64,000 nt of DNA from Candidatus Bandiella woodruffii (GTDB lineage Bacteria; Pseudomonadota; Alphaproteobacteria; Rickettsiales; Midichloriaceae), in assembly GCF_034359465.1 (NCBI RefSeq), contig NZ_CP110820.1, positions 674,501-738,500 on the forward strand, given 5' to 3'. Every line of letters begins with the position of its first letter. Position 1 is the first letter of the stretch. Shown one piece after another: positions 1 through 64,000 of this stretch. The notes under the pieces were generated by a model that saw nothing but the letters and a program-made list of their open reading frames with translations, searched no databases and was not told the DNA's origin. The position numbers and the translations under genes were made by a program.

Positions 1-2
1 AT

Positions 3-1466
3 ATTTCACTACTTTTTTATAAATTCAGAAAAATATCTCTTCTGTGTTTTGGCCTGATGACACTTTTTTTTAACTCCCAGGTGTTTGCAGAACAGAACAA
101 TAGCAACTCTATAGCAGACGTAATTGAAAAGTTAACCCCCGCAGTTGTTAATATCTCAACAACACAACTAATAGAGGGGAAAAATAATGATAACATCCCG
201 CAAGACTTGCCAGAAGAATTTTATAAGTTCTTTGAAGAGTTTAACAACAACAGGGAAGGATTTGATAACAAGCCAACAAAAGTGTTGTCTTTGGGATCAG
301 GCTTTTTTATCGACGATAAAGGCCACATAGTAACTAATAATCATGTAATTGACAACGCAGAAGAAATTAACATAACCATCGGTGACAATGATGGAAAAGT
401 ATACAAAGCAAAAGTGATAGGCAAAGATAAAAAAACTGATTTAGCCTTATTAAAGATAGAGGTAAAAGAGAAACTCCCTTTTGTCCGTTTCGGAGATTCT
501 GATAGGATAAGAGTCGGAGATTCTGTGATAGCAATAGGAAATGCATTTGGATTTGGCGGGACCGTAACTTCAGGTATTGTATCTGCCAAAGGTCGGCATT
601 TAGACGGCATATTTTATGAAGAGTTCATTCAAACTGATGCTTCTATCAATAGAGGCAACTCAGGCGGTCCCATGTTTAACATGAATGGCGAAGTTATCGG
701 CGTGAACACAGCTATAGTTTCCCCTAGTGGTGGAAATGTTGGTATTGGATTCGCCATACCTTCAAATACGGCAAAATCCATTATCAATCAGCTTATAAAA
801 GGGGGAAAGATTCAACGTGGTTGGTTAGGCATACAATTTCTACCAATTAATCAAAAAATTGCCAAAGCATTTGGATTGGGAGATGACGTACGAGGAGCAA
901 TAGTTGTTGATGTACTAAAAGGAAGCCCAGCAGAAAAGGCTGGGATTAAGATGAGTGACATAATAGTTAAATTCAACGGCATCGCATTAGACAAAGCTAA
1001 CAAGTTTCCAAAAGTTGTTGCAAGCGCTCCTGTGAATAAAAAGATTCCATTAGACGTAATCAGAAAAGGAAATATTGTGACTTTATATGTGAGCCTGGAG
1101 TTTCAAAAAAATGATGATCAAATAGTTAGCAAGAGAGCCGAAACAACGGTAGGCACTACTTCATATGGGATTAGCGTTGCAAATTTAACAAGCGAAATCA
1201 GAAAACATTATAATATTGATGAAAGTATAAAAGCAGGCGTCGTTATCACAAAACTTGACAAAAACTCAAATGCTTTTAAAAATGGGGCAAAAGAAGGTGA
1301 TGTCATCATAACAATCAACCAAGATGAAGTGAATTCTGCCAAACAGTTTAAAACATTACTTACAAATATAAAATTAAGATCACCTAAAGGAGAGGCTGTG
1401 GCTATATTGTTTATTTCCAGAAAAAACAACAATTCTATTATGCCCATCCCTATAGAGTTGGATTAA
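3..1466 (+). CDS. DegP/HtrA-type periplasmic serine protease (start probably left of the window)
   Basis: HtrA-family trypsin-like protease with two C-terminal PDZ domains; the family degrades or refolds damaged envelope proteins. Counting from the Met at position 57, the triad is His96 (TNNHV), Asp128 (TDLALL) and Ser202 (GNSGGP). PDZ domains lie at about 265-355 and 375-465. The frame is open upstream of that Met to the window edge and encodes KFRK, a hydrophobic run and VFA before EQNN, which is a good Sec signal peptide. The true start is therefore probably outside the window, and the Met at 57 would lose half the signal. DegP, DegQ and MucD cannot be told apart here. The next gene downstream was separated by an IS insertion. 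Confidence 0.93.
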   Translation: MSLLFYKFRKISLLCFGLMTLFFNSQVFAEQNNSNSIADVIEKLTPAVVNISTTQLIEGKNNDNIPQDLPEEFYKFFEEFNNNREGFDNKPTKVLSLGSGFFIDDKGHIVTNNHVIDNAEEINITIGDNDGKVYKAKVIGKDKKTDLALLKIEVKEKLPFVRFGDSDRIRVGDSVIAIGNAFGFGGTVTSGIVSAKGRHLDGIFYEEFIQTDASINRGNSGGPMFNMNGEVIGVNTAIVSPSGGNVGIGFAIPSNTAKSIINQLIKGGKIQRGWLGIQFLPINQKIAKAFGLGDDVRGAIVVDVLKGSPAEKAGIKMSDIIVKFNGIALDKANKFPKVVASAPVNKKIPLDVIRKGNIVTLYVSLEFQKNDDQIVSKRAETTVGTTSYGISVANLTSEIRKHYNIDESIKAGVVITKLDKNSNAFKNGAKEGDVIITINQDEVNSAKQFKTLLTNIKLRSPKGEAVAILFISRKNNNSIMPIPIELD

Positions 1467-1602
1467 ATGACTATTTTGTAGATCACTAAAACCATCTTAA
1501 AGACAATAAGAAAAAAGTAAATCGCAAGCCTATAGGACACATACGGCTACCTTGAAAATTGGCGTTGTCATCTTCGTGCTCTTAGTGGTACGCCTAAGCA
1601 AG
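1467..1602. other. Intergenic gap with a weak copy of a dispersed repeat
   Basis: Short non-coding stretch after the protease gene. At about 1551-1575 it carries a sequence close to the CTTGCAAAATTGGCGTCGTC part of the repeat at 8638. It ends in the 8-bp target site TAAGCAAG, duplicated by the following element. Confidence 0.4.
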
Positions 1603-2407
1603 GGGAGTGTTTTAAAAAGGATAGGAAAGAAGAAAAGAATGTGATATAAGGAGAGGGAAGGAAAAAAAAGAAAGGGAAAAATGGAGAAAATAGAATGTAA
1701 ATATTGCAAAGGGAAAGAGGTATCAAAAAATGGATATGCAAGGAAAAAGCAGAGATACAAATGTAAGAGTTGTAATAAAAACTTTACAGAAGGAGATGGT
1801 AGGAAGAATTGGAAATATGGTAATAAAGAGAGGAGCATGGTGATAAAGATGTATCTAAATAACTGCGGAATTAGGAGGATAGCTCACATATTAAATATCC
1901 CGTTAAGTACAGTATTTTATTGGATCAAACAAGCAGGGAAAGTAGTAGATGAGATGGTGACGAATCAAAAGATAGAGGGAGATAAGAGGCGTATAGAGAT
2001 ATTAGAGATGGATGAGCTATATACATACGTCAAAAAAAAGAGAATAAAACAAGAATATGGACTGCTGTCGATAGGGACAGATTCAAAACTGTTGCGTTTA
2101 AAGTAGGTTCAGGTGATAAAGAAAATTACGTAGATTTAGCTCGTGAGCTAGGAGAAAAATACCAAATTCGTTATATGTGTACAGATGGGTATGAGGTCTA
2201 TTGTCATTATAAAATTGCTCAAATACATCTGCAGACAAAGTCTGAAACTTGTTTGGTTGAGAGCTTCAATTCCTCCTTAAGGGATATGCTTGCTAGATTA
2301 AATCGCAAGACTAAACGCTTTAGCGAGTGTTCTGAAATGCTAAGATTATCCCTTGTTTTATTTTTTAACAAAGCTTTAGCTCTTTCTATCTATTTATGAA
2401 CACTCCC
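1603..2407 (+). mobile_element. IS1-family element, copy 1 (805 bp, perfect 8-bp target duplication)
   Basis: Complete insertion sequence. Left end GGGAGTGTTTTAAAAAGGAT, right end ...TATGAACACTCCC, giving short imperfect inverted repeats. TAAGCAAG at 1595-1602 is repeated exactly at 2408-2415, so this is an intact, probably recent insertion. A nearly identical copy lies at 40021-40823. IS1-family elements normally make 8-9 bp duplications, which fits. Confidence 0.93.
1681..2399 (+). CDS. IS1-family transposase, orfA/orfB joined by -1 frameshift
   Basis: The upstream frame (1681-2106, 141 aa) has a CxxC...CxxC zinc ribbon (CKYCKG, CKSC) and a helix-turn-helix, as in InsA. The downstream frame, ending at 2399, carries the catalytic half (WTAVDRD, CTDGYEVY, VESFNSSLRD), as in InsB. 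The frames meet at a run of eight A at 2032-2039; a -1 slip there converts VKKK-RIKQ into VKKK-ENKTRIWTAVDRD, the IS1 consensus order. Programmed -1 frameshifting on an A run is the known IS1 mechanism. The same arrangement in the second copy argues against a sequencing error. Confidence 0.85.
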
Positions 2408-2445
2408 TAAGCAAGACCAAAATACTTATTTACAAATTGATCTTG

Positions 2446-2474
2446 AAAAACTATCCTACGACAAATAGTTTTTT
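2446..2474 (+). terminator. AT-rich hairpin with T run, possible terminator
   Basis: AAAAACTAT at 2446-2454 pairs with ATAGTTTTT at 2465-2473 across a 10-nt loop and runs into a T tract. The stem has little GC and lies only about 15 nt before hslV. It may have ended the protease transcript before the IS1 insertion separated the two. Confidence 0.3.
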
Positions 2475-2489
2475 AACCATATACAGCTA

Positions 2490-3047
2490 ATGTATTACAA
2501 AAACAAAGAGCAAGATTGGCATGCCACAACCATATTATGCATAAGAAATGAAAAAGAGGTTGTGATTATTGGAGACGGACAAGTCAGCCTGGGTAGCACT
2601 GTGATAAAAAACACTGCCAATAAAATCAGAACGCTGGCAAAAGATAGTATTATAGCTGGATTCGCTGGCGCTACTGCAGACGCATTCACATTATTCAACA
2701 GGCTTGAAGAGAAGCTTGAAAAGCACTCTTATAACCTAATGAGGGCATCGGTAGAATTAGCGAAGGATTGGAGACTTGATAAATACTTAAGAAGACTAGA
2801 GGCAATGTTGATTGTGGCAGACAAAGATATTACACTAATTTTAACTGGCAATGGTGATGTCCTAGAACCAGAAGACGGCCTGGCAGCAATTGGGTCAGGT
2901 GGTAACTATGCTCTGTCAGCTGCCAAAGCTTTGGTGGATGTGAAGGATATGAAGTTAGAAGACATAGCCAAAAAGGCTATGAAAATCGCTGCTGATATCT
3001 GCATATACACCAACCATAATACCGTTATGAAAAAAATTACCAGATAA
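2490..3047 (+). CDS. hslV: ATP-dependent protease subunit HslV (ClpQ)
   Basis: Proteasome-like threonine peptidase of the HslVU complex in the cytoplasm. [10 protein letters not shown] at residues 11-20 places the catalytic Thr at residue 14 after a short propeptide, as in other alphaproteobacterial HslV proteins. [22 protein letters not shown] and the C-terminal IYTNHN are family motifs, and 185 aa is close to the usual length. The last residues (TVMKKITR) differ from the usual ending, so the C-terminal tail that docks on HslU may be altered. hslU is not adjacent; miaB follows after about 37 bp on the same strand. Confidence 0.95.
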
Positions 3048-3084
3048 TAAATTCGCTGATATAAACGCTAAAATAGACACGTTA

Positions 3085-4401
3085 ATGAGTAGTAAAAATT
3101 TATATATTAAAACGCATGGCTGCCAAATGAATGTGTATGATTCATTGAAGATGGAAGCTTTGTTAAAACCCCACGGATTTAAAGTCACTCAAGAAGAGAA
3201 AGAGGCTGATCTAATCATTCTAAATACATGCCATATTAGAGAAAAAGCATCCGAAAAAGTATATTCTGAATTAGGCAAGATAACTAATAACCAATCGGGT
3301 AAGAAGCCAACTGTTATCGTAGCAGGCTGCGTTGCACAGGCAGAAGGAGAAAATATATTCAAACGCGCTAAGAACGTGGACATAGTTGTGGGGCCGCAGT
3401 CATACCATAATCTCCCCAAGCTCTTGGAAAAAGTGAAGCGCCAAGAAAAATGGGTAATAGATTTAGATTTTGATGAAGAAAACAAATTTGATAACGTAGA
3501 TGTACCAGATTCTCCAAAGCATTCTTCCTTTCTGACTATTCAAGAGGGGTGTGATAAATTCTGTCATTTTTGTTGTGTACCCTACACTAGGGGCAAGGAA
3601 TATTCACGAAAAATTGCAGAAATTTATAGAGAGGCTTTGGGGTTGGTATCAAATGGAGCCAAAGAGATCACATTGCTTGGGCAAAATGTAAATGCTTTCC
3701 ACGGGGAAGATGAGAACGGCAATCCACGCAGTTTAGGGTGGTTGATTAAAAAACTAGCGAATATTGATGGATTAAAGCGTATAAGATATACAACTTCTCA
3801 TCCGAAAGACATGGTGGATGAAGAACTATTCGAAGTGCACGGTGGTGAAACAAAAGTTATGCCATTTTTACATCTGCCGGTCCAATCTGGCTCTGACAAA
3901 ATTTTAAAAAGCATGAATAGAAAGCACACAAAAGACTTGTACTTTAATATCATTGATAAATTTAGAAAATATAGACCAGACATAGCATTCTCTTCAGATT
4001 TCATTGTTGGATACCCAGGTGAAACAGATGCAGATTTTGAAGATACATTGGAATTGGTAAGGCATGTGAAGTATGCTCAATGCTACTCATTTAAATACAG
4101 CCCAAGACCAGGAACACCAGCTTCCATAATAACAGATCAAGTGCCAGAAGAAGTTAAGACAGAACGTTTAGCTGTATTACAGCACCTGTTGAGAGAACAA
4201 CAATTAGAGTTCAATCAACAGTTCGTGGGGCTTGACTTAGAAGTGTTATTTGACAAACCAGGAAAGTATACTGGTCAGATCATAGGTAAATCGCAATATT
4301 TTCAATCTGTTGTAGTGAAAGGTGGGGAAGAGATTATTGGTAATATAAGCAAAGTTAGGGTGTTACAAGCAGGTGCCAGTAGCGTTGTTGGCGTTATTTA
4401 G
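3085..4401 (+). CDS. miaB: tRNA-2-methylthio-N6-dimethylallyladenosine synthase MiaB
   Basis: Radical-SAM methylthiotransferase that adds a methylthio group to i6A37 of tRNAs reading UNN codons. The N-terminal UPF0004 domain has Cys13 (HGCQMN), Cys49 (NTCHIR) and Cys82 (GCVAQ) for the auxiliary [4Fe-4S] cluster. Cys156, Cys160 and Cys163 (CDKFCHFC) form the radical-SAM cluster. A TRAM domain ends the protein at about 375-438. The length of 438 aa is typical. It lies just downstream of hslV on the same strand and is followed by a non-coding gap. Confidence 0.97.
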
Positions 4402-4504
4402 CCCTTAAAAGTCTCTCCATCTAAATGATCTGAGTTTTAAACAATGGTTGTAAAGAAATAGGTTTGAACAAAGTCAATATAAAAAATTGTCAATGTCATA
4501 AAAG

Positions 4505-4532
4505 TTGCAGGCAGTGGAAATAACTGTATAAT
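4505..4532 (+). promoter_or_regulatory. Sigma70-like promoter with no gene downstream
   Basis: TTGCAG at 4505-4510, 16-bp spacer, then a perfect TATAAT at 4527-4532. No ORF follows before the IS end at 4632, so it could serve a small RNA or a gene later removed by the insertion. Confidence 0.4.
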
Positions 4533-4538
4533 GACTAT

Positions 4539-4624
4539 ATATGGTAATATAAAAAGAGCTAAAGAATGCTCCAAGGCATGGGTATACGAAAGATTGCAAG
4601 AGTGTTGTCATCTCTATTTTTTTT
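4539..4624 (+). ncRNA. Possible small RNA between a promoter and a T run
   Basis: About 85 nt from the expected transcription start to a run of eight T at 4617-4624. A weak AGAG/CTCT stem precedes the T run. No match to tmRNA, RNase P, 6S or SRP RNA was recognised. Existence is inferred only from the flanking signals. Confidence 0.2.
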
Positions 4625-4631
4625 ACTCGTT

Positions 4632-5831
4632 GGGAGCGTTGAAAGATAAAATAAGGATAAATGTGATGGTTTGATTTAAGGAAGTTTGGACCATGGTCTA
4701 AAAAAATTAACAAAAAACTGGTTTCCCCAAGAATTCAAAAGATTTCTTTGAGGTGGGATATGGTAATTTTTAGCTTTTTATTGATTCTGCGAAGCGTGAT
4801 TTTATGAGCTTAGGCAGTAAGAACCGTTAAACGTTTTAAATTAAAGCAGATAGCATTCATAAATTCAGCAAACTGATTTTTGGCAATTCCTATGTATCGC
4901 AATCGTTTATTATCTTGAGAAAACACCCTCTCAAACGGAGCCCTTATGGAAGTATAGTATCGATCAAGGTCAAAATTCTTTTGCTTCATATTGTTTTTCT
5001 TGATGGCGCAAAAATGAATACCTCTGCTTTTAGCTGCATTCTTTGCTGGTGCAACACAATACCCTTTGTCAGCATAAACTGCTCCACTATTTGGTAAAAC
5101 ATGCGCAACTCCCTTTGCATCGGTAACATTAGCAGGCGTTATAGCAACCTTGTTGATCATTCCGGATTGAATATCTACGCTTACATGTTTTTCTTATAGC
5201 CATACCAAAATTTACTACCACCCTTGCACCCTATTTTGGCTTGTTTATCATGTGCGACTTTAGGCAAGACTTCGTTGTTAAGTTTTTCATATTTTTGTTT
5301 TCTGGCTTCATCCCGCTCTTCCCATAAATTAGCTTTGGAGATCAAGTGACTTGCATCAACAAAAGTAAATACCTCGCTCATATATCCTTGAGATTTTAGT
5401 TGATCTCTAAAAATGGCAAAGATTTTTGATAACAAATTTGTTCCTATCTTTGAGCGGATTCTACTAAAAACGCTATAATCAGGTGTGGCTTCGGTTAAAT
5501 CAAAATCACAAAACCACTTGGCTGCAACACTGTCACTCAAATATCTTTCTAGTTCACGATCTGACAAATCTTCCATAAACTGTAACAACAAGCATTTAAA
5601 TAAACGTAAAACACCATATCCCTTATAATTAGCAGGAGATTCAATTCCCTTCAGCTCTTGCTCTACTGCCCCAAAATTAAACAGCTCCTTAAATTTGCGA
5701 TATTGATGCTCACTACCAACCAATTGATCCAAACATACCATTATTATTTGATGCGCTGATGACATTTTTCTCTTCTTTATTCTGTAATCCACTCCACTAT
5801 ACCTTTCTTTATTCCATCTTGCAACACTCCC
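4632..5831 (-). mobile_element. IS5-family element, copy 1 (1200 bp)
   Basis: Boundaries come from comparison with the copy at 49148-50347: homology stops exactly at GGGAGCGTTG on the left and CAACACTCCC on the right. The right end abuts interior sequence of the IS1-like element (5832 onward), whose own right end is missing. No matching target duplication is present, so a deletion accompanied or followed the insertion. Confidence 0.88.
4810..5792 (-). CDS. IS5-family transposase in two frames (-1 frameshift candidate)
   Basis: Upstream frame 5181-5792 (203 aa) contains the InsH-type N-terminal domain and the first catalytic Asp (FVDASHL). Downstream frame 4810-5160 (116 aa) contains YADKGY and the APFERVF Glu region. 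The family order across the break, YGYKK-HVSVDIQSG, is restored by a -1 slip on AAGAAAAAC just before the upstream stop. Because the DDE residues are divided between the frames, only a fused product could be active. The identical junction in the second copy makes programmed frameshifting more likely than random decay. Confidence 0.8.
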
Positions 5832-6521
5832 TCAAAATGTAGCCAGAGCTTAATCGTAAGATCGACAACTTCTTCAGATTTTGAAACTACCTTTGTTTTT
5901 CTGGTCATTCTTGCAATTCTGTGCCTTGTGTTTGAGTTATTGGACTCAATTGAGAGTGTATGTTGTTTGCCAACAACATGTTGATGGCGAGGTATAACCT
6001 CTGAATAAACAGACCAATCGTCTGTGTAATAAGTGCAATTATCTCTACTTATGATTTTCCACAATTTTCTAAAGGTTGTAACGTTACGCTTACCAACCAC
6101 CCAGGCAACAACTCTCTTGAGCTCCCTACTATAGGCTTTCCATATCCATAATTTGTTTTTTTGAATCTACAAAATGCCACATCTCATCTATTTCAACTTC
6201 TCTCAATTCTTCCGGCACTGTTGGTCTTGGTATCTTTTTAGCATACAGTATTATCCACTTATATACGCTAGTATGAGCTACTTTAAATAATTTCCCTAGC
6301 CATCTAAAGCTACTTTTCCCCATGCTGTACAATAACACTGCCAGAGCCTTCATCTCTGGCGAACAGCCTCTTAATTTAGTGTTTGTAAAATTACATCCAC
6401 ACTCTTTGCATTTATACCTTTGCATACCCCTAATATTACCATTCTTAACGTATTTACTGCTACTGCATTTTTTACACTCTGTATTCATATTTCTATTTTC
6501 TTTGTTGCTCGCTATATTCAT
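5832..6521 (-). pseudogene. IS1-family transposase remnant with A7 junction
   Basis: InsA-like frame 6129-6521 has CKKC and CKEC zinc-ribbon cysteines and a helix-turn-helix. The InsB-like frame follows with LWIWKAYSRE, YTDDWSVY and SIESNNS. The junction holds seven A, whereas the full copy at 45548 has eight. With eight, a -1 slip joins the frames; with seven, +1 or -2 would be needed. The 3' end is cut off by the neighbouring IS5-family element, so the gene is probably dead. Confidence 0.75.
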
Positions 6522-6555
6522 TTTAGCATCTTATCTATCTTATGGTAACACTCCC
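5832..6555 (-). mobile_element. Second IS1-family element, copy 1, truncated at its right end
   Basis: Left end GGGAGTGTTACC is at 6555 (reverse strand) and the element runs to 5832, where the IS5-family element begins. The terminal part seen in the full copy (45514-46299) is missing. The element itself interrupts an older IS6-family gene just beyond 6555. Confidence 0.85.
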
Positions 6556-6755
6556 AAAAATTTATCAAAGTCAGAATTATAATTGTCATTGTCAGCAAGT
6601 TGTCCTTTTTTAATCATGTGCAAGAGCTCTATTCCTGCAATAGTCCTGGCGGCACTTCTAAAGGATTTGAAACCAAGCATCGGTCTAGTTCGTTTCTTTA
6701 CAAATCTGTGATCGCCTTCTATCCTATTGTTTAGATATTTGTTATGCCTAATTTC
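6556..6755 (-). pseudogene. IS6-family (IS240-type) transposase, C-terminal remnant
   Basis: The reverse strand reads HNKYLNNRIEGDHRFVKK, then RPMLGFKSFRSA and AGIELLHMIKKGQ, the conserved C-terminal block of the long-form IS6 family. The N-terminal catalytic part is missing. The right boundary is GGTTCTGTCGCATCTG, which resembles an IS6-type terminus; the left boundary is the IS1-like element. This is a different IS6 lineage from the 853-bp element that is abundant elsewhere in the window. Confidence 0.7.
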
Positions 6756-6867
6756 TATTTGGGGTTCTGTCGCATCTGTTGAAACACATAAGAATTTTTG
6801 ATATTCTGAAAGAAATAGTTGCTGGTAATAATGTTTAAAGTAGACCCAAAATTAATGAAGTATTTTA

Positions 6868-7701
6868 GATAGTGTCGTCATGAGATTTGTGGTATAATAT
6901 GAAAGAAAAGATAAATCAGGAGTAAAAATGGATTTAGGGCTACATAGGCATGATATAACAGATAATATGTGGGATTTGATAAAGGATCATTTACCAGGAA
7001 GGGAAGGTACGTGGGGAGGTTTGGCACATAATAACAGAAGATTCATTAACGCAGTATTTTGGATATTAAGAACAGGTTCTCCCTGGAGAGATTTGCCTTC
7101 AGAATATGGAGGATGGAAAAATACACATAAAAGATTTTGCAGATGGAGAGACAAAAGGATATGGGAGGCTTTATTGGAGATATTTGTGAAAGAACCTGAT
7201 ATGGAATGGTTAATGATAGACGCAAGTCATAGTAAAGTGCATCCACATGCTTCAGGTGCAAAAGGCGGCAATCAAGATATGAGTCGTACAAAAGGGGGCT
7301 CAATACAAAGATTCACCTTGCCTTGGATTCACATGGTATGCCACTCAAAGTTATTATCACAAAAGGCTCAGAAGCTGATTGCAAGCAGGCTGTTAATCTT
7401 ATTGAAGAGATGAAAGCTGAGTACTTACTAGCCGACAGAGGGTACGATGTTAATTACATAATTGACCATGCCCAAGAATTGGGCATGAGAGTTGTTATTC
7501 CTCCTAAAAAGAACAGAATCACCCAGAGAAAATACAATAAAGATTTATATAAAATAAGGCATATTGTAGAAAACACCTTTCTTCATCTTAAAAGATGGAG
7601 GGGAATTGCAACCAGATATGCTAAAAATTCAGCTTCTTTCCTTGCCGCAATTCAGATTAGATGTTTATCTCTTTGGCTTAAAATCTCATGACGACATTAT
7701 C
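6868..7701 (+). mobile_element. IS427-group (IS5 family) element, copy A (834 bp)
   Basis: Terminal repeats GATAGTGTCGTCATGAGATT and its near-complement at the right end. TA flanks on both sides (6866-6867 and 7702-7703) fit the YTAR target habit of the group. Full length equals the copy at 35843-36676. It lies inside the unknown gene starting at 6831. Confidence 0.92.
6928..7691 (+). CDS. IS427-group transposase, two frames joined by -1 frameshift
   Basis: Upstream frame 6928-7413 has the N-terminal DNA-binding region and first catalytic Asp (LMIDASH). Downstream frame ends at 7691 with LADRGYD and the RHIVENTFLHLK Glu block. A -1 slip on AAAGGGGGC near 7290 gives KGG-LNTKIHLALDSHGMPL, the order found in single-frame IS427 relatives. 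Split transposases of this type are well known in the group. It is preceded by AGGAGT, a good ribosome-binding site, 7 bp before the ATG. Confidence 0.85.
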
Positions 7702-8637
7702 TAAGACTCTAAAAATTAAATCTCCTGTAAAAAAACGTTACACAAACGAAACTTCTGGAATTGAAGTTGAATACCAACATTCTCCACAACTGTTAATTCA
7801 TTACGATATTATTGAGGATATAAACTACCACAGTCTTAAGTGTTTTGATGCCTCCAAGTTGCTTAGCACATCTTTTAAGGTCATCACTCCTTTTAATGTC
7901 GCGAAAATATATGTAAAAAATGAAGACGGTGGGTATTTTGAGATTGCTAAAGTCGAGATTCTGAAATCTGAAAACCAGTTGAATATTTTGAACACGACAG
8001 ACCGTACGTTTAAAGTTGAATTAGATGCCAAAGTCATATTTAACCTGGCAGAAGCATTGAAGTATTCTGCTGTTTTATCAAATGAGGAAAAAAGAATCTT
8101 TGAAGAGGATTTTAAGCAACTGGGACAACACAAACTATATTTAACGATGCACTTTGCGTACAATGTTGATAAATACGACAACAGATCAGAAATATCCAGA
8201 TTTTTTAATGCTCAAACTTTGAACTTTGCAATAAAATATGGAAACAACATGTTTGGGTGGACAGTAGATGGCGTAAGAGTGAGCGCAAACAATGCGAATC
8301 ATCAAGTGGTTCTTACAAATTACACTCAATTGCTGGATTATATAAAAAAGGTATCTATATTGCATTCTAAAGATCCATCTGTCTTATTTTTTTTTGAAAG
8401 ACAATAAGGAACTCATGTCACAGGTTGGGATGGCAAAAGATTCTTACCTAAAAATTCTAAAGGAGATTGCCAATACGCAGGACGACTCTAAAATTGCGAT
8501 AAATATCGATGTGGATTTGAAAAATATAGAAAATCATAGCAGGCATAAAATAGGCAAAGTCAGATTCTCTGATTTAAAAAACAAACTTAAACAGAGAACA
8601 ATGCCTAGTGGTTTAGCTAATCAAAACGGACGTTGAG

Positions 8638-8812
8638 AGTATACTCCGATAACTTGCAAAATTGGCGTCGTCATACTTCGGATTTCGCATTTCATCACGT
8701 ACTTTTGTACGCTCCTCATGCTCATCACTCGTATTCCTAGCTCTTTTCCAAGTTCTCTGTCGTCTGTAAATTTACCACCCCTTGATTTACTAGAGGTATA
8801 TAATAACTCCAA
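8638..8812 (+). repeat. Dispersed intergenic repeat, longest forward copy
   Basis: Starts with GTATACTCCGATAACTTGC and continues through TACGCTCCTCATGCTCATCA and TTCCTAGCTCTTTTCCAAG to CTAGAGGTATATAA. The complement of most of this unit is at 47762-47892 and, more diverged, at 26740-26868; shorter pieces are at 11483, 14141, 20401, 25513 and 36808. It is non-coding and always lies between genes. Confidence 0.7.
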
Positions 8813-8839
8813 TTTTTGAAATTAGCGTAGTATATTGGG

Positions 8840-8868
8840 TTGCTTTTGCATGATTTAGGGTATACAAT
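8840..8868 (+). promoter_or_regulatory. Likely infB promoter
   Basis: TTGCTT at 8840-8845, 17-bp spacer, TACAAT at 8863-8868, about 36 bp before the chosen infB start codon. Inferred from sigma70 consensus only. Confidence 0.45.
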
Positions 8869-8904
8869 CCGACGATAATTTTGCTTTTAACTACTGATAT
8901 TTTA

Positions 8905-11475
8905 ATGACCGAAGACAAAACAAGCTCCAAGCAACAGCAAAAGAAAACGCTCGGGTTAAGCGGCAAGCCACTGGGCCTTAAATTGCCCGCAGCCAAATTG
9001 GCTCCAGGAGAATTTGCTATAACAAAACAACAAAGAGGGAAAGGAGCTGGTACCGTTGTGGTTGTAACCAAAAGTAAATCAGCGAAAGATGGTGTCCCTT
9101 ATGGCATGGAAGATGATAAGTTGACCTCTCAAGAAAAAGAAAATAGATTAAATGCCCTAAGACAAGCAGAAAAAACATGGGCATTGTCATCAGGTGATAA
9201 GAAAAACGAGCCAGAAGAAACGAAAACAGAAGCTGTAGAATCAGCTGATATCAAGGAAACCTCTTCAGAAGAAAATATTGTTGAACTTGCGAAACAAGAG
9301 GTTAAAACTCCTGATGAAGGTAATTCTGGATTGGATGTTAAAAATATAGAAAGCTTCCGGTCCAATGTTGACATTAGTAGCAATAAGTTGGTTGATCTTA
9401 ACTATATCGACAGAAAAAAATCTGTTGGGTCCACGGCAAGCGTAGAGAAATCTGAAGAAAAAGGGGCAGACGCCAAAAAAACAACTGAGTTTAAAAGAAA
9501 GGGGGAGAAAGCAAATATTGTTATTGATGACACAGAAGAAGAGAAAAGAGGAGTTAAGAAGAAAAAAGGTGTGGATGCAAAGGACTTAAAAAAGTTTTCC
9601 CTAAGTCAGGTCTTTAGGCTGGAGCAAAATGAGGATGCAGTAGAAACAAGGGTTACAACAATTAGAAGAAATCCAAGGAATAAACACAAAGATAGTGGAT
9701 CAACAAAACAGGAAAAAGTTTTTAGAGAAGTAAAGATACCAGAAGAAATTTCTGTTCAGGAACTTGCAAATAGGATGACAGAAAAGGTGGGGCTTGTAAT
9801 TAAAACCTTGATGAAACTTGGCGTCGTCGCTACCATCAACCAAAGTATAGATGCGGATACTGCTGAACTGGTTGTGCAAGAGCTTGGGCATAAGCCGATT
9901 AGAGCGACAGATGTAGAGATGGAAAAAATTCTTTTTCATCAGGAAGAAGACTCAGAATCTTCATTAGAGCCAAGGGCTCCAGTTGTTACAATAATGGGGC
10001 ATGTGGATCATGGAAAAACATCGCTGCTTGACGCTTTGCGCTCAACTGACGTTGCAGCTGGAGAGCATGGCGGCATCACACAACATATTGGAGCATATAA
10101 AGTTTCCCTAGGGCAAGGGCAATCCATCACTTTTTTAGATACCCCTGGACACGAAGCGTTCACCGCTATGAGAATGCGTGGGGCCAAAGTTACGGATATA
10201 GTCATCATAGTCGTTGCTGCTGATGATGGAATAAAAGAACAAACGATAGAAGCGATAAATCACGCAAAAGCAGCTCAAGTCCCTATAATTGTAGCTATCA
10301 ACAAAATAGACAAACCAGGGGCTAATATAGAAAAAGTGAAAACTTCCTTATTTAATTACGAGTTGGTACCGGAAGATATGGGGGGAGACACCATGGTGGT
10401 ACTCGTTTCTGCAAAAGAGAAAAAGGGGCTTGATGTGTTGGAAGAATCCATATTGATTCAAGCTGAGATGCTGGAACTAAAAGCAAATTATAACCGAAGA
10501 GCAGAGGGTGTGGTTATAGAGTCGAAGGTTGACAAAACCAAAGGTGCTTTGGCTACGTTGCTAGTGCAAAAGGGGACACTAAAAATTGGAGACATAGTAG
10601 TAATAAAAGACAAATATTGCAAAATAAGAGCGTTGATAGATGATAAAGGGCAAAGAGTTCCAGAGTCAATACCTTCCACTCCTGTTGAAGTTCTGGGGTT
10701 AGACCAAGCACCTGACGCTGGAGAAAAGTTTGTAGTTGTGGAGAATGAAAAAATAGCAAAAAAAATCGTTGAGTTTGAGGAATATAAAGAGGGCAAAAAC
10801 ATTAGTAAGAACGAAAACAAACTATCGTTTGAAACTTTGTTAAAAAATCAAGCAAATACCAATCTTAAGACTTTAAACATCACATTAAAAGCAGATGTTC
10901 ATGGGTCATTAGAAGCAATCAAAAACAGCTTACAAAAGCTTTCAAATGAAGAAGTTGAAATCAAGATCGTTCATTCGTCTGTTGGTAGTATAATAGAATC
11001 GGACATGTCTCTTGCGAAGGTTACTAATTCAGTTGTTTTAGGGTTTAACGTTAGAGCTGACAGCAAAACAAAAAAAGCAGCCAATGATCTTGGTATAGAA
11101 ATCAGGTATTATTCCGTGATATACGACCTAATTGATGAAGTGGAAGGGTTGATTAATGGACTAATATCCCCTGTACATAAGGAAAAAATCATAGGGTATG
11201 CTGAGATCAGACAAGTATTCAACATTACCAAATTTGGTAAAGTCGCTGGTTGTATGGTGACAGAAGGGACCATCAAAAGAAAAGCCTTTGCCAGATTGTT
11301 AAGGGATAACATTGTTGTATATGATGGTAAGTTGTCCGCTCTAAAAAGATTTAAAGATGACGCAAAAGAAGTTAAAGCAGGTTTTGAATGTGGTATGTCG
11401 TTTGAAAAATTTAATGACATTAAAGTCAATGACATATTTGAGGTTTACGAGACAGTAGAGGAGCCAAGAGCATGA
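8905..11475 (+). CDS. infB: Translation initiation factor IF-2
   Basis: GTPase that delivers initiator tRNA to the ribosome. A long charged N-terminal region (about residues 1-270) is followed by the IF2_N fold, then the G domain starting near residue 355: GHVDHGKT (G1), DTPGHE (G3), NKID (G4), SAK (G5). Domains II, III and C2 complete the protein. The ATG at 8905 ([10 protein letters not shown]) is preferred over a TTG at 8881 because it matches usual IF-2 starts and sits below a plausible promoter. It stands alone here: the usual nusA upstream and rbfA/truB downstream are absent, a sign of operon break-up. Confidence 0.96.
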
Positions 11476-11482
11476 GGTGCGT

Positions 11483-11511
11483 ATATATACTCCGATAACT
11501 GCAAAAATTGG
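11483..11511 (+). repeat. Short copy of the dispersed intergenic repeat
   Basis: TATATACTCCGATAACTGC and following AAAATTGG match the start of the unit at 8638; the rest is missing. It lies between the convergent infB and ubiE genes. Confidence 0.5.
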
Positions 11512-11530
11512 GAATAAACAATTAAACTGG

Positions 11531-12271
11531 CTATACTTTATAACCAGTATGTATAGCAACAACACCAAAAGACAATCTTCTGAAATTCACTGAATAATAA
11601 CCGACATCTCGCATCATTTTAGCAAGTTCTTCTGGATGGTAAAATTGTCTAATACTTTCAACCAAGTAACGATACGAACTTTCTGAATGGGTTACTAATT
11701 TACCTATTTTAGGTATAAACTTAAATGAATAAGCATCATAAATACGCGACACAAAGCTGTTCTCTACTTTTGAAAATTCCAAACACAAAAATTTACCACC
11801 CGGCTTTAAAACTCTAAACGACTCTTCCAGAACATTATTAACGTGAGTCACATTTCTTATTCCAAAAGAGATGGTGCAATAATCGAAACTTTCATCTGCA
11901 AAGGGTAGTTCTTCAGCGTTTGCATGAACCCACTTTATGTCACGCGTATATCTTTTATTAAATTTATTGCCTATGTTGAATTTGCCATTCTTTAACATAT
12001 TCTGGTTCAAATCACATACAGTTACGTTTTTTCCACCCATGTCTATGAATCTTCTAGCTATGTCACCAGTTCCACCTGCTAAATCAATAAGTTCTTTCCC
12101 ATCAAAACTACCCACTTCTTTAATAAATGAATCTTTCCAGATTCTATGCAGGCCAAAGCTCATCAAGTCATTCATAATATCATATCTTTCAGCAACATTG
12201 CTAAAGACTTCTTGCACCTTTGGTTCTTTTTCCTCTTCCTTGACTTTTTGAAATCCGAAGTTTGTTTTCAT
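11531..12271 (-). CDS. ubiE: Ubiquinone/menaquinone biosynthesis C-methyltransferase UbiE
   Basis: SAM-dependent C-methyltransferase of the UbiE/COQ5 family, acting on the benzoquinol ring in ubiquinone synthesis. FGFQKV and the NDLMSFGLHR signature near the N-terminus, SAM motif DLAGGTGDIA, and ISFGIRN plus RVLKPGG are all present. The Met at 12271 (MKTNFGFQ) is preferred over one at 12292, which would put the start 4 bp from the tRNA-Trp gene and add residues not seen in relatives. It is convergent with infB and lies downstream of tRNA-Trp, so the two may be co-transcribed. Confidence 0.95.
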   Translation of the reverse strand: MKTNFGFQKVKEEEKEPKVQEVFSNVAERYDIMNDLMSFGLHRIWKDSFIKEVGSFDGKELIDLAGGTGDIARRFIDMGGKNVTVCDLNQNMLKNGKFNIGNKFNKRYTRDIKWVHANAEELPFADESFDYCTISFGIRNVTHVNNVLEESFRVLKPGGKFLCLEFSKVENSFVSRIYDAYSFKFIPKIGKLVTHSESSYRYLVESIRQFYHPEELAKMMRDVGYYSVNFRRLSFGVVAIHTGYKV

Positions 12272-12296
12272 TCTGACTAAAGCTATGGGCATTTGG

Positions 12297-12369
12297 CAGG
12301 AGTGAGAGGTTTCGAACCCCCAACCTCTGGTTTTGGAGACCAGCGCTCTACCAGTTGAGCTACACTCCT
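12297..12369 (-). tRNA. tRNA-Trp (CCA anticodon)
   Basis: Reverse-strand cloverleaf with AGGAGTG/CACTCCT acceptor stem, D arm AGCTCAACTGGTAGAGC, anticodon loop with CCA, and GGTTCGAA in the T arm. The 3' CCA is encoded (12294-12296). Confidence 0.95.
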
Positions 12370-12483
12370 ATCGCGTTGTACTGTCAAAGGTATAGCAAGT
12401 AAATTACATAAAATCAATAAACTGTTAACTATTCTACTCATTTAACTGGACAAAATGCTCCAATATAATTTATCATTACCTTA

Positions 12484-13150
12484 GATAATGTCGTCATGAG
12501 ATTTTAAGCCAAAGAGATAAACATCTAATCTGAATTGCGGCAAGAAAAGAAGCTGAATTTTTAGCATATCTGGTTGCAATTCCCCTCCATCTTTTAAGAT
12601 GAAGAAAGGTGTTTTCTACAATATGCCTTATTTTGTATAAATCTTTATCGTATTTTCTCTGGGTGATTCTGTTCTTTTTAGGAGGAATAACAACGCTCAT
12701 GCCCAATTCTTGGGCATGGTCAATTATGTAATTAGCATCGTACCCTCTGTCGGCTAGTAAGTACTCAGCTTTCATCTCTTCAATAAGATTAACAGCCTGC
12801 TTGCAATCAGCTTCTGAGCCTTTTGTGATAATAACTTTGAGTGGCATACCATGTGAATCCAAGGCAAGGTGAATCTTTGTATTGAGCCCCCTTTTGTACG
12901 ACTCATATCTTGATTGCCGCCTTTTGCACCTGAAGCATGTGGATGCACTTTACTATGACTTGCGTCTATCATTAATCATTCCATATCAGGTTCTTTCACA
13001 AATATCTCCAATAAAGCCTCCCATATCCTTTTGTCTCTCCATCTGCAAAATCTTTTATGTGTATTTTTCCATCCTCCATATTCTGAAGGCAAATCTCTCC
13101 AGGGAGAACCTGTTCTTAATATCCAAAATACTGCGTTAATGAATCTTCTG
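12484..13150 (-). mobile_element. IS427-group element, copy B, truncated at its 5' side
   Basis: Right terminal repeat at 12484 and most of the transposase (both frames, 12494 to about 13150) match copies A and C. Homology ends at 13150, where an IS6-family fragment begins; the first 170 bp or so of the element are missing. The transposase cannot be made from this copy. Confidence 0.85.
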
Positions 13151-13282
13151 GGCACCGTCAAGTTAAAAAAGTTGAGGTGCAAAAGGTGTTGAGAGAAGAG
13201 GGAAAAAATAGTAAATTGGAGCAAAATAAAAAATAATAGAAAAACAATGGAAGAAAGAGCGAGCAGATACAGATATCCAATG
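13151..13282 (+). mobile_element. Left-end fragment (132 bp) of the IS6-family element
   Basis: Begins with the terminal GGCACCGTCAAGTTAA and matches the first 132 bp of the full copies, including the transposase start codon region. It then abuts an oppositely oriented full copy at 13283. Confidence 0.88.
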
Positions 13283-14135
13283 GGCACCGTCAAGTTAATG
13301 GAGGTAAGGGCGTGACAGAGCATCTTTTTGAAAATTATGCAGCAGCTATGGATTGAGCGGCGTGATCCCAAATAGATTTAGCTTCGAAAAACATTTCTTT
13401 TTGCTTGCTAGAACTGTTAATATACCTGCCCACATCTACTGAAAATATGTTCCTTATTTTTCCCATCAAAGAAAGAGTTTGCTGTACCCCAGAAGGAGAT
13501 TTGAATTTTATTAGGCATTTCTCTTTCCTGCGTGTTGGTTGGTGTGCATTTTCAACCCTATTATTTAATCCTTTATGGCGCCTATGCTCTGTTTTAGGGC
13601 ACATTTCTTTTATAGGTTTGGTATAGCTTTTTAATTTATCTGTCACGATTACTCTGGGTACTGGATTTGATTGTAATAATCTTGATAAAAACCTTATCGC
13701 AGACTTTTTATTACGTCTGGTCTGTAGGAAGACATCTATCTCATATCCATCTTCATCTACAGCTCTCCACAAAATAAAATATTTACCGTTAATTTTAATG
13801 CTCATCTCATCCAAATGCCATTTATCCTTTACTTTCCTCTGCTTCTTCTTGATTATATCTAAAAACCTTTTTCCAAATTTAATACACCATGCTCTTATCG
13901 TTTCATGGCTTACTTCTATACCCCTTTATAACAACTCTTCTGCTACGTCTCTATAACTCAAATTAAATCTGTGGTACAACCAAACTGCATGTCCTATTAT
14001 CACCATTGGATATCTGTATCTGCTCGCTCTTTCTTCCATTGTTTTTCTATTATTTTTTATTTTGCTCCAATTTACTATTTTTTCCCTCTTCTCTCAACAC
14101 CTTTTGCACCTCAACTTTTTTAACTTGACGGTGCC
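13283..14135 (-). mobile_element. IS6-family element, full copy a (853 bp)
   Basis: Inverted terminal repeat GGCACCGTCAAGTTAA at both ends. The length of 853 bp is the same in all six full copies. No 8-bp duplication flanks it. It was apparently inserted next to a broken copy of itself within a broken IS427 element. Confidence 0.92.
13335..14039 (-). CDS. IS6-family transposase with internal UAA (copy a)
   Basis: Reads MEERASRYRYPM, then ...VAEELL-stop-RGIEVSHETIRAW, and on through the DDE domain (WHLDEMSI, VTDKLKSY, NNRVENAHQ). The stop is codon 38 of 235. The downstream part without an N-terminal helix-turn-helix would be about 196 residues. See copy b for the fuller description; this copy shows the same stop. 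Confidence 0.75.
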
Positions 14136-14140
14136 TTTCC

Positions 14141-14222
14141 GTGCTTTTTCATTTCGTTACGTACTTATTTATACGCTCCTCATGCTCACGCTAAATTCCT
14201 TATAAATTCTTAAACTACTTTG
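14141..14222 (+). repeat. Partial copy of the dispersed intergenic repeat
   Basis: TTTCGTTACGTACTT...TACGCTCCTCATGCTCACG corresponds to the middle of the unit at 8638. Both ends are diverged. It fills most of the gap between the IS block and the Fe-S carrier gene. Confidence 0.5.
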
Positions 14223-14298
14223 GATATATATACTTAGACTACATTATTAGATTTACTTGCGCAATCCTTGATTGTAAATTTAAGTTTTATAATTGATA

Positions 14299-14640
14299 TT
14301 ATAAATATACAGATTCCCCACATCCGCATTTACCCTTCTCATTGGGGTTAATGAAAATAAAGCCAGATTTCACCTGTTCATCCACATAGTCAAGTGTGGT
14401 TCCAAAAATTTTCAACACAGTAGCGGGTGAGACAAAAACTCTCACCCCCTTGTCTGATATTTCTTCATCTAACGCCGCTTTTTCGTAAACATATTCAAAC
14501 TTATATTTACTGCCAGAGCATCCGCCAGTTTCAATACTCACCCTTATTCCTATTGCACCATTTTTATCTTTTTCAATCAAGTGTTTGATGTGCGAAGCAG
14601 CAGACTGGGTAATTGAAATAATGCTTTTTTCAACTTTCAT
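14299..14640 (-). CDS. A-type iron-sulfur carrier (IscA/ErpA/SufA family)
   Basis: Small scaffold or carrier protein that passes Fe-S clusters to apoproteins. The three conserved cysteines are Cys41 (GGCSGSKY), Cys105 and Cys107 (GKCGCGES), and 113 aa is typical. It starts 2 bp after the murF stop on the same strand, so it probably shares the murF transcript; no other isc or suf gene is near. The sequence does not decide between IscA, ErpA and SufA. Confidence 0.9.
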   Translation of the reverse strand: MKVEKSIISITQSAASHIKHLIEKDKNGAIGIRVSIETGGCSGSKYKFEYVYEKAALDEEISDKGVRVFVSPATVLKIFGTTLDYVDEQVKSGFIFINPNEKGKCGCGESVYL

Positions 14641-14642
14641 GC

Positions 14643-16031
14643 CTAGCCCTGTGAAAACATTTGTTTTATTTTGTCCACTATTAACATCATATTAGTACTA
14701 TGAGAACCTTTGACTAGTATTATATCACGATCTTGTATATGGTTGCAAACAATGGAAGCAATGCCCTCCGCATTTGATGCGAATCCCTGTTTGTTTTTCG
14801 CGTTATCATACAAATGTTTCATCAAATCTCCTGCACAGAAGATTAAGTCAACTCCGTCAAGATTAATATTTCTATGAAATTCTATGGATTTTTCACCCAG
14901 TTCCTTCATGTCGCCAAGGATTGCAATAACACGATTATTTTCGCCTTTGCGTAAAACTGCATTTTGGATTGCAGCTTTAAGTGCAGCAGGACTTGAATTA
15001 TAAGACTCGTCTATCAACGTAATATTATTGGATAAATTCCAAATTTGACCTCTGCCTGTAAAAGGCACAAATGTCGCAAGCGATTTCTGCGCTTTTTTTA
15101 AATCCACACCCAATAAAATAAGAGAAGCAAGTACTGCTAAAGAGTTATATATAAGGTGACTGCCCACAGCTTTATCAAATTCCTGTTGAATATGTTCCCC
15201 CATGCATTTTATATTTACCAGCACATTTCCGTTTTGCAATTTCTCAGTTCTTTCTATATAACAATCGGACTTTAACCCCTCTTCACCAAATGTTATCGTT
15301 TTTAACCCATACTTAGATGCTTGCTGATTTAAAATGTAATATGACTCGTTATTTGCATTTATTATGCCAATTCCAGAAGTCTTAACATGCTCAAATATTT
15401 CCGCTTTAGCGTATGCAATCTCATTTATTGAGCTAAAAAACTGCATATGCGCAGGTTGTACATTGACTATTATTGCAACATCAGGTCGAGCGATACTACT
15501 TAGATTCCTTATTTCTCCAGAGTGGTTCATTCCCATCTCTAGAATGCAGAAATCACTATCAACCGGAGCTTGTATGAGTGACAGTGGGAGTCCGTAATGA
15601 TTGTTTAAATTCTGTGGAGAGGCATAAACCTTGCCACATTCAGATAATGCCAATTTCAACATTTCTTTTGTACTGGTCTTTCCAAGACTACCGGTAACGC
15701 CGATGACCTTACCTGTCAAAGAATTTCTGCGATAAATTGCCATCTTGTTTATGGCATCCGCCACATTATCCACTAAAATAACTTTATGGGCGTCTTTCTC
15801 TTTTATGTCGAATACTTCCTCATCCACTATGCATAAGCTAGCCCCTTTATTCAAAGCTTCATTTGCAAACCTGTTACCATTAAAGTTTTCCCCCTTAAGG
15901 GCAAAGAACATATCACCTTGCTTAATATTTCTGGTATCTTTTGAGGCGCCAGTGATATCAGCCAATGTCTGGCTAATCTCCTGTCCCAAAGCCTGTACAA
16001 GCTCCTCTTGCCTCCACAAAATCTTCTTCAT
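14643..16031 (-). CDS. murF: UDP-N-acetylmuramoyl-tripeptide--D-alanyl-D-alanine ligase
   Basis: Adds D-Ala-D-Ala to UDP-MurNAc-tripeptide in cytoplasmic peptidoglycan precursor synthesis. SKDTRNIKQGDMFFALKG in the N-terminal domain, P-loop GVTGSLGKTSTKEM near residue 110, NNHYGLP, EMGMNHSGEI and the C-terminal DESYNSSP block are Mur-ligase features. With ftsZ, rodA and an LtaS-like gene nearby, it suggests that the organism keeps some capacity to build a wall. It lies about 45 bp downstream of rplS, usually an unrelated operon, so transcription may read through. Confidence 0.95.
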   Translation of the reverse strand: MKKILWRQEELVQALGQEISQTLADITGASKDTRNIKQGDMFFALKGENFNGNRFANEALNKGASLCIVDEEVFDIKEKDAHKVILVDNVADAINKMAIYRRNSLTGKVIGVTGSLGKTSTKEMLKLALSECGKVYASPQNLNNHYGLPLSLIQAPVDSDFCILEMGMNHSGEIRNLSSIARPDVAIIVNVQPAHMQFFSSINEIAYAKAEIFEHVKTSGIGIINANNESYYILNQQASKYGLKTITFGEEGLKSDCYIERTEKLQNGNVLVNIKCMGEHIQQEFDKAVGSHLIYNSLAVLASLILLGVDLKKAQKSLATFVPFTGRGQIWNLSNNITLIDESYNSSPAALKAAIQNAVLRKGENNRVIAILGDMKELGEKSIEFHRNINLDGVDLIFCAGDLMKHLYDNAKNKQGFASNAEGIASIVCNHIQDRDIILVKGSHSTNMMLIVDKIKQMFSQG

Positions 16032-16075
16032 TGGCTAAAAAAGCATTTTAAAGGGCGTTGACAATTTTTTATAGT

Positions 16076-16459
16076 TTAGGCTTTGCTAGGCTTGTTGCTT
16101 AAGTCTCTTTTTTCTTTAATCCTAGCAGCTTTACCAACTAGTTCCCTCATATAGTATAACTTCGCTCTTTTAACTTTACCTCTGCGAATTACTTCTATTT
16201 TTGTCACTAATGGTGAATAAAGAGGGAACGTTTTTTCAAAGCACATTCCTCCACTAATTTTTTTCACTTTAAAGGTAGAGCCTAACCTACTCTTGCTTCG
16301 TCCAAGACAAACTCCCTCAAAAAGCTGAATACGCTCGTTGCCTTCGTCTATAATTTTATTGTGGACAATTATTGTATCACCTGGTCTAAAGTCAGGTATA
16401 TGCTTATCCTTGGTCAATACAGCAATTTGCTTTTCAATATATTGCTCAGCTAGGTTCAT
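16076..16459 (-). CDS. rplS: 50S ribosomal protein L19
   Basis: Large-subunit protein at the interface with the 30S subunit. [34 protein letters not shown] and a basic [15 protein letters not shown] tail are L19 signatures; 127 aa is normal. The start overlaps the end of trmD by 14 bp, which suggests translational coupling. Last gene of rpsP-rimM-trmD-rplS. Confidence 0.97.
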
Positions 16460-17168
16460 TTTTTACTCCTTTTAAGTATTTATTCCATAAATCAGGCCTA
16501 ATATCTCTGGTTTTTTCTTCGGCCTTATTTATTCTCCACTCTTTTATTTTATTATGATTTCCTGAAGTCAACACTTCTGGAACTTTATTAGATCTCCACA
16601 CAACAGGCTTTGTGTAATGCGGATATTCTAAAAGGCTTTCATAACAACCATCTCCAAAGCTTTCTTCTTTTAGCGAATTCTCGTTGCCTAAAACTCCAGG
16701 CAACAACCTTAAACAACAATCTATAAAGGCAAAAGAAGCTATGTCACCAGAAGATAAAACATAGTCTCCTACGCTTACCTCCATTACCTTATACTCGTTT
16801 ATCACCCTTTCGTCAACACCTTCAAAACGTCCACATAAAATATTTATACCTTCTGCAGATTGAATAAAAAATTTTGCCATTTTTTGGTTAAACAACTTGC
16901 CTCTAGGTGAAAGATAAACTATTGGGAAGCTGTTGGGTAAAAAAAACTTCTCTATTGCTTCACCCAATACGTCAGCTCTTAACACCATCCCTCCTCCACC
17001 TCCATAAGGAGGTGAATCCACAGTTTTATGTTTGTTTGAGGCAAAGTCTCTAATGTTTTTGGTGCTAATATCCCATAATCCAACTTCCAATGCTTTGCCT
17101 GGGATGGAACACTTGAGGGGACCGGGGTATATTTCTGGGAATAATGTCAGTATATTTACATGCCACAT
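16446..17168 (-). CDS. trmD: tRNA (guanine-N1)-methyltransferase TrmD
   Basis: Methylates G37 of tRNAs with G at position 36, preventing +1 frameshifting. SPOUT-fold enzyme with [35 protein letters not shown] and [10 protein letters not shown], which form the SAM knot. Length 240 aa is typical. It sits between rimM and rplS in the conserved order. Confidence 0.97.
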
Positions 17169-17208
17169 TTTAGATTATACTTTCAATCATTAATTTAGCT
17201 ATATCTAT

Positions 17209-17742
17209 CTAAATGAAATCTTTGTAATTTTCTCCAAGCCTGAGGTATCTATCAAAAAAATTTATCTCACCAACAAACTTTTCTTGAAAAGGATAGAAAA
17301 AAGTCGAACTTTTGTTGCAATGCTCCACCTCCAACAGGTCGCCAGCCCCAAAATTATGCATTACTCTTGCCCACCCTATATGATCATTCTCCAATGAGTT
17401 AACCGCAAAATTTTTAATAAAATTTCCATAAGACACAATGTTATTAAAATCTATTTCAGATATTCTTATGCAAAAAGTTAAGTTTTTGAGTTTTGCTGCT
17501 TGGTCCCTGTTTTCGATACCATCAATTTTAACTATAAATTCACTATTACCACTTTGCTTAACTTGTGCTTTATATTCTTGCTCAGAGTTGTCAAACAGGA
17601 CGAAGCTATTTCTTTTAAAGGACAAACCAAAAGAACACTCCCTCACTTTTATCTCACCTTTTACACCATAAGGCTTTACTTGATTGAAGATGGGAATGTT
17701 ATAATTCCCACCAAGGTCTAAAGGCGTGCCTATGATGTTCAA
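17209..17742 (-). CDS. rimM: Ribosome maturation factor RimM
   Basis: Binds S19 and assists 30S head assembly. N-terminal PRC-barrel-like region [12 protein letters not shown] and a C-terminal half ending in [12 protein letters not shown]; 177 aa. The only reasonable start is a TTG that overlaps the rpsP stop (TTGA), implying coupled translation. This gives an N-terminal extension of some 15 residues over the usual protein, and no internal ATG or GTG is available before the conserved block. The sequence is diverged, but position and both domains fit. Confidence 0.88.
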
Positions 17743-18062
17743 TTTTTTTTATCAGATGATTTTTTTGAAGCAGACTCTTTACTTTTTAAAATAGGTTTGG
17801 CTTGAATAAGTTCTTTTTTCTCCAGGAATTTAACCACTCTATCTGTTGGTTGAGCCCCAACCGATAACCAGTGCTTTATCCTCTCCTGATTCAAGATAAT
17901 TCTATTATTATCTTCTTTGGCAAGCATAGGGTTATATGTTCCTACTTTTTCTAGAAATCTTCCATCTCTTGGCGCGTCTGCATTAGCTACAACTACTCTA
18001 TAATACGGTTTCTTTTTAGCTCCAGCTCTTGCTAGTCTGATTTTGACTGTCATAAAATTCAT
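17739..18062 (-). CDS. rpsP: 30S ribosomal protein S16
   Basis: Small-subunit assembly protein. [33 protein letters not shown] and the [12 protein letters not shown] block are diagnostic; a lysine- and serine-rich tail extends it to 107 aa. First gene of the operon. Its stop overlaps the rimM TTG start. Confidence 0.97.
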
Positions 18063-18221
18063 TTTATTAAATTAATACAGAGTATATACATAAAAAAAGC
18101 CCATCTGTAAAGACAAGAAATTAGGAGTTGCGAACAAGGACAGTAACTATAAGCAATAGCTTTAATTTTAGCACTACTTTAAAGGGCAAAGTGTGGTAGC
18201 GAAGTAGTGATAAGTCTAAAG

Positions 18222-19074
18222 GGCACCGTCAAGTTAAAAAAGTTGAGGTGCAAAAGGTATTGAGAGAAGAGGGAAAAAATAGTAAATTGGAGCAAAATAA
18301 AAAATAATAGAAAAACAATGGAAGAAAGAGCGAGCAGATACAGATATCCAATGGTGATAATAGGACATGCAGTTTGGTTGTACCACAGATTTAATTTGAG
18401 TTATAGAGACGTAGCAGAAGAGTTGTTATAAAGGGGTATAGAAGTAAGCCATGAAACGATAAGAGCATGGTGTATTAAATTTGGAAAAAGGTTTTTAGAT
18501 ATAATCAAGAAGAAGCAGAGGAAAGTAAAGGATAAATGGCATTTGGATGAGATGAGCATTAAAATTAACGGTAAATATTTTATTTTGTGGAGAGCTGTAG
18601 ATGAAGATGGATATGAGATAGATGTCTTCCTACAGACCAGACGTAATAAAAAGTCTGCGATAAGGTTTTTATCAAGATTATTACAATCAAATCCAGTACC
18701 CAGAGTAATCGTGACAGATAAATTAAAAAGCTATACCAAACCTATAAAAGAAATGTGCCCTAAAACAGAGCATAGGCGCCATAAAGGATTAAATAATAGG
18801 GTTGAAAATGCACACCAACCAACACGCAGGAAAGAGAAATGCCTAATAAAATTCAAATCTCCTTCTGGGGTACAGCAAACTCTTTCTTTGATGGGAAAAA
18901 TAAGGAACATATTTTCAGTAGATGTGGGCAGGTATATTAACAGTTCTAGCAAGCAAAAAGAAATGTTTTTCGAAGCTAAATCTATTTGGGATCACGCCGC
19001 TCAATCCATAGCTGCTGCATAATTTTCAAAAAGATGCTCTGTCACGCCCTTACCTCCATTAACTTGACGGTGCC
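18222..19074 (+). mobile_element. IS6-family element, full copy b (853 bp)
   Basis: Flanked by GGCACCGTCAAGTTAA inverted repeats. Left and right 8-mers (GTCTAAAG and TATAAAAC) differ, so no duplication remains. The right end is only 12 bp from the stop of the M16 peptidase gene. Confidence 0.93.
18318..19022 (+). CDS. IS6-family transposase with internal UAA (copy b)
   Basis: Continuous reading frame from ATG 18318 to 19022, broken only by TAA at 18429-18431 (codon 38). N-terminal half-domain MEERASRYRYPM...LYHRFNLSYRDVAEELL; after the stop RGIEVSHETIRAWCIKFGK, then the DDE catalytic core with Asp in WHLDEM, Asp in VTDKLKSY and Glu in NNRVENAHQ, and the C-terminal RFKSP-like block. The match to IS6/IS240 transposases is clear. 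Translation of the catalytic part would need UAA readthrough, internal initiation (a TTG at 18543 is available), or supply in trans. Confidence 0.78.
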
Positions 19075-19086
19075 TATAAAACTCAT

Positions 19087-20352
19087 CTAAAATTTTAGTT
19101 TATCTACGATCTTATTATAATCGTAAATATTTTCAATGTTTCCGAGTGTTGTTAGAGTTATATTGTTTTTTGACAATATTTTTTTTGCCATATTTGTTAA
19201 AGATTGAACGGAAACTTTATTTATTTCGTTTAATATTTCATCGTTGCTTATATACCTGCCAAACATTGCAAAGCTATTGCTAATTTTTTTAGCCCTTGCA
19301 GAAGTGCACTCCATAGACATTAATATGCCGGATATCATCTGCGCCTTAGCTCTATCAATTTCTTTATCGTTGATGTTTTTGGTCAGATAATGAAGCTGTT
19401 CTGTTAACAAATCAATCATAAGGTTGATGTTTTTAGAGTCTAAAGCTGCATAAACTCCAAAAACTCCGCAATCACTATAGCTGCTTGAGAAAGAAGATAT
19501 GTTATACACTAGCCCCTTTTTTTCACGAATTTCTTGAAACAAGCGAGAGGACATGCCTCCACCTAAAATCACAGAAAGTATCTGAGAATCGTAAAAATTA
19601 TCATCAAGGTAAGATACTCCTTCAAACCCCAATAGAAATTGAGCCTGCTCAAGAGGTTTTTTAACATGAAGTTCTCCACCAATATATTTGCCAAGTTTGT
19701 ACTGATTTGTTTCGTTTGAGTTGAAGTCCTGAAATTTTTGCTCAATTAAACCATGAAAAGCGGCGACATCAAAATTACCAGCAGCGGAAACAATTGTGTT
19801 TTTTGTGGAATACTGATTTTTAAAGTAATTAACCAGTTCCTCTCTTGTTAAATTTTTGATAAACTCTTCTGTTCCTAAGATAGAGCGTCCCAAAGGCTGA
19901 TTACCAAAAGCTGCTTCCTGAAAATAATCAAAGACAATATCGTCGGGAGTATCACGTGTCATGTATAGCTCCTGCAATATAACCTCTCTTTCTCTCTCTA
20001 ATTCCTCCGCGTCAAAAGTGGAATTAAGGAAAATATCGGTAAGTATGTCGATTGCTTTAGATAGGTCATTCTTCAAAACTTTGGCATAGTAAACGGTGGC
20101 TGTTTTGGAAGTGTATGCGTTAAACTGTCCGCCTATCATGTCAAATTCTTCGGCTATGTTGGTTGCGCTTCTGGTATTTGTACCTTTAAAAGCCATGTGT
20201 TCTAGAAAATGTGAGATTCCATTATTTCCTTCGGTCTCGTTCCTGCTACCATTCTTTACTAAGATATTAATAGTAACGCTCTCCACCTCCTGTATTTTGT
20301 CTGTAGCGATAACCAACCCGTTTTCTTTTACAATCGAACTAATAGATGTCAT
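19087..20352 (-). CDS. M16-family zinc metallopeptidase (mitochondrial processing peptidase-like)
   Basis: Zinc peptidase of the pitrilysin family. The inverted zinc motif HFLEHM (HxxEH) is near residue 55, with the distal Glu in the EREREVILQEL stretch about 75 residues later. GGQFNAYTSK and the C-terminal GGGMSSRLFQEIREKKGLVY are typical of the MPP-beta/YmxG type; one-domain length of 421 aa. The Met at 20352 (MTSISSIVKENGL) is preferred over one 14 codons upstream. Rickettsial M16 proteins are the closest bacterial relatives of mitochondrial processing peptidase; substrates in bacteria are unknown. Confidence 0.92.
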   Translation of the reverse strand: MTSISSIVKENGLVIATDKIQEVESVTINILVKNGSRNETEGNNGISHFLEHMAFKGTNTRSATNIAEEFDMIGGQFNAYTSKTATVYYAKVLKNDLSKAIDILTDIFLNSTFDAEELEREREVILQELYMTRDTPDDIVFDYFQEAAFGNQPLGRSILGTEEFIKNLTREELVNYFKNQYSTKNTIVSAAGNFDVAAFHGLIEQKFQDFNSNETNQYKLGKYIGGELHVKKPLEQAQFLLGFEGVSYLDDNFYDSQILSVILGGGMSSRLFQEIREKKGLVYNISSFSSSYSDCGVFGVYAALDSKNINLMIDLLTEQLHYLTKNINDKEIDRAKAQMISGILMSMECTSARAKKISNSFAMFGRYISNDEILNEINKVSVQSLTNMAKKILSKNNITLTTLGNIENIYDYNKIVDKLKF

Positions 20353-20400
20353 AAAATAATTCAAATATAACTTTGATTCATATACTCCATTCACCTCAAA

Positions 20401-20515
20401 ACAAGCATTTTGCCGCGCACTTTTATACGCTCATCGTTCACATTTTTTGCTCTTTTTTAAGCTACCTGTTGTTTATAAATTTTCCAATTCTTAATTTACT
20501 AAAGGTATACTATAA
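20401..20515 (+). repeat. Diverged copy of the dispersed intergenic repeat
   Basis: ACTTTTATACGCTCATCGTTCAC, then CTGTTGTTTATAAATTTTCC and TTTACTAAAGGTATAC follow the order of segments in the unit at 8638. It fills about half of the 20395-20628 gap; the rest shows no feature that I can name. Confidence 0.5.
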
Positions 20516-20628
20516 ATTTATTTATATATAATCAAGCGAATCAAGCGAAAGAATATGCTTAAAGTATTTTTAAAGTTGAATTGGAAGCCTGGCCAAAAGG
20601 TCAAAGCAACGTTGATACAGTAATAAGG

Positions 20629-22023
20629 TTATGGGTTGTTCTTCTTATTTCGTAAAAAAGTTGGAATTTCAAAAATGCTGCTAGCTTTGTTGTTTGACGT
20701 TTCTTTGTCTGAGTGGGGGGTTCGAGAGTCTACCTTGTCTTCTTCCTCTTTACCCCGATCATCTAAGAAGTCAAAATAGTTTACTTTTTCTAAAACTGTA
20801 TCCTCTTGGCTATTGTTGCTCGTATCTGAATGAAAACGAAAAGAGCTTTGTTTAAAATCTTTGATATTGTTTTGATCGTAGCTATTACTGCTGATTTTTT
20901 CTTCTACATTCTCATCTGGAGCTTGCTCTGAGAAGCTTATTGGTTGGTTGGTCACTTGTTGTTTTTGCTCAATTACCACCTCTTTTTTTACTTGGTTCTC
21001 CGAAAATGATATTGTTCCAGATTTACTGAGCAAATTGTTGTTGATTGTTTTTGGTATATGGACATCTATCCCAGTCGCCACAACAGAAACTCTTAATTTG
21101 CCTTCTAGGTTCGCATCAAATGCTGAACCGAAAATGATGTTTGCATCTGAGTCAACTTCCTCTTTGATTCTGTTTGCAGCTTCGTCAACTTCAAATAAGG
21201 TCATATCCATTCCGCCAGTGATGTTAATCAAGACACCTCTTGCCCCTTTCATTGAAGAGTGGTCAAGAAGTGGATTGGATATAGCCGCTTCTGCCGCTTT
21301 AATTGCCCTGTTTTCTCCATCTGCTTCGCCAGTTCCCATCATTGCTTTACCCTTTTCATTCATAACAGTATGTATATCGGCAAAATCCAGGTTGATAAGA
21401 CCTGGCTTAGTTATTAGATCTGTAACTCCCTTTACACCGGCATGTAGCACTTCATCAGCCATTTTGAAAGCATCTGCGAAAGTTGTCTTTTCGTTAGCCA
21501 ATCTAAACAAGTTTTGGTTTGGTATAACGATAAGAGTGTCGACGTATTTTTGTAGTTCTTCTAATCCTTCTTCAGCCACTTTCATTCTTCTTGCGCCTTC
21601 AAAGTGGAATGGTTTTGTTACTACGCCAACTGTTAGGATGTTGCGTTCTTTTGCAAGTTTTGCCACTACCGGAGCTCCACCAGTTCCAGTGCCACCTCCC
21701 ATTCCCGCAGTAATAAACACCATGTTAAACTTTTCTAATATTTCTATTATCTCATCAGAAGATTCTTGCGCTGCAACTTCGCCCATTCCAGGGTTGGAGC
21801 CAGCACCAAGCCCTTTTGTTGATGCTATCCCAAATTTTATTTTATTGCCTGCCAACGAATTTTCAAGTGCTTGAGCGTCGGTGTTAGCGGCGAAAAAATC
21901 CACTCCCTCAAGATTTGCTGAAATCATGTTATTTACTGCGTTAACACCACCACCTCCCACTCCAAAAACAGCTATTTTAGGTGTTAACTCTGTTGTAGTT
22001 GGAATGCTAATTTTAATACTCAT
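20629..22023 (-). CDS. ftsZ: Cell division protein FtsZ
   Basis: Tubulin-like GTPase forming the division ring. [13 protein letters not shown] at the N-terminus, the signature GGGTGTG near residue 110, and the T7-loop region [11 protein letters not shown] are present. Residues after about 320 form a long, low-complexity acidic linker, and the protein ends [11 protein letters not shown], a good conserved C-terminal peptide for FtsA/ZipA-type partners. Here ftsZ is not in a dcw cluster: 16S rRNA lies upstream on the opposite strand. Confidence 0.98.
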
Positions 22024-22150
22024 GTTTACTGTATTTTACGAAATGATATAAATTTTTGTATTTATATGTATAAATAATACAGGCCCTGTTTATTTGCAAA
22101 TATATTTCTCGTATTGTTTTACAATCTGTAAAAATAAATGAAAATAACAA

Positions 22151-22178
22151 TTGACTTCACATGAAAAACGTTTATAAG
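22151..22178 (+). promoter_or_regulatory. Likely 16S rRNA promoter
   Basis: TTGACT at 22151-22156, 16-bp spacer, TATAAG at 22173-22178, about 90 bp before the mature 16S start and upstream of the processing stem. Confidence 0.55.
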
Positions 22179-22211
22179 TAGCTGTACTGATCGATTTATT
22201 TGAAATTGTGA

Positions 22212-22238
22212 ATATAGAATTTTTAAGACGGTGGTAAT
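22212..22238 (+). other. Left arm of the 16S precursor processing stem
   Basis: These 27 nt are complementary to 23808-23834 with a single mismatch (core AAGACGGTGGTAAT). They flank the mature 16S rRNA, so they should form the long RNase III stem of the precursor. Confidence 0.8.
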
Positions 22239-22266
22239 CATTTAGGCTTAGGCCTAAATTTACACA

Positions 22267-23766
<1,500 letters not shown>

Positions 23767-23807
23767 AGACAAATCGATAGGTTAGACCTATCAAAAACAA
23801 ATTCTTA

Positions 23808-23834
23808 ATTACCACCGTCTTATAAATTCTATAT
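23808..23834 (+). other. Right arm of the 16S precursor processing stem
   Basis: Partner of 22212-22238. Between it and the mature 3' end lies a small perfect hairpin, GATAGGT-TAG-ACCTATC, at 23775-23791, of unknown role. The remaining bases to 24007 show no gene. Confidence 0.75.
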
Positions 23835-24007
23835 GTCACTTTTCATATTTTTTCATAGTCTCTTAGCAAATTGTAGAAGTTCTTATTTGCGATTTTTATA
23901 CATCTTTTTTTGTAATTATTGCCCAGAATTTAGGTTATTTGAATGTAACTTATTGGAGTTGTCAAAGTTAAAAATGGGTATGATGAATAGAGTATACCTC
24001 TCGTAAA

Positions 24008-24860
24008 GGCACCGTCAAGTTAAAAAAGTTGAGGTGCAAAAGGTATTGAGAGAAGAGGGAAAAAATAGTAAATTGGAGCAAAATAAAAAATAATAGAAAA
24101 ACAATGGAAGAAAGAGCGAGCAGATACAGATATCCAATGGTGATAATAGGACATGCAGTTTGGTTGTACCACAGATTTAATTTGAGTTATAGAGACGTAG
24201 CAGAAGAGTTGTTATAAAGGGGTATAGAAGTAAGCCATGAAACGATAAGAGCATGGTGTATTAAATTTGGAAAAAGGTTTTTAGATATAATCAAGAAGAA
24301 GCAGAGGAAAGTAAAGGATAAATGGCATTTGGATGAGATGAGCATTAAAATTAACGGTAAATATTTTATTTTGTGGAGAGCTGTAGATGAAGATGGATAT
24401 GAGATAGATGTCTTCCTACAGACCAGACGTAATAAAAAGTCTGCGATAAGGTTTTTATCAAGATTATTACAATCAAATCCAGTACCCAGAGTAATCGTGA
24501 CAGATAAATTAAAAAGCTATACCAAACCTATAAAAGAAATGTGCCCTAAAACAGAGCATAGGCGCCATAAAGGATTAAATAATAGGGTTGAAAATGCACA
24601 CCAACCAACACGCAGGAAAGAGAAATGCCTAATAAAATTCAAATCTCCTTCTGGGGTACAGCAAACTCTTTCTTTGATGGGAAAAATAAGGAACATATTT
24701 TCAGTAGATGTGGGCAGGTATATTAACAGTTCTAGCAAGCAAAAAGAAATGTTTTTCGAAGCTAAATCTATTTGGGATCACGCCGCTCAATCCATAGCTG
24801 CTGCATAATTTTCAAAAAGATGCTCTGTCACGCCCTTACCTCCATTAACTTGACGGTGCC
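24008..24860 (+). mobile_element. IS6-family element, full copy c (853 bp)
   Basis: Full copy with intact GGCACCGTCAAGTTAA ends. The left flank is the 16S downstream region; the right flank is the interior of the IS1-like element, whose right end is missing. No target duplication, consistent with an adjacent deletion. Confidence 0.93.
24104..24808 (+). CDS. IS6-family transposase with internal UAA (copy c)
   Basis: Same reading frame and same codon-38 TAA as copy b; no further stop. I saw no amino-acid difference from copy b in the catalytic part. Confidence 0.75.
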
Positions 24861-25487
24861 TGTTTGAGTTATTGGACTCAATTGAGAGTGTATGTTGTTT
24901 GCCAACAACATGTTGATGGCGAGGTATAACCTCTGAATAAACAGACCAATCGTCTGTGTAATAACTGCAATTATCTCTACTTATGATTTTCCACAATTTT
25001 CTAAAGGTTGTAACGTTACGCTTACCAACCACCCAGGCAACAACTCTCTTGAGCTCCCTACTATAGGCTTTCCATATCCATAATTTGTTTTTTTGAATCT
25101 ACAAAATGCCACATCTCATCTATTTCAACTTCTCTCAATTCTTCCGGCACTGTTGGTCTTGGTATCTTTTTAGCATACAGTATTATCCACTTATATACGC
25201 TAGTATGAGCTACTTTAAATAATTTCCCTAGCCATCTAAAGCTACTTTTTCCCATGCTGTACAATAACACTGCCAGAGCCTTCATCTCTGGCGAACAGCC
25301 TCTTAATTTAGTGCTTGTAAAATTACATACACACTCTTTGCATTTATACCTTTGCATACCCATAATATTACCATTCTTAACGTATTTACTGCTACTGCAT
25401 TTTTTACACTCTGTATTCATATTTCTATTTTCTTTGTTGCTCGCTATATTCATTTTAGCATCTTATCTATCTTATGGCAACACTCCC
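24861..25487 (-). mobile_element. Second IS1-family element, copy 2, right part deleted
   Basis: Runs from the left terminus (25487, reverse strand) inward to 24861, where copy c of the IS6 element begins. The orfA frame is 25061-25453, with CKKC...CKEC zinc ribbon; the orfB part is incomplete. The junction has seven A, as in the copy at 5832. The transposase is not functional. Confidence 0.85.
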
Positions 25488-25512
25488 CTTTATTCCATCT
25501 TGCAACACTCCC
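25488..25512 (-). mobile_element. 25-bp terminal scrap of the IS5-family element
   Basis: Exactly the outer 25 bases of the 1200-bp element (reverse of GGGAGTGTTGCAAGATGG and on). The rest is gone, the IS1-like element starting right beside it. Confidence 0.75.
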
Positions 25513-25596
25513 TATATATACTCCGATAACTTGAAAAATCGGAAACGTGGCGTAATGAATCCCCAGGCTATTTAGATTCAACTTTTGACGAAGGAA
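25513..25596 (+). repeat. Copy of the dispersed intergenic repeat plus a second repeat motif
   Basis: TATATACTCCGATAACTTG opens it as in the unit at 8638; TTTAGATTCAACTTTTGACG then follows, a motif also seen near 44035 and 60308. Non-coding. Confidence 0.5.
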
Positions 25597-25604
25597 CTAT
25601 ATGT

Positions 25605-26033
25605 TTATGATTTATCGTTGGGCTCAGGCTCTATGGGCACTGCATATAACTCCAATCTCGAATTAATCAGCTTATAGCCCAGATCTTGAGCGATTTTCTC
25701 CTTAATCCTTTGTAATTTCAAACTTTCAAATTCAATGATGTCACCTGTATGAATGTTAATCAAATGATAATGTTCATTTGATTTGTTAAACTCTTCGTAC
25801 CTGGCTTTGCCGTCACCTATCTCTAGTTTTTTTATAAGCCCATATTGTTCAAACAGGTTTAACGTTCTATAAACTGTAGCCAAACTAATCTTGGAGTCTA
25901 TAGCGTTTGCTCTTATATACAACTCCTCAACATCTGGATGATCCGTGGAAAGAGATAAGACTTCAGCTATCACTTTTCTTTGGCTTGTTAGCTTTAAGTT
26001 TTTTTCGATACAAGCTTTTTCTATATTGTTCAT
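25605..26033 (-). CDS. Fur-family transcriptional regulator
   Basis: Metal-responsive repressor. Winged helix at residues 1-80 (LTSQRKVIAEVL, SLATVYRTLNLFEQYGLI), dimerisation domain after it. The usual HHHxxCxxC is replaced by EHYHLINIHTGDIIEF: the CxxC structural-zinc pair is missing, as in many alphaproteobacterial Fur/Mur proteins. The C-terminal CxxC is also missing. It could be Fur, Mur or Irr, so no symbol is given. It starts 4 bp downstream of the engB stop on the same strand. Confidence 0.88.
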   Translation of the reverse strand: MNNIEKACIEKNLKLTSQRKVIAEVLSLSTDHPDVEELYIRANAIDSKISLATVYRTLNLFEQYGLIKKLEIGDGKARYEEFNKSNEHYHLINIHTGDIIEFESLKLQRIKEKIAQDLGYKLINSRLELYAVPIEPEPNDKS

Positions 26034-26037
26034 ATAT

Positions 26038-26634
26038 TTAGATATTACTGACTATACACTCTCTTAGTTTTTTTATCCCATACCCTTTGGTACAGCTTAC
26101 ATTGACCATACTCTCTATGAACTTAAATTTATTCAAATTATGTTGAATTTCAATATCCAGTTTCGTTATCTCTGTTTTATTTAACTTATCAATTTTATTA
26201 ACAACCAATATAACGCTTATTCCGATATTATTTAAAAAATCCAGCAATACTTCATCTTCAGTTTTAATGCCACGCCTCGCATCTGTGATGAAAATTAATT
26301 TTTTTAAGTTTGCTCGATTTATTAAATAATCTTTGATCAGATGCCCAAGATCTTCAACCAAATGTTTTGCCCTTTTGGCATAGCCATGCCCTGGCAAATC
26401 AACCAACATAAGCCTTTCAGCTAATTTAAAGTAATTAATTTTAATTGTGCTCCCTGGAGTATTTGAAGTTCTAACCAGTTTTTTTCTATTCACAAGGGCA
26501 TTAATTACACTGGATTTCCCTACGTTTGATCTGCCTAAAAATGCTATTTCAGGCAGATTTGTCTTAGGATGCTTGCCAATATCTGTAACACTGTAAAAAA
26601 ACTCACAATCTTTTTGGAATAAGTCCGCTTTCAT
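26038..26634 (-). CDS. engB: Ribosome biogenesis GTP-binding protein YsxC/EngB
   Basis: TRAFAC-class GTPase needed for 50S assembly. G1 GRSNVGKSS, G2 region TPGSTIKINYF, G3 DLPGHGYA, G4 NKIDKL and G5 SCTKGYG are all present in order; 198 aa. It is probably co-transcribed with the fur-like gene. Confidence 0.96.
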   Translation of the reverse strand: MKADLFQKDCEFFYSVTDIGKHPKTNLPEIAFLGRSNVGKSSVINALVNRKKLVRTSNTPGSTIKINYFKLAERLMLVDLPGHGYAKRAKHLVEDLGHLIKDYLINRANLKKLIFITDARRGIKTEDEVLLDFLNNIGISVILVVNKIDKLNKTEITKLDIEIQHNLNKFKFIESMVNVSCTKGYGIKKLRECIVSNI

Positions 26635-26739
26635 TAACGATAACGACCAATACTATTACATTTTGCAATTCAAGTCATAATATTACATATATCACTAAAT
26701 AGCAAAATATTGGTTATTATACACCTCAAGTTAAATTAA

Positions 26740-26868
26740 GAATTAACAAAAAAAGCGATGAATATAAGTGATTAGCATGGGAAGTGCCTAATAATACATA
26801 ATGAAGTGCCCCAATCCGGAATATTTTAAGGTCAACTTTTAAAAGACGCAGAGTATACAATAGAGTCT
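26740..26868 (-). repeat. Dispersed intergenic repeat, reverse copy
   Basis: Complement of the unit at 8638, diverged: ATAAGTGATTAGCATGGG...CATAATGAAGTGCC...TTAAGGTCAACTTTT...GAGTATAC. It fills much of the 290-bp gap between divergent engB and folP; no promoter was convincing. Confidence 0.55.
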
Positions 26869-26924
26869 GTTGTTGATGTACGAAAGATGTGCTAATCTCG
26901 GCCTATATTAAAACTACTCTTTTC

Positions 26925-27695
26925 ATGACAAAAATAATCGGCATTCTCAATTACAACGCAAATTCATTTTCAGATGGTGGCATGTATAATAGGGTGGATA
27001 CTGCCATTGCAAAGATGGAAAGTTTATTTCAGCAAGGTGCAGATATTGTTGATATAGGCGCTAGTGCAACTTCTTACGGAGCAAATCTCTTGTCAGAGGA
27101 CCAGGAAATAAAAATTTTGGCATGCCTGTTAAATCAAATTGATTGCAAAAATATAAGCATAGACACTTATCACTATAGCACAATGAAATATGCCATTGAT
27201 TTAGGTGTAAGTTATATCAATGATGTGACTGGTGGAAAGGACAAGAGAATCTTGGAGTTAATGGCTGCCAACCCACAGGTGAATTATATTTGTATGTACA
27301 GTTTAGTACTGCCAGCCGATAGGGATATTCGAATAAAATCTGTCGATGAAATTTATAACTGGATTGCAAACAAGATAGCTGAATGCATAAAATACGGAAT
27401 ATTGAATGAGCGTATTATAATTGACCCAGGCATTGGTTTTGTTACCAATGTCAACCAGTCACTTGAGGTAATACGTAATGTGGAGGAACTTAAAAAGTTT
27501 GGGGTCAAAATCTGTATCGGCCATTCGAGAAAATCCTTTTTTGGAGCGATGACAAACCAACCGCCACAAGACAGAGATATAGAAACAACAGCAGCATCTG
27601 TTTATATGTTGTCAAAAAAGGTAGATTATGTCAGAGTGCATAACGTGGAGATGCACAAAAGAGCATTCAAAGTTTTTGCCAATTTATTAAGTTAA
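26925..27695 (+). CDS. folP: Dihydropteroate synthase, divergent
   Basis: TIM-barrel enzyme that joins p-aminobenzoate to the pterin in folate synthesis. GILNYNANSFSDGG, INDVTGG, IDPGIGF, IGHSRKSFFGAM and RVHNVEMH keep the family order. Two active-site stretches differ: the usual TPDSFSDGG reads NANSFSDGG, and the DIGGESTRPG loop reads DIGASATSYGA and so lacks the Arg-Pro. The Met at 26925 (MTKIIGILNY) fits better than a GTG 12 codons upstream. Function as a normal synthase is likely but not certain. glyS follows after 15 bp. Confidence 0.85.
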   Translation: MTKIIGILNYNANSFSDGGMYNRVDTAIAKMESLFQQGADIVDIGASATSYGANLLSEDQEIKILACLLNQIDCKNISIDTYHYSTMKYAIDLGVSYINDVTGGKDKRILELMAANPQVNYICMYSLVLPADRDIRIKSVDEIYNWIANKIAECIKYGILNERIIIDPGIGFVTNVNQSLEVIRNVEELKKFGVKICIGHSRKSFFGAMTNQPPQDRDIETTAASVYMLSKKVDYVRVHNVEMHKRAFKVFANLLS

Positions 27696-27710
27696 TTAAA
27701 CAGTCAGTCT

Positions 27711-29312
27711 ATGTCAGAGTTACTTTTTGAAATTTATTCAGAAGAAATCCCAAGCGAAATGCAGGAGTACGGGGCTAAAAAGCTGTACGATATGATAAGT
27801 ACAAAGTTAGAGGAGTTATTTGATCATAAAATTATTGGTCAATATTTCTTTACTCCAAGAAGGATTGGGTTTTATATCGAAAGTATACCAACAATACTGC
27901 AAGCAAAGATTGAGGAGGTAAGAGGTCCTAAAATTCAGGCCCCTAAAAACGCCATAGATGGGTTTTTAAAAAAATATAACCTAACGGAGACTTCAGAGCT
28001 TGTAGAAAAAAATGGATACTACCATTTTTTGCAAAAAATGGAGGGGAAAAGTACACTTGAGTTGTTACACCAATTACTAGAAGAAGTTGTTGCAACATTC
28101 CCTTGGCCTAAATCAATGAAATGGGCCAATTACCAAATCAAATGGATTAGACCGATCCACTCTATATTATGCGTATATGGAGGCAAAGTTATACCGGTCA
28201 AGTACGGGCATATAACTGCAAGTAACATCACAACTGGGCGTTGGATGTTAAATGAAGCGATGATTCAGGTCAATTCTTTCTCGGAGTACCAAACAAACCT
28301 GCAAAAAGCAGAAGTAGAAATTTTTCAGGAACAAAGAATAAATTCAATAAAAAAGCAGGTCGAACAAAAGATAGCGAACCTCAATGTTAGTATGATCGAA
28401 GATCATGATCTTTTGCATGAAGTAGCAAATTTGGTTGAATCTCCATACGTAGCAATTGGGAAGATAGATAGCAAATTCATGCAATTGCCAAAAGAAGTGC
28501 TGGTCACAACGCTTAAATTCCACCAAAAATATCTGATGATGGAATGTGGAAACAAGGAGCTGGCACCATACTTCATTATAGTTTCCAATATTATGACCGA
28601 CGATGGCCTGCAAACTGTAATTACAGGGAACGAAAAAGTGCTAAAAGCACGGCTTTCTGATGCTGAATTCTTCTATACACAAGACACAAATACAAAACTT
28701 ATCGATAAATTTCAAGCATTAAAAAAAGTTACATTTCACCATGAAATAGGTAGCTATTACGACAAAATTCAACTCATCAAACAAGTAGCTGTGGATTTAG
28801 CTAAGCAATTGCAAGTTGATCAAAGCCTGGTCGAACACACAACTCTGTTAATTAAGTCAGACTTGGTTACAGATATGGTCAAAGAGTTACCAGAATTACA
28901 AGGGATTGTTGGATATTATTACGCATTAAAAGATGGGGAGACAAAAGAAGTAGCAGCTGCGATCAAAGAACATTATCTGCCTCAGGGACCTAGTGACCCA
29001 GTTGTTACATCCAACTTAAGCATCCTCATGGCTTTAGCTGACAAGATGGTCACATTAAATTCCATGTTTAAGATTGGCATCAAGCCAACAGGATCAAAAG
29101 ACCCGTTTGCTCTGCGTCGAGCTGCAATTGGAATTATCAGGATTATATGCGCTAATCAATTAAGTTTGAAAGTTCATGATATGCTAAGAAGTGATGTAAT
29201 CAATTTCATTTTGGATAGAGTCGAAATCTTGGAAAAAGAAATAGGCGAAGGAAAAAATGCATATTTAATAGACTTGTGCTACATTAAAGAAGCGTTAATA
29301 ACCAGATCTTAG
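27711..29312 (+). CDS. glyS: Glycyl-tRNA synthetase beta subunit, short at the C-terminus
   Basis: Beta subunit of the alpha2beta2 glycyl-tRNA synthetase. ELLFEIYSEEIPSEM at the start, TPRRIGFYI, WPKSMKW, WIRPIHSI, PKEVLVTTLKFHQKY and KPTGSKDPFALRRAAIG are family blocks. At 533 aa it is some 130-160 residues shorter than usual: it stops soon after DRVEILEKEIG, losing most of the C-terminal anticodon-binding-like domain. The missing part is not visible in another frame downstream. glyQ is not in the window. Confidence 0.92.
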   Translation: MSELLFEIYSEEIPSEMQEYGAKKLYDMISTKLEELFDHKIIGQYFFTPRRIGFYIESIPTILQAKIEEVRGPKIQAPKNAIDGFLKKYNLTETSELVEKNGYYHFLQKMEGKSTLELLHQLLEEVVATFPWPKSMKWANYQIKWIRPIHSILCVYGGKVIPVKYGHITASNITTGRWMLNEAMIQVNSFSEYQTNLQKAEVEIFQEQRINSIKKQVEQKIANLNVSMIEDHDLLHEVANLVESPYVAIGKIDSKFMQLPKEVLVTTLKFHQKYLMMECGNKELAPYFIIVSNIMTDDGLQTVITGNEKVLKARLSDAEFFYTQDTNTKLIDKFQALKKVTFHHEIGSYYDKIQLIKQVAVDLAKQLQVDQSLVEHTTLLIKSDLVTDMVKELPELQGIVGYYYALKDGETKEVAAAIKEHYLPQGPSDPVVTSNLSILMALADKMVTLNSMFKIGIKPTGSKDPFALRRAAIGIIRIICANQLSLKVHDMLRSDVINFILDRVEILEKEIGEGKNAYLIDLCYIKEALITRS

Positions 29313-29379
29313 GGGAAAGCCAGAGGAGTGATAACTAAAGGAAAAAACATTGTCTCGTCCAGATTAATAGGAGAACATC

Positions 29380-29631
29380 ATGAGCAAAGAACTACTTAAT
29401 TTAAAAAACGTTGGGAAAGCCATGCTACGCGATTTAGAGTTACTCGGCATTACTTCAGTACAACAGCTTAAAACTCAAAATCCTGATAGTCTATATGAGA
29501 GAATACAAAAAATCACTGGGACAAAGCATTATCCATGCGTATGGGATGTTTTTGCAGCTATTATCCACGAGGCCAACACAGGTGAAAAACTGCCATGGTG
29601 GCATTTTAGCAAGATCAGAACAGAGTGTTAG
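29380..29631 (+). CDS. Cdd1-type helix-hairpin-helix protein, tail replaced by an IS end
   Basis: Resembles the small 'pathogenicity locus' Cdd1 family: LKNVGKAMLRDLELLGI (helix-hairpin-helix), then TGTKHYPCVWDVFAAIIHEA and PWWHFSKIR. Function unknown; the fold suggests nucleic-acid binding. AGGAG lies 7 bp before the ATG. The last codons (TGT TAG) lie inside the terminus of an IS1-like fragment beginning at 29622, so the native stop has been lost, probably with few residues. Confidence 0.8.
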   Translation: MSKELLNLKNVGKAMLRDLELLGITSVQQLKTQNPDSLYERIQKITGTKHYPCVWDVFAAIIHEANTGEKLPWWHFSKIRTEC

Positions 29632-29920
29632 CCAAAGATAGATATAAAATTGCCCTGCTCACTTAGGAAATTATTGTTATCCTCAAAATGTACCCAGAGC
29701 TTAATCGTAAGATCGACAACTTCTTCAGATTTTGAAACTACCTTTGTTTTTCTGGTCATTCTTGCAATTCTGTGCCTTGTGTTTGAGTTATTGGACTCAA
29801 TTGAGAGTGTATGTTGTTTGCCAACAACATGTTGATGGCGAGGTATAACCTCTGAATAAACAGACCAATCGTCTGTGTAATAAGTGCAATTATCTCTACT
29901 TATGATTTTCCACAATTTTC
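29622..29920 (-). mobile_element. Right-end fragment of the second IS1-family element
   Basis: Terminal AGAGTGTTAGCCAAAGATAG followed by the last part of the InsB-like frame. The rest of the element is missing. The outermost 52-53 bp are repeated inverted at 30801-30853. Confidence 0.85.
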
Positions 29921-29947
29921 GGTTCTGTCGCATCTGTGAAAATTCAG
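29921..29947 (+). mobile_element. 27-bp scrap resembling an IS6-type terminus
   Basis: GGTTCTGTCGCATCTG is shared with 6756-6771. It is trapped between the IS1-like fragment and copy d of the 853-bp element. Confidence 0.45.
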
Positions 29948-30800
29948 GGCACCGTCAAGTTAATGGAGGTAAGGGCGTGACAGAGCATCTTTTTGAAAAT
30001 TATGCAGCAGCTATGGATTGAGCGGCGTGATCCCAAATAGATTTAGCTTCGAAAAACATTTCTTTTTGCTTGCTAGAACTGTTAATATACCTGCCCACAT
30101 CTACTGAAAATATGTTCCTTATTTTTCCCATCAAAGAAAGAGTTTGCTGTACCCCAGAAGGAGATTTGAATTTTATTAGGCATTTCTCTTTCCTGCGTGT
30201 TGGTTGGTGTGCATTTTCAACCCTATTATTTAATCCTTTATGGCGCCTATGCTCTGTTTTAGGGCACATTTCTTTTATAGGTTTGGTATAGCTTTTTAAT
30301 TTATCTGTCACGATTACTCTGGGTACTGGATTTGATTGTAATAATCTTGATAAAAACCTTATCGCAGACTTTTTATTACGTCTGGTCTGTAGGAAGACAT
30401 CTATCTCATATCCATCTTCATCTACAGCTCTCCACAAAATAAAATATTTACCGTTAATTTTAATGCTCATCTCATCCAAATGCCATTTATCCTTTACTTT
30501 CCTCTGCTTCTTCTTGATTATATCTAAAAACCTTTTTCCAAATTTAATACACCATGCTCTTATCGTTTCATGGCTTACTTCTATACCCCTTTATAACAAC
30601 TCTTCTGCTACGTCTCTATAACTCAAATTAAATCTGTGGTACAACCAAACTGCATGTCCTATTATCACCATTGGATATCTGTATCTGCTCGCTCTTTCTT
30701 CCATTGTTTTTCTATTATTTTTTATTTTGCTCCAATTTACTATTTTTTCCCTCTTCTCTCAATACCTTTTGCACCTCAACTTTTTTAACTTGACGGTGCC
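29948..30800 (-). mobile_element. IS6-family element, full copy d (853 bp)
   Basis: Intact ends, no target duplication. Opposite in orientation to copy e, 406 bp away. Confidence 0.93.
30000..30704 (-). CDS. IS6-family transposase with internal UAA (copy d)
   Basis: Same frame and same codon-38 stop as the other copies; no extra stop. Lies between two inverted IS1-like scraps. Confidence 0.75.
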
Positions 30801-30853
30801 ATAATTTCCTAAGTGAGCAGGGCAATTTTATATCTATCTTTGGCTAACACTCT
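30801..30853 (+). mobile_element. 53-bp right-end scrap of the second IS1-family element, inverted
   Basis: Complement of the outer end of the fragment at 29622. Its orientation is opposite to what a simple insertion of copy d into one element would leave; see the inversion finding. Confidence 0.8.
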
Positions 30854-30868
30854 GGATTTTTTTAGTGG

Positions 30869-30941
30869 TGCCCAGAGACGGAATTGAACCGCCGACACAA
30901 GGATTTTCAGTCCTTTGCTCTACCGACTGAGCTATCTGGGC
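30869..30941 (-). tRNA. tRNA-Phe (GAA anticodon)
   Basis: Reverse-strand cloverleaf: GCCCAGA acceptor, AGCTCAGTCGGTAGAGC D arm, GAA in the anticodon loop, GGTTCAATTCC T arm, encoded CCA at 30866-30868. About 30 bp from tRNA-Glu. Confidence 0.95.
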
Positions 30942-30971
30942 AATAATGAGTGGTCGTTTATAGATATCTGG

Positions 30972-31044
30972 CGACCCCTACGGGATTCGAACCCGTATTG
31001 CCACCGTGAAAGGGTGGAGTCCTAAACCATTAGACGAAGGGGTC
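30972..31044 (-). tRNA. tRNA-Glu (TTC anticodon)
   Basis: Reverse-strand cloverleaf: GACCCCT acceptor, CGTCTAATGG D arm, CCCTTTCACGG anticodon arm, GGGTTCGAATCCC T arm, encoded CCA at 30969-30971. Confidence 0.95.
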
Positions 31045-31118
31045 TCTATCAAGTACTGGAGATTATATATATTTGCACATAAATTCAACATTTTTTTCAT
31101 ATAATTCCAAAAATACTT

Positions 31119-31206
31119 GGGAGTGTTGCCATAAGATAGATAAGATGCTAAAATGAATATAGCGAGCAACAAAGAAAATAGAGATATGAATACAGAGTGT
31201 AAAAAA
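31119..31206 (+). mobile_element. Left-end fragment of the second IS1-family element
   Basis: GGGAGTGTTGCCATAAGATAG through the orfA start region, cut by copy e at 31207. The same end occurs inverted at 32060-32165 beyond copy e. Confidence 0.88.
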
Positions 31207-32059
31207 GGCACCGTCAAGTTAAAAAAGTTGAGGTGCAAAAGGTATTGAGAGAAGAGGGAAAAAATAGTAAATTGGAGCAAAATAAAAAATAATAGAAAAA
31301 CAATGGAAGAAAGAGCGAGCAGATACAGATATCCAATGGTGATAATAGGACATGCAGTTTGGTTGTACCACAGATTTAATTTGAGTTATAGAGACGTAGC
31401 AGAAGAGTTGTTATAAAGGGGTATAGAAGTAAGCCATGAAACGATAAGAGCATGGTGTATTAAATTTGGAAAAAGGTTTTTAGATATAATCAAGAAGAAG
31501 TAGAGGAAAGCAAAGGATAAATGGCATTTGGATGAGATGAGCATTAAAATTAACGGTAAATATTTTATTTTGTGGAGAGCTGTAGATGAAGATGGATATG
31601 AGATAGATGTCTTCCTACAGACCAGACGTAATAAAAAGTCTGCGATAAGGTTTTTATCAAGATTATTACAATCAAATCCAGTACCCAGAGTAATCGTGAC
31701 AGATAAATTAAAAAGCTATACCAAACCTATAAAAGAAATGTGCCCTAAAACAGAGCATAGGCGCCATAAAGGATTAAATAATAGGGTTGAAAATGCACAC
31801 CAACCAACACGCAGGAAAGAGAAATGCCTAATAAAATTCAAATCTCCTTCTGGGGTACAGCAAACTCTTTCTTTGATGGGAAAAATAAGGAACATATTTT
31901 CAGTAGATGTGGGCAGGTATATTAACAGTTCTAGCAAGCAAAAAGAAATGTTTTTCGAAGCTAAATCTATTTGGGATCACGCCGCTCAATCCATAGCTGC
32001 TGCATAATTTTCAAAAAGATGCTCTGTCACGCCCTTACCTCCATTAACTTGACGGTGCC
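31207..32059 (+). mobile_element. IS6-family element, full copy e (853 bp)
   Basis: Intact ends, no target duplication. Flanked on both sides by left ends of the IS1-like element in opposite orientations, which cannot result from a simple insertion. Confidence 0.93.
31303..32007 (+). pseudogene. IS6-family transposase with two internal stops (copy e)
   Basis: Has the shared UAA at codon 38 and, unique to this copy, CAG changed to TAG at 31501 (in KKKQRK) plus a Val-to-Ala change just after. The catalytic part downstream is otherwise as in the other copies. Confidence 0.75.
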
Positions 32060-32165
32060 GTATTTACTGCTACTGCATTTTTTACACTCTGTATTCATAT
32101 TTCTATTTTCTTTGTTGCTCGCTATATTCATTTTAGCATCTTATCTATCTTATGGCAACACTCCC
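32060..32165 (-). mobile_element. Left-end fragment of the second IS1-family element, inverted
   Basis: Reverse-strand left terminus ending CAACACTCCC at 32165. It is the counterpart of 31119-31206. Confidence 0.88.
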
Positions 32166-32251
32166 AAGAACTTTTTACAACAGATTTTAGATGAATACTT
32201 GATACATTCGTTGAATGTTGCTAGATTGACCTTAAAATATTTCATCACCCT

Positions 32252-33340
32252 ATGTCTTTTGAAGATAGACTGAACAAAATAATAAATAGATATAACAGCT
32301 TAAACGACATACTGTCAGATCCAACTAAAATTTCATCTCAAGATTTTGCAAAAATTGCCAAGGAGCATTCTGATCTGTCTGAAATAAATCTCGAGGCAAT
32401 AGAATATCTAAATAACGTTGTGATGCTTAAAGAAGCAGACGAAATATTATCCAATAAAAATGCAGATAAGGAGCTGAAAGACTTGGCAAATGATCAGAAA
32501 AAAGAAGCCAAAGCCAACCTGGCAAAAATAAAAGAACAACTTCAAGTCATGCTACTTCCTAAAGATAGTGCAGATGAAAAAGGAAGTATAATAGAAATAA
32601 GAGCCGGCACAGGTGGTGACGAAGCTGCACTTTTTGCCGCAGTGTTATTTAGAATGTACCAGAAGTACGCAGAAAAAATGGGCTGGAAGTTTGAGATATT
32701 GTCACTCTCTGATAGTACCCTTGAAGGGTATAAGGAAGCCATAGCTCAGATTAGCGGCAAAGGCGTTTATAAAAGGCTTAAATATGAATCTGGGGTACAT
32801 AGAGTGCAAAGAGTACCAGCCACGGAAGCAAACGGACGCATACATACTTCAGCGGCAACTGTTGCAGTTTTGCCAGAAGCTGAGGACATAGACTTAAAAA
32901 TTGAGGAAAAGGACATAAGAATCGATGTTTACAGATCAAGTGGAGCGGGTGGGCAGCACGTTAATACAACTGATAGTGCCGTTCGAATCACCCATATTCC
33001 AACCGGGATCGTGGTTGTGCAATCGGAAAAATCACAACATCAAAACAGAGCAAAAGGACTAAAAATACTAAAATCAAGGTTATATGAATTGGAGCGAAGT
33101 AAAAAAGATCTGGAGAGATCAGAACTAAGAAAAGGGCAAGTTGGAACTGGCGATAGGTCTGAAAGGATAAGAACCTATAATTACCCACGAAACAGAGTCA
33201 CGGATCACAGGGTCAATGTGACTATGTATAACTTGGAGGAAGTGGTTGCAGAAGGTAAGCTAGAACCTTTTATCGACGCTTTGATTGCTGATGATCAAGC
33301 AAAAAAACTTGCGCACGATGAGTTTGGTAATGATAGATAG
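32252..33340 (+). CDS. prfA: Peptide chain release factor 1
   Basis: Recognises UAA and UAG and triggers peptide release. The PAT tripeptide anticodon is in [15 protein letters not shown], and the catalytic GGQ in [16 protein letters not shown]; the N-terminal coiled domain and 362-aa length are typical of RF1, not RF2. This matters for the UAA shared by the IS6 transposases: a normal RF1 is present. prmC does not follow; rodA overlaps the end by 23 bp. Confidence 0.97.
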
Positions 33341-34442
33341 TAGCCTAAAAAAAGACTATTTACCTGGGTTGCTCTTGGGGCTGTTATCTGTTTTAATGCT
33401 TGTAAGCATATTCTCAATGTATTCCGTATCTGGAGGGGTTGTAGCCCCCATAGTAACTAAGCAACTCTATATCTCTGCCCTTTCTCTGTTCATGATGTTT
33501 GTTTTCTCTAAGATTAATCTAAAATTAATATTCCGGAGTTCATACGATGTTTATCTGGTTATCTTATGCGCCCTTGTGGTAACAGAGTTTTTAGGCCATA
33601 TCGGAATGGGGGCGAAGAGGTGGATAAATTTAGGAATAATCAATATTCAACCCTCTGAGTTTATGAAAATTGGGCTAATCTTAGCACTCGCCCATTATTT
33701 TTATAATTGCCATGTTGATAGCATTGTAAAAACAAGGTTTTTGCTGTCTCCTGCGATTTTAGTTTTATTGCCAAGCATTCTGATAATGAAACAACCGAAT
33801 TTAGGTACAGCCATGATTATTATATCAACAGCTGCAACCATATTTTTTTTAGCTGGGGTAAGGGTAAGAGTATTTGTTTGTTTAGGGGTGATAACGCTTG
33901 TTAGCATGCCTATTATTTGGAGATTTTTGTATGACTATCAAAAAACCAGGGTTCTGACTTTTTTAGACCCAATGCACGACAAATTAGGAGCAGGATACAA
34001 CATAATTCAATCGATAATTAGCATAGGTTCTGGAGGTGTATTCGGCAAAGGTTTCTTAAAAGGTTCTCAGAATCAATTGGATTTCTTGCCAGAAAATCAT
34101 ACAGACTTTATATTTGGCTTAATAGCTGAGGAAGGTGGTTTTGTTTTATGCTTAGCTTTGTTTCTGATTTATTTCGCAATAACTTTGATTTTATACCTTA
34201 TGAGCGTGCGATGTGATTTTCAATTCCATAGATTGGTTATCCTTGGTTTCGCCTCGTTATTATTTTTCCATGTTTTTATCAACATAGGCATGATATCTGG
34301 CTTATTACCAGTAGTTGGCGTGCCATTGCCATTCCTATCATATGGTGGTTCAAATTTCATCGCTATGATGATTGGCGTAGGCCTGGTATTGAATTGCTAT
34401 ACCAACAAAAAAGTTACTCTCAAGACGGCACCGTCAAGTTAA
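33318..34442 (+). CDS. rodA: Rod-shape determining protein RodA (SEDS family), end supplied by an IS
   Basis: Membrane glycosyltransferase that polymerises peptidoglycan during elongation. About ten membrane segments; [34 protein letters not shown] and [12 protein letters not shown] are SEDS motifs, and length and motifs favour RodA over FtsW. The start is ATG 33318 or 33330, both inside prfA, so translation is probably coupled. The final codons (ACG GCA CCG TCA AGT TAA) are the terminal repeat of copy f, so the native C-terminus has been replaced after TNKKVTLK; little is lost. Confidence 0.92.
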
Positions 34443-35279
34443 TGGAGGTAAGGGCGTGACAGAGCATCTTTTTGAAAATTATGCAGCAGCTATGGATTGA
34501 GCGGCGTGATCCCAAATAGATTTAGCTTCGAAAAACATTTCTTTTTGCTTGCTAGAACTGTTAATATACCTGCCCACATCTACTGAAAATATGTTCCTTA
34601 TTTTTCCCATCAAAGAAAGAGTTTGCTGTACCCCAGAAGGAGATTTGAATTTTATTAGGCATTTCTCTTTCCTGCGTGTTGGTTGGTGTGCATTTTCAAC
34701 CCTATTATTTAATCCTTTATGGCGCCTATGCTCTGTTTTAGGGCACATTTCTTTTATAGGTTTGGTATAGCTTTTTAATTTATCTGTCACGATTACTCTG
34801 GGTACTGGATTTGATTGTAATAATCTTGATAAAAACCTTATCGCAGACTTTTTATTACGTCTGGTCTGTAGGAAGACATCTATCTCATATCCATCTTCAT
34901 CTACAGCTCTCCACAAAATAAAATATTTACCGTTAATTTTAATGCTCATCTCATCCAAATGCCATTTATCCTTTACTTTCCTCTGCTTCTTCTTGATTAT
35001 ATCTAAAAACCTTTTTCCAAATTTAATACACCATGCTCTTATCGTTTCATGGCTTACTTCTATACCCCTTTATAACAACTCTTCTGCTACGTCTCTATAA
35101 CTCAAATTAAATCTGTGGTACAACCAAACTGCATGTCCTATTATCACCATTGGATATCTGTATCTGCTCGCTCTTTCTTCCATTGTTTTTCTATTATTTT
35201 TTATTTTGCTCCAATTTACTATTTTTTCCCTCTTCTCTCAATACCTTTTGCACCTCAACTTTTTTAACTTGACGGTGCC
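34427..35279 (-). mobile_element. IS6-family element, full copy f (853 bp)
   Basis: Intact ends, no target duplication. It joins the last codons of rodA to the middle of an unrelated coiled-coil gene, so sequence between them has been lost or moved. Confidence 0.93.
34479..35183 (-). CDS. IS6-family transposase with internal UAA (copy f)
   Basis: Same frame and same codon-38 stop as the other copies; no additional stop seen. Confidence 0.75.
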
Positions 35280-35842
35280 TCCAGTATAAACAGCATGAAC
35301 TAAAATCTGTGAAACAAGCAATCTTTAATACGCGACACAAATTGACAGAGTTTAATAACACGCTGCAAGAAAATGACAGCGTTGAAGATATGGAGGCACT
35401 GGAAAAGGAAATAGGAGTTATAGAAATACGGCTAAGCAATTACAATGAAGAGCTACAACAACATAACCAAGAATTGTTAGAGCTCACAAAAGAATTTGAT
35501 GGATTGTCAGTTGACAGTAGATTCGAATATAAAACATACTCAGCTTTTTTTAAGTATAATACAAATAAGTTAGAGTTAGGGATTAAAGAATTGAACCAGA
35601 AACTTTCAAGAGTAGCAGAAGAAATTTTGATGATGGAAAGATCGATTGAAGAAAAGAAAAAATATTTAACAGAATTAGAAGAAGAATTGGGTTTTGTTAT
35701 GACTGAGTCCCAAAATGACGAAGCTGTGCAAATGGATTACACAACTGAGACGGCAGACCTTTTATTAGAATCTACAGAAGGAAAGCAAGAATGGTTATGT
35801 ACACCAAGGAAAACACCCACAATAAATCTTAGTCTTAATCTA

Positions 35843-36676
35843 GATAATGTCGTCATGAGATTTTAAGCCAAAGAGATAAGCATCTAATCTGAATTGCGGC
35901 AAGGAAAGAAGCTGAATTTTTAGCATATCTGGTTGCAATTCCCCTCCATCTTTTAAGATGAAGAAAGGTGTTTTCTACAATATGCCTTATTTTATATAAA
36001 TCTTTATTGTATTTTCTCTGGGTGATTCTGTTCTTTTTAGGAGGAATAACAACTCTCATGCCCAATTCTTGGGCATGGTCAATTATGTAATTAACATCGT
36101 ACCCTCTGTCGGCTAGTAAGTACTCAGCTTTCATCTCTTCAATAAGATTAACAGCCTGCTTGCAATCAGCTTCTGAGCCTTTTGTGACAATAACTTTGAG
36201 TGGCATACCATGTGAATCCACGGCAAGGTGAATCTTTGTATTGAGCCCCCTTTTGTACGACTCATATCTTGATTGCCGCCTTTTGCACCTGAAGCATGTG
36301 GATGCACTTTACTATGACTTGCGTCTATCATTAACCATTCCATATCAGGTTCTTTCACAAATATCTCCAATAAAGCCTCCCATATCCTTTTGTCTCTCCA
36401 TCTGCAAAATCTTTTATGTGTATTTTTCCATCCTCCATATTCTGAAGGCAAATCTCTCCAGGGAGAACCTGTTCTTAATATCCAAAATACTGCGTTAATG
36501 AATCTTCTGTTATTATGTGCCAAACCTCCCCACGTACCCTCCCTTCCTGGCAAATGATCCTTTATCAAATCCCACATATTATCTGTTATATCATGCCTAT
36601 GTAGCCCTAAATCCATTTTTACTCCTGATTTATCTTTTCTTTCATATTATACCACAAATCTCATGACGACACTATC
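35843..36676 (-). mobile_element. IS427-group element, copy C (834 bp)
   Basis: Same length and ends as copy A, in the reverse direction. Target CTAG, with TA at 35841-35842 and 36677-36678. It lies inside the coiled-coil gene. Confidence 0.92.
35853..36616 (-). CDS. IS427-group transposase, two frames joined by -1 frameshift
   Basis: Frames 36131-36616 and 35853-36221 carry LMIDASH and LADRGYD/RHIVENTF respectively, with the same AAAGGGGGC slip site as copy A. Differences from copy A are few (KVIV for KVII). It may be functional. Confidence 0.85.
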
Positions 36677-36807
36677 TAGAATGTGCACCAAACAAACATC
36701 AAGACAATAGCAATCTTTCCACGGCCAGAACTGAGAGTGATTTAATTAATGAAGATCCCAACAATTACTGCCAAAAAACACTTAGCTATGATGAGTGACG
36801 CAACTAA

Positions 36808-36893
36808 TATACCTCTGGTAAATCAACAAATTTATAGACGACAGAGAACTTGGAAAAGAGCTAGGAATATACTCCGATAACTTGAAAAATTGG
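36808..36893. repeat. Rearranged copy of the dispersed intergenic repeat
   Basis: 36808-36868 is the complement of the distal part of the unit at 8638 (GACAGAGAACTTGGAAAAGAG and neighbours). It runs directly into ATACTCCGATAACTTG, the proximal part, in forward orientation. It lies between the pseudogene and the LtaS-like stop. Confidence 0.6.
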
Positions 36894-36895
36894 TG

Positions 36896-38821
36896 TTATT
36901 TGCTTATATCTTTAAGCCAGCCGTTGTTTAATAAATGGCTAGCCGCTTGATAAAAAGTTACAGTGTCAAAGAGCTGGGTTTTGTTCACTTTATTTTCTTT
37001 TTGGTTGTTGGCTTGGTCAATATTATAACTCCAAACGAACTTTTTGGGCCCAAGCACAGTTAACGTATTCCCGCTATATAAGCCAAGTTTTTGATAAGTA
37101 CTAATAAAAGCTCTGTTTGCTTTAAACTTTAAAATATCTTTCCCAAAAAATTTGCTTTTATATTCAACGTCAAGTAATCCAAGAAGCGTGGGGGCAATGT
37201 CAATTTGACTCGCTAAGTCATCAATTATTTTTGGCTTGATTATCTTTGGTGCATATATAAACAGCGGAATATGGTATCTGTCCACTGGTATATGCACTTT
37301 ACCAGCACTGCCTGCGCAATGGTCAGCAACAATAATAAAGATTGTATTATCAAACCACGGTTTTTGTTTTGAGCGCTCCATTAATTGCTTTATTGCATAA
37401 TCTGTATACTTAACTGCCCCAGCTCTTCCAGTCCCAGGTAGAATGTCAATTTTACCATCAAGATATGTATATGGCCTGTGGTTGGAGGTTGTCATCACCA
37501 AAGAGAGGAAAGGTTGTTTGGCTTTGTGGGATTTATCAGCCTCTTTTATAAATTTATTGAACAAATCCTCATCGCTTACTCCCCAAACATTTGAAAATGT
37601 TATCTCTTCTTGCGCAAAATCTGTGCGATCAATAGTTTTAAAATTATTATTCGCAAAAAAGTAGTTCATGTTGTCGAAATACCCAAAACCACCATAAATA
37701 AATTTGTTATCGTATCCCTCTTTTTCAAAAACATATCCCAAAGAGAATAAATTCTCATTGCTAGGACGTCTTAAAATTGAATTACCTGGAAGGGGCGGGA
37801 TTGATAATGAAATTGCCTCAAGACCTCGCACTGTTCTTGTCCCAGTGGCATAAAAGTTATTGAAAAATAAGCTCTTAGCAACTAAACTATCAAGAAATGG
37901 GGTGATCCCTTCCCTATTACCAAAATACCCCATGAACTCTGCACTGAGGCTTTCCACAACAATTAGTGCTACGTTGTGTTTTTTTGACTTATTACCATTT
38001 GTTGAGGTGATTATCCTTGTAATATCGTTTGTGTCATTGGAAAGAAACTTGGCATTACCAGACGAGATTTGTTGGCGTAAATTTTTCAATACAGATTCTT
38101 GATCATAACTGAGGTAAAATTTATCATAGTCCAAAGTATTATTTTTAAATGCACTAAACAACCCATCTAAACCATTATATGCTAAATTTGTTGCATAAGC
38201 GTTACCGTCAAATTTCTTGTCTATCACATCTTTGGGATTAAAGTGATATGCCCCCATTAAACATAAAACAACAATTAATGATAAGTTTAAGACGAAGAGT
38301 TTTGATGTTCTAAAACGTTCAAACTTCCTGGCTATAGATTTTGCGACATAATAGAAAATCGGCACAAGGAAAACCAATGTAACTAAAATTTTGATGAGAG
38401 GATAAGACTCGTATATATTCCCAACCAGCTCTCTTTGATAAACCAGATAGTCAACAGCAATGAAATTAAACCTCACCCCAAATTCATCCCAAAAGAAGTA
38501 CTCTGCAACCATTGTGAATAGAAGAGCGTAGATAAAGGTATAAACCACTGCCTTAAATATAAGAAAAGCGTACTTATTTGCGCGAATAAATCTTGGGATT
38601 AGTAGGTATAAAAAGGATAGTGGAACCGCTACATAAAAAAATGAGGCCAAATCACTAATTGCCCCAAAAGTAAAAATCTCAAACAACTGCCCCCAAGTGC
38701 AATTTAGCTGATCAAGATGGCAACTATGCCATGCAAGAATGCATCTTGAAAGTGTCATTATAACAAAATAAGGTACTGCAAAGTATGATAAAAATGAGAA
38801 ATATTGTGAATGTCTTTGCAT
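36896..38821 (-). CDS. LtaS/MdoB-type membrane phosphoglycerol transferase (sulfatase fold)
   Basis: Alkaline-phosphatase-superfamily membrane enzyme. Five N-terminal membrane segments (about residues 10-200) are followed by a periplasmic sulfatase domain with LIVVESLS (metal Glu), the nucleophile Thr in ATGTRTVRGLEA, NHRPYTY and VADHCAGSAGK. Gram-negative relatives modify periplasmic glucans or lipid head groups; Gram-positive ones make lipoteichoic acid. The substrate here is unknown. It lies last in efp-bolA-grxD-this gene, 14 bp after grxD. Confidence 0.88.
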   Translation of the reverse strand: MQRHSQYFSFLSYFAVPYFVIMTLSRCILAWHSCHLDQLNCTWGQLFEIFTFGAISDLASFFYVAVPLSFLYLLIPRFIRANKYAFLIFKAVVYTFIYALLFTMVAEYFFWDEFGVRFNFIAVDYLVYQRELVGNIYESYPLIKILVTLVFLVPIFYYVAKSIARKFERFRTSKLFVLNLSLIVVLCLMGAYHFNPKDVIDKKFDGNAYATNLAYNGLDGLFSAFKNNTLDYDKFYLSYDQESVLKNLRQQISSGNAKFLSNDTNDITRIITSTNGNKSKKHNVALIVVESLSAEFMGYFGNREGITPFLDSLVAKSLFFNNFYATGTRTVRGLEAISLSIPPLPGNSILRRPSNENLFSLGYVFEKEGYDNKFIYGGFGYFDNMNYFFANNNFKTIDRTDFAQEEITFSNVWGVSDEDLFNKFIKEADKSHKAKQPFLSLVMTTSNHRPYTYLDGKIDILPGTGRAGAVKYTDYAIKQLMERSKQKPWFDNTIFIIVADHCAGSAGKVHIPVDRYHIPLFIYAPKIIKPKIIDDLASQIDIAPTLLGLLDVEYKSKFFGKDILKFKANRAFISTYQKLGLYSGNTLTVLGPKKFVWSYNIDQANNQKENKVNKTQLFDTVTFYQAASHLLNNGWLKDISK

Positions 38822-38835
38822 GATCGGGTTGTTTT

Positions 38836-39141
38836 TTAGATCAACTGTTGCAGTTCACCACTTTCATACATCTCCCTCACAATATCACACCCACCTATGA
38901 ATTGGGCTTTAATGTAAAGTTGTGGAATTGTTGGCCAATCTGAATAATCTTTGATGGCCTGCCTCAAATCATCATCTTCCAAAATGTTTATGCCGACGAA
39001 TTTCACTTTTAATATGTTTAATATATTCACGACTGTAGCCGAAAATCCGCAAGCAGGAGCTTCAGGCGTTCCTTTCATAAACAACACAACCTCATGTTCG
39101 TTTAGAACTTGTGTAATTGCTTCGTGTAAGTTGTTATTCAT
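38836..39141 (-). CDS. grxD: Monothiol glutaredoxin, Grx4 type
   Basis: CGFS-type glutaredoxin (Cys31 in APACGFSATVV) that holds a bridging [2Fe-2S] cluster with glutathione and often with BolA. VVLFMKGTP, WPTIPQLYI and FIGGCDIV are diagnostic; 101 aa. The bolA stop is 1 bp upstream; pairing with bolA is conserved and reflects a known Grx4-BolA complex. Confidence 0.96.
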   Translation of the reverse strand: MNNNLHEAITQVLNEHEVVLFMKGTPEAPACGFSATVVNILNILKVKFVGINILEDDDLRQAIKDYSDWPTIPQLYIKAQFIGGCDIVREMYESGELQQLI

Positions 39142-39142
39142 T

Positions 39143-39379
39143 TTATTCCTTTTTGATGTATGTTTTTATTGAAAGAGCATGTAGGTCTGCACCCAACCAT
39201 TCTTTTAACACTTTATGGACAAGCCTATGTTGCTCTATTTTTGATAGACCACTGAATTCTTCGGTTGTAATTTTGAGCTCGTAGTGATTGTTGTCCCCAA
39301 CTGTATCCGTCAGTTCAAGATCGGCGTTAGGGAAATTGCTCTTAATTGCGCTATAGAGAGTATTATGATCAATTGGCAT
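39143..39379 (-). CDS. BolA-family protein
   Basis: Small alpha/beta protein, 78 aa, of the BolA/IbaG class; binds CGFS glutaredoxins in Fe-S trafficking. LELTDTVGDNNHYEL, FSGLSKIEQHRLVHKVL and the conserved His residues are present, and LHALSIKTY ends it. It lies between efp and grxD with 1-bp gaps, so all three are surely one transcript. Confidence 0.92.
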   Translation of the reverse strand: MPIDHNTLYSAIKSNFPNADLELTDTVGDNNHYELKITTEEFSGLSKIEQHRLVHKVLKEWLGADLHALSIKTYIKKE

Positions 39380-39380
39380 A

Positions 39381-39944
39381 CTACTTTGCCCTTTCCAAAT
39401 ATTTCAATTCCTTAATATCCACCACAATTTTATCTCCCTCATTGATGAATGGAGGCACCATAATTCTTGCACCATTCTCTAAAACTGCTGGTTTATATGA
39501 AGAAGCTGAGGTCTGTCCTTTCACAACAGGTTCGCATTCTTTCACCACAACTTCTGCTGTGGACGGTAAAGAAGCAACTAGGGGTTCGCCATCATGAGTC
39601 TCTAAAATCACAACCATTCCCTCTTGTAAAAAAGATGCCTGCTCACCAAGCAGTGATTGAGGAACTGTTCTTTGTTCATATGTTTCTTGATCCATCAGAA
39701 CCAACCCATCTCCTTCTTCGTACAGGAATTGATGCGGTTGTTGGTCCAGCTTTATTCTCTCTACATCTTCTGAGCTTCTGAACCTGTGGTTCATTTTTGT
39801 GCCCGTTTTAATTTCTTTCATCTCAACTTGGATGTAAGCCCCTCCTTTGCCAGGTTGGGTATGCATGGTTTTTGAAACGACCAAATATCTGTTATCATGA
39901 AATATAACGTTTCCTATTCTGATATCATTTGCACTGATTTTCAT
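39381..39944 (-). CDS. efp: Elongation factor P
   Basis: Rescues ribosomes stalled at polyproline stretches. KOW-like N-terminal domain with Lys33 in TQPGKGGAYIQVEMK at the tip that is lysylated or otherwise modified in other species; two OB folds follow. YEQRTVPQSLLGE and TSASSYKPAVLENGARIMVPPFI are C-terminal signatures. 187 aa, standard. Confidence 0.97.
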   Translation of the reverse strand: MKISANDIRIGNVIFHDNRYLVVSKTMHTQPGKGGAYIQVEMKEIKTGTKMNHRFRSSEDVERIKLDQQPHQFLYEEGDGLVLMDQETYEQRTVPQSLLGEQASFLQEGMVVILETHDGEPLVASLPSTAEVVVKECEPVVKGQTSASSYKPAVLENGARIMVPPFINEGDKIVVDIKELKYLERAK

Positions 39945-40020
39945 TTATACCATCCAGTATTTTTCTCGCTTTTAACATAAAATTTAAAAATATACTATAT
40001 CTTGTTTTGGTAAACTTTCA

Positions 40021-40823
40021 GGGAGTGTTTTAAAAGGGATAGGAAAGAAGAAAAGAATGTGATATAAGGAGAGGGAAGGAGAAAAGAAAGGGAAAAATGG
40101 AGAAAATAGAATGTAAATATTGCAAAGGGAAAGAGGTATCAAAAAATGGATATGCAAGGAAAAAGCAGAGATACAAATGTAAGAGTTGTAATAAAAACTT
40201 TACAGAAGGAGATGGTAGGAAGAATTGGAAATATGGTAATAAAGAGAGGAGCATGGTGATAAAGATGTATCTAAATAACTGCGGAATTAGGAGGATAGCT
40301 CACATATTAAATATCCCGTTAAGTACAGTATTTTATTGGATCAAACAAGCAGGGAAAGTAGTAGATGAGATGGTGACGAATCAAAAGATAGAGGGAGATA
40401 AGAAGCGTATAGAGATATTAGAGATGGATGAGCTATATACATACGTCAAAAAAAAGAGAATAAAACAAGAATATGGACTGCTGTCGATAGGGACAGATTC
40501 AAAACTGTTGCGTTTAAAGTAGGTTCAGGTGATAAAGAAAATTACGTAGATTTAGCTCGTGAGCTAGGAGAAAAATACCAAATTCGTTATATGTGTACAG
40601 ATGGGTATGAGGTCTATTGTCATTATAAAATTGCTCAAATACATCTGCAGACAAAGTCTGAAACTTGTTTGGTTGAGAGCTTCAATTCCTCCTTAAGGGA
40701 TATGCTTGCTAGATTAAATCGCAAGACTAAACGCTTTAGCAAGTGTTCTGAAATGCTAAGATTATCCCTTGTTTTATTTTTTAACAAAGCTTTAGCTCTT
40801 TCTATCTATTTATGAACACTCCC
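40021..40823 (+). mobile_element. IS1-family element, copy 2 (803 bp, 8-bp target duplication)
   Basis: Same element as at 1603-2407 apart from a 2-bp shorter purine tract. AACTTTCA at 40013-40020 is repeated exactly at 40824-40831. The insertion lies in the last codons of terC. Confidence 0.94.
40097..40815 (+). CDS. IS1-family transposase, orfA/orfB joined by -1 frameshift (copy 2)
   Basis: Frames 40097-40522 and the second ending at 40815, with the same eight-A slip site as copy 1. Two amino-acid differences from copy 1 (R to K after EGDK, E to K in RFSKCSEM). Intact by eye. Confidence 0.85.
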
Positions 40824-41732
40824 AACTTTCATTATCATTGAAAAGATGACCGAGAGAGCTATAAAAATTACTGTGACTAATATTGATATGTAATTAGAAA
40901 AGTGAACTCCAAAGAAGCCCAAAATCATTTTTGCTCCAATGTAAACAAGCATACCCCCTATTCCATACTTCAAGTATTTAAACTTCTGAATTGCGTTAGA
41001 CATAACAAAATACATAGACCTGAGGCCTAAAATTGCCAAGATATTTGAACTAAATGCTATAAATGGGTCCTTAGTAATTGCAAGCACAGCAGGGACTGAA
41101 TCCATTGCGAACACCAAGTCTGCTTTTTCAATCATTAGCAATGCAAGCGCTAAAGGTGTGATGAATAATTTTTTATCTTTATGAAAATATAACACCCCTC
41201 CTTTATTGTCTTGACTATAATTAAAGTATCTTTTGGTTATCCTGATGACCAGATTGTCATCCATAGTAGATGAATCGTAGGAGTTCATAAATGGCAGTTT
41301 ATAGCCACTATATATCAACAAGAAACCAAATAATAAAAACACCCATTCAAACATGTTGATAATATAAAAACCACATGTAAGCATCAATAGTCTTAATACT
41401 ATCGCACCTAAACCCCCTATAAATAACACTTTGTGTTGGAACCTTGGCTCTATATCAAAATACTTAAAAATGAGAATAAAAACAAAAACATTATCAACAC
41501 TCAGAGAAAGCTCAATACAATATGCCGCAACAAACTCCACCGCCATATCAACACCAGCATGAAGGTATATCACACTCCCTATAGTTGCCGCCAACATAAC
41601 CCACAACGATGATAACGCCAATGCCTTTAACATGCTGAGCTGTTTTGAATTCCTTGAAGCAACGCCTAAATCAACAAATACAGATAGCACTAAAATTGCT
41701 ATCAAGGAGACCCAATAATAACTTGGAAACAT
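40806..41732 (-). CDS. TerC-family integral membrane protein, tail altered by an IS
   Basis: Seven or more membrane segments; acidic residues in membrane helices (AYCIELSLSVDNVFVF, FAMDSVPAVLAIT) mark the TerC/Alx family, linked to manganese export in other bacteria. The last residues, GSVHK and stop, are read from the IS1-family end. Removing the element restores MIMKVYQNKI and a stop, so only the final five residues changed. Function is probably intact. Confidence 0.9.
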   Translation of the reverse strand: MFPSYYWVSLIAILVLSVFVDLGVASRNSKQLSMLKALALSSLWVMLAATIGSVIYLHAGVDMAVEFVAAYCIELSLSVDNVFVFILIFKYFDIEPRFQHKVLFIGGLGAIVLRLLMLTCGFYIINMFEWVFLLFGFLLIYSGYKLPFMNSYDSSTMDDNLVIRITKRYFNYSQDNKGGVLYFHKDKKLFITPLALALLMIEKADLVFAMDSVPAVLAITKDPFIAFSSNILAILGLRSMYFVMSNAIQKFKYLKYGIGGMLVYIGAKMILGFFGVHFSNYISILVTVIFIALSVIFSMIMKVGSVHK

Positions 41733-41757
41733 AAAAGTTGGCTACTAAATTAACATA

Positions 41758-41892
41758 TTACTTATAACCTAAATCCTTCAAGAGCCGAGTCTTCAAAACA
41801 GAAGTAAGCGCTTTACCCACACCATCGCACAGATGGCAAAGTTTGAAGCCTTCTGAAATTTTAGAACCAAACTCTTGAAATATGTATAGCAT
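41758..41892 (-). CDS. Possible 44-aa protein with a CxxCxGxG motif
   Basis: Weak candidate between dnaK and terC. MLYIFQEFGS..., then CHLCDGVGK, matching one CxxCxGxG unit as found in the DnaJ zinc domain, then a basic helix. DnaJ normally follows dnaK, so a relic is conceivable, but the flanks do not resemble DnaJ. The frame is open about ten codons further upstream. Confidence 0.25.
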   Translation of the reverse strand: MLYIFQEFGSKISEGFKLCHLCDGVGKALTSVLKTRLLKDLGYK

Positions 41893-41940
41893 AGACTGGT
41901 TACCCAATAACTCTAATAGCTAACCCTGTTGAACGCAAGA

Positions 41941-43854
41941 TCATTTAGAATTTTTATCTTCTGCATCTTTAACTTCCTCAAACTCAGCATCCACTACTTT
42001 TTCATCTTCATGGGAAGGTTGACTACTCTCTGCTTGTGGGGCGGATTGCTGCTCGTTCCCATAAACATGCTGCCCTATCTTCATTGCAGCTTGGTTTAGA
42101 GCTTCAACTTTACTATTGATGTCATCAACATTTTCCGCTTCCATCGCTGTTTTTAGGCTCTTAATTATATTCTCCACCTCTTCTTTTTCCGCCTGCGGAA
42201 TTTTATCTCCGAAATCCTTTAAACTTTTTTCGGTCGAATATATTAGGGAATCAGCTTTGTTTCTTGCCTCTATTATCAACTTTTTCTCCTCATCCTTACT
42301 TGCATTCTCTTCTGCATCCTTGATCATTTTTTTAATTTCATCATCCGATAAACCACCAGAAGACTGTATAGTAATTTTTTGCTCTTTACCTGTACCTTTG
42401 TCTTTTGCTGAAACGTGAAGTATCCCATTTGCATCCACATCAAAAGTCACTTCAATTTGCGGCAACCCTCTGGGAGCTGGAGCAATTCCTTCAAGATTAA
42501 ATTGACCAAGCATTTTATTATCTGATGCCATTTTTCTTTCCCCTTGAAAGACCCTAATGGTAACAGCGTGTTGATTATCTTCAGCAGTGGAAAAGACCTG
42601 GCTTTTCTTGGTTGGGATAGTACTATTCCTTTCTATCAAAGGCGTCATAACGCCTCCCAAAGTTTCGATTCCTATTGTAAGTGGCGCCACATCAAGTAAA
42701 ACTATGTCTTTCATGTCCCCACTTAATACAGCCCCTTGAACAGCAGCGCCTATTGCAACAACTTCATCAGGGTTAACACCTTTATGTGGCTCTTTACCGA
42801 AAAATTCTTTCACTTTTTCTATGACTTTCGGCATCCTTGTCATGCCACCAACCAAAACCACATCATGAATATCGGACGCAGACAGGCCAGCGTCTTTTAA
42901 GGCTGCTTTGCATGGTTCTATGCTTCTTGTGATTAGGTCATCCACCAAATTTTCGAACTTAGCTCTTGTGATTTTTACATTTAAATGCTTTGGTCCTGAT
43001 GCATCCGCTGTAATATATGGAAGGTTAACATCTGTTTCCAGTGCGTTAGAAAGTTCGATTTTAGCTTTTTCTGCAGCTTCTTTTAGCCTTTGTAGGGCTA
43101 ATGGGTCTTTCATCAGATCAACCCCGCTACTTTTTTTAAACTCTTCACATAAGTATTCCAACAATTTCAAATCAAAGTCTTCACCACCCAAGAAAGTATC
43201 ACCATTAGTTGCCTTAACTTCAAAGATCCCATCACCTATCTCAAGAATTGACACATCAAAGGTTCCCCCACCAAGATCATAAACAACAATAGTTTTATTC
43301 ACATCTTTGTCAAGCCCATAGGCAAGAGCTGCAGCTGTTGGTTCATTTATAATTCTTAAGACGTCAAGCCCAGCTATTTTGCCAGCATCTTTAGTTGCCT
43401 GTCTTTGAGAGTCATTAAAGTATGCTGGAACGGTAATCACTGCTTTCGTGACTTTTTCCCCCAAATAATCTTCGGCTGTTTCTTTCATTTTTTGCAGAAT
43501 CATCGCACTAATTTGGCTGGGAGCATATTTATCGTTCTTCACTCCAACCCATGCATCTTTATTTCCGGCTTCTATAATCTTATATGGAACTTTTTTTGCC
43601 AGCTCTTTTGTTTTTGGGTCTGAGAAGTTACGTCCTATTAACCTTTTTACCGCAAAAATTGTGTTTTCTGGGTTTGTGACAGCCTGTCTTTTAGCTGCTT
43701 GCCCAACTAGCTTTTCCCCCTTTTCAGTAAAAGCAACTATAGAAGGAGTGGTTCTTGCGCCCTCTGAGTTTTCAATAACTTTTGGGTTGCTGCCATCCAT
43801 GATAGCTACACACGAATTGGTGGTACCTAAGTCTATGCCTATTGTTCTGCTCAT
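41941..43854 (-). CDS. dnaK: Chaperone protein DnaK (Hsp70)
   Basis: ATP-dependent cytoplasmic chaperone. [27 protein letters not shown] and [12 protein letters not shown] in the ATPase domain; linker [14 protein letters not shown]; beta-sandwich substrate domain; helical lid with acidic tail ending [14 protein letters not shown]. 637 aa. dnaJ and grpE are not adjacent. Confidence 0.98.
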
Positions 43855-44124
43855 GATAATATTTCTAATTATTGACTTATACGTCCTTATATAGGAAGAA
43901 AATTTTTTAGAACAAGATCGGAGAGCAAAAATTTTATTAAATCAATGTGCTGATATTATACGAGAGCGAAAGGCTTGCCATTTGCGATTTCAAAACTTCT
44001 TTCTTTACAAATTGTCCAAAACTCAGGCCATCTAAATTCAACTCTTGATGGAGGGACTAATTAACTTTTCACTCACTATCCTATTTCAGACATAAAACCT
44101 TTGCATACAACCTTTGAGACAAAT
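43855..44124. other. Gap between eno and dnaK with a possible dnaK promoter and a repeat
   Basis: On the reverse strand TATAAT occurs at 43960-43955, about 100 bp before dnaK, with no good -35; no heat-shock consensus was found. About 43990-44060 holds a second repeat motif (TTTACAAATTGTCC...CCATCTAAATTCAACT) also seen, diverged, near 4415-4470 and 23910-23955. Confidence 0.35.
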
Positions 44125-45363
44125 TTACTGATGTTTAACAATCTCTTCAATTCTCATCAGTTCATTATATTTGCAAACTCTGTCGGTTCTTGAAATTGAA
44201 CCAGTTTTTATATACTGGCTACTTGTTGCCACAGCGAGATGTGCTATAGTAGTATCTTCTGTTTCTCCAGACCTATGAGATATAATGTTGGTGAAGTTGT
44301 TGCTTGCAGCCAAATCTATACTTTTGAGGGTTTCTGTCATGGTTCCTATTTGGTTGATTTTAATCAATATTGCATTGGCTAGGTGTTCGTCAATTCCCTG
44401 CTGTAATTTCTTGGGGTTTGTGACGAACAAATCGTCTCCTACTATTTTTATTTTTTGCCCAAGTCTCTGTGTGATCATCTTCCATCCTTCAAGATCGGTT
44501 TCTGATAATGGGTCTTCAATCGATATTATTGGATATTTACTGCAAAGTTCTTCATAAAACTTTATCAGTTCAAGATTTGTCAACTGCACGCCCTCGGACT
44601 TTAGTTGATATCTACCGTTTTGATATAATTCATTGGCAGCAACGTCCAGAGCTAAACACACATCTTTTTCCAATTTATACCCAGCGACTTCGATTGCCTG
44701 CACAATTAAATCAAGTGCTGCATTTGTTGATTTTATATCTGGCGCAAAGCCCCCTTCGTCGCCGGTATTCACCTTGTAACCACCTATTTTCAATATCCCC
44801 CTTAGACTGTGAAAAATCTCGCAAGCCACTTTTAAGTTTTGATTGATATCAGTATATTTCACTGGGACTATCATAAATTCTTGTATATCCAAGCCATTGT
44901 CAGCATGGACACCTCCATTAATTATGTTCAGCATGGGCTTTGGTAGCGTGAAGCGATTGTTAGTGGTAAGTGTTTGGAACAGGTGTTTACCCATTACAGA
45001 GGCTCTTGCCTTGGCAAAAGCTATGGAAATTGAAAGTATTGTGTTCGCTCCTAAAGCAGACTTGTTAACTGTGCCATCCAGATCAATTAAAAACTGGTCT
45101 AGCTCTTCTTGGGATTGAAATGAAAAATTCAACATGTGTGGGCCAAGCTCTTCATTTATAAGGTTTACTGCTTTTAGAACGCTTTTTCCGTGATATCCTT
45201 CATCACCATCTCTCAACTCAAGAGCTTCATGCATCCCCTTAGATGCTCCACTTGGGATAGAAGCTCTGCCAAAATAAGAATTGTTTAAGGTCAAATCTGT
45301 CTCTATAGTAGGCAAGCCTCTACTGTCAAAGATTTGCCTCGCTTTTATGCCCGTTATTTTCAT
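44125..45363 (-). CDS. eno: Enolase
   Basis: Interconverts 2-phosphoglycerate and phosphoenolpyruvate. ARQIFDSRGLPTIE, PSGASKGMHEALELRD, the metal ligands in ALDVAANE, SIEDPL and VGDDLFVT, and SHRSGETEDTTIAHLAV are all present; 412 aa. Its presence with glpX and rpe suggests gluconeogenic or pentose metabolism that Rickettsia lacks. tRNA-Cys lies just upstream. Confidence 0.97.
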   Translation of the reverse strand: MKITGIKARQIFDSRGLPTIETDLTLNNSYFGRASIPSGASKGMHEALELRDGDEGYHGKSVLKAVNLINEELGPHMLNFSFQSQEELDQFLIDLDGTVNKSALGANTILSISIAFAKARASVMGKHLFQTLTTNNRFTLPKPMLNIINGGVHADNGLDIQEFMIVPVKYTDINQNLKVACEIFHSLRGILKIGGYKVNTGDEGGFAPDIKSTNAALDLIVQAIEVAGYKLEKDVCLALDVAANELYQNGRYQLKSEGVQLTNLELIKFYEELCSKYPIISIEDPLSETDLEGWKMITQRLGQKIKIVGDDLFVTNPKKLQQGIDEHLANAILIKINQIGTMTETLKSIDLAASNNFTNIISHRSGETEDTTIAHLAVATSSQYIKTGSISRTDRVCKYNELMRIEEIVKHQ

Positions 45364-45388
45364 ATTTTCTCATAATCAATTGGCTGCG

Positions 45389-45460
45389 AGGCCGAGGCCA
45401 GAATCGAACTGGCTCGTGGCGGATTTGCAATCCGCTGCATTACCACTTTGCTACTCGGCC
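45389..45460 (-). tRNA. tRNA-Cys (GCA anticodon)
   Basis: Reverse-strand cloverleaf: GGCCGAG acceptor, GCAAAGTGGTAATGC D arm, GATTGCAAATC anticodon arm, AGTTCGATTCT T arm, U73 discriminator typical of Cys. The 3' CCA is not encoded, unlike the other four tRNAs here. Confidence 0.94.
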
Positions 45461-45513
45461 GATGAACGAATACCCTATTCTAAATCTGAAAAATCGTCAA
45501 GAGTAATTATTTT

Positions 45514-46299
45514 GGGAGTGTTGCCATAAGATAGATAAGATGCTAAAATGAATATAGCGAGCAACAAAGAAAATAGAGATATGAATACAGAGTGTAAAAA
45601 ATGCAGTAGCAGTAAATACGTTAAGAATGGTAATATTAGGGGTATGCAAAGGTATAAATGCAAAGAGTGTGGATGTAATTTTACAAACACTAAATTAAGA
45701 GGCTGTTCGCCAGAGATGAAGGCTCTGGCAGTGTTATTGTACAGCATGGGGAAAAGTAGCTTTAGATGACTAGGGAAATTATTTAAAGTAGCTCATACTA
45801 GCGTATATAAGTGGATAATACTGTATGCTAAAAAGATACCAAGACCAACAGTGCCGGAAGAATTGAGAGAAGTTGAAATAGATGAGATGTGGCATTTTGT
45901 AGATTCAAAAAAAACAAATTATGGATATGGAAAGCCTATAGTAGGGAGCTCAAGAGAGTTGTTGCCTGGGTGGTTGGTAAGCGTAACGTTACAACCTTTA
46001 GAAAATTGTGGAAAATCATAAGTAGAGATAATTGCACTTATTACACAGACGCTTGGTCTGTTTATTCAGAGGTTATACCTCGCCATCAACATGTTGTTGG
46101 CAAACAACATACACTCTCAATTGAGTCCAATAACTCAAACACAAGGCACAGAATTGCAAGAATGACCAGAAAAACAAAGGTAGTTTCAAAATCTGAAGAA
46201 GTTGTCGATCTTACGATTAAGCTCTGGGTACATTTTGAGGATAACAATAATTTCCTAAGTGAGCAGGGCAATTTTATATCTATCTTTGGCTAACACTCT
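45514..46299 (+). mobile_element. Second IS1-family element, the only full-length copy
   Basis: Left end GGGAGTGTTGCCATAAGATAG and right end TATCTTTGGCTAACACTCT define it (about 786 bp). No clear target duplication. Reference for the fragments at 5832, 24861, 29622, 30801, 31119 and 32060. Confidence 0.85.
45548..46293 (+). pseudogene. IS1-family transposase with A8 slip site and a nonsense codon
   Basis: InsA-like frame from 45548 with CKKC...CKEC; TGG is changed to TGA at 45766-45768 (SFR-stop-LGKL), while other copies read SFRWLGKL. Downstream, FVDSKK at a run of eight A passes by -1 slip into NKLWIWKAYSRE and on to 46293 (YTDAWSVY for YTDDWSVY elsewhere). The stop and the lost Asp make this copy dead. 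Confidence 0.75.
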
Positions 46300-46489
46300 G
46301 ATAAGTTTTAAAATCGCAAATAACAAGCTTCGTGCTTACACGCGAGCCCCCAGGTTTGCATTCACTCTTTCTATTGGTATTTACCATCAAATCTGTAAAG
46401 GTTTTTCACTAAAATTTATGAATTTGAGCAGACTTTTATGTACTGATTTCCTAGCTTCACTTTACTTCAGCCTATTTTGACGGACAGAC

Positions 46490-47743
46490 TTAATACTTAT
46501 ACCCAGAAGCATAACTCATAACATATTTTTTAAGTGGGGAAACGTTTTTTATAATTTGTATACCAGCTCTCCTTAGTAGCTGAATTGGAAGGAAATCAGA
46601 GGCAAAAATGCCGTTTATGTTGTGCGTGCTACTGATCATCAAATTGATATCAAAATCTCTTTGTAGGCTATACCTAGAAAGCATACGCTTAGAACCTATG
46701 TCCAGCCCCAGGCTTATATTCTCATTAATGAGTTGAGCTAAGAGTTGTATGTCTCTAAGCCCAAGGTTTAATCCCTGTCCCGCAATTGGGTGGATACTAT
46801 GCATGGCATCACCACAAAGCGCGGCTCTAGACTCTGTATATTTTTTTGCATATATTAGGTGAAGGGTGAAATACGCAATACTGGAAGCCAGCTTTATATC
46901 TCCTAAGCAATCACCCAGCCTTTCCTTCACAATATATTCAATATCACGACCTGATTTTGAAGCTAATAGCCTACCTGTACCGCCACTACCCGTTATTATA
47001 ATACCAGATTTATGCCCACCAACTCGAGGCAACACTGCAAAAGGACCTGTTGTCAACAGCCTTTCAACTGCAACGCCCCTATGATCAACTTCGTGCTCTA
47101 TATCACATATAATCACATCTTGATTATAATTGATGTTTTTGGTTTCAATGCCCAGAATTTTTCTGGTTTTGGAATGTTTCCCCTCTGATACAAGTAATAA
47201 GTCACACAATAATGTAGTTCCATCAGATAAATGTAATTGATTGTGATGGGGACTGTAAATTATACTATTGATTTCTACGTTTTTATATAGAGTTATATTT
47301 TGATGCCGTTGAACTTCTGCGATTAGGGCTTTTGCTATAATTCTCTCATCGAGCATACAGCCAAAATCGTCCCGACCTATCTCTTTGGGGTCAAAGATCA
47401 ATTGCTCATGATTGTTGTGATCTCCGATCAATATTTTGTTAATTGGTTGAGCATGCTCCTTTAAGACCTCTAAAATACCAGCTTTTTCAAAGATGTCCAA
47501 AGATGCAGCAGCTATTGCAAATAATCGGCTAGGCAATTGGCCTAGGATTTCTGGTGGATTATATACCCCAAATCTTTTGTTGTCATGCCCTCTTTTTTTG
47601 CCAATTCCCAAAACGTTCCGAGCATATATGTCAGTATTATTCAAAACAGCAACACTCAACCCACTTTTAGCCATTAAACACGCGAACGTAAGCCCTATAC
47701 ATCCAGCACCACTTATAATAAGATCATATTTCATTTTAAGCAC
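46490..47743 (-). CDS. UbiH/UbiF/COQ6-family FAD-dependent hydroxylase
   Basis: Flavoprotein monooxygenase of ubiquinone ring hydroxylation. The FAD-binding dinucleotide fold is at residues 6-35 (LIISGAGCIGLTFACLMAKSG), and LCGDAMHSIHPIAGQGLNLGLRD is the GD motif with the UbiH signature. 417 aa; Met4 is an equally good start. Which ring position it hydroxylates cannot be told. Complements ubiE in the same window. Confidence 0.9.
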   Translation of the reverse strand: MLKMKYDLIISGAGCIGLTFACLMAKSGLSVAVLNNTDIYARNVLGIGKKRGHDNKRFGVYNPPEILGQLPSRLFAIAAASLDIFEKAGILEVLKEHAQPINKILIGDHNNHEQLIFDPKEIGRDDFGCMLDERIIAKALIAEVQRHQNITLYKNVEINSIIYSPHHNQLHLSDGTTLLCDLLLVSEGKHSKTRKILGIETKNINYNQDVIICDIEHEVDHRGVAVERLLTTGPFAVLPRVGGHKSGIIITGSGGTGRLLASKSGRDIEYIVKERLGDCLGDIKLASSIAYFTLHLIYAKKYTESRAALCGDAMHSIHPIAGQGLNLGLRDIQLLAQLINENISLGLDIGSKRMLSRYSLQRDFDINLMISSTHNINGIFASDFLPIQLLRRAGIQIIKNVSPLKKYVMSYASGYKY

Positions 47744-47761
47744 CTGAAGTGTGGCATACAG

Positions 47762-47892
47762 ACGACAGATGACCGCAAAAAAAGCTGGGAATATGAGTGA
47801 TTAGCATGATGAGGTTATAAAAGTACGCAATGAAGCGCGAAGTCCCAAATATTTTGAGGCCAATTTTTAAAGTTAGCGGAGTATAATACATT
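47762..47892 (-). repeat. Dispersed intergenic repeat, best reverse copy
   Basis: Complement of 8638-8770: GAATATGAGTGATTAGCATG...AAAAGTACGCAATGAAG...CCAATTTTTAAAGTTAGCGGAGTATA, matching base for base over long stretches with scattered changes. The remaining 130 bp to the next gene show nothing else. Confidence 0.7.
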
Positions 47893-48022
47893 TCATATCC
47901 AATAAATTTCCCTCATATTATATTATTACGGTAACAGTGCATAGTAAATTTTGCGTCCTACTTCCCGATATCATTAATTCAATTAAAATAGCAAATATAG
48001 CAAAATTTATCGAGCTAAACAT

Positions 48023-48625
48023 ATGAAAGAATTCGATGAAGTAAGGTTTCCTGAAGACATATCTTATGGAGCAACTGGAGGACCGGAATATTTTACAAAC
48101 ATTATCTGCACAACAAACGGCAAGGAGTATAGAACCTTAAACGGAACAAATTCAAAAATGCGTTATAACATATCATATGCTGTTAAAACTTCTTTACAGA
48201 TGGAAAAGTTGGTGACCTTCTTTAGAGCAAGGAGAGGGAGAGCAGTTGGCTTTAGATTGAAAGATTGGTGTGATTATAAAGCAGAGATGCAGTTACTAGG
48301 GATTGGAGATGGTATTAACAAAGCTTTCCAACTAAAAAAGATATATAAAAGTGAGGAGAGCACATATGAAAGGATCATCTACAAACCAGTTATAAGCACT
48401 GTGATTATCTATGTTAACAATGAGGAATATACTGGTGGTGTTGAAGTGAATCACCAATCTGGCGAAATAAAGTTTGAATCTACAGTTGGACTTGGGGACA
48501 AAATTTTCGCAACTTTTGAATTTGACTTACCTGTGAGATTTGATATTGATCATTTACCAATCTCAATCGACGAACACAATACATATTCCAGCAAAAACAT
48601 AAATTTAGTTGAAATCAGGCTATGA
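48023..48625 (+). CDS. GTA/phage tail protein, DUF2460 (GTA gp12-like)
   Basis: Matches the TIGR02217/DUF2460 family, gp12 of the Rhodobacter capsulatus gene transfer agent: FPEDISYGATGGPEYFTNI at the start, YAVKTSLQMEKLVTFFRARRGRAVGFRLKDWCDYK in the middle, and RFDIDHLPISID near the end. About 200 aa, full length. Product is a distal-tail or baseplate component. The stop overlaps the next gene by 4 bp, the same order as GTA gp12-gp13. No other GTA gene is in the window. Confidence 0.82.
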   Translation: MKEFDEVRFPEDISYGATGGPEYFTNIICTTNGKEYRTLNGTNSKMRYNISYAVKTSLQMEKLVTFFRARRGRAVGFRLKDWCDYKAEMQLLGIGDGINKAFQLKKIYKSEESTYERIIYKPVISTVIIYVNNEEYTGGVEVNHQSGEIKFESTVGLGDKIFATFEFDLPVRFDIDHLPISIDEHNTYSSKNINLVEIRL

Positions 48626-49147
48626 GAAAGGTTAATAATTACGAAAGCAAACGTGTGTTTGGGTATTTCATCTGTTGGCATGTTTTACTCGAAAACGGTA
48701 TAGAGCTTTGCCTAACAGATTGTGAGCATGACATTGAAGTAGATGAGGTAAAATATCTTGCAAAAAGTTTGTTAAGCTACACGGAGATAAGAAAAAATGC
48801 TGAAATGTTAGAGGACACTAATGAAATTACTGGAATTATCGACAACAAATTGATAAAAGAAGCTGACATCTTAAATGGGAAATTCGACAACGCTCTGCTG
48901 TCAATTTATTTAACCAATAATCAAAATTTAGAGCAAATTTTATTAAAATAGGGGCGATAAGAATACATCAACACAACCAGTTTTACGCTTCTATAATCTC
49001 ACTTTCTGACAAGCTAAACTCTAATATAACTCAGTTCTTTTCTCCCTACTGCCGGGCAAAGTTTTGTGATGATAGGTGTGGACTAAGCAAAGATGCTTAT
49101 ACAAAACAGGGGCAAATAACAACGCTGATCAGCAAAAATTCTTTTTT

Positions 49148-50347
49148 GGGAGTGTTGCAAGATGGAATAAAGAAAGGTATAGTGGAGTGGATTACAGAAT
49201 AAAGAAGAGAAAAATGTCATCAGCGCATCAAATAATAATGGTATGTTTGGATCAATTGGTTGGTAGTGAGCATCAATATCGCAAATTTAAGGAGCTGTTT
49301 AATTTTGGGGCAGCAGAGCAAGAGCTGAAGGGAATTGAATCTCCTGCTAATTATAAGGGATATGGTGTTTTACGTTTATTTAAATGCTTGTTGTTACAGT
49401 TTATGGAAGATTTGTCAGATCGTGAACTAGAAAGATATTTGAGTGACAGTGTTGCAGCCAAGTGGTTTTGTGATTTTGATTTAACCGAAGCCACACCTGA
49501 TTATAGCGTTTTTAGTAGAATCCGCTCAAAGATAGGAACAAATTTGTTATCAAAAATCTTTGCCATTTTTAGAGATCAACTAAAATCTCAAGGATATATG
49601 AGCGAGGTATTTACTTTTGTTGATGCAAGTCACTTGATCTCCAAAGCTAATTTATGGGAAGAGCGGGATGAAGCCAGAAAACAAAAATATGAAAAACTTA
49701 ACAACGAAGTCTTGCCTAAAGTCGCACATGATAAACAAGCCAAAATAGGGTGCAAGGGTGGTAGTAAATTTTGGTATGGCTATAAGAAAAACATGTAAGC
49801 GTAGATATTCAATCCGGAATGATCAACAAGGTTGCTATAACGCCTGCTAATGTTACCGATGCAAAGGGAGTTGCGCATGTTTTACCAAATAGTGGAGCAG
49901 TTTATGCTGACAAAGGGTATTGTGTTGCACCAGCAAAGAATGCAGCTAAAAGCAGAGGTATTCATTTTTGCGCCATCAAGAAAAACAATATGAAGCAAAA
50001 GAATTTTGACCTTGATCGATACTATACTTCCATAAGGGCTCCGTTTGAGAGGGTGTTTTCTCAAGATAATAAACGATTGCGATACATAGGAATTGCCAAA
50101 AATCAGTTTGCTGAATTTATGAATGCTATCTGCTTTAATTTAAAACGTTTAACGGTTCTTACTGCCTAAGCTCATAAAATCACGCTTCGCAGAATCAATA
50201 AAAAGCTAAAAATTACCATATCCCACCTCAAAGAAATCTTTTGAATTCTTGGGGAAACCAGTTTTTTGTTAATTTTTTTAGACCATGGTCCAAACTTCCT
50301 TAAATCAAACCATCACATTTATCCTTATTTTATCTTTCAACGCTCCC
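49148..50347 (+). mobile_element. IS5-family element, copy 2 (1200 bp)
   Basis: Same boundaries and length as 4632-5831. Flanked by T runs (TTTTTT left, TTTTT right), consistent with a 5-bp TTTTT duplication. Inserted in the gp13-like gene. Confidence 0.9.
49187..50169 (+). CDS. IS5-family transposase in two frames (-1 frameshift candidate, copy 2)
   Basis: Frame 1 ends at 49798; frame 2 is 49819-50169. The start is GTG at 49187 or ATG at 49214 (MSSAHQIIMV). The AAGAAAAAC junction is identical to copy 1. One Ala-for-Val change (FGAAEQE) separates the copies. Confidence 0.8.
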
Positions 50348-50628
50348 TTTTTGGATGAGGCCAGGCAGGAAAGCGCTTTTTACTATAATGATGGGATAAT
50401 TAAGTTTTTATCTGGGACGAATAAGGGTATAAGTTATGATATCATCAATTTTAAGGACAAAATTGTCCAAGTTATGCTGCCACCTCTGCAACAGCTTAAT
50501 GTAAATGATCAATACGAGATTACCGCTGGGTGCGACAAAAGCTTTACTAAGTGCGTCAAAAAGTTTAATAATGCAATTAACTTCCGCGGAGAACCACACA
50601 TATCAACCGTGATAAAAAATTTATAACC

Positions 50629-51336
50629 TCAACTCTGTTTTAACAAGTCTTCTTCCACGTCTATGCTAATGTTAGGATCGTCAACTACAGCCACTTTAAT
50701 TTTCATGCCATTTTCCAAAGCTCGTAACTGCTCTAAACTTTCTTGTTTTTCCAAATAAGATGGAGCCATTGAAATAAAGCTTTTTAATGACTTAGGGTTG
50801 AACCCATAAATACCTACATGCTTATAATTTTTATCAAACTTTATCGGCGATCTCGTGAAATATAAAGCCATATTTTGGTAGCTCACGATCGCTTTCACAA
50901 CGTTTGGGTCATCAATTGAATTCTTTTCCGATATTACAGTAACAGCAGTTGCAATATCAACATCACAATTGCTCTCGTCATTTAATAAGTCATTTACAGC
51001 AATTATTGTTTGCGGGCTTATATAAGGCATATCGCCTTGCAAATTAATTATATAATCATATTCTTGATCCAGTGCATCATACCCTTGAAAAACCCTATCC
51101 GTCCCAGATTGTAACTTGGAATCAGTGGCAATGTAATTATATCCATAGAGCTTCACCAAATTTTCCAGCTCCTCGTCACATCCAGCAATCACAACATCTC
51201 CCAAGTTTGCCTTAAGCGCCTGTTGATACACCCTAATTACCATAGGCAATCCATCTATGTTGATTAAAGGCTTTTTAGGCAATCTAGTAGAACCAAGCCT
51301 TGCTGGTATAATAATAACTGTTTTTTTTGAAGACAT
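50629..51336 (-). CDS. kdsB: 3-deoxy-manno-octulosonate cytidylyltransferase
   Basis: Activates KDO as CMP-KDO for the LPS inner core. IIPARLGSTRLPKKPL at the N-terminus, VATDS-like region ATDSKLQSGTDRV, INLQGDMPYI, and the HVGIYGF block are KdsB signatures. The Met at 51336 is preferred over one 34 codons upstream, whose extra residues are unrelated to the family. Length 235 aa. It implies an LPS-bearing outer membrane, unlike Anaplasmataceae. Confidence 0.95.
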   Translation of the reverse strand: MSSKKTVIIIPARLGSTRLPKKPLINIDGLPMVIRVYQQALKANLGDVVIAGCDEELENLVKLYGYNYIATDSKLQSGTDRVFQGYDALDQEYDYIINLQGDMPYISPQTIIAVNDLLNDESNCDVDIATAVTVISEKNSIDDPNVVKAIVSYQNMALYFTRSPIKFDKNYKHVGIYGFNPKSLKSFISMAPSYLEKQESLEQLRALENGMKIKVAVVDDPNISIDVEEDLLKQS

Positions 51337-51481
51337 TACAACAACCTGAAGACAATTTTGGCACACTGAGCGAGACGCAAAGCGTGGCAACCCCACACAA
51401 GCAACAAGCAAAGTGGTAACAAATTTAAGGTTATCCAACTATACAAGGACACTTGCAGTATTTTGTCTATAGCATGGATGG

Positions 51482-51554
51482 TGATCCCGACAGGATTCGA
51501 ACCTGTGACCTACTGATTAAAAGTCAGTTGCTCTACCAGCTGAGCTACGGGATC
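51482..51554 (-). tRNA. tRNA-Lys (TTT anticodon)
   Basis: Reverse-strand cloverleaf: GATCCCG acceptor, AGCTCAGCTGGTAGAGC D arm, ACTGACTTTTAATCAGT anticodon arm, GGTTCGAATCC T arm, encoded CCA at 51479-51481. Lies between ndk and kdsB on the same strand. Confidence 0.95.
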
Positions 51555-51625
51555 TCAAAACTAACGAATTGTAACATATAGTGCAGGCTAAAACAAAGCT
51601 TTTTTCACTATATGCTTTAATTAAT

Positions 51626-52045
51626 TCATCTAACGATTTCAGTTTCAGCAAAGAAAAATGCGATTTCTTTGCATGCATTATCAAAAGAATCAGAACCGTG
51701 TACCGAGTTGGCCTCAATATCCTGGGCAAATTCTTTTCTAATAGTACCGATTGCAGCTTCAGCCGGATTTGTTGCCCCCATCACTTCTCTATTCTTCAAC
51801 ACTGCATTTTCACCTTCCAATACTTGAACAACAACAGGAGCAGAGATCATAAAGGCAACCAAGCTATTGAAAAAAGGCCTGTCCTTATGAATATCATAAA
51901 ACGCTTTTGCTTGGGCTTCAGTCAGCTGGATTCTTTTTTGTGCAACAATCCTCAACCCAGCCTCTTCTAACTTTGCATTAATTTTGCCAGTGATGTTTCT
52001 TTTAGTGGCGTCTGGTTTTATTATGCTAAACGTTTTTTCTATCAT
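51626..52045 (-). CDS. ndk: Nucleoside diphosphate kinase
   Basis: Phosphate transfer between NTPs and NDPs through phospho-His. [12 protein letters not shown] at the start, and the active-site His116 in [24 protein letters not shown] precedes it. 139 aa, standard. It lies 10 bp after the small lipoprotein gene. Confidence 0.97.
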
Positions 52046-52055
52046 TTTTTATTTA

Positions 52056-52223
52056 CTAAACTAGTTTATTACCCAAGGGAGTTCTTTTTATACATGGTTC
52101 GCTGCCATTTGTATACTCTTTTTTGCTGGATGCGCAAGGACTTTTTATATCGTAAACAGATGGGTCCTTAGGCTTACAACTCACTAAAAGAAGTAGAAAG
52201 CAGAAGATTGTTACTCTTTTCAT
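52056..52223 (-). CDS. Small lipoprotein (55 aa) between fabI and ndk
   Basis: MKRVTIFCFLLLLVSC is a lipoprotein signal with lipobox LVSC (Cys16). The 39-residue mature part has two further cysteines (SPCASS, EPCIKR) and no recognised domain. The ATG overlaps the fabI stop (TAATG), a clear sign of coupled translation. Short lipoproteins with this layout occur in Rickettsia, but I cannot name a family with certainty. Not an artefact: codon pattern, signal and coupling agree. Confidence 0.75.
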   Translation of the reverse strand: MKRVTIFCFLLLLVSCKPKDPSVYDIKSPCASSKKEYTNGSEPCIKRTPLGNKLV

Positions 52224-53017
52224 TATGAATTACCAGATAAATTCTTAGGAGCACCAATCACATTATACCCCGCATCCACGTGCATAATCTCACCAGTTAC
52301 ACTTGATGATAGGTCACTAGCCAGATAAACAGCTGCGTTGCCTATATCATGAATCGTAACATTTCTTCTTAACGGCGAATTTTCTTCGTTAAACTTAAGC
52401 ATACTACGGAAATCACCAATACCAGAAGCAGCCAAAGTCTTAATTGGACCGGCAGAGATTGAATTAACGCGGATACCAAGTTCTCCCAGGTCTGCAGCAA
52501 TATATTTCACACTCGCTTCTAATGCAGCTTTGGCGACTCCCATAACGTTATAATTGGGAATAACCTTCTCTGCTCCGTAGTAGGTTAGCGTTAATATACT
52601 TCCATTTGGACTTAGAATTTCTGCAGCTTTTTTTGATGTATACACGAAGGAGTAGCATGAAACATCAAGGGTGTTAAGGAAATTTGCTCTTGATGTGTCC
52701 ACATATCTGCCCTTAAGCTCCTCTTTATCGGAAAATGCAATGGCATGAATAAAGAAATCTATTTGTCCGTGTTTATCTTTGATCATTTTAAATGCCCCAT
52801 CAACCGATTCTGGATTGGTTGCATCACATTCTATTAGAGTATCTGACTGCAATTCATCAGCCAACGGACGCACTCTTTTTTCAAATATCTCGCTTTGGTA
52901 GGTTATAGCAAGCTTTGCACCATGTGCGTGGCAAGCTTTAGCTATCCCCCAAGCAATTGATCTATCATTTGCAAGCCCCATTATTAGCCCGACTTTACCA
53001 GATAATAAGCTTTTCAT
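52223..53017 (-). CDS. fabI: Enoyl-[acyl-carrier-protein] reductase (NADH) FabI
   Basis: Last step of each fatty-acid elongation cycle. Short-chain dehydrogenase fold with GLANDRSIAWGIAKA as the FabI-type NAD loop, HAIAFSDKEELKG, and the catalytic Tyr and Lys in YNVMGVAKAALEASVKY; SISAGPIKTLAASGI ends the active site. 264 aa. Starts 15 bp after the 17 kDa antigen gene. Confidence 0.97.
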   Translation of the reverse strand: MKSLLSGKVGLIMGLANDRSIAWGIAKACHAHGAKLAITYQSEIFEKRVRPLADELQSDTLIECDATNPESVDGAFKMIKDKHGQIDFFIHAIAFSDKEELKGRYVDTSRANFLNTLDVSCYSFVYTSKKAAEILSPNGSILTLTYYGAEKVIPNYNVMGVAKAALEASVKYIAADLGELGIRVNSISAGPIKTLAASGIGDFRSMLKFNEENSPLRRNVTIHDIGNAAVYLASDLSSSVTGEIMHVDAGYNVIGAPKNLSGNS

Positions 53018-53032
53018 AACCTTTATTTTAAA

Positions 53033-53509
53033 TTATTTTACAATTTCCCAAGAACCATCAGCTCTTCTACACGCAGTTCCAAAGCCTTCTTCAACCTTGT
53101 TACCAATCTTAATTTTTTGGGTATACTCTCTGCAGTTTTGTCCGTAGTCATTTACAAAAGTTTTTACAGGAACTACCTCTCCAGAAGCATGCGAATCAGG
53201 ATTATTCCAAGATGCAGGAGCTCCAGACTTGTTATACTCAAGCGCCTTAAGTTGTGCGTTTTGCTGCAGCTCCAAATCTCTCTGATCTAAAGACCTACCA
53301 AGCGCATTCCCCGCCAAGCCACCCAGCACTGCCCCGGTTGCAATAGCAACTTTATTTCCGGTTCCTTTACCTATGGCAGACCCAATCAAAGCCCCAGCTA
53401 TGCCGCCTCCTATGGTGCCCATCGTAGTTTTGCTTGTTTGCCCTGCTTCATTGGTGTAACATCCAGAAAGGGCAGATACAACACATAAACCAATTATTAT
53501 TCTTTTCAT
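53033..53509 (-). CDS. Rickettsial 17 kDa surface antigen family lipoprotein
   Basis: Outer-membrane lipoprotein related to the Rickettsia 17 kDa genus-common antigen. Signal peptide with lipobox LSGC (Cys17); then the glycine-zipper domain (GTIGGGIAGALIGSAIGKG, GAVLGGLAGNALGRSLD) and a C-terminal domain with NCREYTQ and GTACRRADGSW. 158 aa. Taxonomically informative: close homologues are typical of Rickettsiales. First of a likely operon with fabI, the small lipoprotein and ndk. Confidence 0.93.
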   Translation of the reverse strand: MKRIIIGLCVVSALSGCYTNEAGQTSKTTMGTIGGGIAGALIGSAIGKGTGNKVAIATGAVLGGLAGNALGRSLDQRDLELQQNAQLKALEYNKSGAPASWNNPDSHASGEVVPVKTFVNDYGQNCREYTQKIKIGNKVEEGFGTACRRADGSWEIVK

Positions 53510-53633
53510 TTTTCTCTGTTTAAGTTAACCCTTATAACGTAAATAATAGGCATAATATCTCATAAATGCAAGCAAATCAATATAGTGGCTAAGAATGCAT
53601 ACTATTGCTTAAAGGCAAAAATAATTTTAAGGT

Positions 53634-55544
53634 TTACACAAAACTGCTTAGCTTTTTCGCCCTTGTTTTATGCCTTAATTTTCTAAGCGCTTTTGCCTCA
53701 ATCTGTCTAATTCTTTCTCTTGTAACATCGAATTGTTTGCCCACCTCTTCTAATGTGTGGTCTGTTTCCATACTAATTCCAAACCTCATTCGAAGAACCT
53801 TCTCTTCCCTTGTAGTTAATGTTGCCAACACCTTTGTTGTTATCTCCCTAAGATTTGAATGAACAGCAGAGTCTATGGGTTTGATAGCATTTGGGTCCTC
53901 GATAAAATCACCCAACGTGCTTCCTTCATCATCCCCAAGCTGATTCTCTAAACTCATTGGTTCTTTTGAAATTTTCAGCACTTTTTTCACTTTTTCAACA
54001 GGGATGGAGAGCTGCTCAGCTATCTCTTCAGAGGTTGGTTCTCTGCCTAAATCATGCGCCAATTGCTTGGATGTACGTACAATTTTATTGATGGTCTCAA
54101 TCATATGTACTGGTATCCTAATGGTTCGGGCTTGATCAGCGATTGAACGGGTAATCGCTTGTCTGATCCACCAAGTTGCATAAGTTGAGAATTTATAACC
54201 TCTGCGATATTCAAACTTATCTACAGCTTTCATAAGTCCTATATTTCCTTCTTGGATCAAATCCAAAAACTGCAATCCACGATTGGCATATTTTTTGGCA
54301 ATTGATATAACAAGTCTTAAATTAGCCTCTATCATCTCTTTTTTTGCCTTATTAACAGCCCTCTCCCATTTCTGCACGTTATGAAAAAGCTCTTTAAAAG
54401 CTGAAATAGAAAGCCCACACTGTTCCACAATCTGGTTAAATTTTTGCTCGGTCTTGGTGAAAAACGAGGTATTATCTTCAAATAGTTGATTATATTTAAC
54501 ACCTTGGGCTTTAAAAGACTCAAACCAGTCGTTTTCTAATTTTATTTTATTATACCCCTCTAAGAAGTTAATTTTGTTAAAATTGGCTTTAACGGCAACT
54601 TTTATCAACTCACTTTCAATTTGAATAATAGCTTTGTTGATGTTTTTGAGCTTGGTAAAAACACTTTCTATATATTGCTCATTTAGCCTTATATCGCATA
54701 ATAATTCGGTAATTTTTGCTATGTACTCTTCCTGTGCTTTAGTAATGGTTGAAATTTCCATATCGTCTTTCTTCTTCAACGCCCCAGCACTTAATTTTTT
54801 CAAAGCGTTGATGGCATGGTAAGATTTCAGCAATTCTCTGCTATATTCAGATATTTCTGACAGCTTATTCAAAATTTTAGGCTTTAAATCGTTTTCCATT
54901 GCAGAAATAAAACTTCTTCCATCATCAAAATCCTCGACTTCCTCGCTATCTTCACTCTCCTCAACATTATCACTTGTATTTATATCTTCTTTTTGATGAT
55001 CAAAAGTTTGCGATGTACCATCGCTATTGGCCGTAGCATCTATATCAATAATTTCCCTGAGAAGCTTTTTCCCTGTTAATATATCATCATACCAGTCTTG
55101 CATCTCTTTTAGAATAGTTGGGGTCTGGATCAAATAATATATTTTTTTATTTCTACTATCTTCAATTTTCTTGGCAACCCCAACCTCGCCTTCTCGTGTT
55201 AACAACACTTTGTATCCCATTTCTTTTAGATACATCCGCACCGGGTCATCGTTGTTAATGCTAGAGTCTAAACCTGAAGAGCTTGTTTCAAAACCATCCA
55301 TGTCCTCAGCTCCATCAACCTCACCTGGCAATCTAACATCCAAATCCTGGTCAGTGGCAACCGGAGTTACAACTGTTATACCAGATTCATCTAAAAACGA
55401 TAATACCGCATTTATAACCTCAGGCGTGGTATCTTGGGGAATTATCTTGTCCAAAGCCTCTGATGATATCTTTCCAATTTTGATGTATTCCTGTAGTTTT
55501 TCATGAAGTTTTGTATCTTTTAACTTGGTGTGGACTTGCTGCAT
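53634..55544 (-). CDS. rpoD: RNA polymerase sigma factor RpoD (sigma70)
   Basis: Primary sigma factor. Region 1.1 at the N-terminus; region 1.2 ([12 protein letters not shown]); an acidic, non-conserved insert around residues 165-215; region 2 ([50 protein letters not shown] in blocks), region 3, and region 4 ([20 protein letters not shown]). 636 aa. dnaG lies 45 bp upstream on the same strand, the classical dnaG-rpoD pair. Confidence 0.98.
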
Positions 55545-55589
55545 TATGAATTTAAATTATTTTGATTAAAATGAAACATTTGTAGTTAA

Positions 55590-57368
55590 CTAGTATTTTC
55601 TCAACCTATTTTCAAGTTTTTGCTCATACTCTTTTAGATATAACATTTTTTTCATTAACTTGTCATCTATTGTTACTAATAGTTGAGTTTTTATTTGTTC
55701 AAGCTCTCGCTTTATAACCGCAACTTTCTTTATGTCAAAAGCCCTAAGCAAATTGATTCTAGCATCTTCTATGGAGCCATAGCCAGCACGCCCTTTCAGT
55801 TTTGGCAACATTTCCAATATGTCGCTGTTAATTCCTCTAATTGTGTTTACGTCTTTACAAGAGGAGTCCATCGCGACATTTTTGCCAAAATGGCGATCTA
55901 ACAATATTTTTCTGATTTTGTCAAGAAAATCCGGGAGGTCGATTGCCACCAGCTCTTCAATAATTTCATTCTCTTCAAGAAATGTAGGATAATTACACAA
56001 GATAGTGATGATGAACAAACTTTCTTGATCCTTATCCGGGGCTGACAAATTAAGTTTAAATTGTGATATGTCTAATTTGGAAGTGGGCCTGACATCTTTA
56101 TAACCCTGCATCCTCAGATTATGCAACAAGTCATAATATCTGCCAAGCAGGTGCTGCATATAATTTTTTCTTATTGCTGGGTCCTTTATTTCCCCTGCTA
56201 ACTTTTCCAGGTTTTTCTTGAGCAAAACTTTTTTCTCAGGGGTGTTTAAGCTAAATTTATTAGCCTCATGATTAAATATGTAATCAACAAGTGGAGCGCT
56301 TTGTCTCAACAATTGTAAAAAAAAGTCAACACCATTATTCTTTATCACTTCATCTGGATCCTTGCCACGCACAAGCTTTGTGAAATTTAAAGACCTATTG
56401 TGAGAAAGGTGCTGCAAGCTTTTATGGGCTATCTTTATAGCAGCGTTTTGGCCAGCTTCGTCATCATCAAAACAAATTGTCGGTTCAGAACACATACCCC
56501 ACAACATCTCAACTTGGGCTAGCTTGATGTTAGCCCCAAGCGGGGCAACAACGTTGTATATGCCGTGATTTGCCAATGCTATAACATCCATATAACCTTC
56601 AACCACCAAAACCTCTTTTTGCCTATGAATGTACGGCTTAGCAAAATGATATCCATATAAGTTATCACTTTTGTGGAATATTGGGTTTTCAGCAGAGTTA
56701 AGATATTTTGGCTGCCCTTCATCTATTATCCTCCCTCCAAAAGCAATGAAATCTTCTGATTTGTTTTGAATAGGAAAAATCAACCGGTTGAAAAATGGAT
56801 TATAAGTAAAGTTATTTTTACTTTGTATAATGCCAGAATCAAACAAGTCTTTTTCTTGGAATTGAGATCTCAGTAACTTTATGAAAGAGGATGAGTCCTT
56901 AGGCGCAAATCCCAGTTTAAAGCGCTTTATGGTGTCTGAAGTTATACCTCTTGATAAAATATAGTTCATGGCTTTTTTGCCACCTTCCGAAAATAATTGC
57001 TGATGAAAAAAGTCCGCAGCTTTTTTATATATCTGGTAGAATAGTTTATTTTTTTCTATTTTGGCCAATACTTTAGGAGTTTGCTTTTGAAACTCAACCC
57101 CAGCTATATATGCCAGTCTTTCCAAAGCATCCTTATAACTGATTCCTTCATATTGCATTAAAAAGGTAAATGCATCCCCATGAGCTCCACACCCAAAACA
57201 ATGGTAGCTTTGCTTTGCGTCATTTACAAAGAATGAAGGAGTATTTTCTTTATGAAAAGGACACAGCCCAACATAACCAGAATTCCCCTTATTTTGAAGA
57301 CTGACTTTTTTACTTACTATTTCGGATAATAGTATTTTGGACTTGATTAATTCAGCTTCTAAAGCCAT
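55590..57368 (-). CDS. dnaG: DNA primase
   Basis: Makes RNA primers at the fork. CHC2 zinc domain with Cys36, His39, Cys57 and Cys60 (CPFHKENTPSF, YHCFGC); TOPRIM domain with VVEGYMDVIAL and FDDDEAGQNAA; C-terminal helicase-interaction part less conserved. 592 aa. rpsU, which precedes dnaG in many genomes, is absent. Confidence 0.96.
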   Translation of the reverse strand: MALEAELIKSKILLSEIVSKKVSLQNKGNSGYVGLCPFHKENTPSFFVNDAKQSYHCFGCGAHGDAFTFLMQYEGISYKDALERLAYIAGVEFQKQTPKVLAKIEKNKLFYQIYKKAADFFHQQLFSEGGKKAMNYILSRGITSDTIKRFKLGFAPKDSSSFIKLLRSQFQEKDLFDSGIIQSKNNFTYNPFFNRLIFPIQNKSEDFIAFGGRIIDEGQPKYLNSAENPIFHKSDNLYGYHFAKPYIHRQKEVLVVEGYMDVIALANHGIYNVVAPLGANIKLAQVEMLWGMCSEPTICFDDDEAGQNAAIKIAHKSLQHLSHNRSLNFTKLVRGKDPDEVIKNNGVDFFLQLLRQSAPLVDYIFNHEANKFSLNTPEKKVLLKKNLEKLAGEIKDPAIRKNYMQHLLGRYYDLLHNLRMQGYKDVRPTSKLDISQFKLNLSAPDKDQESLFIITILCNYPTFLEENEIIEELVAIDLPDFLDKIRKILLDRHFGKNVAMDSSCKDVNTIRGINSDILEMLPKLKGRAGYGSIEDARINLLRAFDIKKVAVIKRELEQIKTQLLVTIDDKLMKKMLYLKEYEQKLENRLRKY

Positions 57369-57399
57369 TGATTTGCAAGATTTTTATAGTTTAAGTCTA

Positions 57400-57696
57400 C
57401 TAAGCCTTACGACTCATCAAACCTGGCACTTTGGCTCCAGCTCCTATCGGAGTGACGGGCGGAGACAATTGAGTGGTTATGGTTAATGAGGAAAGCACAA
57501 GCACATCATGCATCCCTTTCATAGCATTTACAACTTTGTCGATCGCAAGGAAGGGAGTGAACTTACCAACAACAGAACCAAAGTTTTTAGATTCTTGCAT
57601 ATTCTCAAAAGAGATACCTAGTTCTCCCTTCAACAACGTGATATCTATATTCATTCCACCCCCTATAGAGCCCCCTGTGGTCAATCCTTCAGACAT
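57400..57696 (-). CDS. Hypothetical protein, 98 aa
   Basis: No family recognised. A glycine-rich start (TTGGSIGGGMNIDITLL), then amphipathic stretches (AIDKVVNAMKGMHDVLVLSSL) and a proline-rich end; no signal peptide, no cysteine. It lies 31 bp upstream of dnaG on the same strand and may lead that operon. Confidence 0.5.
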   Translation of the reverse strand: MSEGLTTGGSIGGGMNIDITLLKGELGISFENMQESKNFGSVVGKFTPFLAIDKVVNAMKGMHDVLVLSSLTITTQLSPPVTPIGAGAKVPGLMSRKA

Positions 57697-57857
57697 GCGT
57701 ATAATGTTATAAAAAATGCTCGTATCCCAGCATACTAGAATCTGACTTTATTATCAATCTAAGACTGTTGAGCTCCTCTAGTAAACTTAATTTATCAGAT
57801 GTGCAGCTTTGTATAAACGAAGGCAAACTTTCCACTAAAATATAGAACAAATGGTTT

Positions 57858-58538
57858 TTAGTCAAAGGTCTTTTGCATTTTCTCTCTTATCGAAGTCACC
57901 TGACTCTTATAGTCATTGCCTTGGAAAAGATAGCTCCCCACTATTGCCAAATCAGCTCCAGAGTCTTGACACAAACTTACGGTTTGTGGGTTTATCCCGC
58001 CATCCACACCTATTTGAATATTATCCAACCCTTTTGTCATTTCCGCAATGGCTTTAATTTTCTCAAGCTGGCTTTCAAGGAATTGCTGCCCACCAAACCC
58101 TGGGTTTACTGTCATAACCAATATTTCATCCAATTTATGATAGATATATTGAAGCACGCTTGCTGGTGTTGATGGAACAATGGCAATACCAACTTTTACG
58201 CCTAAAGCCTTTATACGCTCTATCAAACTGTCCACATGAATGACTGCCTCATAGTGGAAAATAATCAAATCACTCCCAACATTCGCAAAATCCCCAATAT
58301 ATCTTTCCGGCTCACTCACCATCAGATGAGTTTTTAGTGGAAGATGGGTTTTGGCTCTTATGCATTTAACGATGTCTGGGCCAAAGCTGATATTTGGTAC
58401 AAAATGCCCATCCATGATGTCAAGGTGGATAGAGTCTGCACCGGATTGCGTTATCAACTCCACTTCTTCTCCGAGCTTCGAAAAATCAGCTGCAAGAATA
58501 GAAGCCGATACTTTACTTTTCTTCATTGAAATCGCCAT
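57858..58538 (-). CDS. rpe: Ribulose-phosphate 3-epimerase
   Basis: Interconverts ribulose-5-P and xylulose-5-P. TIM barrel with VSASILAADFSKLGEE, DIMDGHFVPNISFGP (metal His/Asp), HLMVSEPERYI, MTVNPGFGGQQF and VDGGINPQT. 226 aa. The 160-bp stretch after it on the same strand has only a doubtful ORF. Confidence 0.97.
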   Translation of the reverse strand: MAISMKKSKVSASILAADFSKLGEEVELITQSGADSIHLDIMDGHFVPNISFGPDIVKCIRAKTHLPLKTHLMVSEPERYIGDFANVGSDLIIFHYEAVIHVDSLIERIKALGVKVGIAIVPSTPASVLQYIYHKLDEILVMTVNPGFGGQQFLESQLEKIKAIAEMTKGLDNIQIGVDGGINPQTVSLCQDSGADLAIVGSYLFQGNDYKSQVTSIREKMQKTFD

Positions 58539-58613
58539 AAATTTGTTATCATTTTGACATAAATATCGTTAAATGTTAACTTAATAGTGATTTAATATAC
58601 ATATTTTTGCAAA

Positions 58614-59546
58614 ATGCTGGACAGGTGGTTATTCGAAGCGCTAAAAGTCACTGAGACTACAGCTGTAGGCTGTTATGATTGGATAGGCAAAGGCAATAAC
58701 ATTGCAGCCGACCAAGCTGCCGTTAACGCAATGAGGGAGGCATTAAACGCATTACCGTTTGATGGACGCATAGTGATTGGGGAGGGAGAAAGAGATGCTG
58801 CCCCAATGTTATACATAGGGGAAAAAGTTGGAGCTGGCGGAGAGGTGATAGAAGTAGCTGTGGACCCACTTGAAGGCACTAACATTTGTGCAAGAGGTGA
58901 TTATGGCTCTATGGTCGTGATGGCTTTAAGTACAGCAGGTTCATTCTTAAATGCCCCTGACATATATATGGAAAAAATAGTTATAGGCCCAGATTATCCT
59001 GAAGAAATAATTTGCGTGAATGATGGAACTAGAGAAAATTTAACCAGGTTGGCTAAACATAAGAAGTGTCGCACCGATGATTTGGTCGTGATGATATTGG
59101 ATAGAGAAAGGCATAAAAACTCTATCGACGGCGCCAGAGCACTGGGCGCGAAAGTATTTTTACTGGCCGATGGCGATATCTCAGCCGCCATTGCGGCAGC
59201 AACTCCGGGAAGTGGAGTTGACATGTATATCGGGGTTGGTGGGGCGCCAGAAGGTGTTTTGGCAGCTGCAGCTTTGAAATGCATCGGTGGCCAAATGAAA
59301 GCAAGGCTAGTTTTTAAAACTTCGGAAGAAATAAAGAGAGCCAAAGCGATGGGTATAGAAGACATAGACAAAGTGTATAATGCGCATGGTCTGGTAAAAA
59401 ATGATGCAATATTCTCTGCAACTGGCGTTACTGACGGACTGCTAGTGAATGGCATAAAGAAGCAAAACAGCCATATTATCACGGAAACTTTGCTGATGAG
59501 CACCTTACAGAAAAAAGCGTTTAAAATCAAAACCAAAAGTTGCTAG
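58614..59546 (+). CDS. glpX: Class II fructose-1,6-bisphosphatase (GlpX)
   Basis: Gluconeogenic phosphatase. ALKVTETTAVGCYDWIGKGN at the start, GEGERDAAPMLYIGE and DPLEGTN as metal and substrate motifs, and GVGGAPEGVLAAAALKCIGGQ. 310 aa. recO starts 7 bp downstream. Fits a gluconeogenic role together with eno. Confidence 0.95.
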   Translation: MLDRWLFEALKVTETTAVGCYDWIGKGNNIAADQAAVNAMREALNALPFDGRIVIGEGERDAAPMLYIGEKVGAGGEVIEVAVDPLEGTNICARGDYGSMVVMALSTAGSFLNAPDIYMEKIVIGPDYPEEIICVNDGTRENLTRLAKHKKCRTDDLVVMILDRERHKNSIDGARALGAKVFLLADGDISAAIAAATPGSGVDMYIGVGGAPEGVLAAAALKCIGGQMKARLVFKTSEEIKRAKAMGIEDIDKVYNAHGLVKNDAIFSATGVTDGLLVNGIKKQNSHIITETLLMSTLQKKAFKIKTKSC

Positions 59547-59553
59547 GCTTGGC

Positions 59554-60288
59554 ATGATAGAAATTAAAGATGTGGGGATTATAATTTCTTCAAGCCATTT
59601 TCAGGAGAAATTTTTGATTGTCAGATGCTTCTCTGAAAACCATGGTATTATTGCTGGATTAGTGAGGGTTGGAAGGAAAAAAAATGATGTTATACCTGGA
59701 AACATTGTTGTTTTACACTGGAAAGCCAGGATAAATGAACAATTAGGATATTTGAGCGTTGAAGTCTTACACTCAACTTTAGCTCAGATTATGTTTTCTA
59801 GTAGCAAAATTAGCATTCTCAATTCAACAATTTCTATGCTAAAAAGCGCATTAAAAGAGCGCGAAGTCAATAAAGCAATTTTTGAGGAGGCGCAGGATTT
59901 ACTATACTCAGTTTGCGGGAATACAGATGCAAACGTTAATTACAAATCTTACGTAAATTTTGAAGCCAAGCTATTAAATAGTTGTGGTTATGGCTTAGAT
60001 TGGTCTAAATGCGCAGTGACAAATAGCCAAAAGAACATTAAATATATCTCACCTAAAACTGGAAATGCTGTAACACAGGTGGTTGGGGAGAAATATAAAA
60101 ATCAGCTATTTGAGTTGCCAATGTTCTTGATTGACGGCAGTATAGATGCATGTGCGAAAGATATTTTATCCGCACTCAATATACTGGGTTATTTTATTGA
60201 GAAATATATTTTCGCCCAACATCACATAAAGATACCAAAAATGAGAAGCATTTTAGTAATGGATATAGAAAGAAATCTTGAGCAGTAG
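59554..60288 (+). CDS. recO: DNA repair protein RecO
   Basis: Loads RecA on SSB-coated gaps with RecR. N-terminal OB fold (DVGIIISSSHFQEKFLIVRCFSENHGI in parts, LVRVGRKK) and a helical C-terminal domain; the zinc cysteines found in many RecO proteins are reduced (NSCGYGLDWSKCAV keeps two). 244 aa. Co-directional with glpX, 7 bp apart. Confidence 0.9.
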   Translation: MIEIKDVGIIISSSHFQEKFLIVRCFSENHGIIAGLVRVGRKKNDVIPGNIVVLHWKARINEQLGYLSVEVLHSTLAQIMFSSSKISILNSTISMLKSALKEREVNKAIFEEAQDLLYSVCGNTDANVNYKSYVNFEAKLLNSCGYGLDWSKCAVTNSQKNIKYISPKTGNAVTQVVGEKYKNQLFELPMFLIDGSIDACAKDILSALNILGYFIEKYIFAQHHIKIPKMRSILVMDIERNLEQ

Positions 60289-60292
60289 GATT

Positions 60293-60335
60293 ATACTACT
60301 CCGCTAAATTCAACTTTTGACGTAAGGACTAGCTA
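60293..60335 (+). repeat. Short dispersed repeat motif after recO
   Basis: TATACTACTCCGCTAAATTCAACTTTTGACG combines the start of the 8638-type unit with the ATTCAACTTTTGACG motif of 25575. The rest of the gap to 60446 shows no gene. Confidence 0.4.
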
Positions 60336-60446
60336 AAGCAGACTAAAAGCACTTTAAGTTCTAGGATTGCAAATTGCGGAGCTGGCATGCAAGATGATGA
60401 CAAGCCCCGCAGTCTTATTTTGTTAGATTTATAACAAAATTAGTGG

Positions 60447-60947
60447 TTAAAAATCCAATTCATCAGCTTTAACACCTTCAATGCCAAGATATTCTTGAGT
60501 ACTTTCCGGTGTATTACTACCCCAAAAATAATTTTTAATATCTTGTAGCGTATACTCTGTAACAAAAACAGATGCAACCCCAACAAACGCAGACCCTACA
60601 GCATACACGCCATATTTAGCATAGTCACTTGTTTCCTCAACAATTTTTTGTTCTACGCCAAGAAGTGTATGCAAAAGATCAACTTGCGCACCGTCTGGAT
60701 TCCACATCTTATAAACGTGTTTCTGACCTAATGATGATTTTATTAATTCTGCACCTTCTAAAGGTAATTTGCTCCATTGCACGAAAGTGTCGATAGTGCC
60801 TTCTTTATAGATTGTATTTAGAGCTTTTTGCAACGCATCAGATGTTTTGAGTGCAGTGTGGTGTTTATCTTTGATATTCAAAGATATCGTAGCTAAATAG
60901 CAAGTATTAATAGCTACTATTGATAATGGTAAAAGATAATTTAACAT
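60447..60947 (-). CDS. Hypothetical membrane-associated protein, 166 aa
   Basis: No family recognised. An N-terminal hydrophobic segment (LLPLSIVAINTCYLATISL) acts as signal or anchor; a second hydrophobic stretch (YGVYAVGSAFVGVASVFV) is at about 111-128. The sequence between is soluble and helix-rich. It stands alone between recO and mutL. Confidence 0.6.
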   Translation of the reverse strand: MLNYLLPLSIVAINTCYLATISLNIKDKHHTALKTSDALQKALNTIYKEGTIDTFVQWSKLPLEGAELIKSSLGQKHVYKMWNPDGAQVDLLHTLLGVEQKIVEETSDYAKYGVYAVGSAFVGVASVFVTEYTLQDIKNYFWGSNTPESTQEYLGIEGVKADELDF

Positions 60948-61020
60948 TTAGTCCCTCTCAGTTTAATAAAAGCACATTGTAGCAAATTAGTAACATATAA
61001 ACAATCTAAAGTATAAAAAA

Positions 61021-62922
61021 TTATAGTCTTTCAAAGATTTTTCTTATGTCTTTGAGGTCTAGTCTGATGAAGGTAGGTCTACCATGGTTACATTGAGAAG
61101 AAAGTGGGGTTTGCTCTATTTCTCTCAATAGCCCATTCATCTCCTCTAAATTCAACACTCTACCTGCTCTGATACTTGAATGGCAAGCTATATTGCCCCA
61201 AACTTCATCTATTTTATCTTGAATTAAATCCATATCATCGAACAGATATATATTCTCTGCAATTACTGTAATAAACGCACTTACATTAAGCCCTTGTAAT
61301 ATTGCCGGTACTTGCCTTACCAGAACTTGTGAGATCCCATTTCGTTCAATGCTAACCCCAAAACGTTCCAGCTCTTGTTTTTTCTCAACAATTCGCTCTG
61401 TCATAACTTGCCCTAAGTCGACGACCTCAGGAATCAACAACATTTGACTGGCGATATTACCTTCCTTTAATTGTTGTTTTATTCTCTCTAAAGTAATTCT
61501 CTCATGCGCTGCATGTTGATCAACTAAAATCAGGCCATCACTTTTTTCAGCAACAATATAAGTTTTGTCAATCTGGCATTTGGCAAACCCAAGTGGGTAT
61601 TCAGTATCGTCTACTGTATTTTGTAATTCTACATCAGGAGATTTATCCGTCTCAGCAGCCAGCTTTGAATTATGGGTGACATTATTTTGCAGCATTTTTT
61701 TTGCAACAAAATCACTTATATATTTCGCTTCATGGTTTTTTTCTGACGCTTTTTGATGATCATTCGGATTTTTTTTGTATAAAGCTTCCTTTCCCAAAGC
61801 GGCCTCATGATTTCTTATCAAATCCGTAAAACCGGTTTGTTTAATTATTTCCTGATTGGTATTAAAGGCAGTCTCAGGTTTAAACAATTTGATTGCATTA
61901 TCTGCCACTTCAGTTGAACTTCTAAGGTTGCTTGCGGTAATTGCGCTTCTGATCGCATCAATGATAATGGATTTTACTTTCTGTTCGTCTCTAAACCTAA
62001 CTTCAGCTTTAGTTGGATGGACGTTCACATCCACAAATTGAGGATCTATATCTAAATATATCGCTACTTGTGGGAATCTATTATGTGGGATTAAATTTCG
62101 GTATGCAGCTCTTATTGCGATTGATAAAACCTTATCTCTTACGATTCTTTTGTTGATAAAAACATGTTGATTCACCGATGTTGCTGAATTAAAGGTTGGG
62201 ATTGATACGTACCCATAAACTTTTATTTCATCACATTCATGTGAAAATTTCACAGTATTCTCAATGAAAGTTTTGCCTAAGATATCCTCAATCCTCGAGG
62301 TTAGCTCTAGGATAGAGCCTATTTGGCTTTTGGTTTCTATAATCTTTTTTTCGTTAGCAATCAACCTAAAGCTTATGTCTTCCCTTGAGAGGGCAAGTTT
62401 ATTTACCAGTTCTATACATGCACTTGTTTCGCTCGCTTCTGATTTCAGAAATTTCAGTCTTGCTGGTGTTGTAAAAAATAAATCACGTATTTCTATGCGA
62501 GTGCCAGTCAATTGAGATGCTGGTTTAATCTGTGATTTTTGGCCTCCTGATACATTTATTTCCCAAGCGTCATTTGCGCCCCGAGCTTTACTTATTATCT
62601 TCATTTTACTGACAGATGCAATTGAAGGTAGTGCCTCGCCACGAAAGCCCAAAAATTGAATATTGTTTATATCATCTTCATTTAGCTTTGATGTGGCATG
62701 CCGTTCTAACGCAATTTCTAGTTCCTCTCTCCCAATTCCGATCCCGTTATCTATGACTGATATGAAATTTCTACCACCCCTGTTTATTTCAATAGATATT
62801 TCTGAGGACTGGGCGTCTATAGAATTTTCTGTTAATTCTTTTACTATGGATAAAGGTCTATCAATAACTTCTCCAGCGGCAATCTTGTTGATTGTGTTGA
62901 TTGATAGAACACGTATTGTCAT
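61021..62922 (-). CDS. mutL: DNA mismatch repair protein MutL
   Basis: Couples mismatch recognition to strand incision. GHKL ATPase: NKIAAGEVIDRP, DNGIGI, ATSKL, GFRGEALPSIASV, GTRIEIRDLFF. C-terminal dimerisation domain from about 430, with DQHAAHERITLE and the final CNHGRPTFIRL; no DQHAX2EX4E-type endonuclease contradiction is evident beyond DQHAAHERI. 633 aa. Last of pheS-plsY-mutL on this strand. The poly-A junctions in the IS genes would be sensitive to its loss. Confidence 0.95.
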   Translation of the reverse strand: MTIRVLSINTINKIAAGEVIDRPLSIVKELTENSIDAQSSEISIEINRGGRNFISVIDNGIGIGREELEIALERHATSKLNEDDINNIQFLGFRGEALPSIASVSKMKIISKARGANDAWEINVSGGQKSQIKPASQLTGTRIEIRDLFFTTPARLKFLKSEASETSACIELVNKLALSREDISFRLIANEKKIIETKSQIGSILELTSRIEDILGKTFIENTVKFSHECDEIKVYGYVSIPTFNSATSVNQHVFINKRIVRDKVLSIAIRAAYRNLIPHNRFPQVAIYLDIDPQFVDVNVHPTKAEVRFRDEQKVKSIIIDAIRSAITASNLRSSTEVADNAIKLFKPETAFNTNQEIIKQTGFTDLIRNHEAALGKEALYKKNPNDHQKASEKNHEAKYISDFVAKKMLQNNVTHNSKLAAETDKSPDVELQNTVDDTEYPLGFAKCQIDKTYIVAEKSDGLILVDQHAAHERITLERIKQQLKEGNIASQMLLIPEVVDLGQVMTERIVEKKQELERFGVSIERNGISQVLVRQVPAILQGLNVSAFITVIAENIYLFDDMDLIQDKIDEVWGNIACHSSIRAGRVLNLEEMNGLLREIEQTPLSSQCNHGRPTFIRLDLKDIRKIFERL

Positions 62923-62939
62923 AGAAAAACCTTAGTAAA

Positions 62940-63527
62940 CTATTGTTTAGGAATTTTATTTTCCTTGCCAGCACATAACCTCATTATGTTATCTTTATGC
63001 CTAAATATAATTAAAATCAAACTAATTACTAAGAATATTAGATTTGTACCGTCAGTGATCATAATGCACTCAATAAATACTGAGGTGCCTAAAGAAACCA
63101 ATGCTGCTAAAGATGATATCCTTGAGACCTTAAAAACAAGTATCCAAAGCAATAATGAAAAACCGCCTAATATCGGGTTGATTCCCAAAATTACACCAAA
63201 AGCAGTAGCTACGCCTTTGCCTCCTTCAAACTTCAACCATATGGGGAAAATATGCCCCACAATACAAATAAACCCATAAAACGTTAGATATTGTTCGTTG
63301 AACGCATTTGCAAGCAGAATAACGCAAAGCCCTTTCGCCATGTCTATTAGCAAAGTTAAGCCTCCAAGCAGCTTTCCTCCAGCTCTAAAGGCATTAGTGG
63401 CACCTATGTTGCCAGACCCTTGTTTTCTTAAGTCGCCCTTGCCTAAAACCTTGCTTAAAAGTACCCCAGACGGAATACTGCCTAATAGATACGATGCAAT
63501 TGTTAGAAAAAAATTAATAGAATCCAT
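62940..63527 (-). CDS. plsY: Glycerol-3-phosphate acyltransferase PlsY
   Basis: Integral-membrane enzyme that acylates glycerol-3-phosphate from acyl-phosphate. About six membrane segments; motif 1 LLGSIPSGVLLSK, motif 2 GSGNIGATNAFRAGG, motif 3 FEGGKGVATAFG. 195 aa. The start touches the pheS stop, so the genes are coupled. Confidence 0.95.
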   Translation of the reverse strand: MDSINFFLTIASYLLGSIPSGVLLSKVLGKGDLRKQGSGNIGATNAFRAGGKLLGGLTLLIDMAKGLCVILLANAFNEQYLTFYGFICIVGHIFPIWLKFEGGKGVATAFGVILGINPILGGFSLLLWILVFKVSRISSLAALVSLGTSVFIECIMITDGTNLIFLVISLILIIFRHKDNIMRLCAGKENKIPKQ

Positions 63528-64000
63528 TAAAATCCATAATGATTAAGCCATCTAACATCCCCTTCGAAGCAACTTCTTAAATCCGGGATATTGTATTTTA
63601 GCATTGCCAACCTTTCTATGCCAATACCAAAGGCAAATCCTTGATATTTCTCTGGATCGATTCCTACATTATGTAGCACTCTTTTGTTCACCATCCCAGA
63701 ACCTAAAATTTCAAGCCAATCATTACCCGTCCCAATTTTAATCTCACCCTTTATGCTACGGTCACACCTAATGTCAACCTCAAAGGATGGTTCAGTGAAT
63801 GGAAAATAGCTAGCTCTGAATCGCATCGCGATATTGTCAGTTTTAAAAAACAACCGAAGGAATGTCTCAAGGCATGCATGTAAATCTTGCACACTAGACT
63901 TCTCATCAACAACCAAACATTCAACTTGGTGAAACATCGGGGTGTGAGTTGCATCGTAGTCTGATCTGTAAACTTTGCCTGTTGAGAATATTCTAAGCGG
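63527..64000 (-). CDS. pheS: Phenylalanyl-tRNA synthetase alpha subunit, C-terminal part (runs off window)
   Basis: Class II synthetase catalytic subunit. The frame is open to the window edge: [21 protein letters not shown], then [11 protein letters not shown] (motif 2 region) and [16 protein letters not shown] (motif 3). About 158 residues are visible of an expected 340-350. The start lies right of the window. Confidence 0.95.

What the first reader, a model, noticed from the sequence alone, without database searches (positions are those of the whole stretch)
13335..35183. A UAA stop at the same codon in all six copies of the 853-bp IS6-family element
Every full copy (13283, 18222, 24008, 29948, 31207, 34427) reads VAEELL, then TAA, then RGIEVSHETIRAW in the same frame, and the DDE core continues intact for another 197 codons. 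A dead transposase should not have spread to six near-identical copies. Either the stop is read through, translation restarts downstream, an intact copy elsewhere moves the others in trans, or the split is part of the element's regulation. RF1 in this genome looks normal, which makes genome-wide UAA recoding unlikely.
Basis: partly seen in the sequence, partly recalled or inferred. Interest (0 to 1): 0.72.

Follow-up and report, generated by a model that had tools for sequence, protein, structure and literature searches.

The report
Broken jumping gene spread by helpers
A small jumping gene in an intracellular bacterium exists in 38 full-length copies whose mobility enzyme is cut short in every one, yet insertion scars show that broken copies did jump, most likely driven by intact sister copies that survive only as fragments.

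Summary
The TAA at codon 38 is real in all six window copies of the 853-bp IS6-family element (here E1). The downstream frame is not intact in all six: copy 31207 has a second stop, TAG at codon 67. Genome-wide there are 38 full copies: 22 TAA only, 12 TAA+TAG, 4 TAG only, none open. Three truncated copies keep both sense codons (TAC=Tyr, CAG=Gln), and E1-type relatives have Tyr or Phe at codon 38. The stops are nonsense mutations on a once-intact element.

No full copy has a direct 8-bp target duplication. Instead, 8-bp duplications are split between two E1 ends (9 matches, 8 distinct; 0-1 in controls), including three double-stop copies, a TAG-only copy and TAA-only pairs. This is the known signature of IS6 intramolecular replicative transposition, so stop-bearing copies very probably moved. 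Two different stops spread, no tRNA reads a stop codon, and RF1 is normal. I infer that transposase came in trans from intact E1 copies, since wrecked by other mobile elements. Recombination reshuffled the stop alleles. Readthrough is unlikely; restart at TTG codon 76 is not excluded but would remove the DNA-binding domain. This is a well-documented instance of a known kind.

The parts
13283..14135 (-). E1 copy, 853 bp, 16-bp terminal inverted repeats; haplotype TAA at codon 38, CAG at codon 67
   Evidence: L001
13335..14039 (-). E1 transposase frame, 234 codons from ATG to the final TAA, interrupted by TAA at codon 38; IS6 family
   Evidence: NCBIfam NF033587; PF13610 (with the stop read as Tyr)
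13926..13928 (-). TAA at codon 38
18222..19074 (+). E1 copy, TAA/CAG; TAA at 18429-18431
   Evidence: L011
24008..24860 (+). E1 copy, TAA/CAG; TAA at 24215-24217
   Evidence: L010
29948..30800 (-). E1 copy, TAA/CAG; TAA at 30591-30593
   Evidence: L009
31207..32059 (+). E1 copy with two stops: TAA at 31414-31416 (codon 38) and TAG at 31501-31503 (codon 67)
   Evidence: L026
34427..35279 (-). E1 copy, TAA/CAG; TAA at 35070-35072
   Evidence: L008
13151..13283 (+). Fragment of an older E1 copy (element positions 1-133) directly abutting the full copy at 13283: E1 inserted into E1

Best explanation
E1 is an ordinary IS6-family insertion sequence that was once intact in this lineage (Tyr at codon 38, Gln at codon 67). 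Two nonsense mutations, TAC to TAA at codon 38 and CAG to TAG at codon 67, arose in member copies. Copies with either stop, or both, kept their terminal inverted repeats and were amplified by replicative transposition, part of it intramolecular, leaving inverted neighbouring pairs with the 8-bp target duplication split between them. Transposase was supplied in trans by intact E1 copies, which were later truncated by other mobile elements (E1 itself, an E2-type IS6 element, IS1, a group II intron). Homologous recombination between copies shuffled the stop alleles. E1 is now a large non-autonomous, probably stranded family. Shown: the stops and their counts, the ancestral sense codons, the split duplications on stop-bearing copies, the juxtaposition of stop-bearing copies with TAC and TAC/CAG pieces, and the lack of an intact copy in the assembly. 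Inferred: that the stops were already there when those copies moved, the identity of the helper, and the order of events.
For: 38 full copies, none open; TAC/CAG only in three truncated copies. E1-type relatives have Tyr/Phe at codon 38. Five exact 8-bp split duplications between full copies versus a control mean of 0.19 (max 2 of 729 controls); nine with fragment ends versus 0-1. They include double-stop L028/L029/L030, TAG-only L093 and TAA-only pairs. Paired full copies always share the haplotype (permutation p 0.002). The target of L013/L014 exists uninterrupted elsewhere. Full TAA copies abut TAC or TAC/CAG pieces (L014, L016, L021), so sense-codon copies coexisted with them. The split duplication is the published product of IS6 intramolecular inversion (PMC7986276). 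No suppressor tRNA among 34; RF1 normal.
Against: IS26 transposase is reported to act preferentially, in one assay exclusively, in cis (PMC7986276; PMC7885326), which would disfavour stop-bearing copies. The helper is not seen: the TAC/CAG pieces reach only element positions 344-382, or have an interrupted body, so it is not shown that any of them was fully open when the dead copies moved. Alleles recombine between copies, so some stops may have been acquired after insertion.
Confidence: 0.7

Rival explanations
1. Copies spread while intact; afterwards gene conversion replaced the sense codons with stop alleles across the dispersed copies, as described for nonfunctional IS copies of Wolbachia wBm.
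For: All four combinations of the codon 38 and 67 alleles exist, and C750T occurs on every full-copy background, so alleles have been exchanged between copies. Precedent in wBm, cited in PMC3196728 and PMC3004938.
Against: Both partners of every full-copy split duplication carry the same haplotype (p 0.002), and the trio L028-L030 is identical with two stops. Conversion would have to hit both partners alike each time, though local conversion between neighbours could partly do that.
Confidence: 0.17
2. The intact transposase of another IS6 element in the same genome (E2, 832 bp, more than 20 near-identical full copies) moves E1 in trans.
For: E2 is the only full-length open IS6 transposase found, is still present, and shows the same split 8-bp duplications.
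Against: 32% protein identity. E2 ends GGYTCTGTCGCATCTGT agree with E1 ends at 7 of the first 9 bases and poorly beyond, while E1-type ends GGCACCGTCAA(G/C)TTAA are kept with E1-type transposases in other orders. IS26 relatives with 84-93% identical transposases and identical terminal repeats mostly fail to cooperate in the targeted reaction (PMC7885326).
Confidence: 0.07
3. E1 transposase is still made, by readthrough of the stops or by restart of translation downstream, possibly as part of the element's regulation.
For: The DDE part is unbroken in most copies. A TTG start at codon 76 lies downstream of both stops. An analogous claim exists for ISCaa9 of Amoebophilus, where a UGA is present in all 15 copies (PMC3196728).
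Against: Two different stops (UAA, UAG), both present in 12 copies. No stop-reading tRNA. No marked structure after the stop (z -1.6). Restart at TTG 76 begins one codon before the first catalytic Asp, after the start of the PF13610 match at residue 72, and lacks the helix-turn-helix; [quoted passage not shown] Coding variants show no constraint, on small numbers.
Confidence: 0.06

Closest known systems
IS6 (IS26) family insertion sequences
   Same: Length 853 bp, short near-perfect terminal inverted repeats, single DDE transposase frame, 8-bp duplications, split between inverted copies as in published intramolecular inversion
   Different: Every full copy in this genome has a nonsense-interrupted transposase; no direct duplications remain at any full copy
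Nonfunctional IS copies homogenised by gene conversion in Wolbachia wBm (Cordaux 2009, as cited in PMC3196728 and PMC3004938)
   Same: Intracellular Rickettsiales; near-identical copies disabled by shared stops; allele exchange between copies
   Different: Here split 8-bp duplications link stop-bearing copies of matching haplotype, pointing to movement and not only conversion
ISCaa9 of Amoebophilus asiaticus (PMC3196728)
   Same: A stop at one codon in all copies of an IS in an intracellular symbiont
   Different: There UGA with readthrough as Trp was proposed; here UAA plus a second UAG, with ancestral Tyr and Gln codons found in the same genome
MITEs and other non-autonomous elements mobilised in trans
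   Same: Ends kept, no working transposase, dependence on a helper
   Different: E1 is full length and disabled only by point mutations

Membership tests
IS6 family insertion sequence | IS6-type DDE transposase sequence | tested here: met
   NF033587 transpos_IS6 207 bits (cut-off 125); PF13610 105 bits; the frame was read with codon 38 as Tyr
IS6 family insertion sequence | Length about 700-890 bp with short terminal inverted repeats | tested here: met
   853 bp; GGCACCGTCAAGTTAA at both ends
IS6 family insertion sequence | 8-bp target duplication | tested here: met
   Only as duplications split between two copies; no direct pair at any full copy
IS6 family insertion sequence | Intact transposase frame | tested here: not met
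   0 of 38 full copies; the family assignment rests on the sense-codon ancestor, so E1 is a defective member
Programmed stop-codon readthrough element | Stop conserved at the same codon in relatives | tested here: not met
   Tyr or Phe in E1-type relatives; one distant match (33% identity, L074) has a stop at the aligned place
Programmed stop-codon readthrough element | Product spanning the stop | not testable with these tools
   Needs mass spectrometry or reporter fusions
Gene-converted nonfunctional IS family (wBm type) | Allele exchange between dispersed copies | tested here: met
   Four-gamete pattern at codons 38 and 67, and C750T on all full-copy backgrounds
Trans-mobilised non-autonomous element | Defective copies carry marks of transposition | tested here: met
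   Split 8-bp duplications on all three stop haplotypes
Trans-mobilised non-autonomous element | A helper transposase acts on it | not testable with these tools
   Only pieces of an intact E1 lineage remain; needs an experiment

The most novel reading that the evidence does not exclude
E1 still works as a split transposase: a short DNA-binding peptide ends at codon 37 or 66, the DDE core restarts at TTG 76, and the two act together, so every stop haplotype remains mobile.
Probability: 0.04. Interest if true: 0.7.

Novelty: new member of a known kind. Interest (0 to 1): 0.33.

Why it matters
It is a clear natural record of an insertion-sequence family overrun by its own nonsense alleles: dead copies outnumber and outlast intact ones, and the scars indicate that dead copies moved and were not only gene-converted. 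If true it also bears on how strict the cis preference of IS6 transposases is in nature. And it warns that a stop shared by every copy of an IS in view is not evidence for readthrough, because the whole genome held the ancestral codon and a second stop.

Tried and rejected
One search scored only 40 of 73 candidates, so the copy count was cross-checked with pattern searches at codon 38 (46 sites) and codon 67 (43 sites), which agree with 38 full copies plus fragments. I first suspected a missing residue next to the stop; the alignment with relatives shows none. Direct 8-bp duplications: none at 38 copies, which led to the split-duplication test. A shared recoding site near residue 66 was considered because some relatives have stops or a frameshift there; these are different mutations in single copies (TGA in L108, a frameshift in L061, a stop in L121), while most relatives are open. 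Clustering of the stops in the N-terminal third is not significant: 35% of all one-step nonsense changes fall at or before codon 67. Structure search by sequence gave nothing useful. Plasmid collection: only distant IS6 hits in Piscirickettsia and Legionella. The species could not be named.

Full report
Observation. The window contains six 853-bp IS6-type elements (E1), three on each strand, with 16-bp inverted repeats and near-identical sequence. In all six, codon 38 of the 234-codon frame (ATG at element position 97) is TAA. In five the frame after it is open for 196 codons; in copy 31207 a second stop, TAG, stands at codon 67.

Genome. The window is C1:674501-738500 of a 1.225-Mb assembly in three contigs, 99.97% complete. 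Matching records in relatives include a Midichloriaceae MAG and Candidatus Aquarickettsia, so the genome is most likely a Midichloriaceae-type Rickettsiales (inference). A DNA search and two pattern searches agree on 38 full copies plus fragments: 46 sites cover codon 38, 36 TAA and 10 TAC. Reading every copy gives, among full copies, 22 TAA/CAG, 12 TAA/TAG and 4 TAC/TAG, and none TAC/CAG. The codon 70 change V to A always accompanies TAG. TAC/CAG occurs only in three truncated copies; three further TAC pieces do not reach codon 67.

Ancestral state. In E1-type relatives from Holosporales, Paracaedibacter, Thiotrichales and Midichloriaceae, codon 38 is Tyr or Phe, and Glu in more distant rhizobial ones; one distant match (33% identity, L074) has a stop at the aligned place. 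TAC is therefore ancestral. TAA is a one-base nonsense change, as is CAG to TAG. Most relatives have open frames, and their few stops or frameshifts are private.

Did stop-bearing copies move? No full copy has a direct 8-bp duplication. IS6 intramolecular transposition in its inversion mode leaves two inverted copies with the target duplicated in inverted orientation, one duplicate with each IS (PMC7986276). Testing for that, five exact 8-bp matches link full copies, against a mean of 0.19 and a maximum of 2 in 729 shifted controls. With fragment ends included there are nine matches (eight distinct), against 0-1 in controls. L005/L006, L013/L014 and L016/L017 are inverted neighbours within 5 kb and all TAA/CAG. 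L029 shares one duplication with L030 and another with L028, 35 kb away, in opposite orientation each time; all three are double-stop copies. L093 (TAG only), L004 (TAA only) and L030 share duplications with fragments. Full-copy partners always have the same haplotype, p 0.002 by permutation. The target of the L013/L014 pair lies in another repeated mobile element, whose uninterrupted form is present at about a dozen places in the held sequence, two of them in the window. The intact element E2 shows the same kind of split duplication, so this is how IS6 elements spread in this genome.

Where did the transposase come from? Full TAA copies abut TAC or TAC/CAG pieces (L014, L016, L021), so sense-codon copies coexisted with them. 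The three TAC/CAG copies are wrecked: one next to a full E1 copy, one by an E1 end followed by an E2-type element, and one with IS1 and a group II intron in its body. E2, the only full-length open IS6 transposase found, is 32% identical with different ends, while E1-type ends are conserved with E1-type transposases across orders. A lost E1 helper is therefore preferred over E2; this is inference. The reported cis preference of IS26-family transposases (PMC7986276, PMC7885326) is the main point against it, although a frameshifted IS26 does take part in the targeted reaction when its partner is intact.

Readthrough, restart and recoding. The genome has 34 tRNAs and none reads a stop. RF1 is intact. 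RNA structure after the stop is unremarkable. Readthrough would have to act on UAA at 38, UAG at 67, and both in 12 copies. Restart is possible with ATG, GTG or TTG only from TTG 76, just before the first catalytic Asp, without the helix-turn-helix. The seven coding variants among copies and fragments are two nonsense, four missense and one synonymous, as expected without constraint; numbers are small.

Recombination. All four combinations of the codon 38 and 67 alleles exist, and C750T occurs on every full-copy background, so exchange between copies occurred, as reported for dead IS copies in Wolbachia wBm (cited in PMC3196728). Conversion may have helped the stops spread, but it does not explain the split duplications with matching haplotypes as simply as movement of dead copies does.

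Verdict. The stop is real, but it is nonsense decay of an IS6 element whose dead copies were most likely carried along in trans and reshuffled by recombination. It is a new, well-documented instance of a known kind, of modest interest.

Noticed in passing
L058 (C1:74273 onward), L059 and L060 (C2, about 54 kb and 60 kb): A diverged relative of E2 carries its own shared TAG at a Tyr codon in the N-terminal part (GRYSLSY to GR*SLSY) in all three copies seen: another stop-bearing IS6 lineage in the same genome.
   Followed up: no
L161:256-402 (C1:961455-961601) and L161 about 11-143: A 147-bp element with E1 ends on both sides, and next to it a 133-bp element with E2-type ends: MITE-like pieces of both families.
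   Followed up: partly
L164:210-2205 (C1:186509-188504): A TAC/CAG E1 copy whose body is interrupted by an IS1-type element and a group II intron (Rfam RF02001 and RF01998); the intron-E1 junction also occurs in L165 and on the plasmid-like contig C2 (L169).
   Followed up: partly
C1:154125-155531: Two tandem 277-bp E1 5' pieces (both TAC) directly followed by a full TAA copy.
   Followed up: no
L025 and L027 (C1:889543 and 928343): Two E1 copies of different haplotype share the same left flank but not the right one: a duplicated or recombined segment.
   Followed up: no
window 5929-6228, 24861-25160, 12461-12760, 35820-36119: Other repeated mobile elements (IS1-like and an IS4/IS5-like element, the latter in split frames) crowd the same region.
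   Followed up: no
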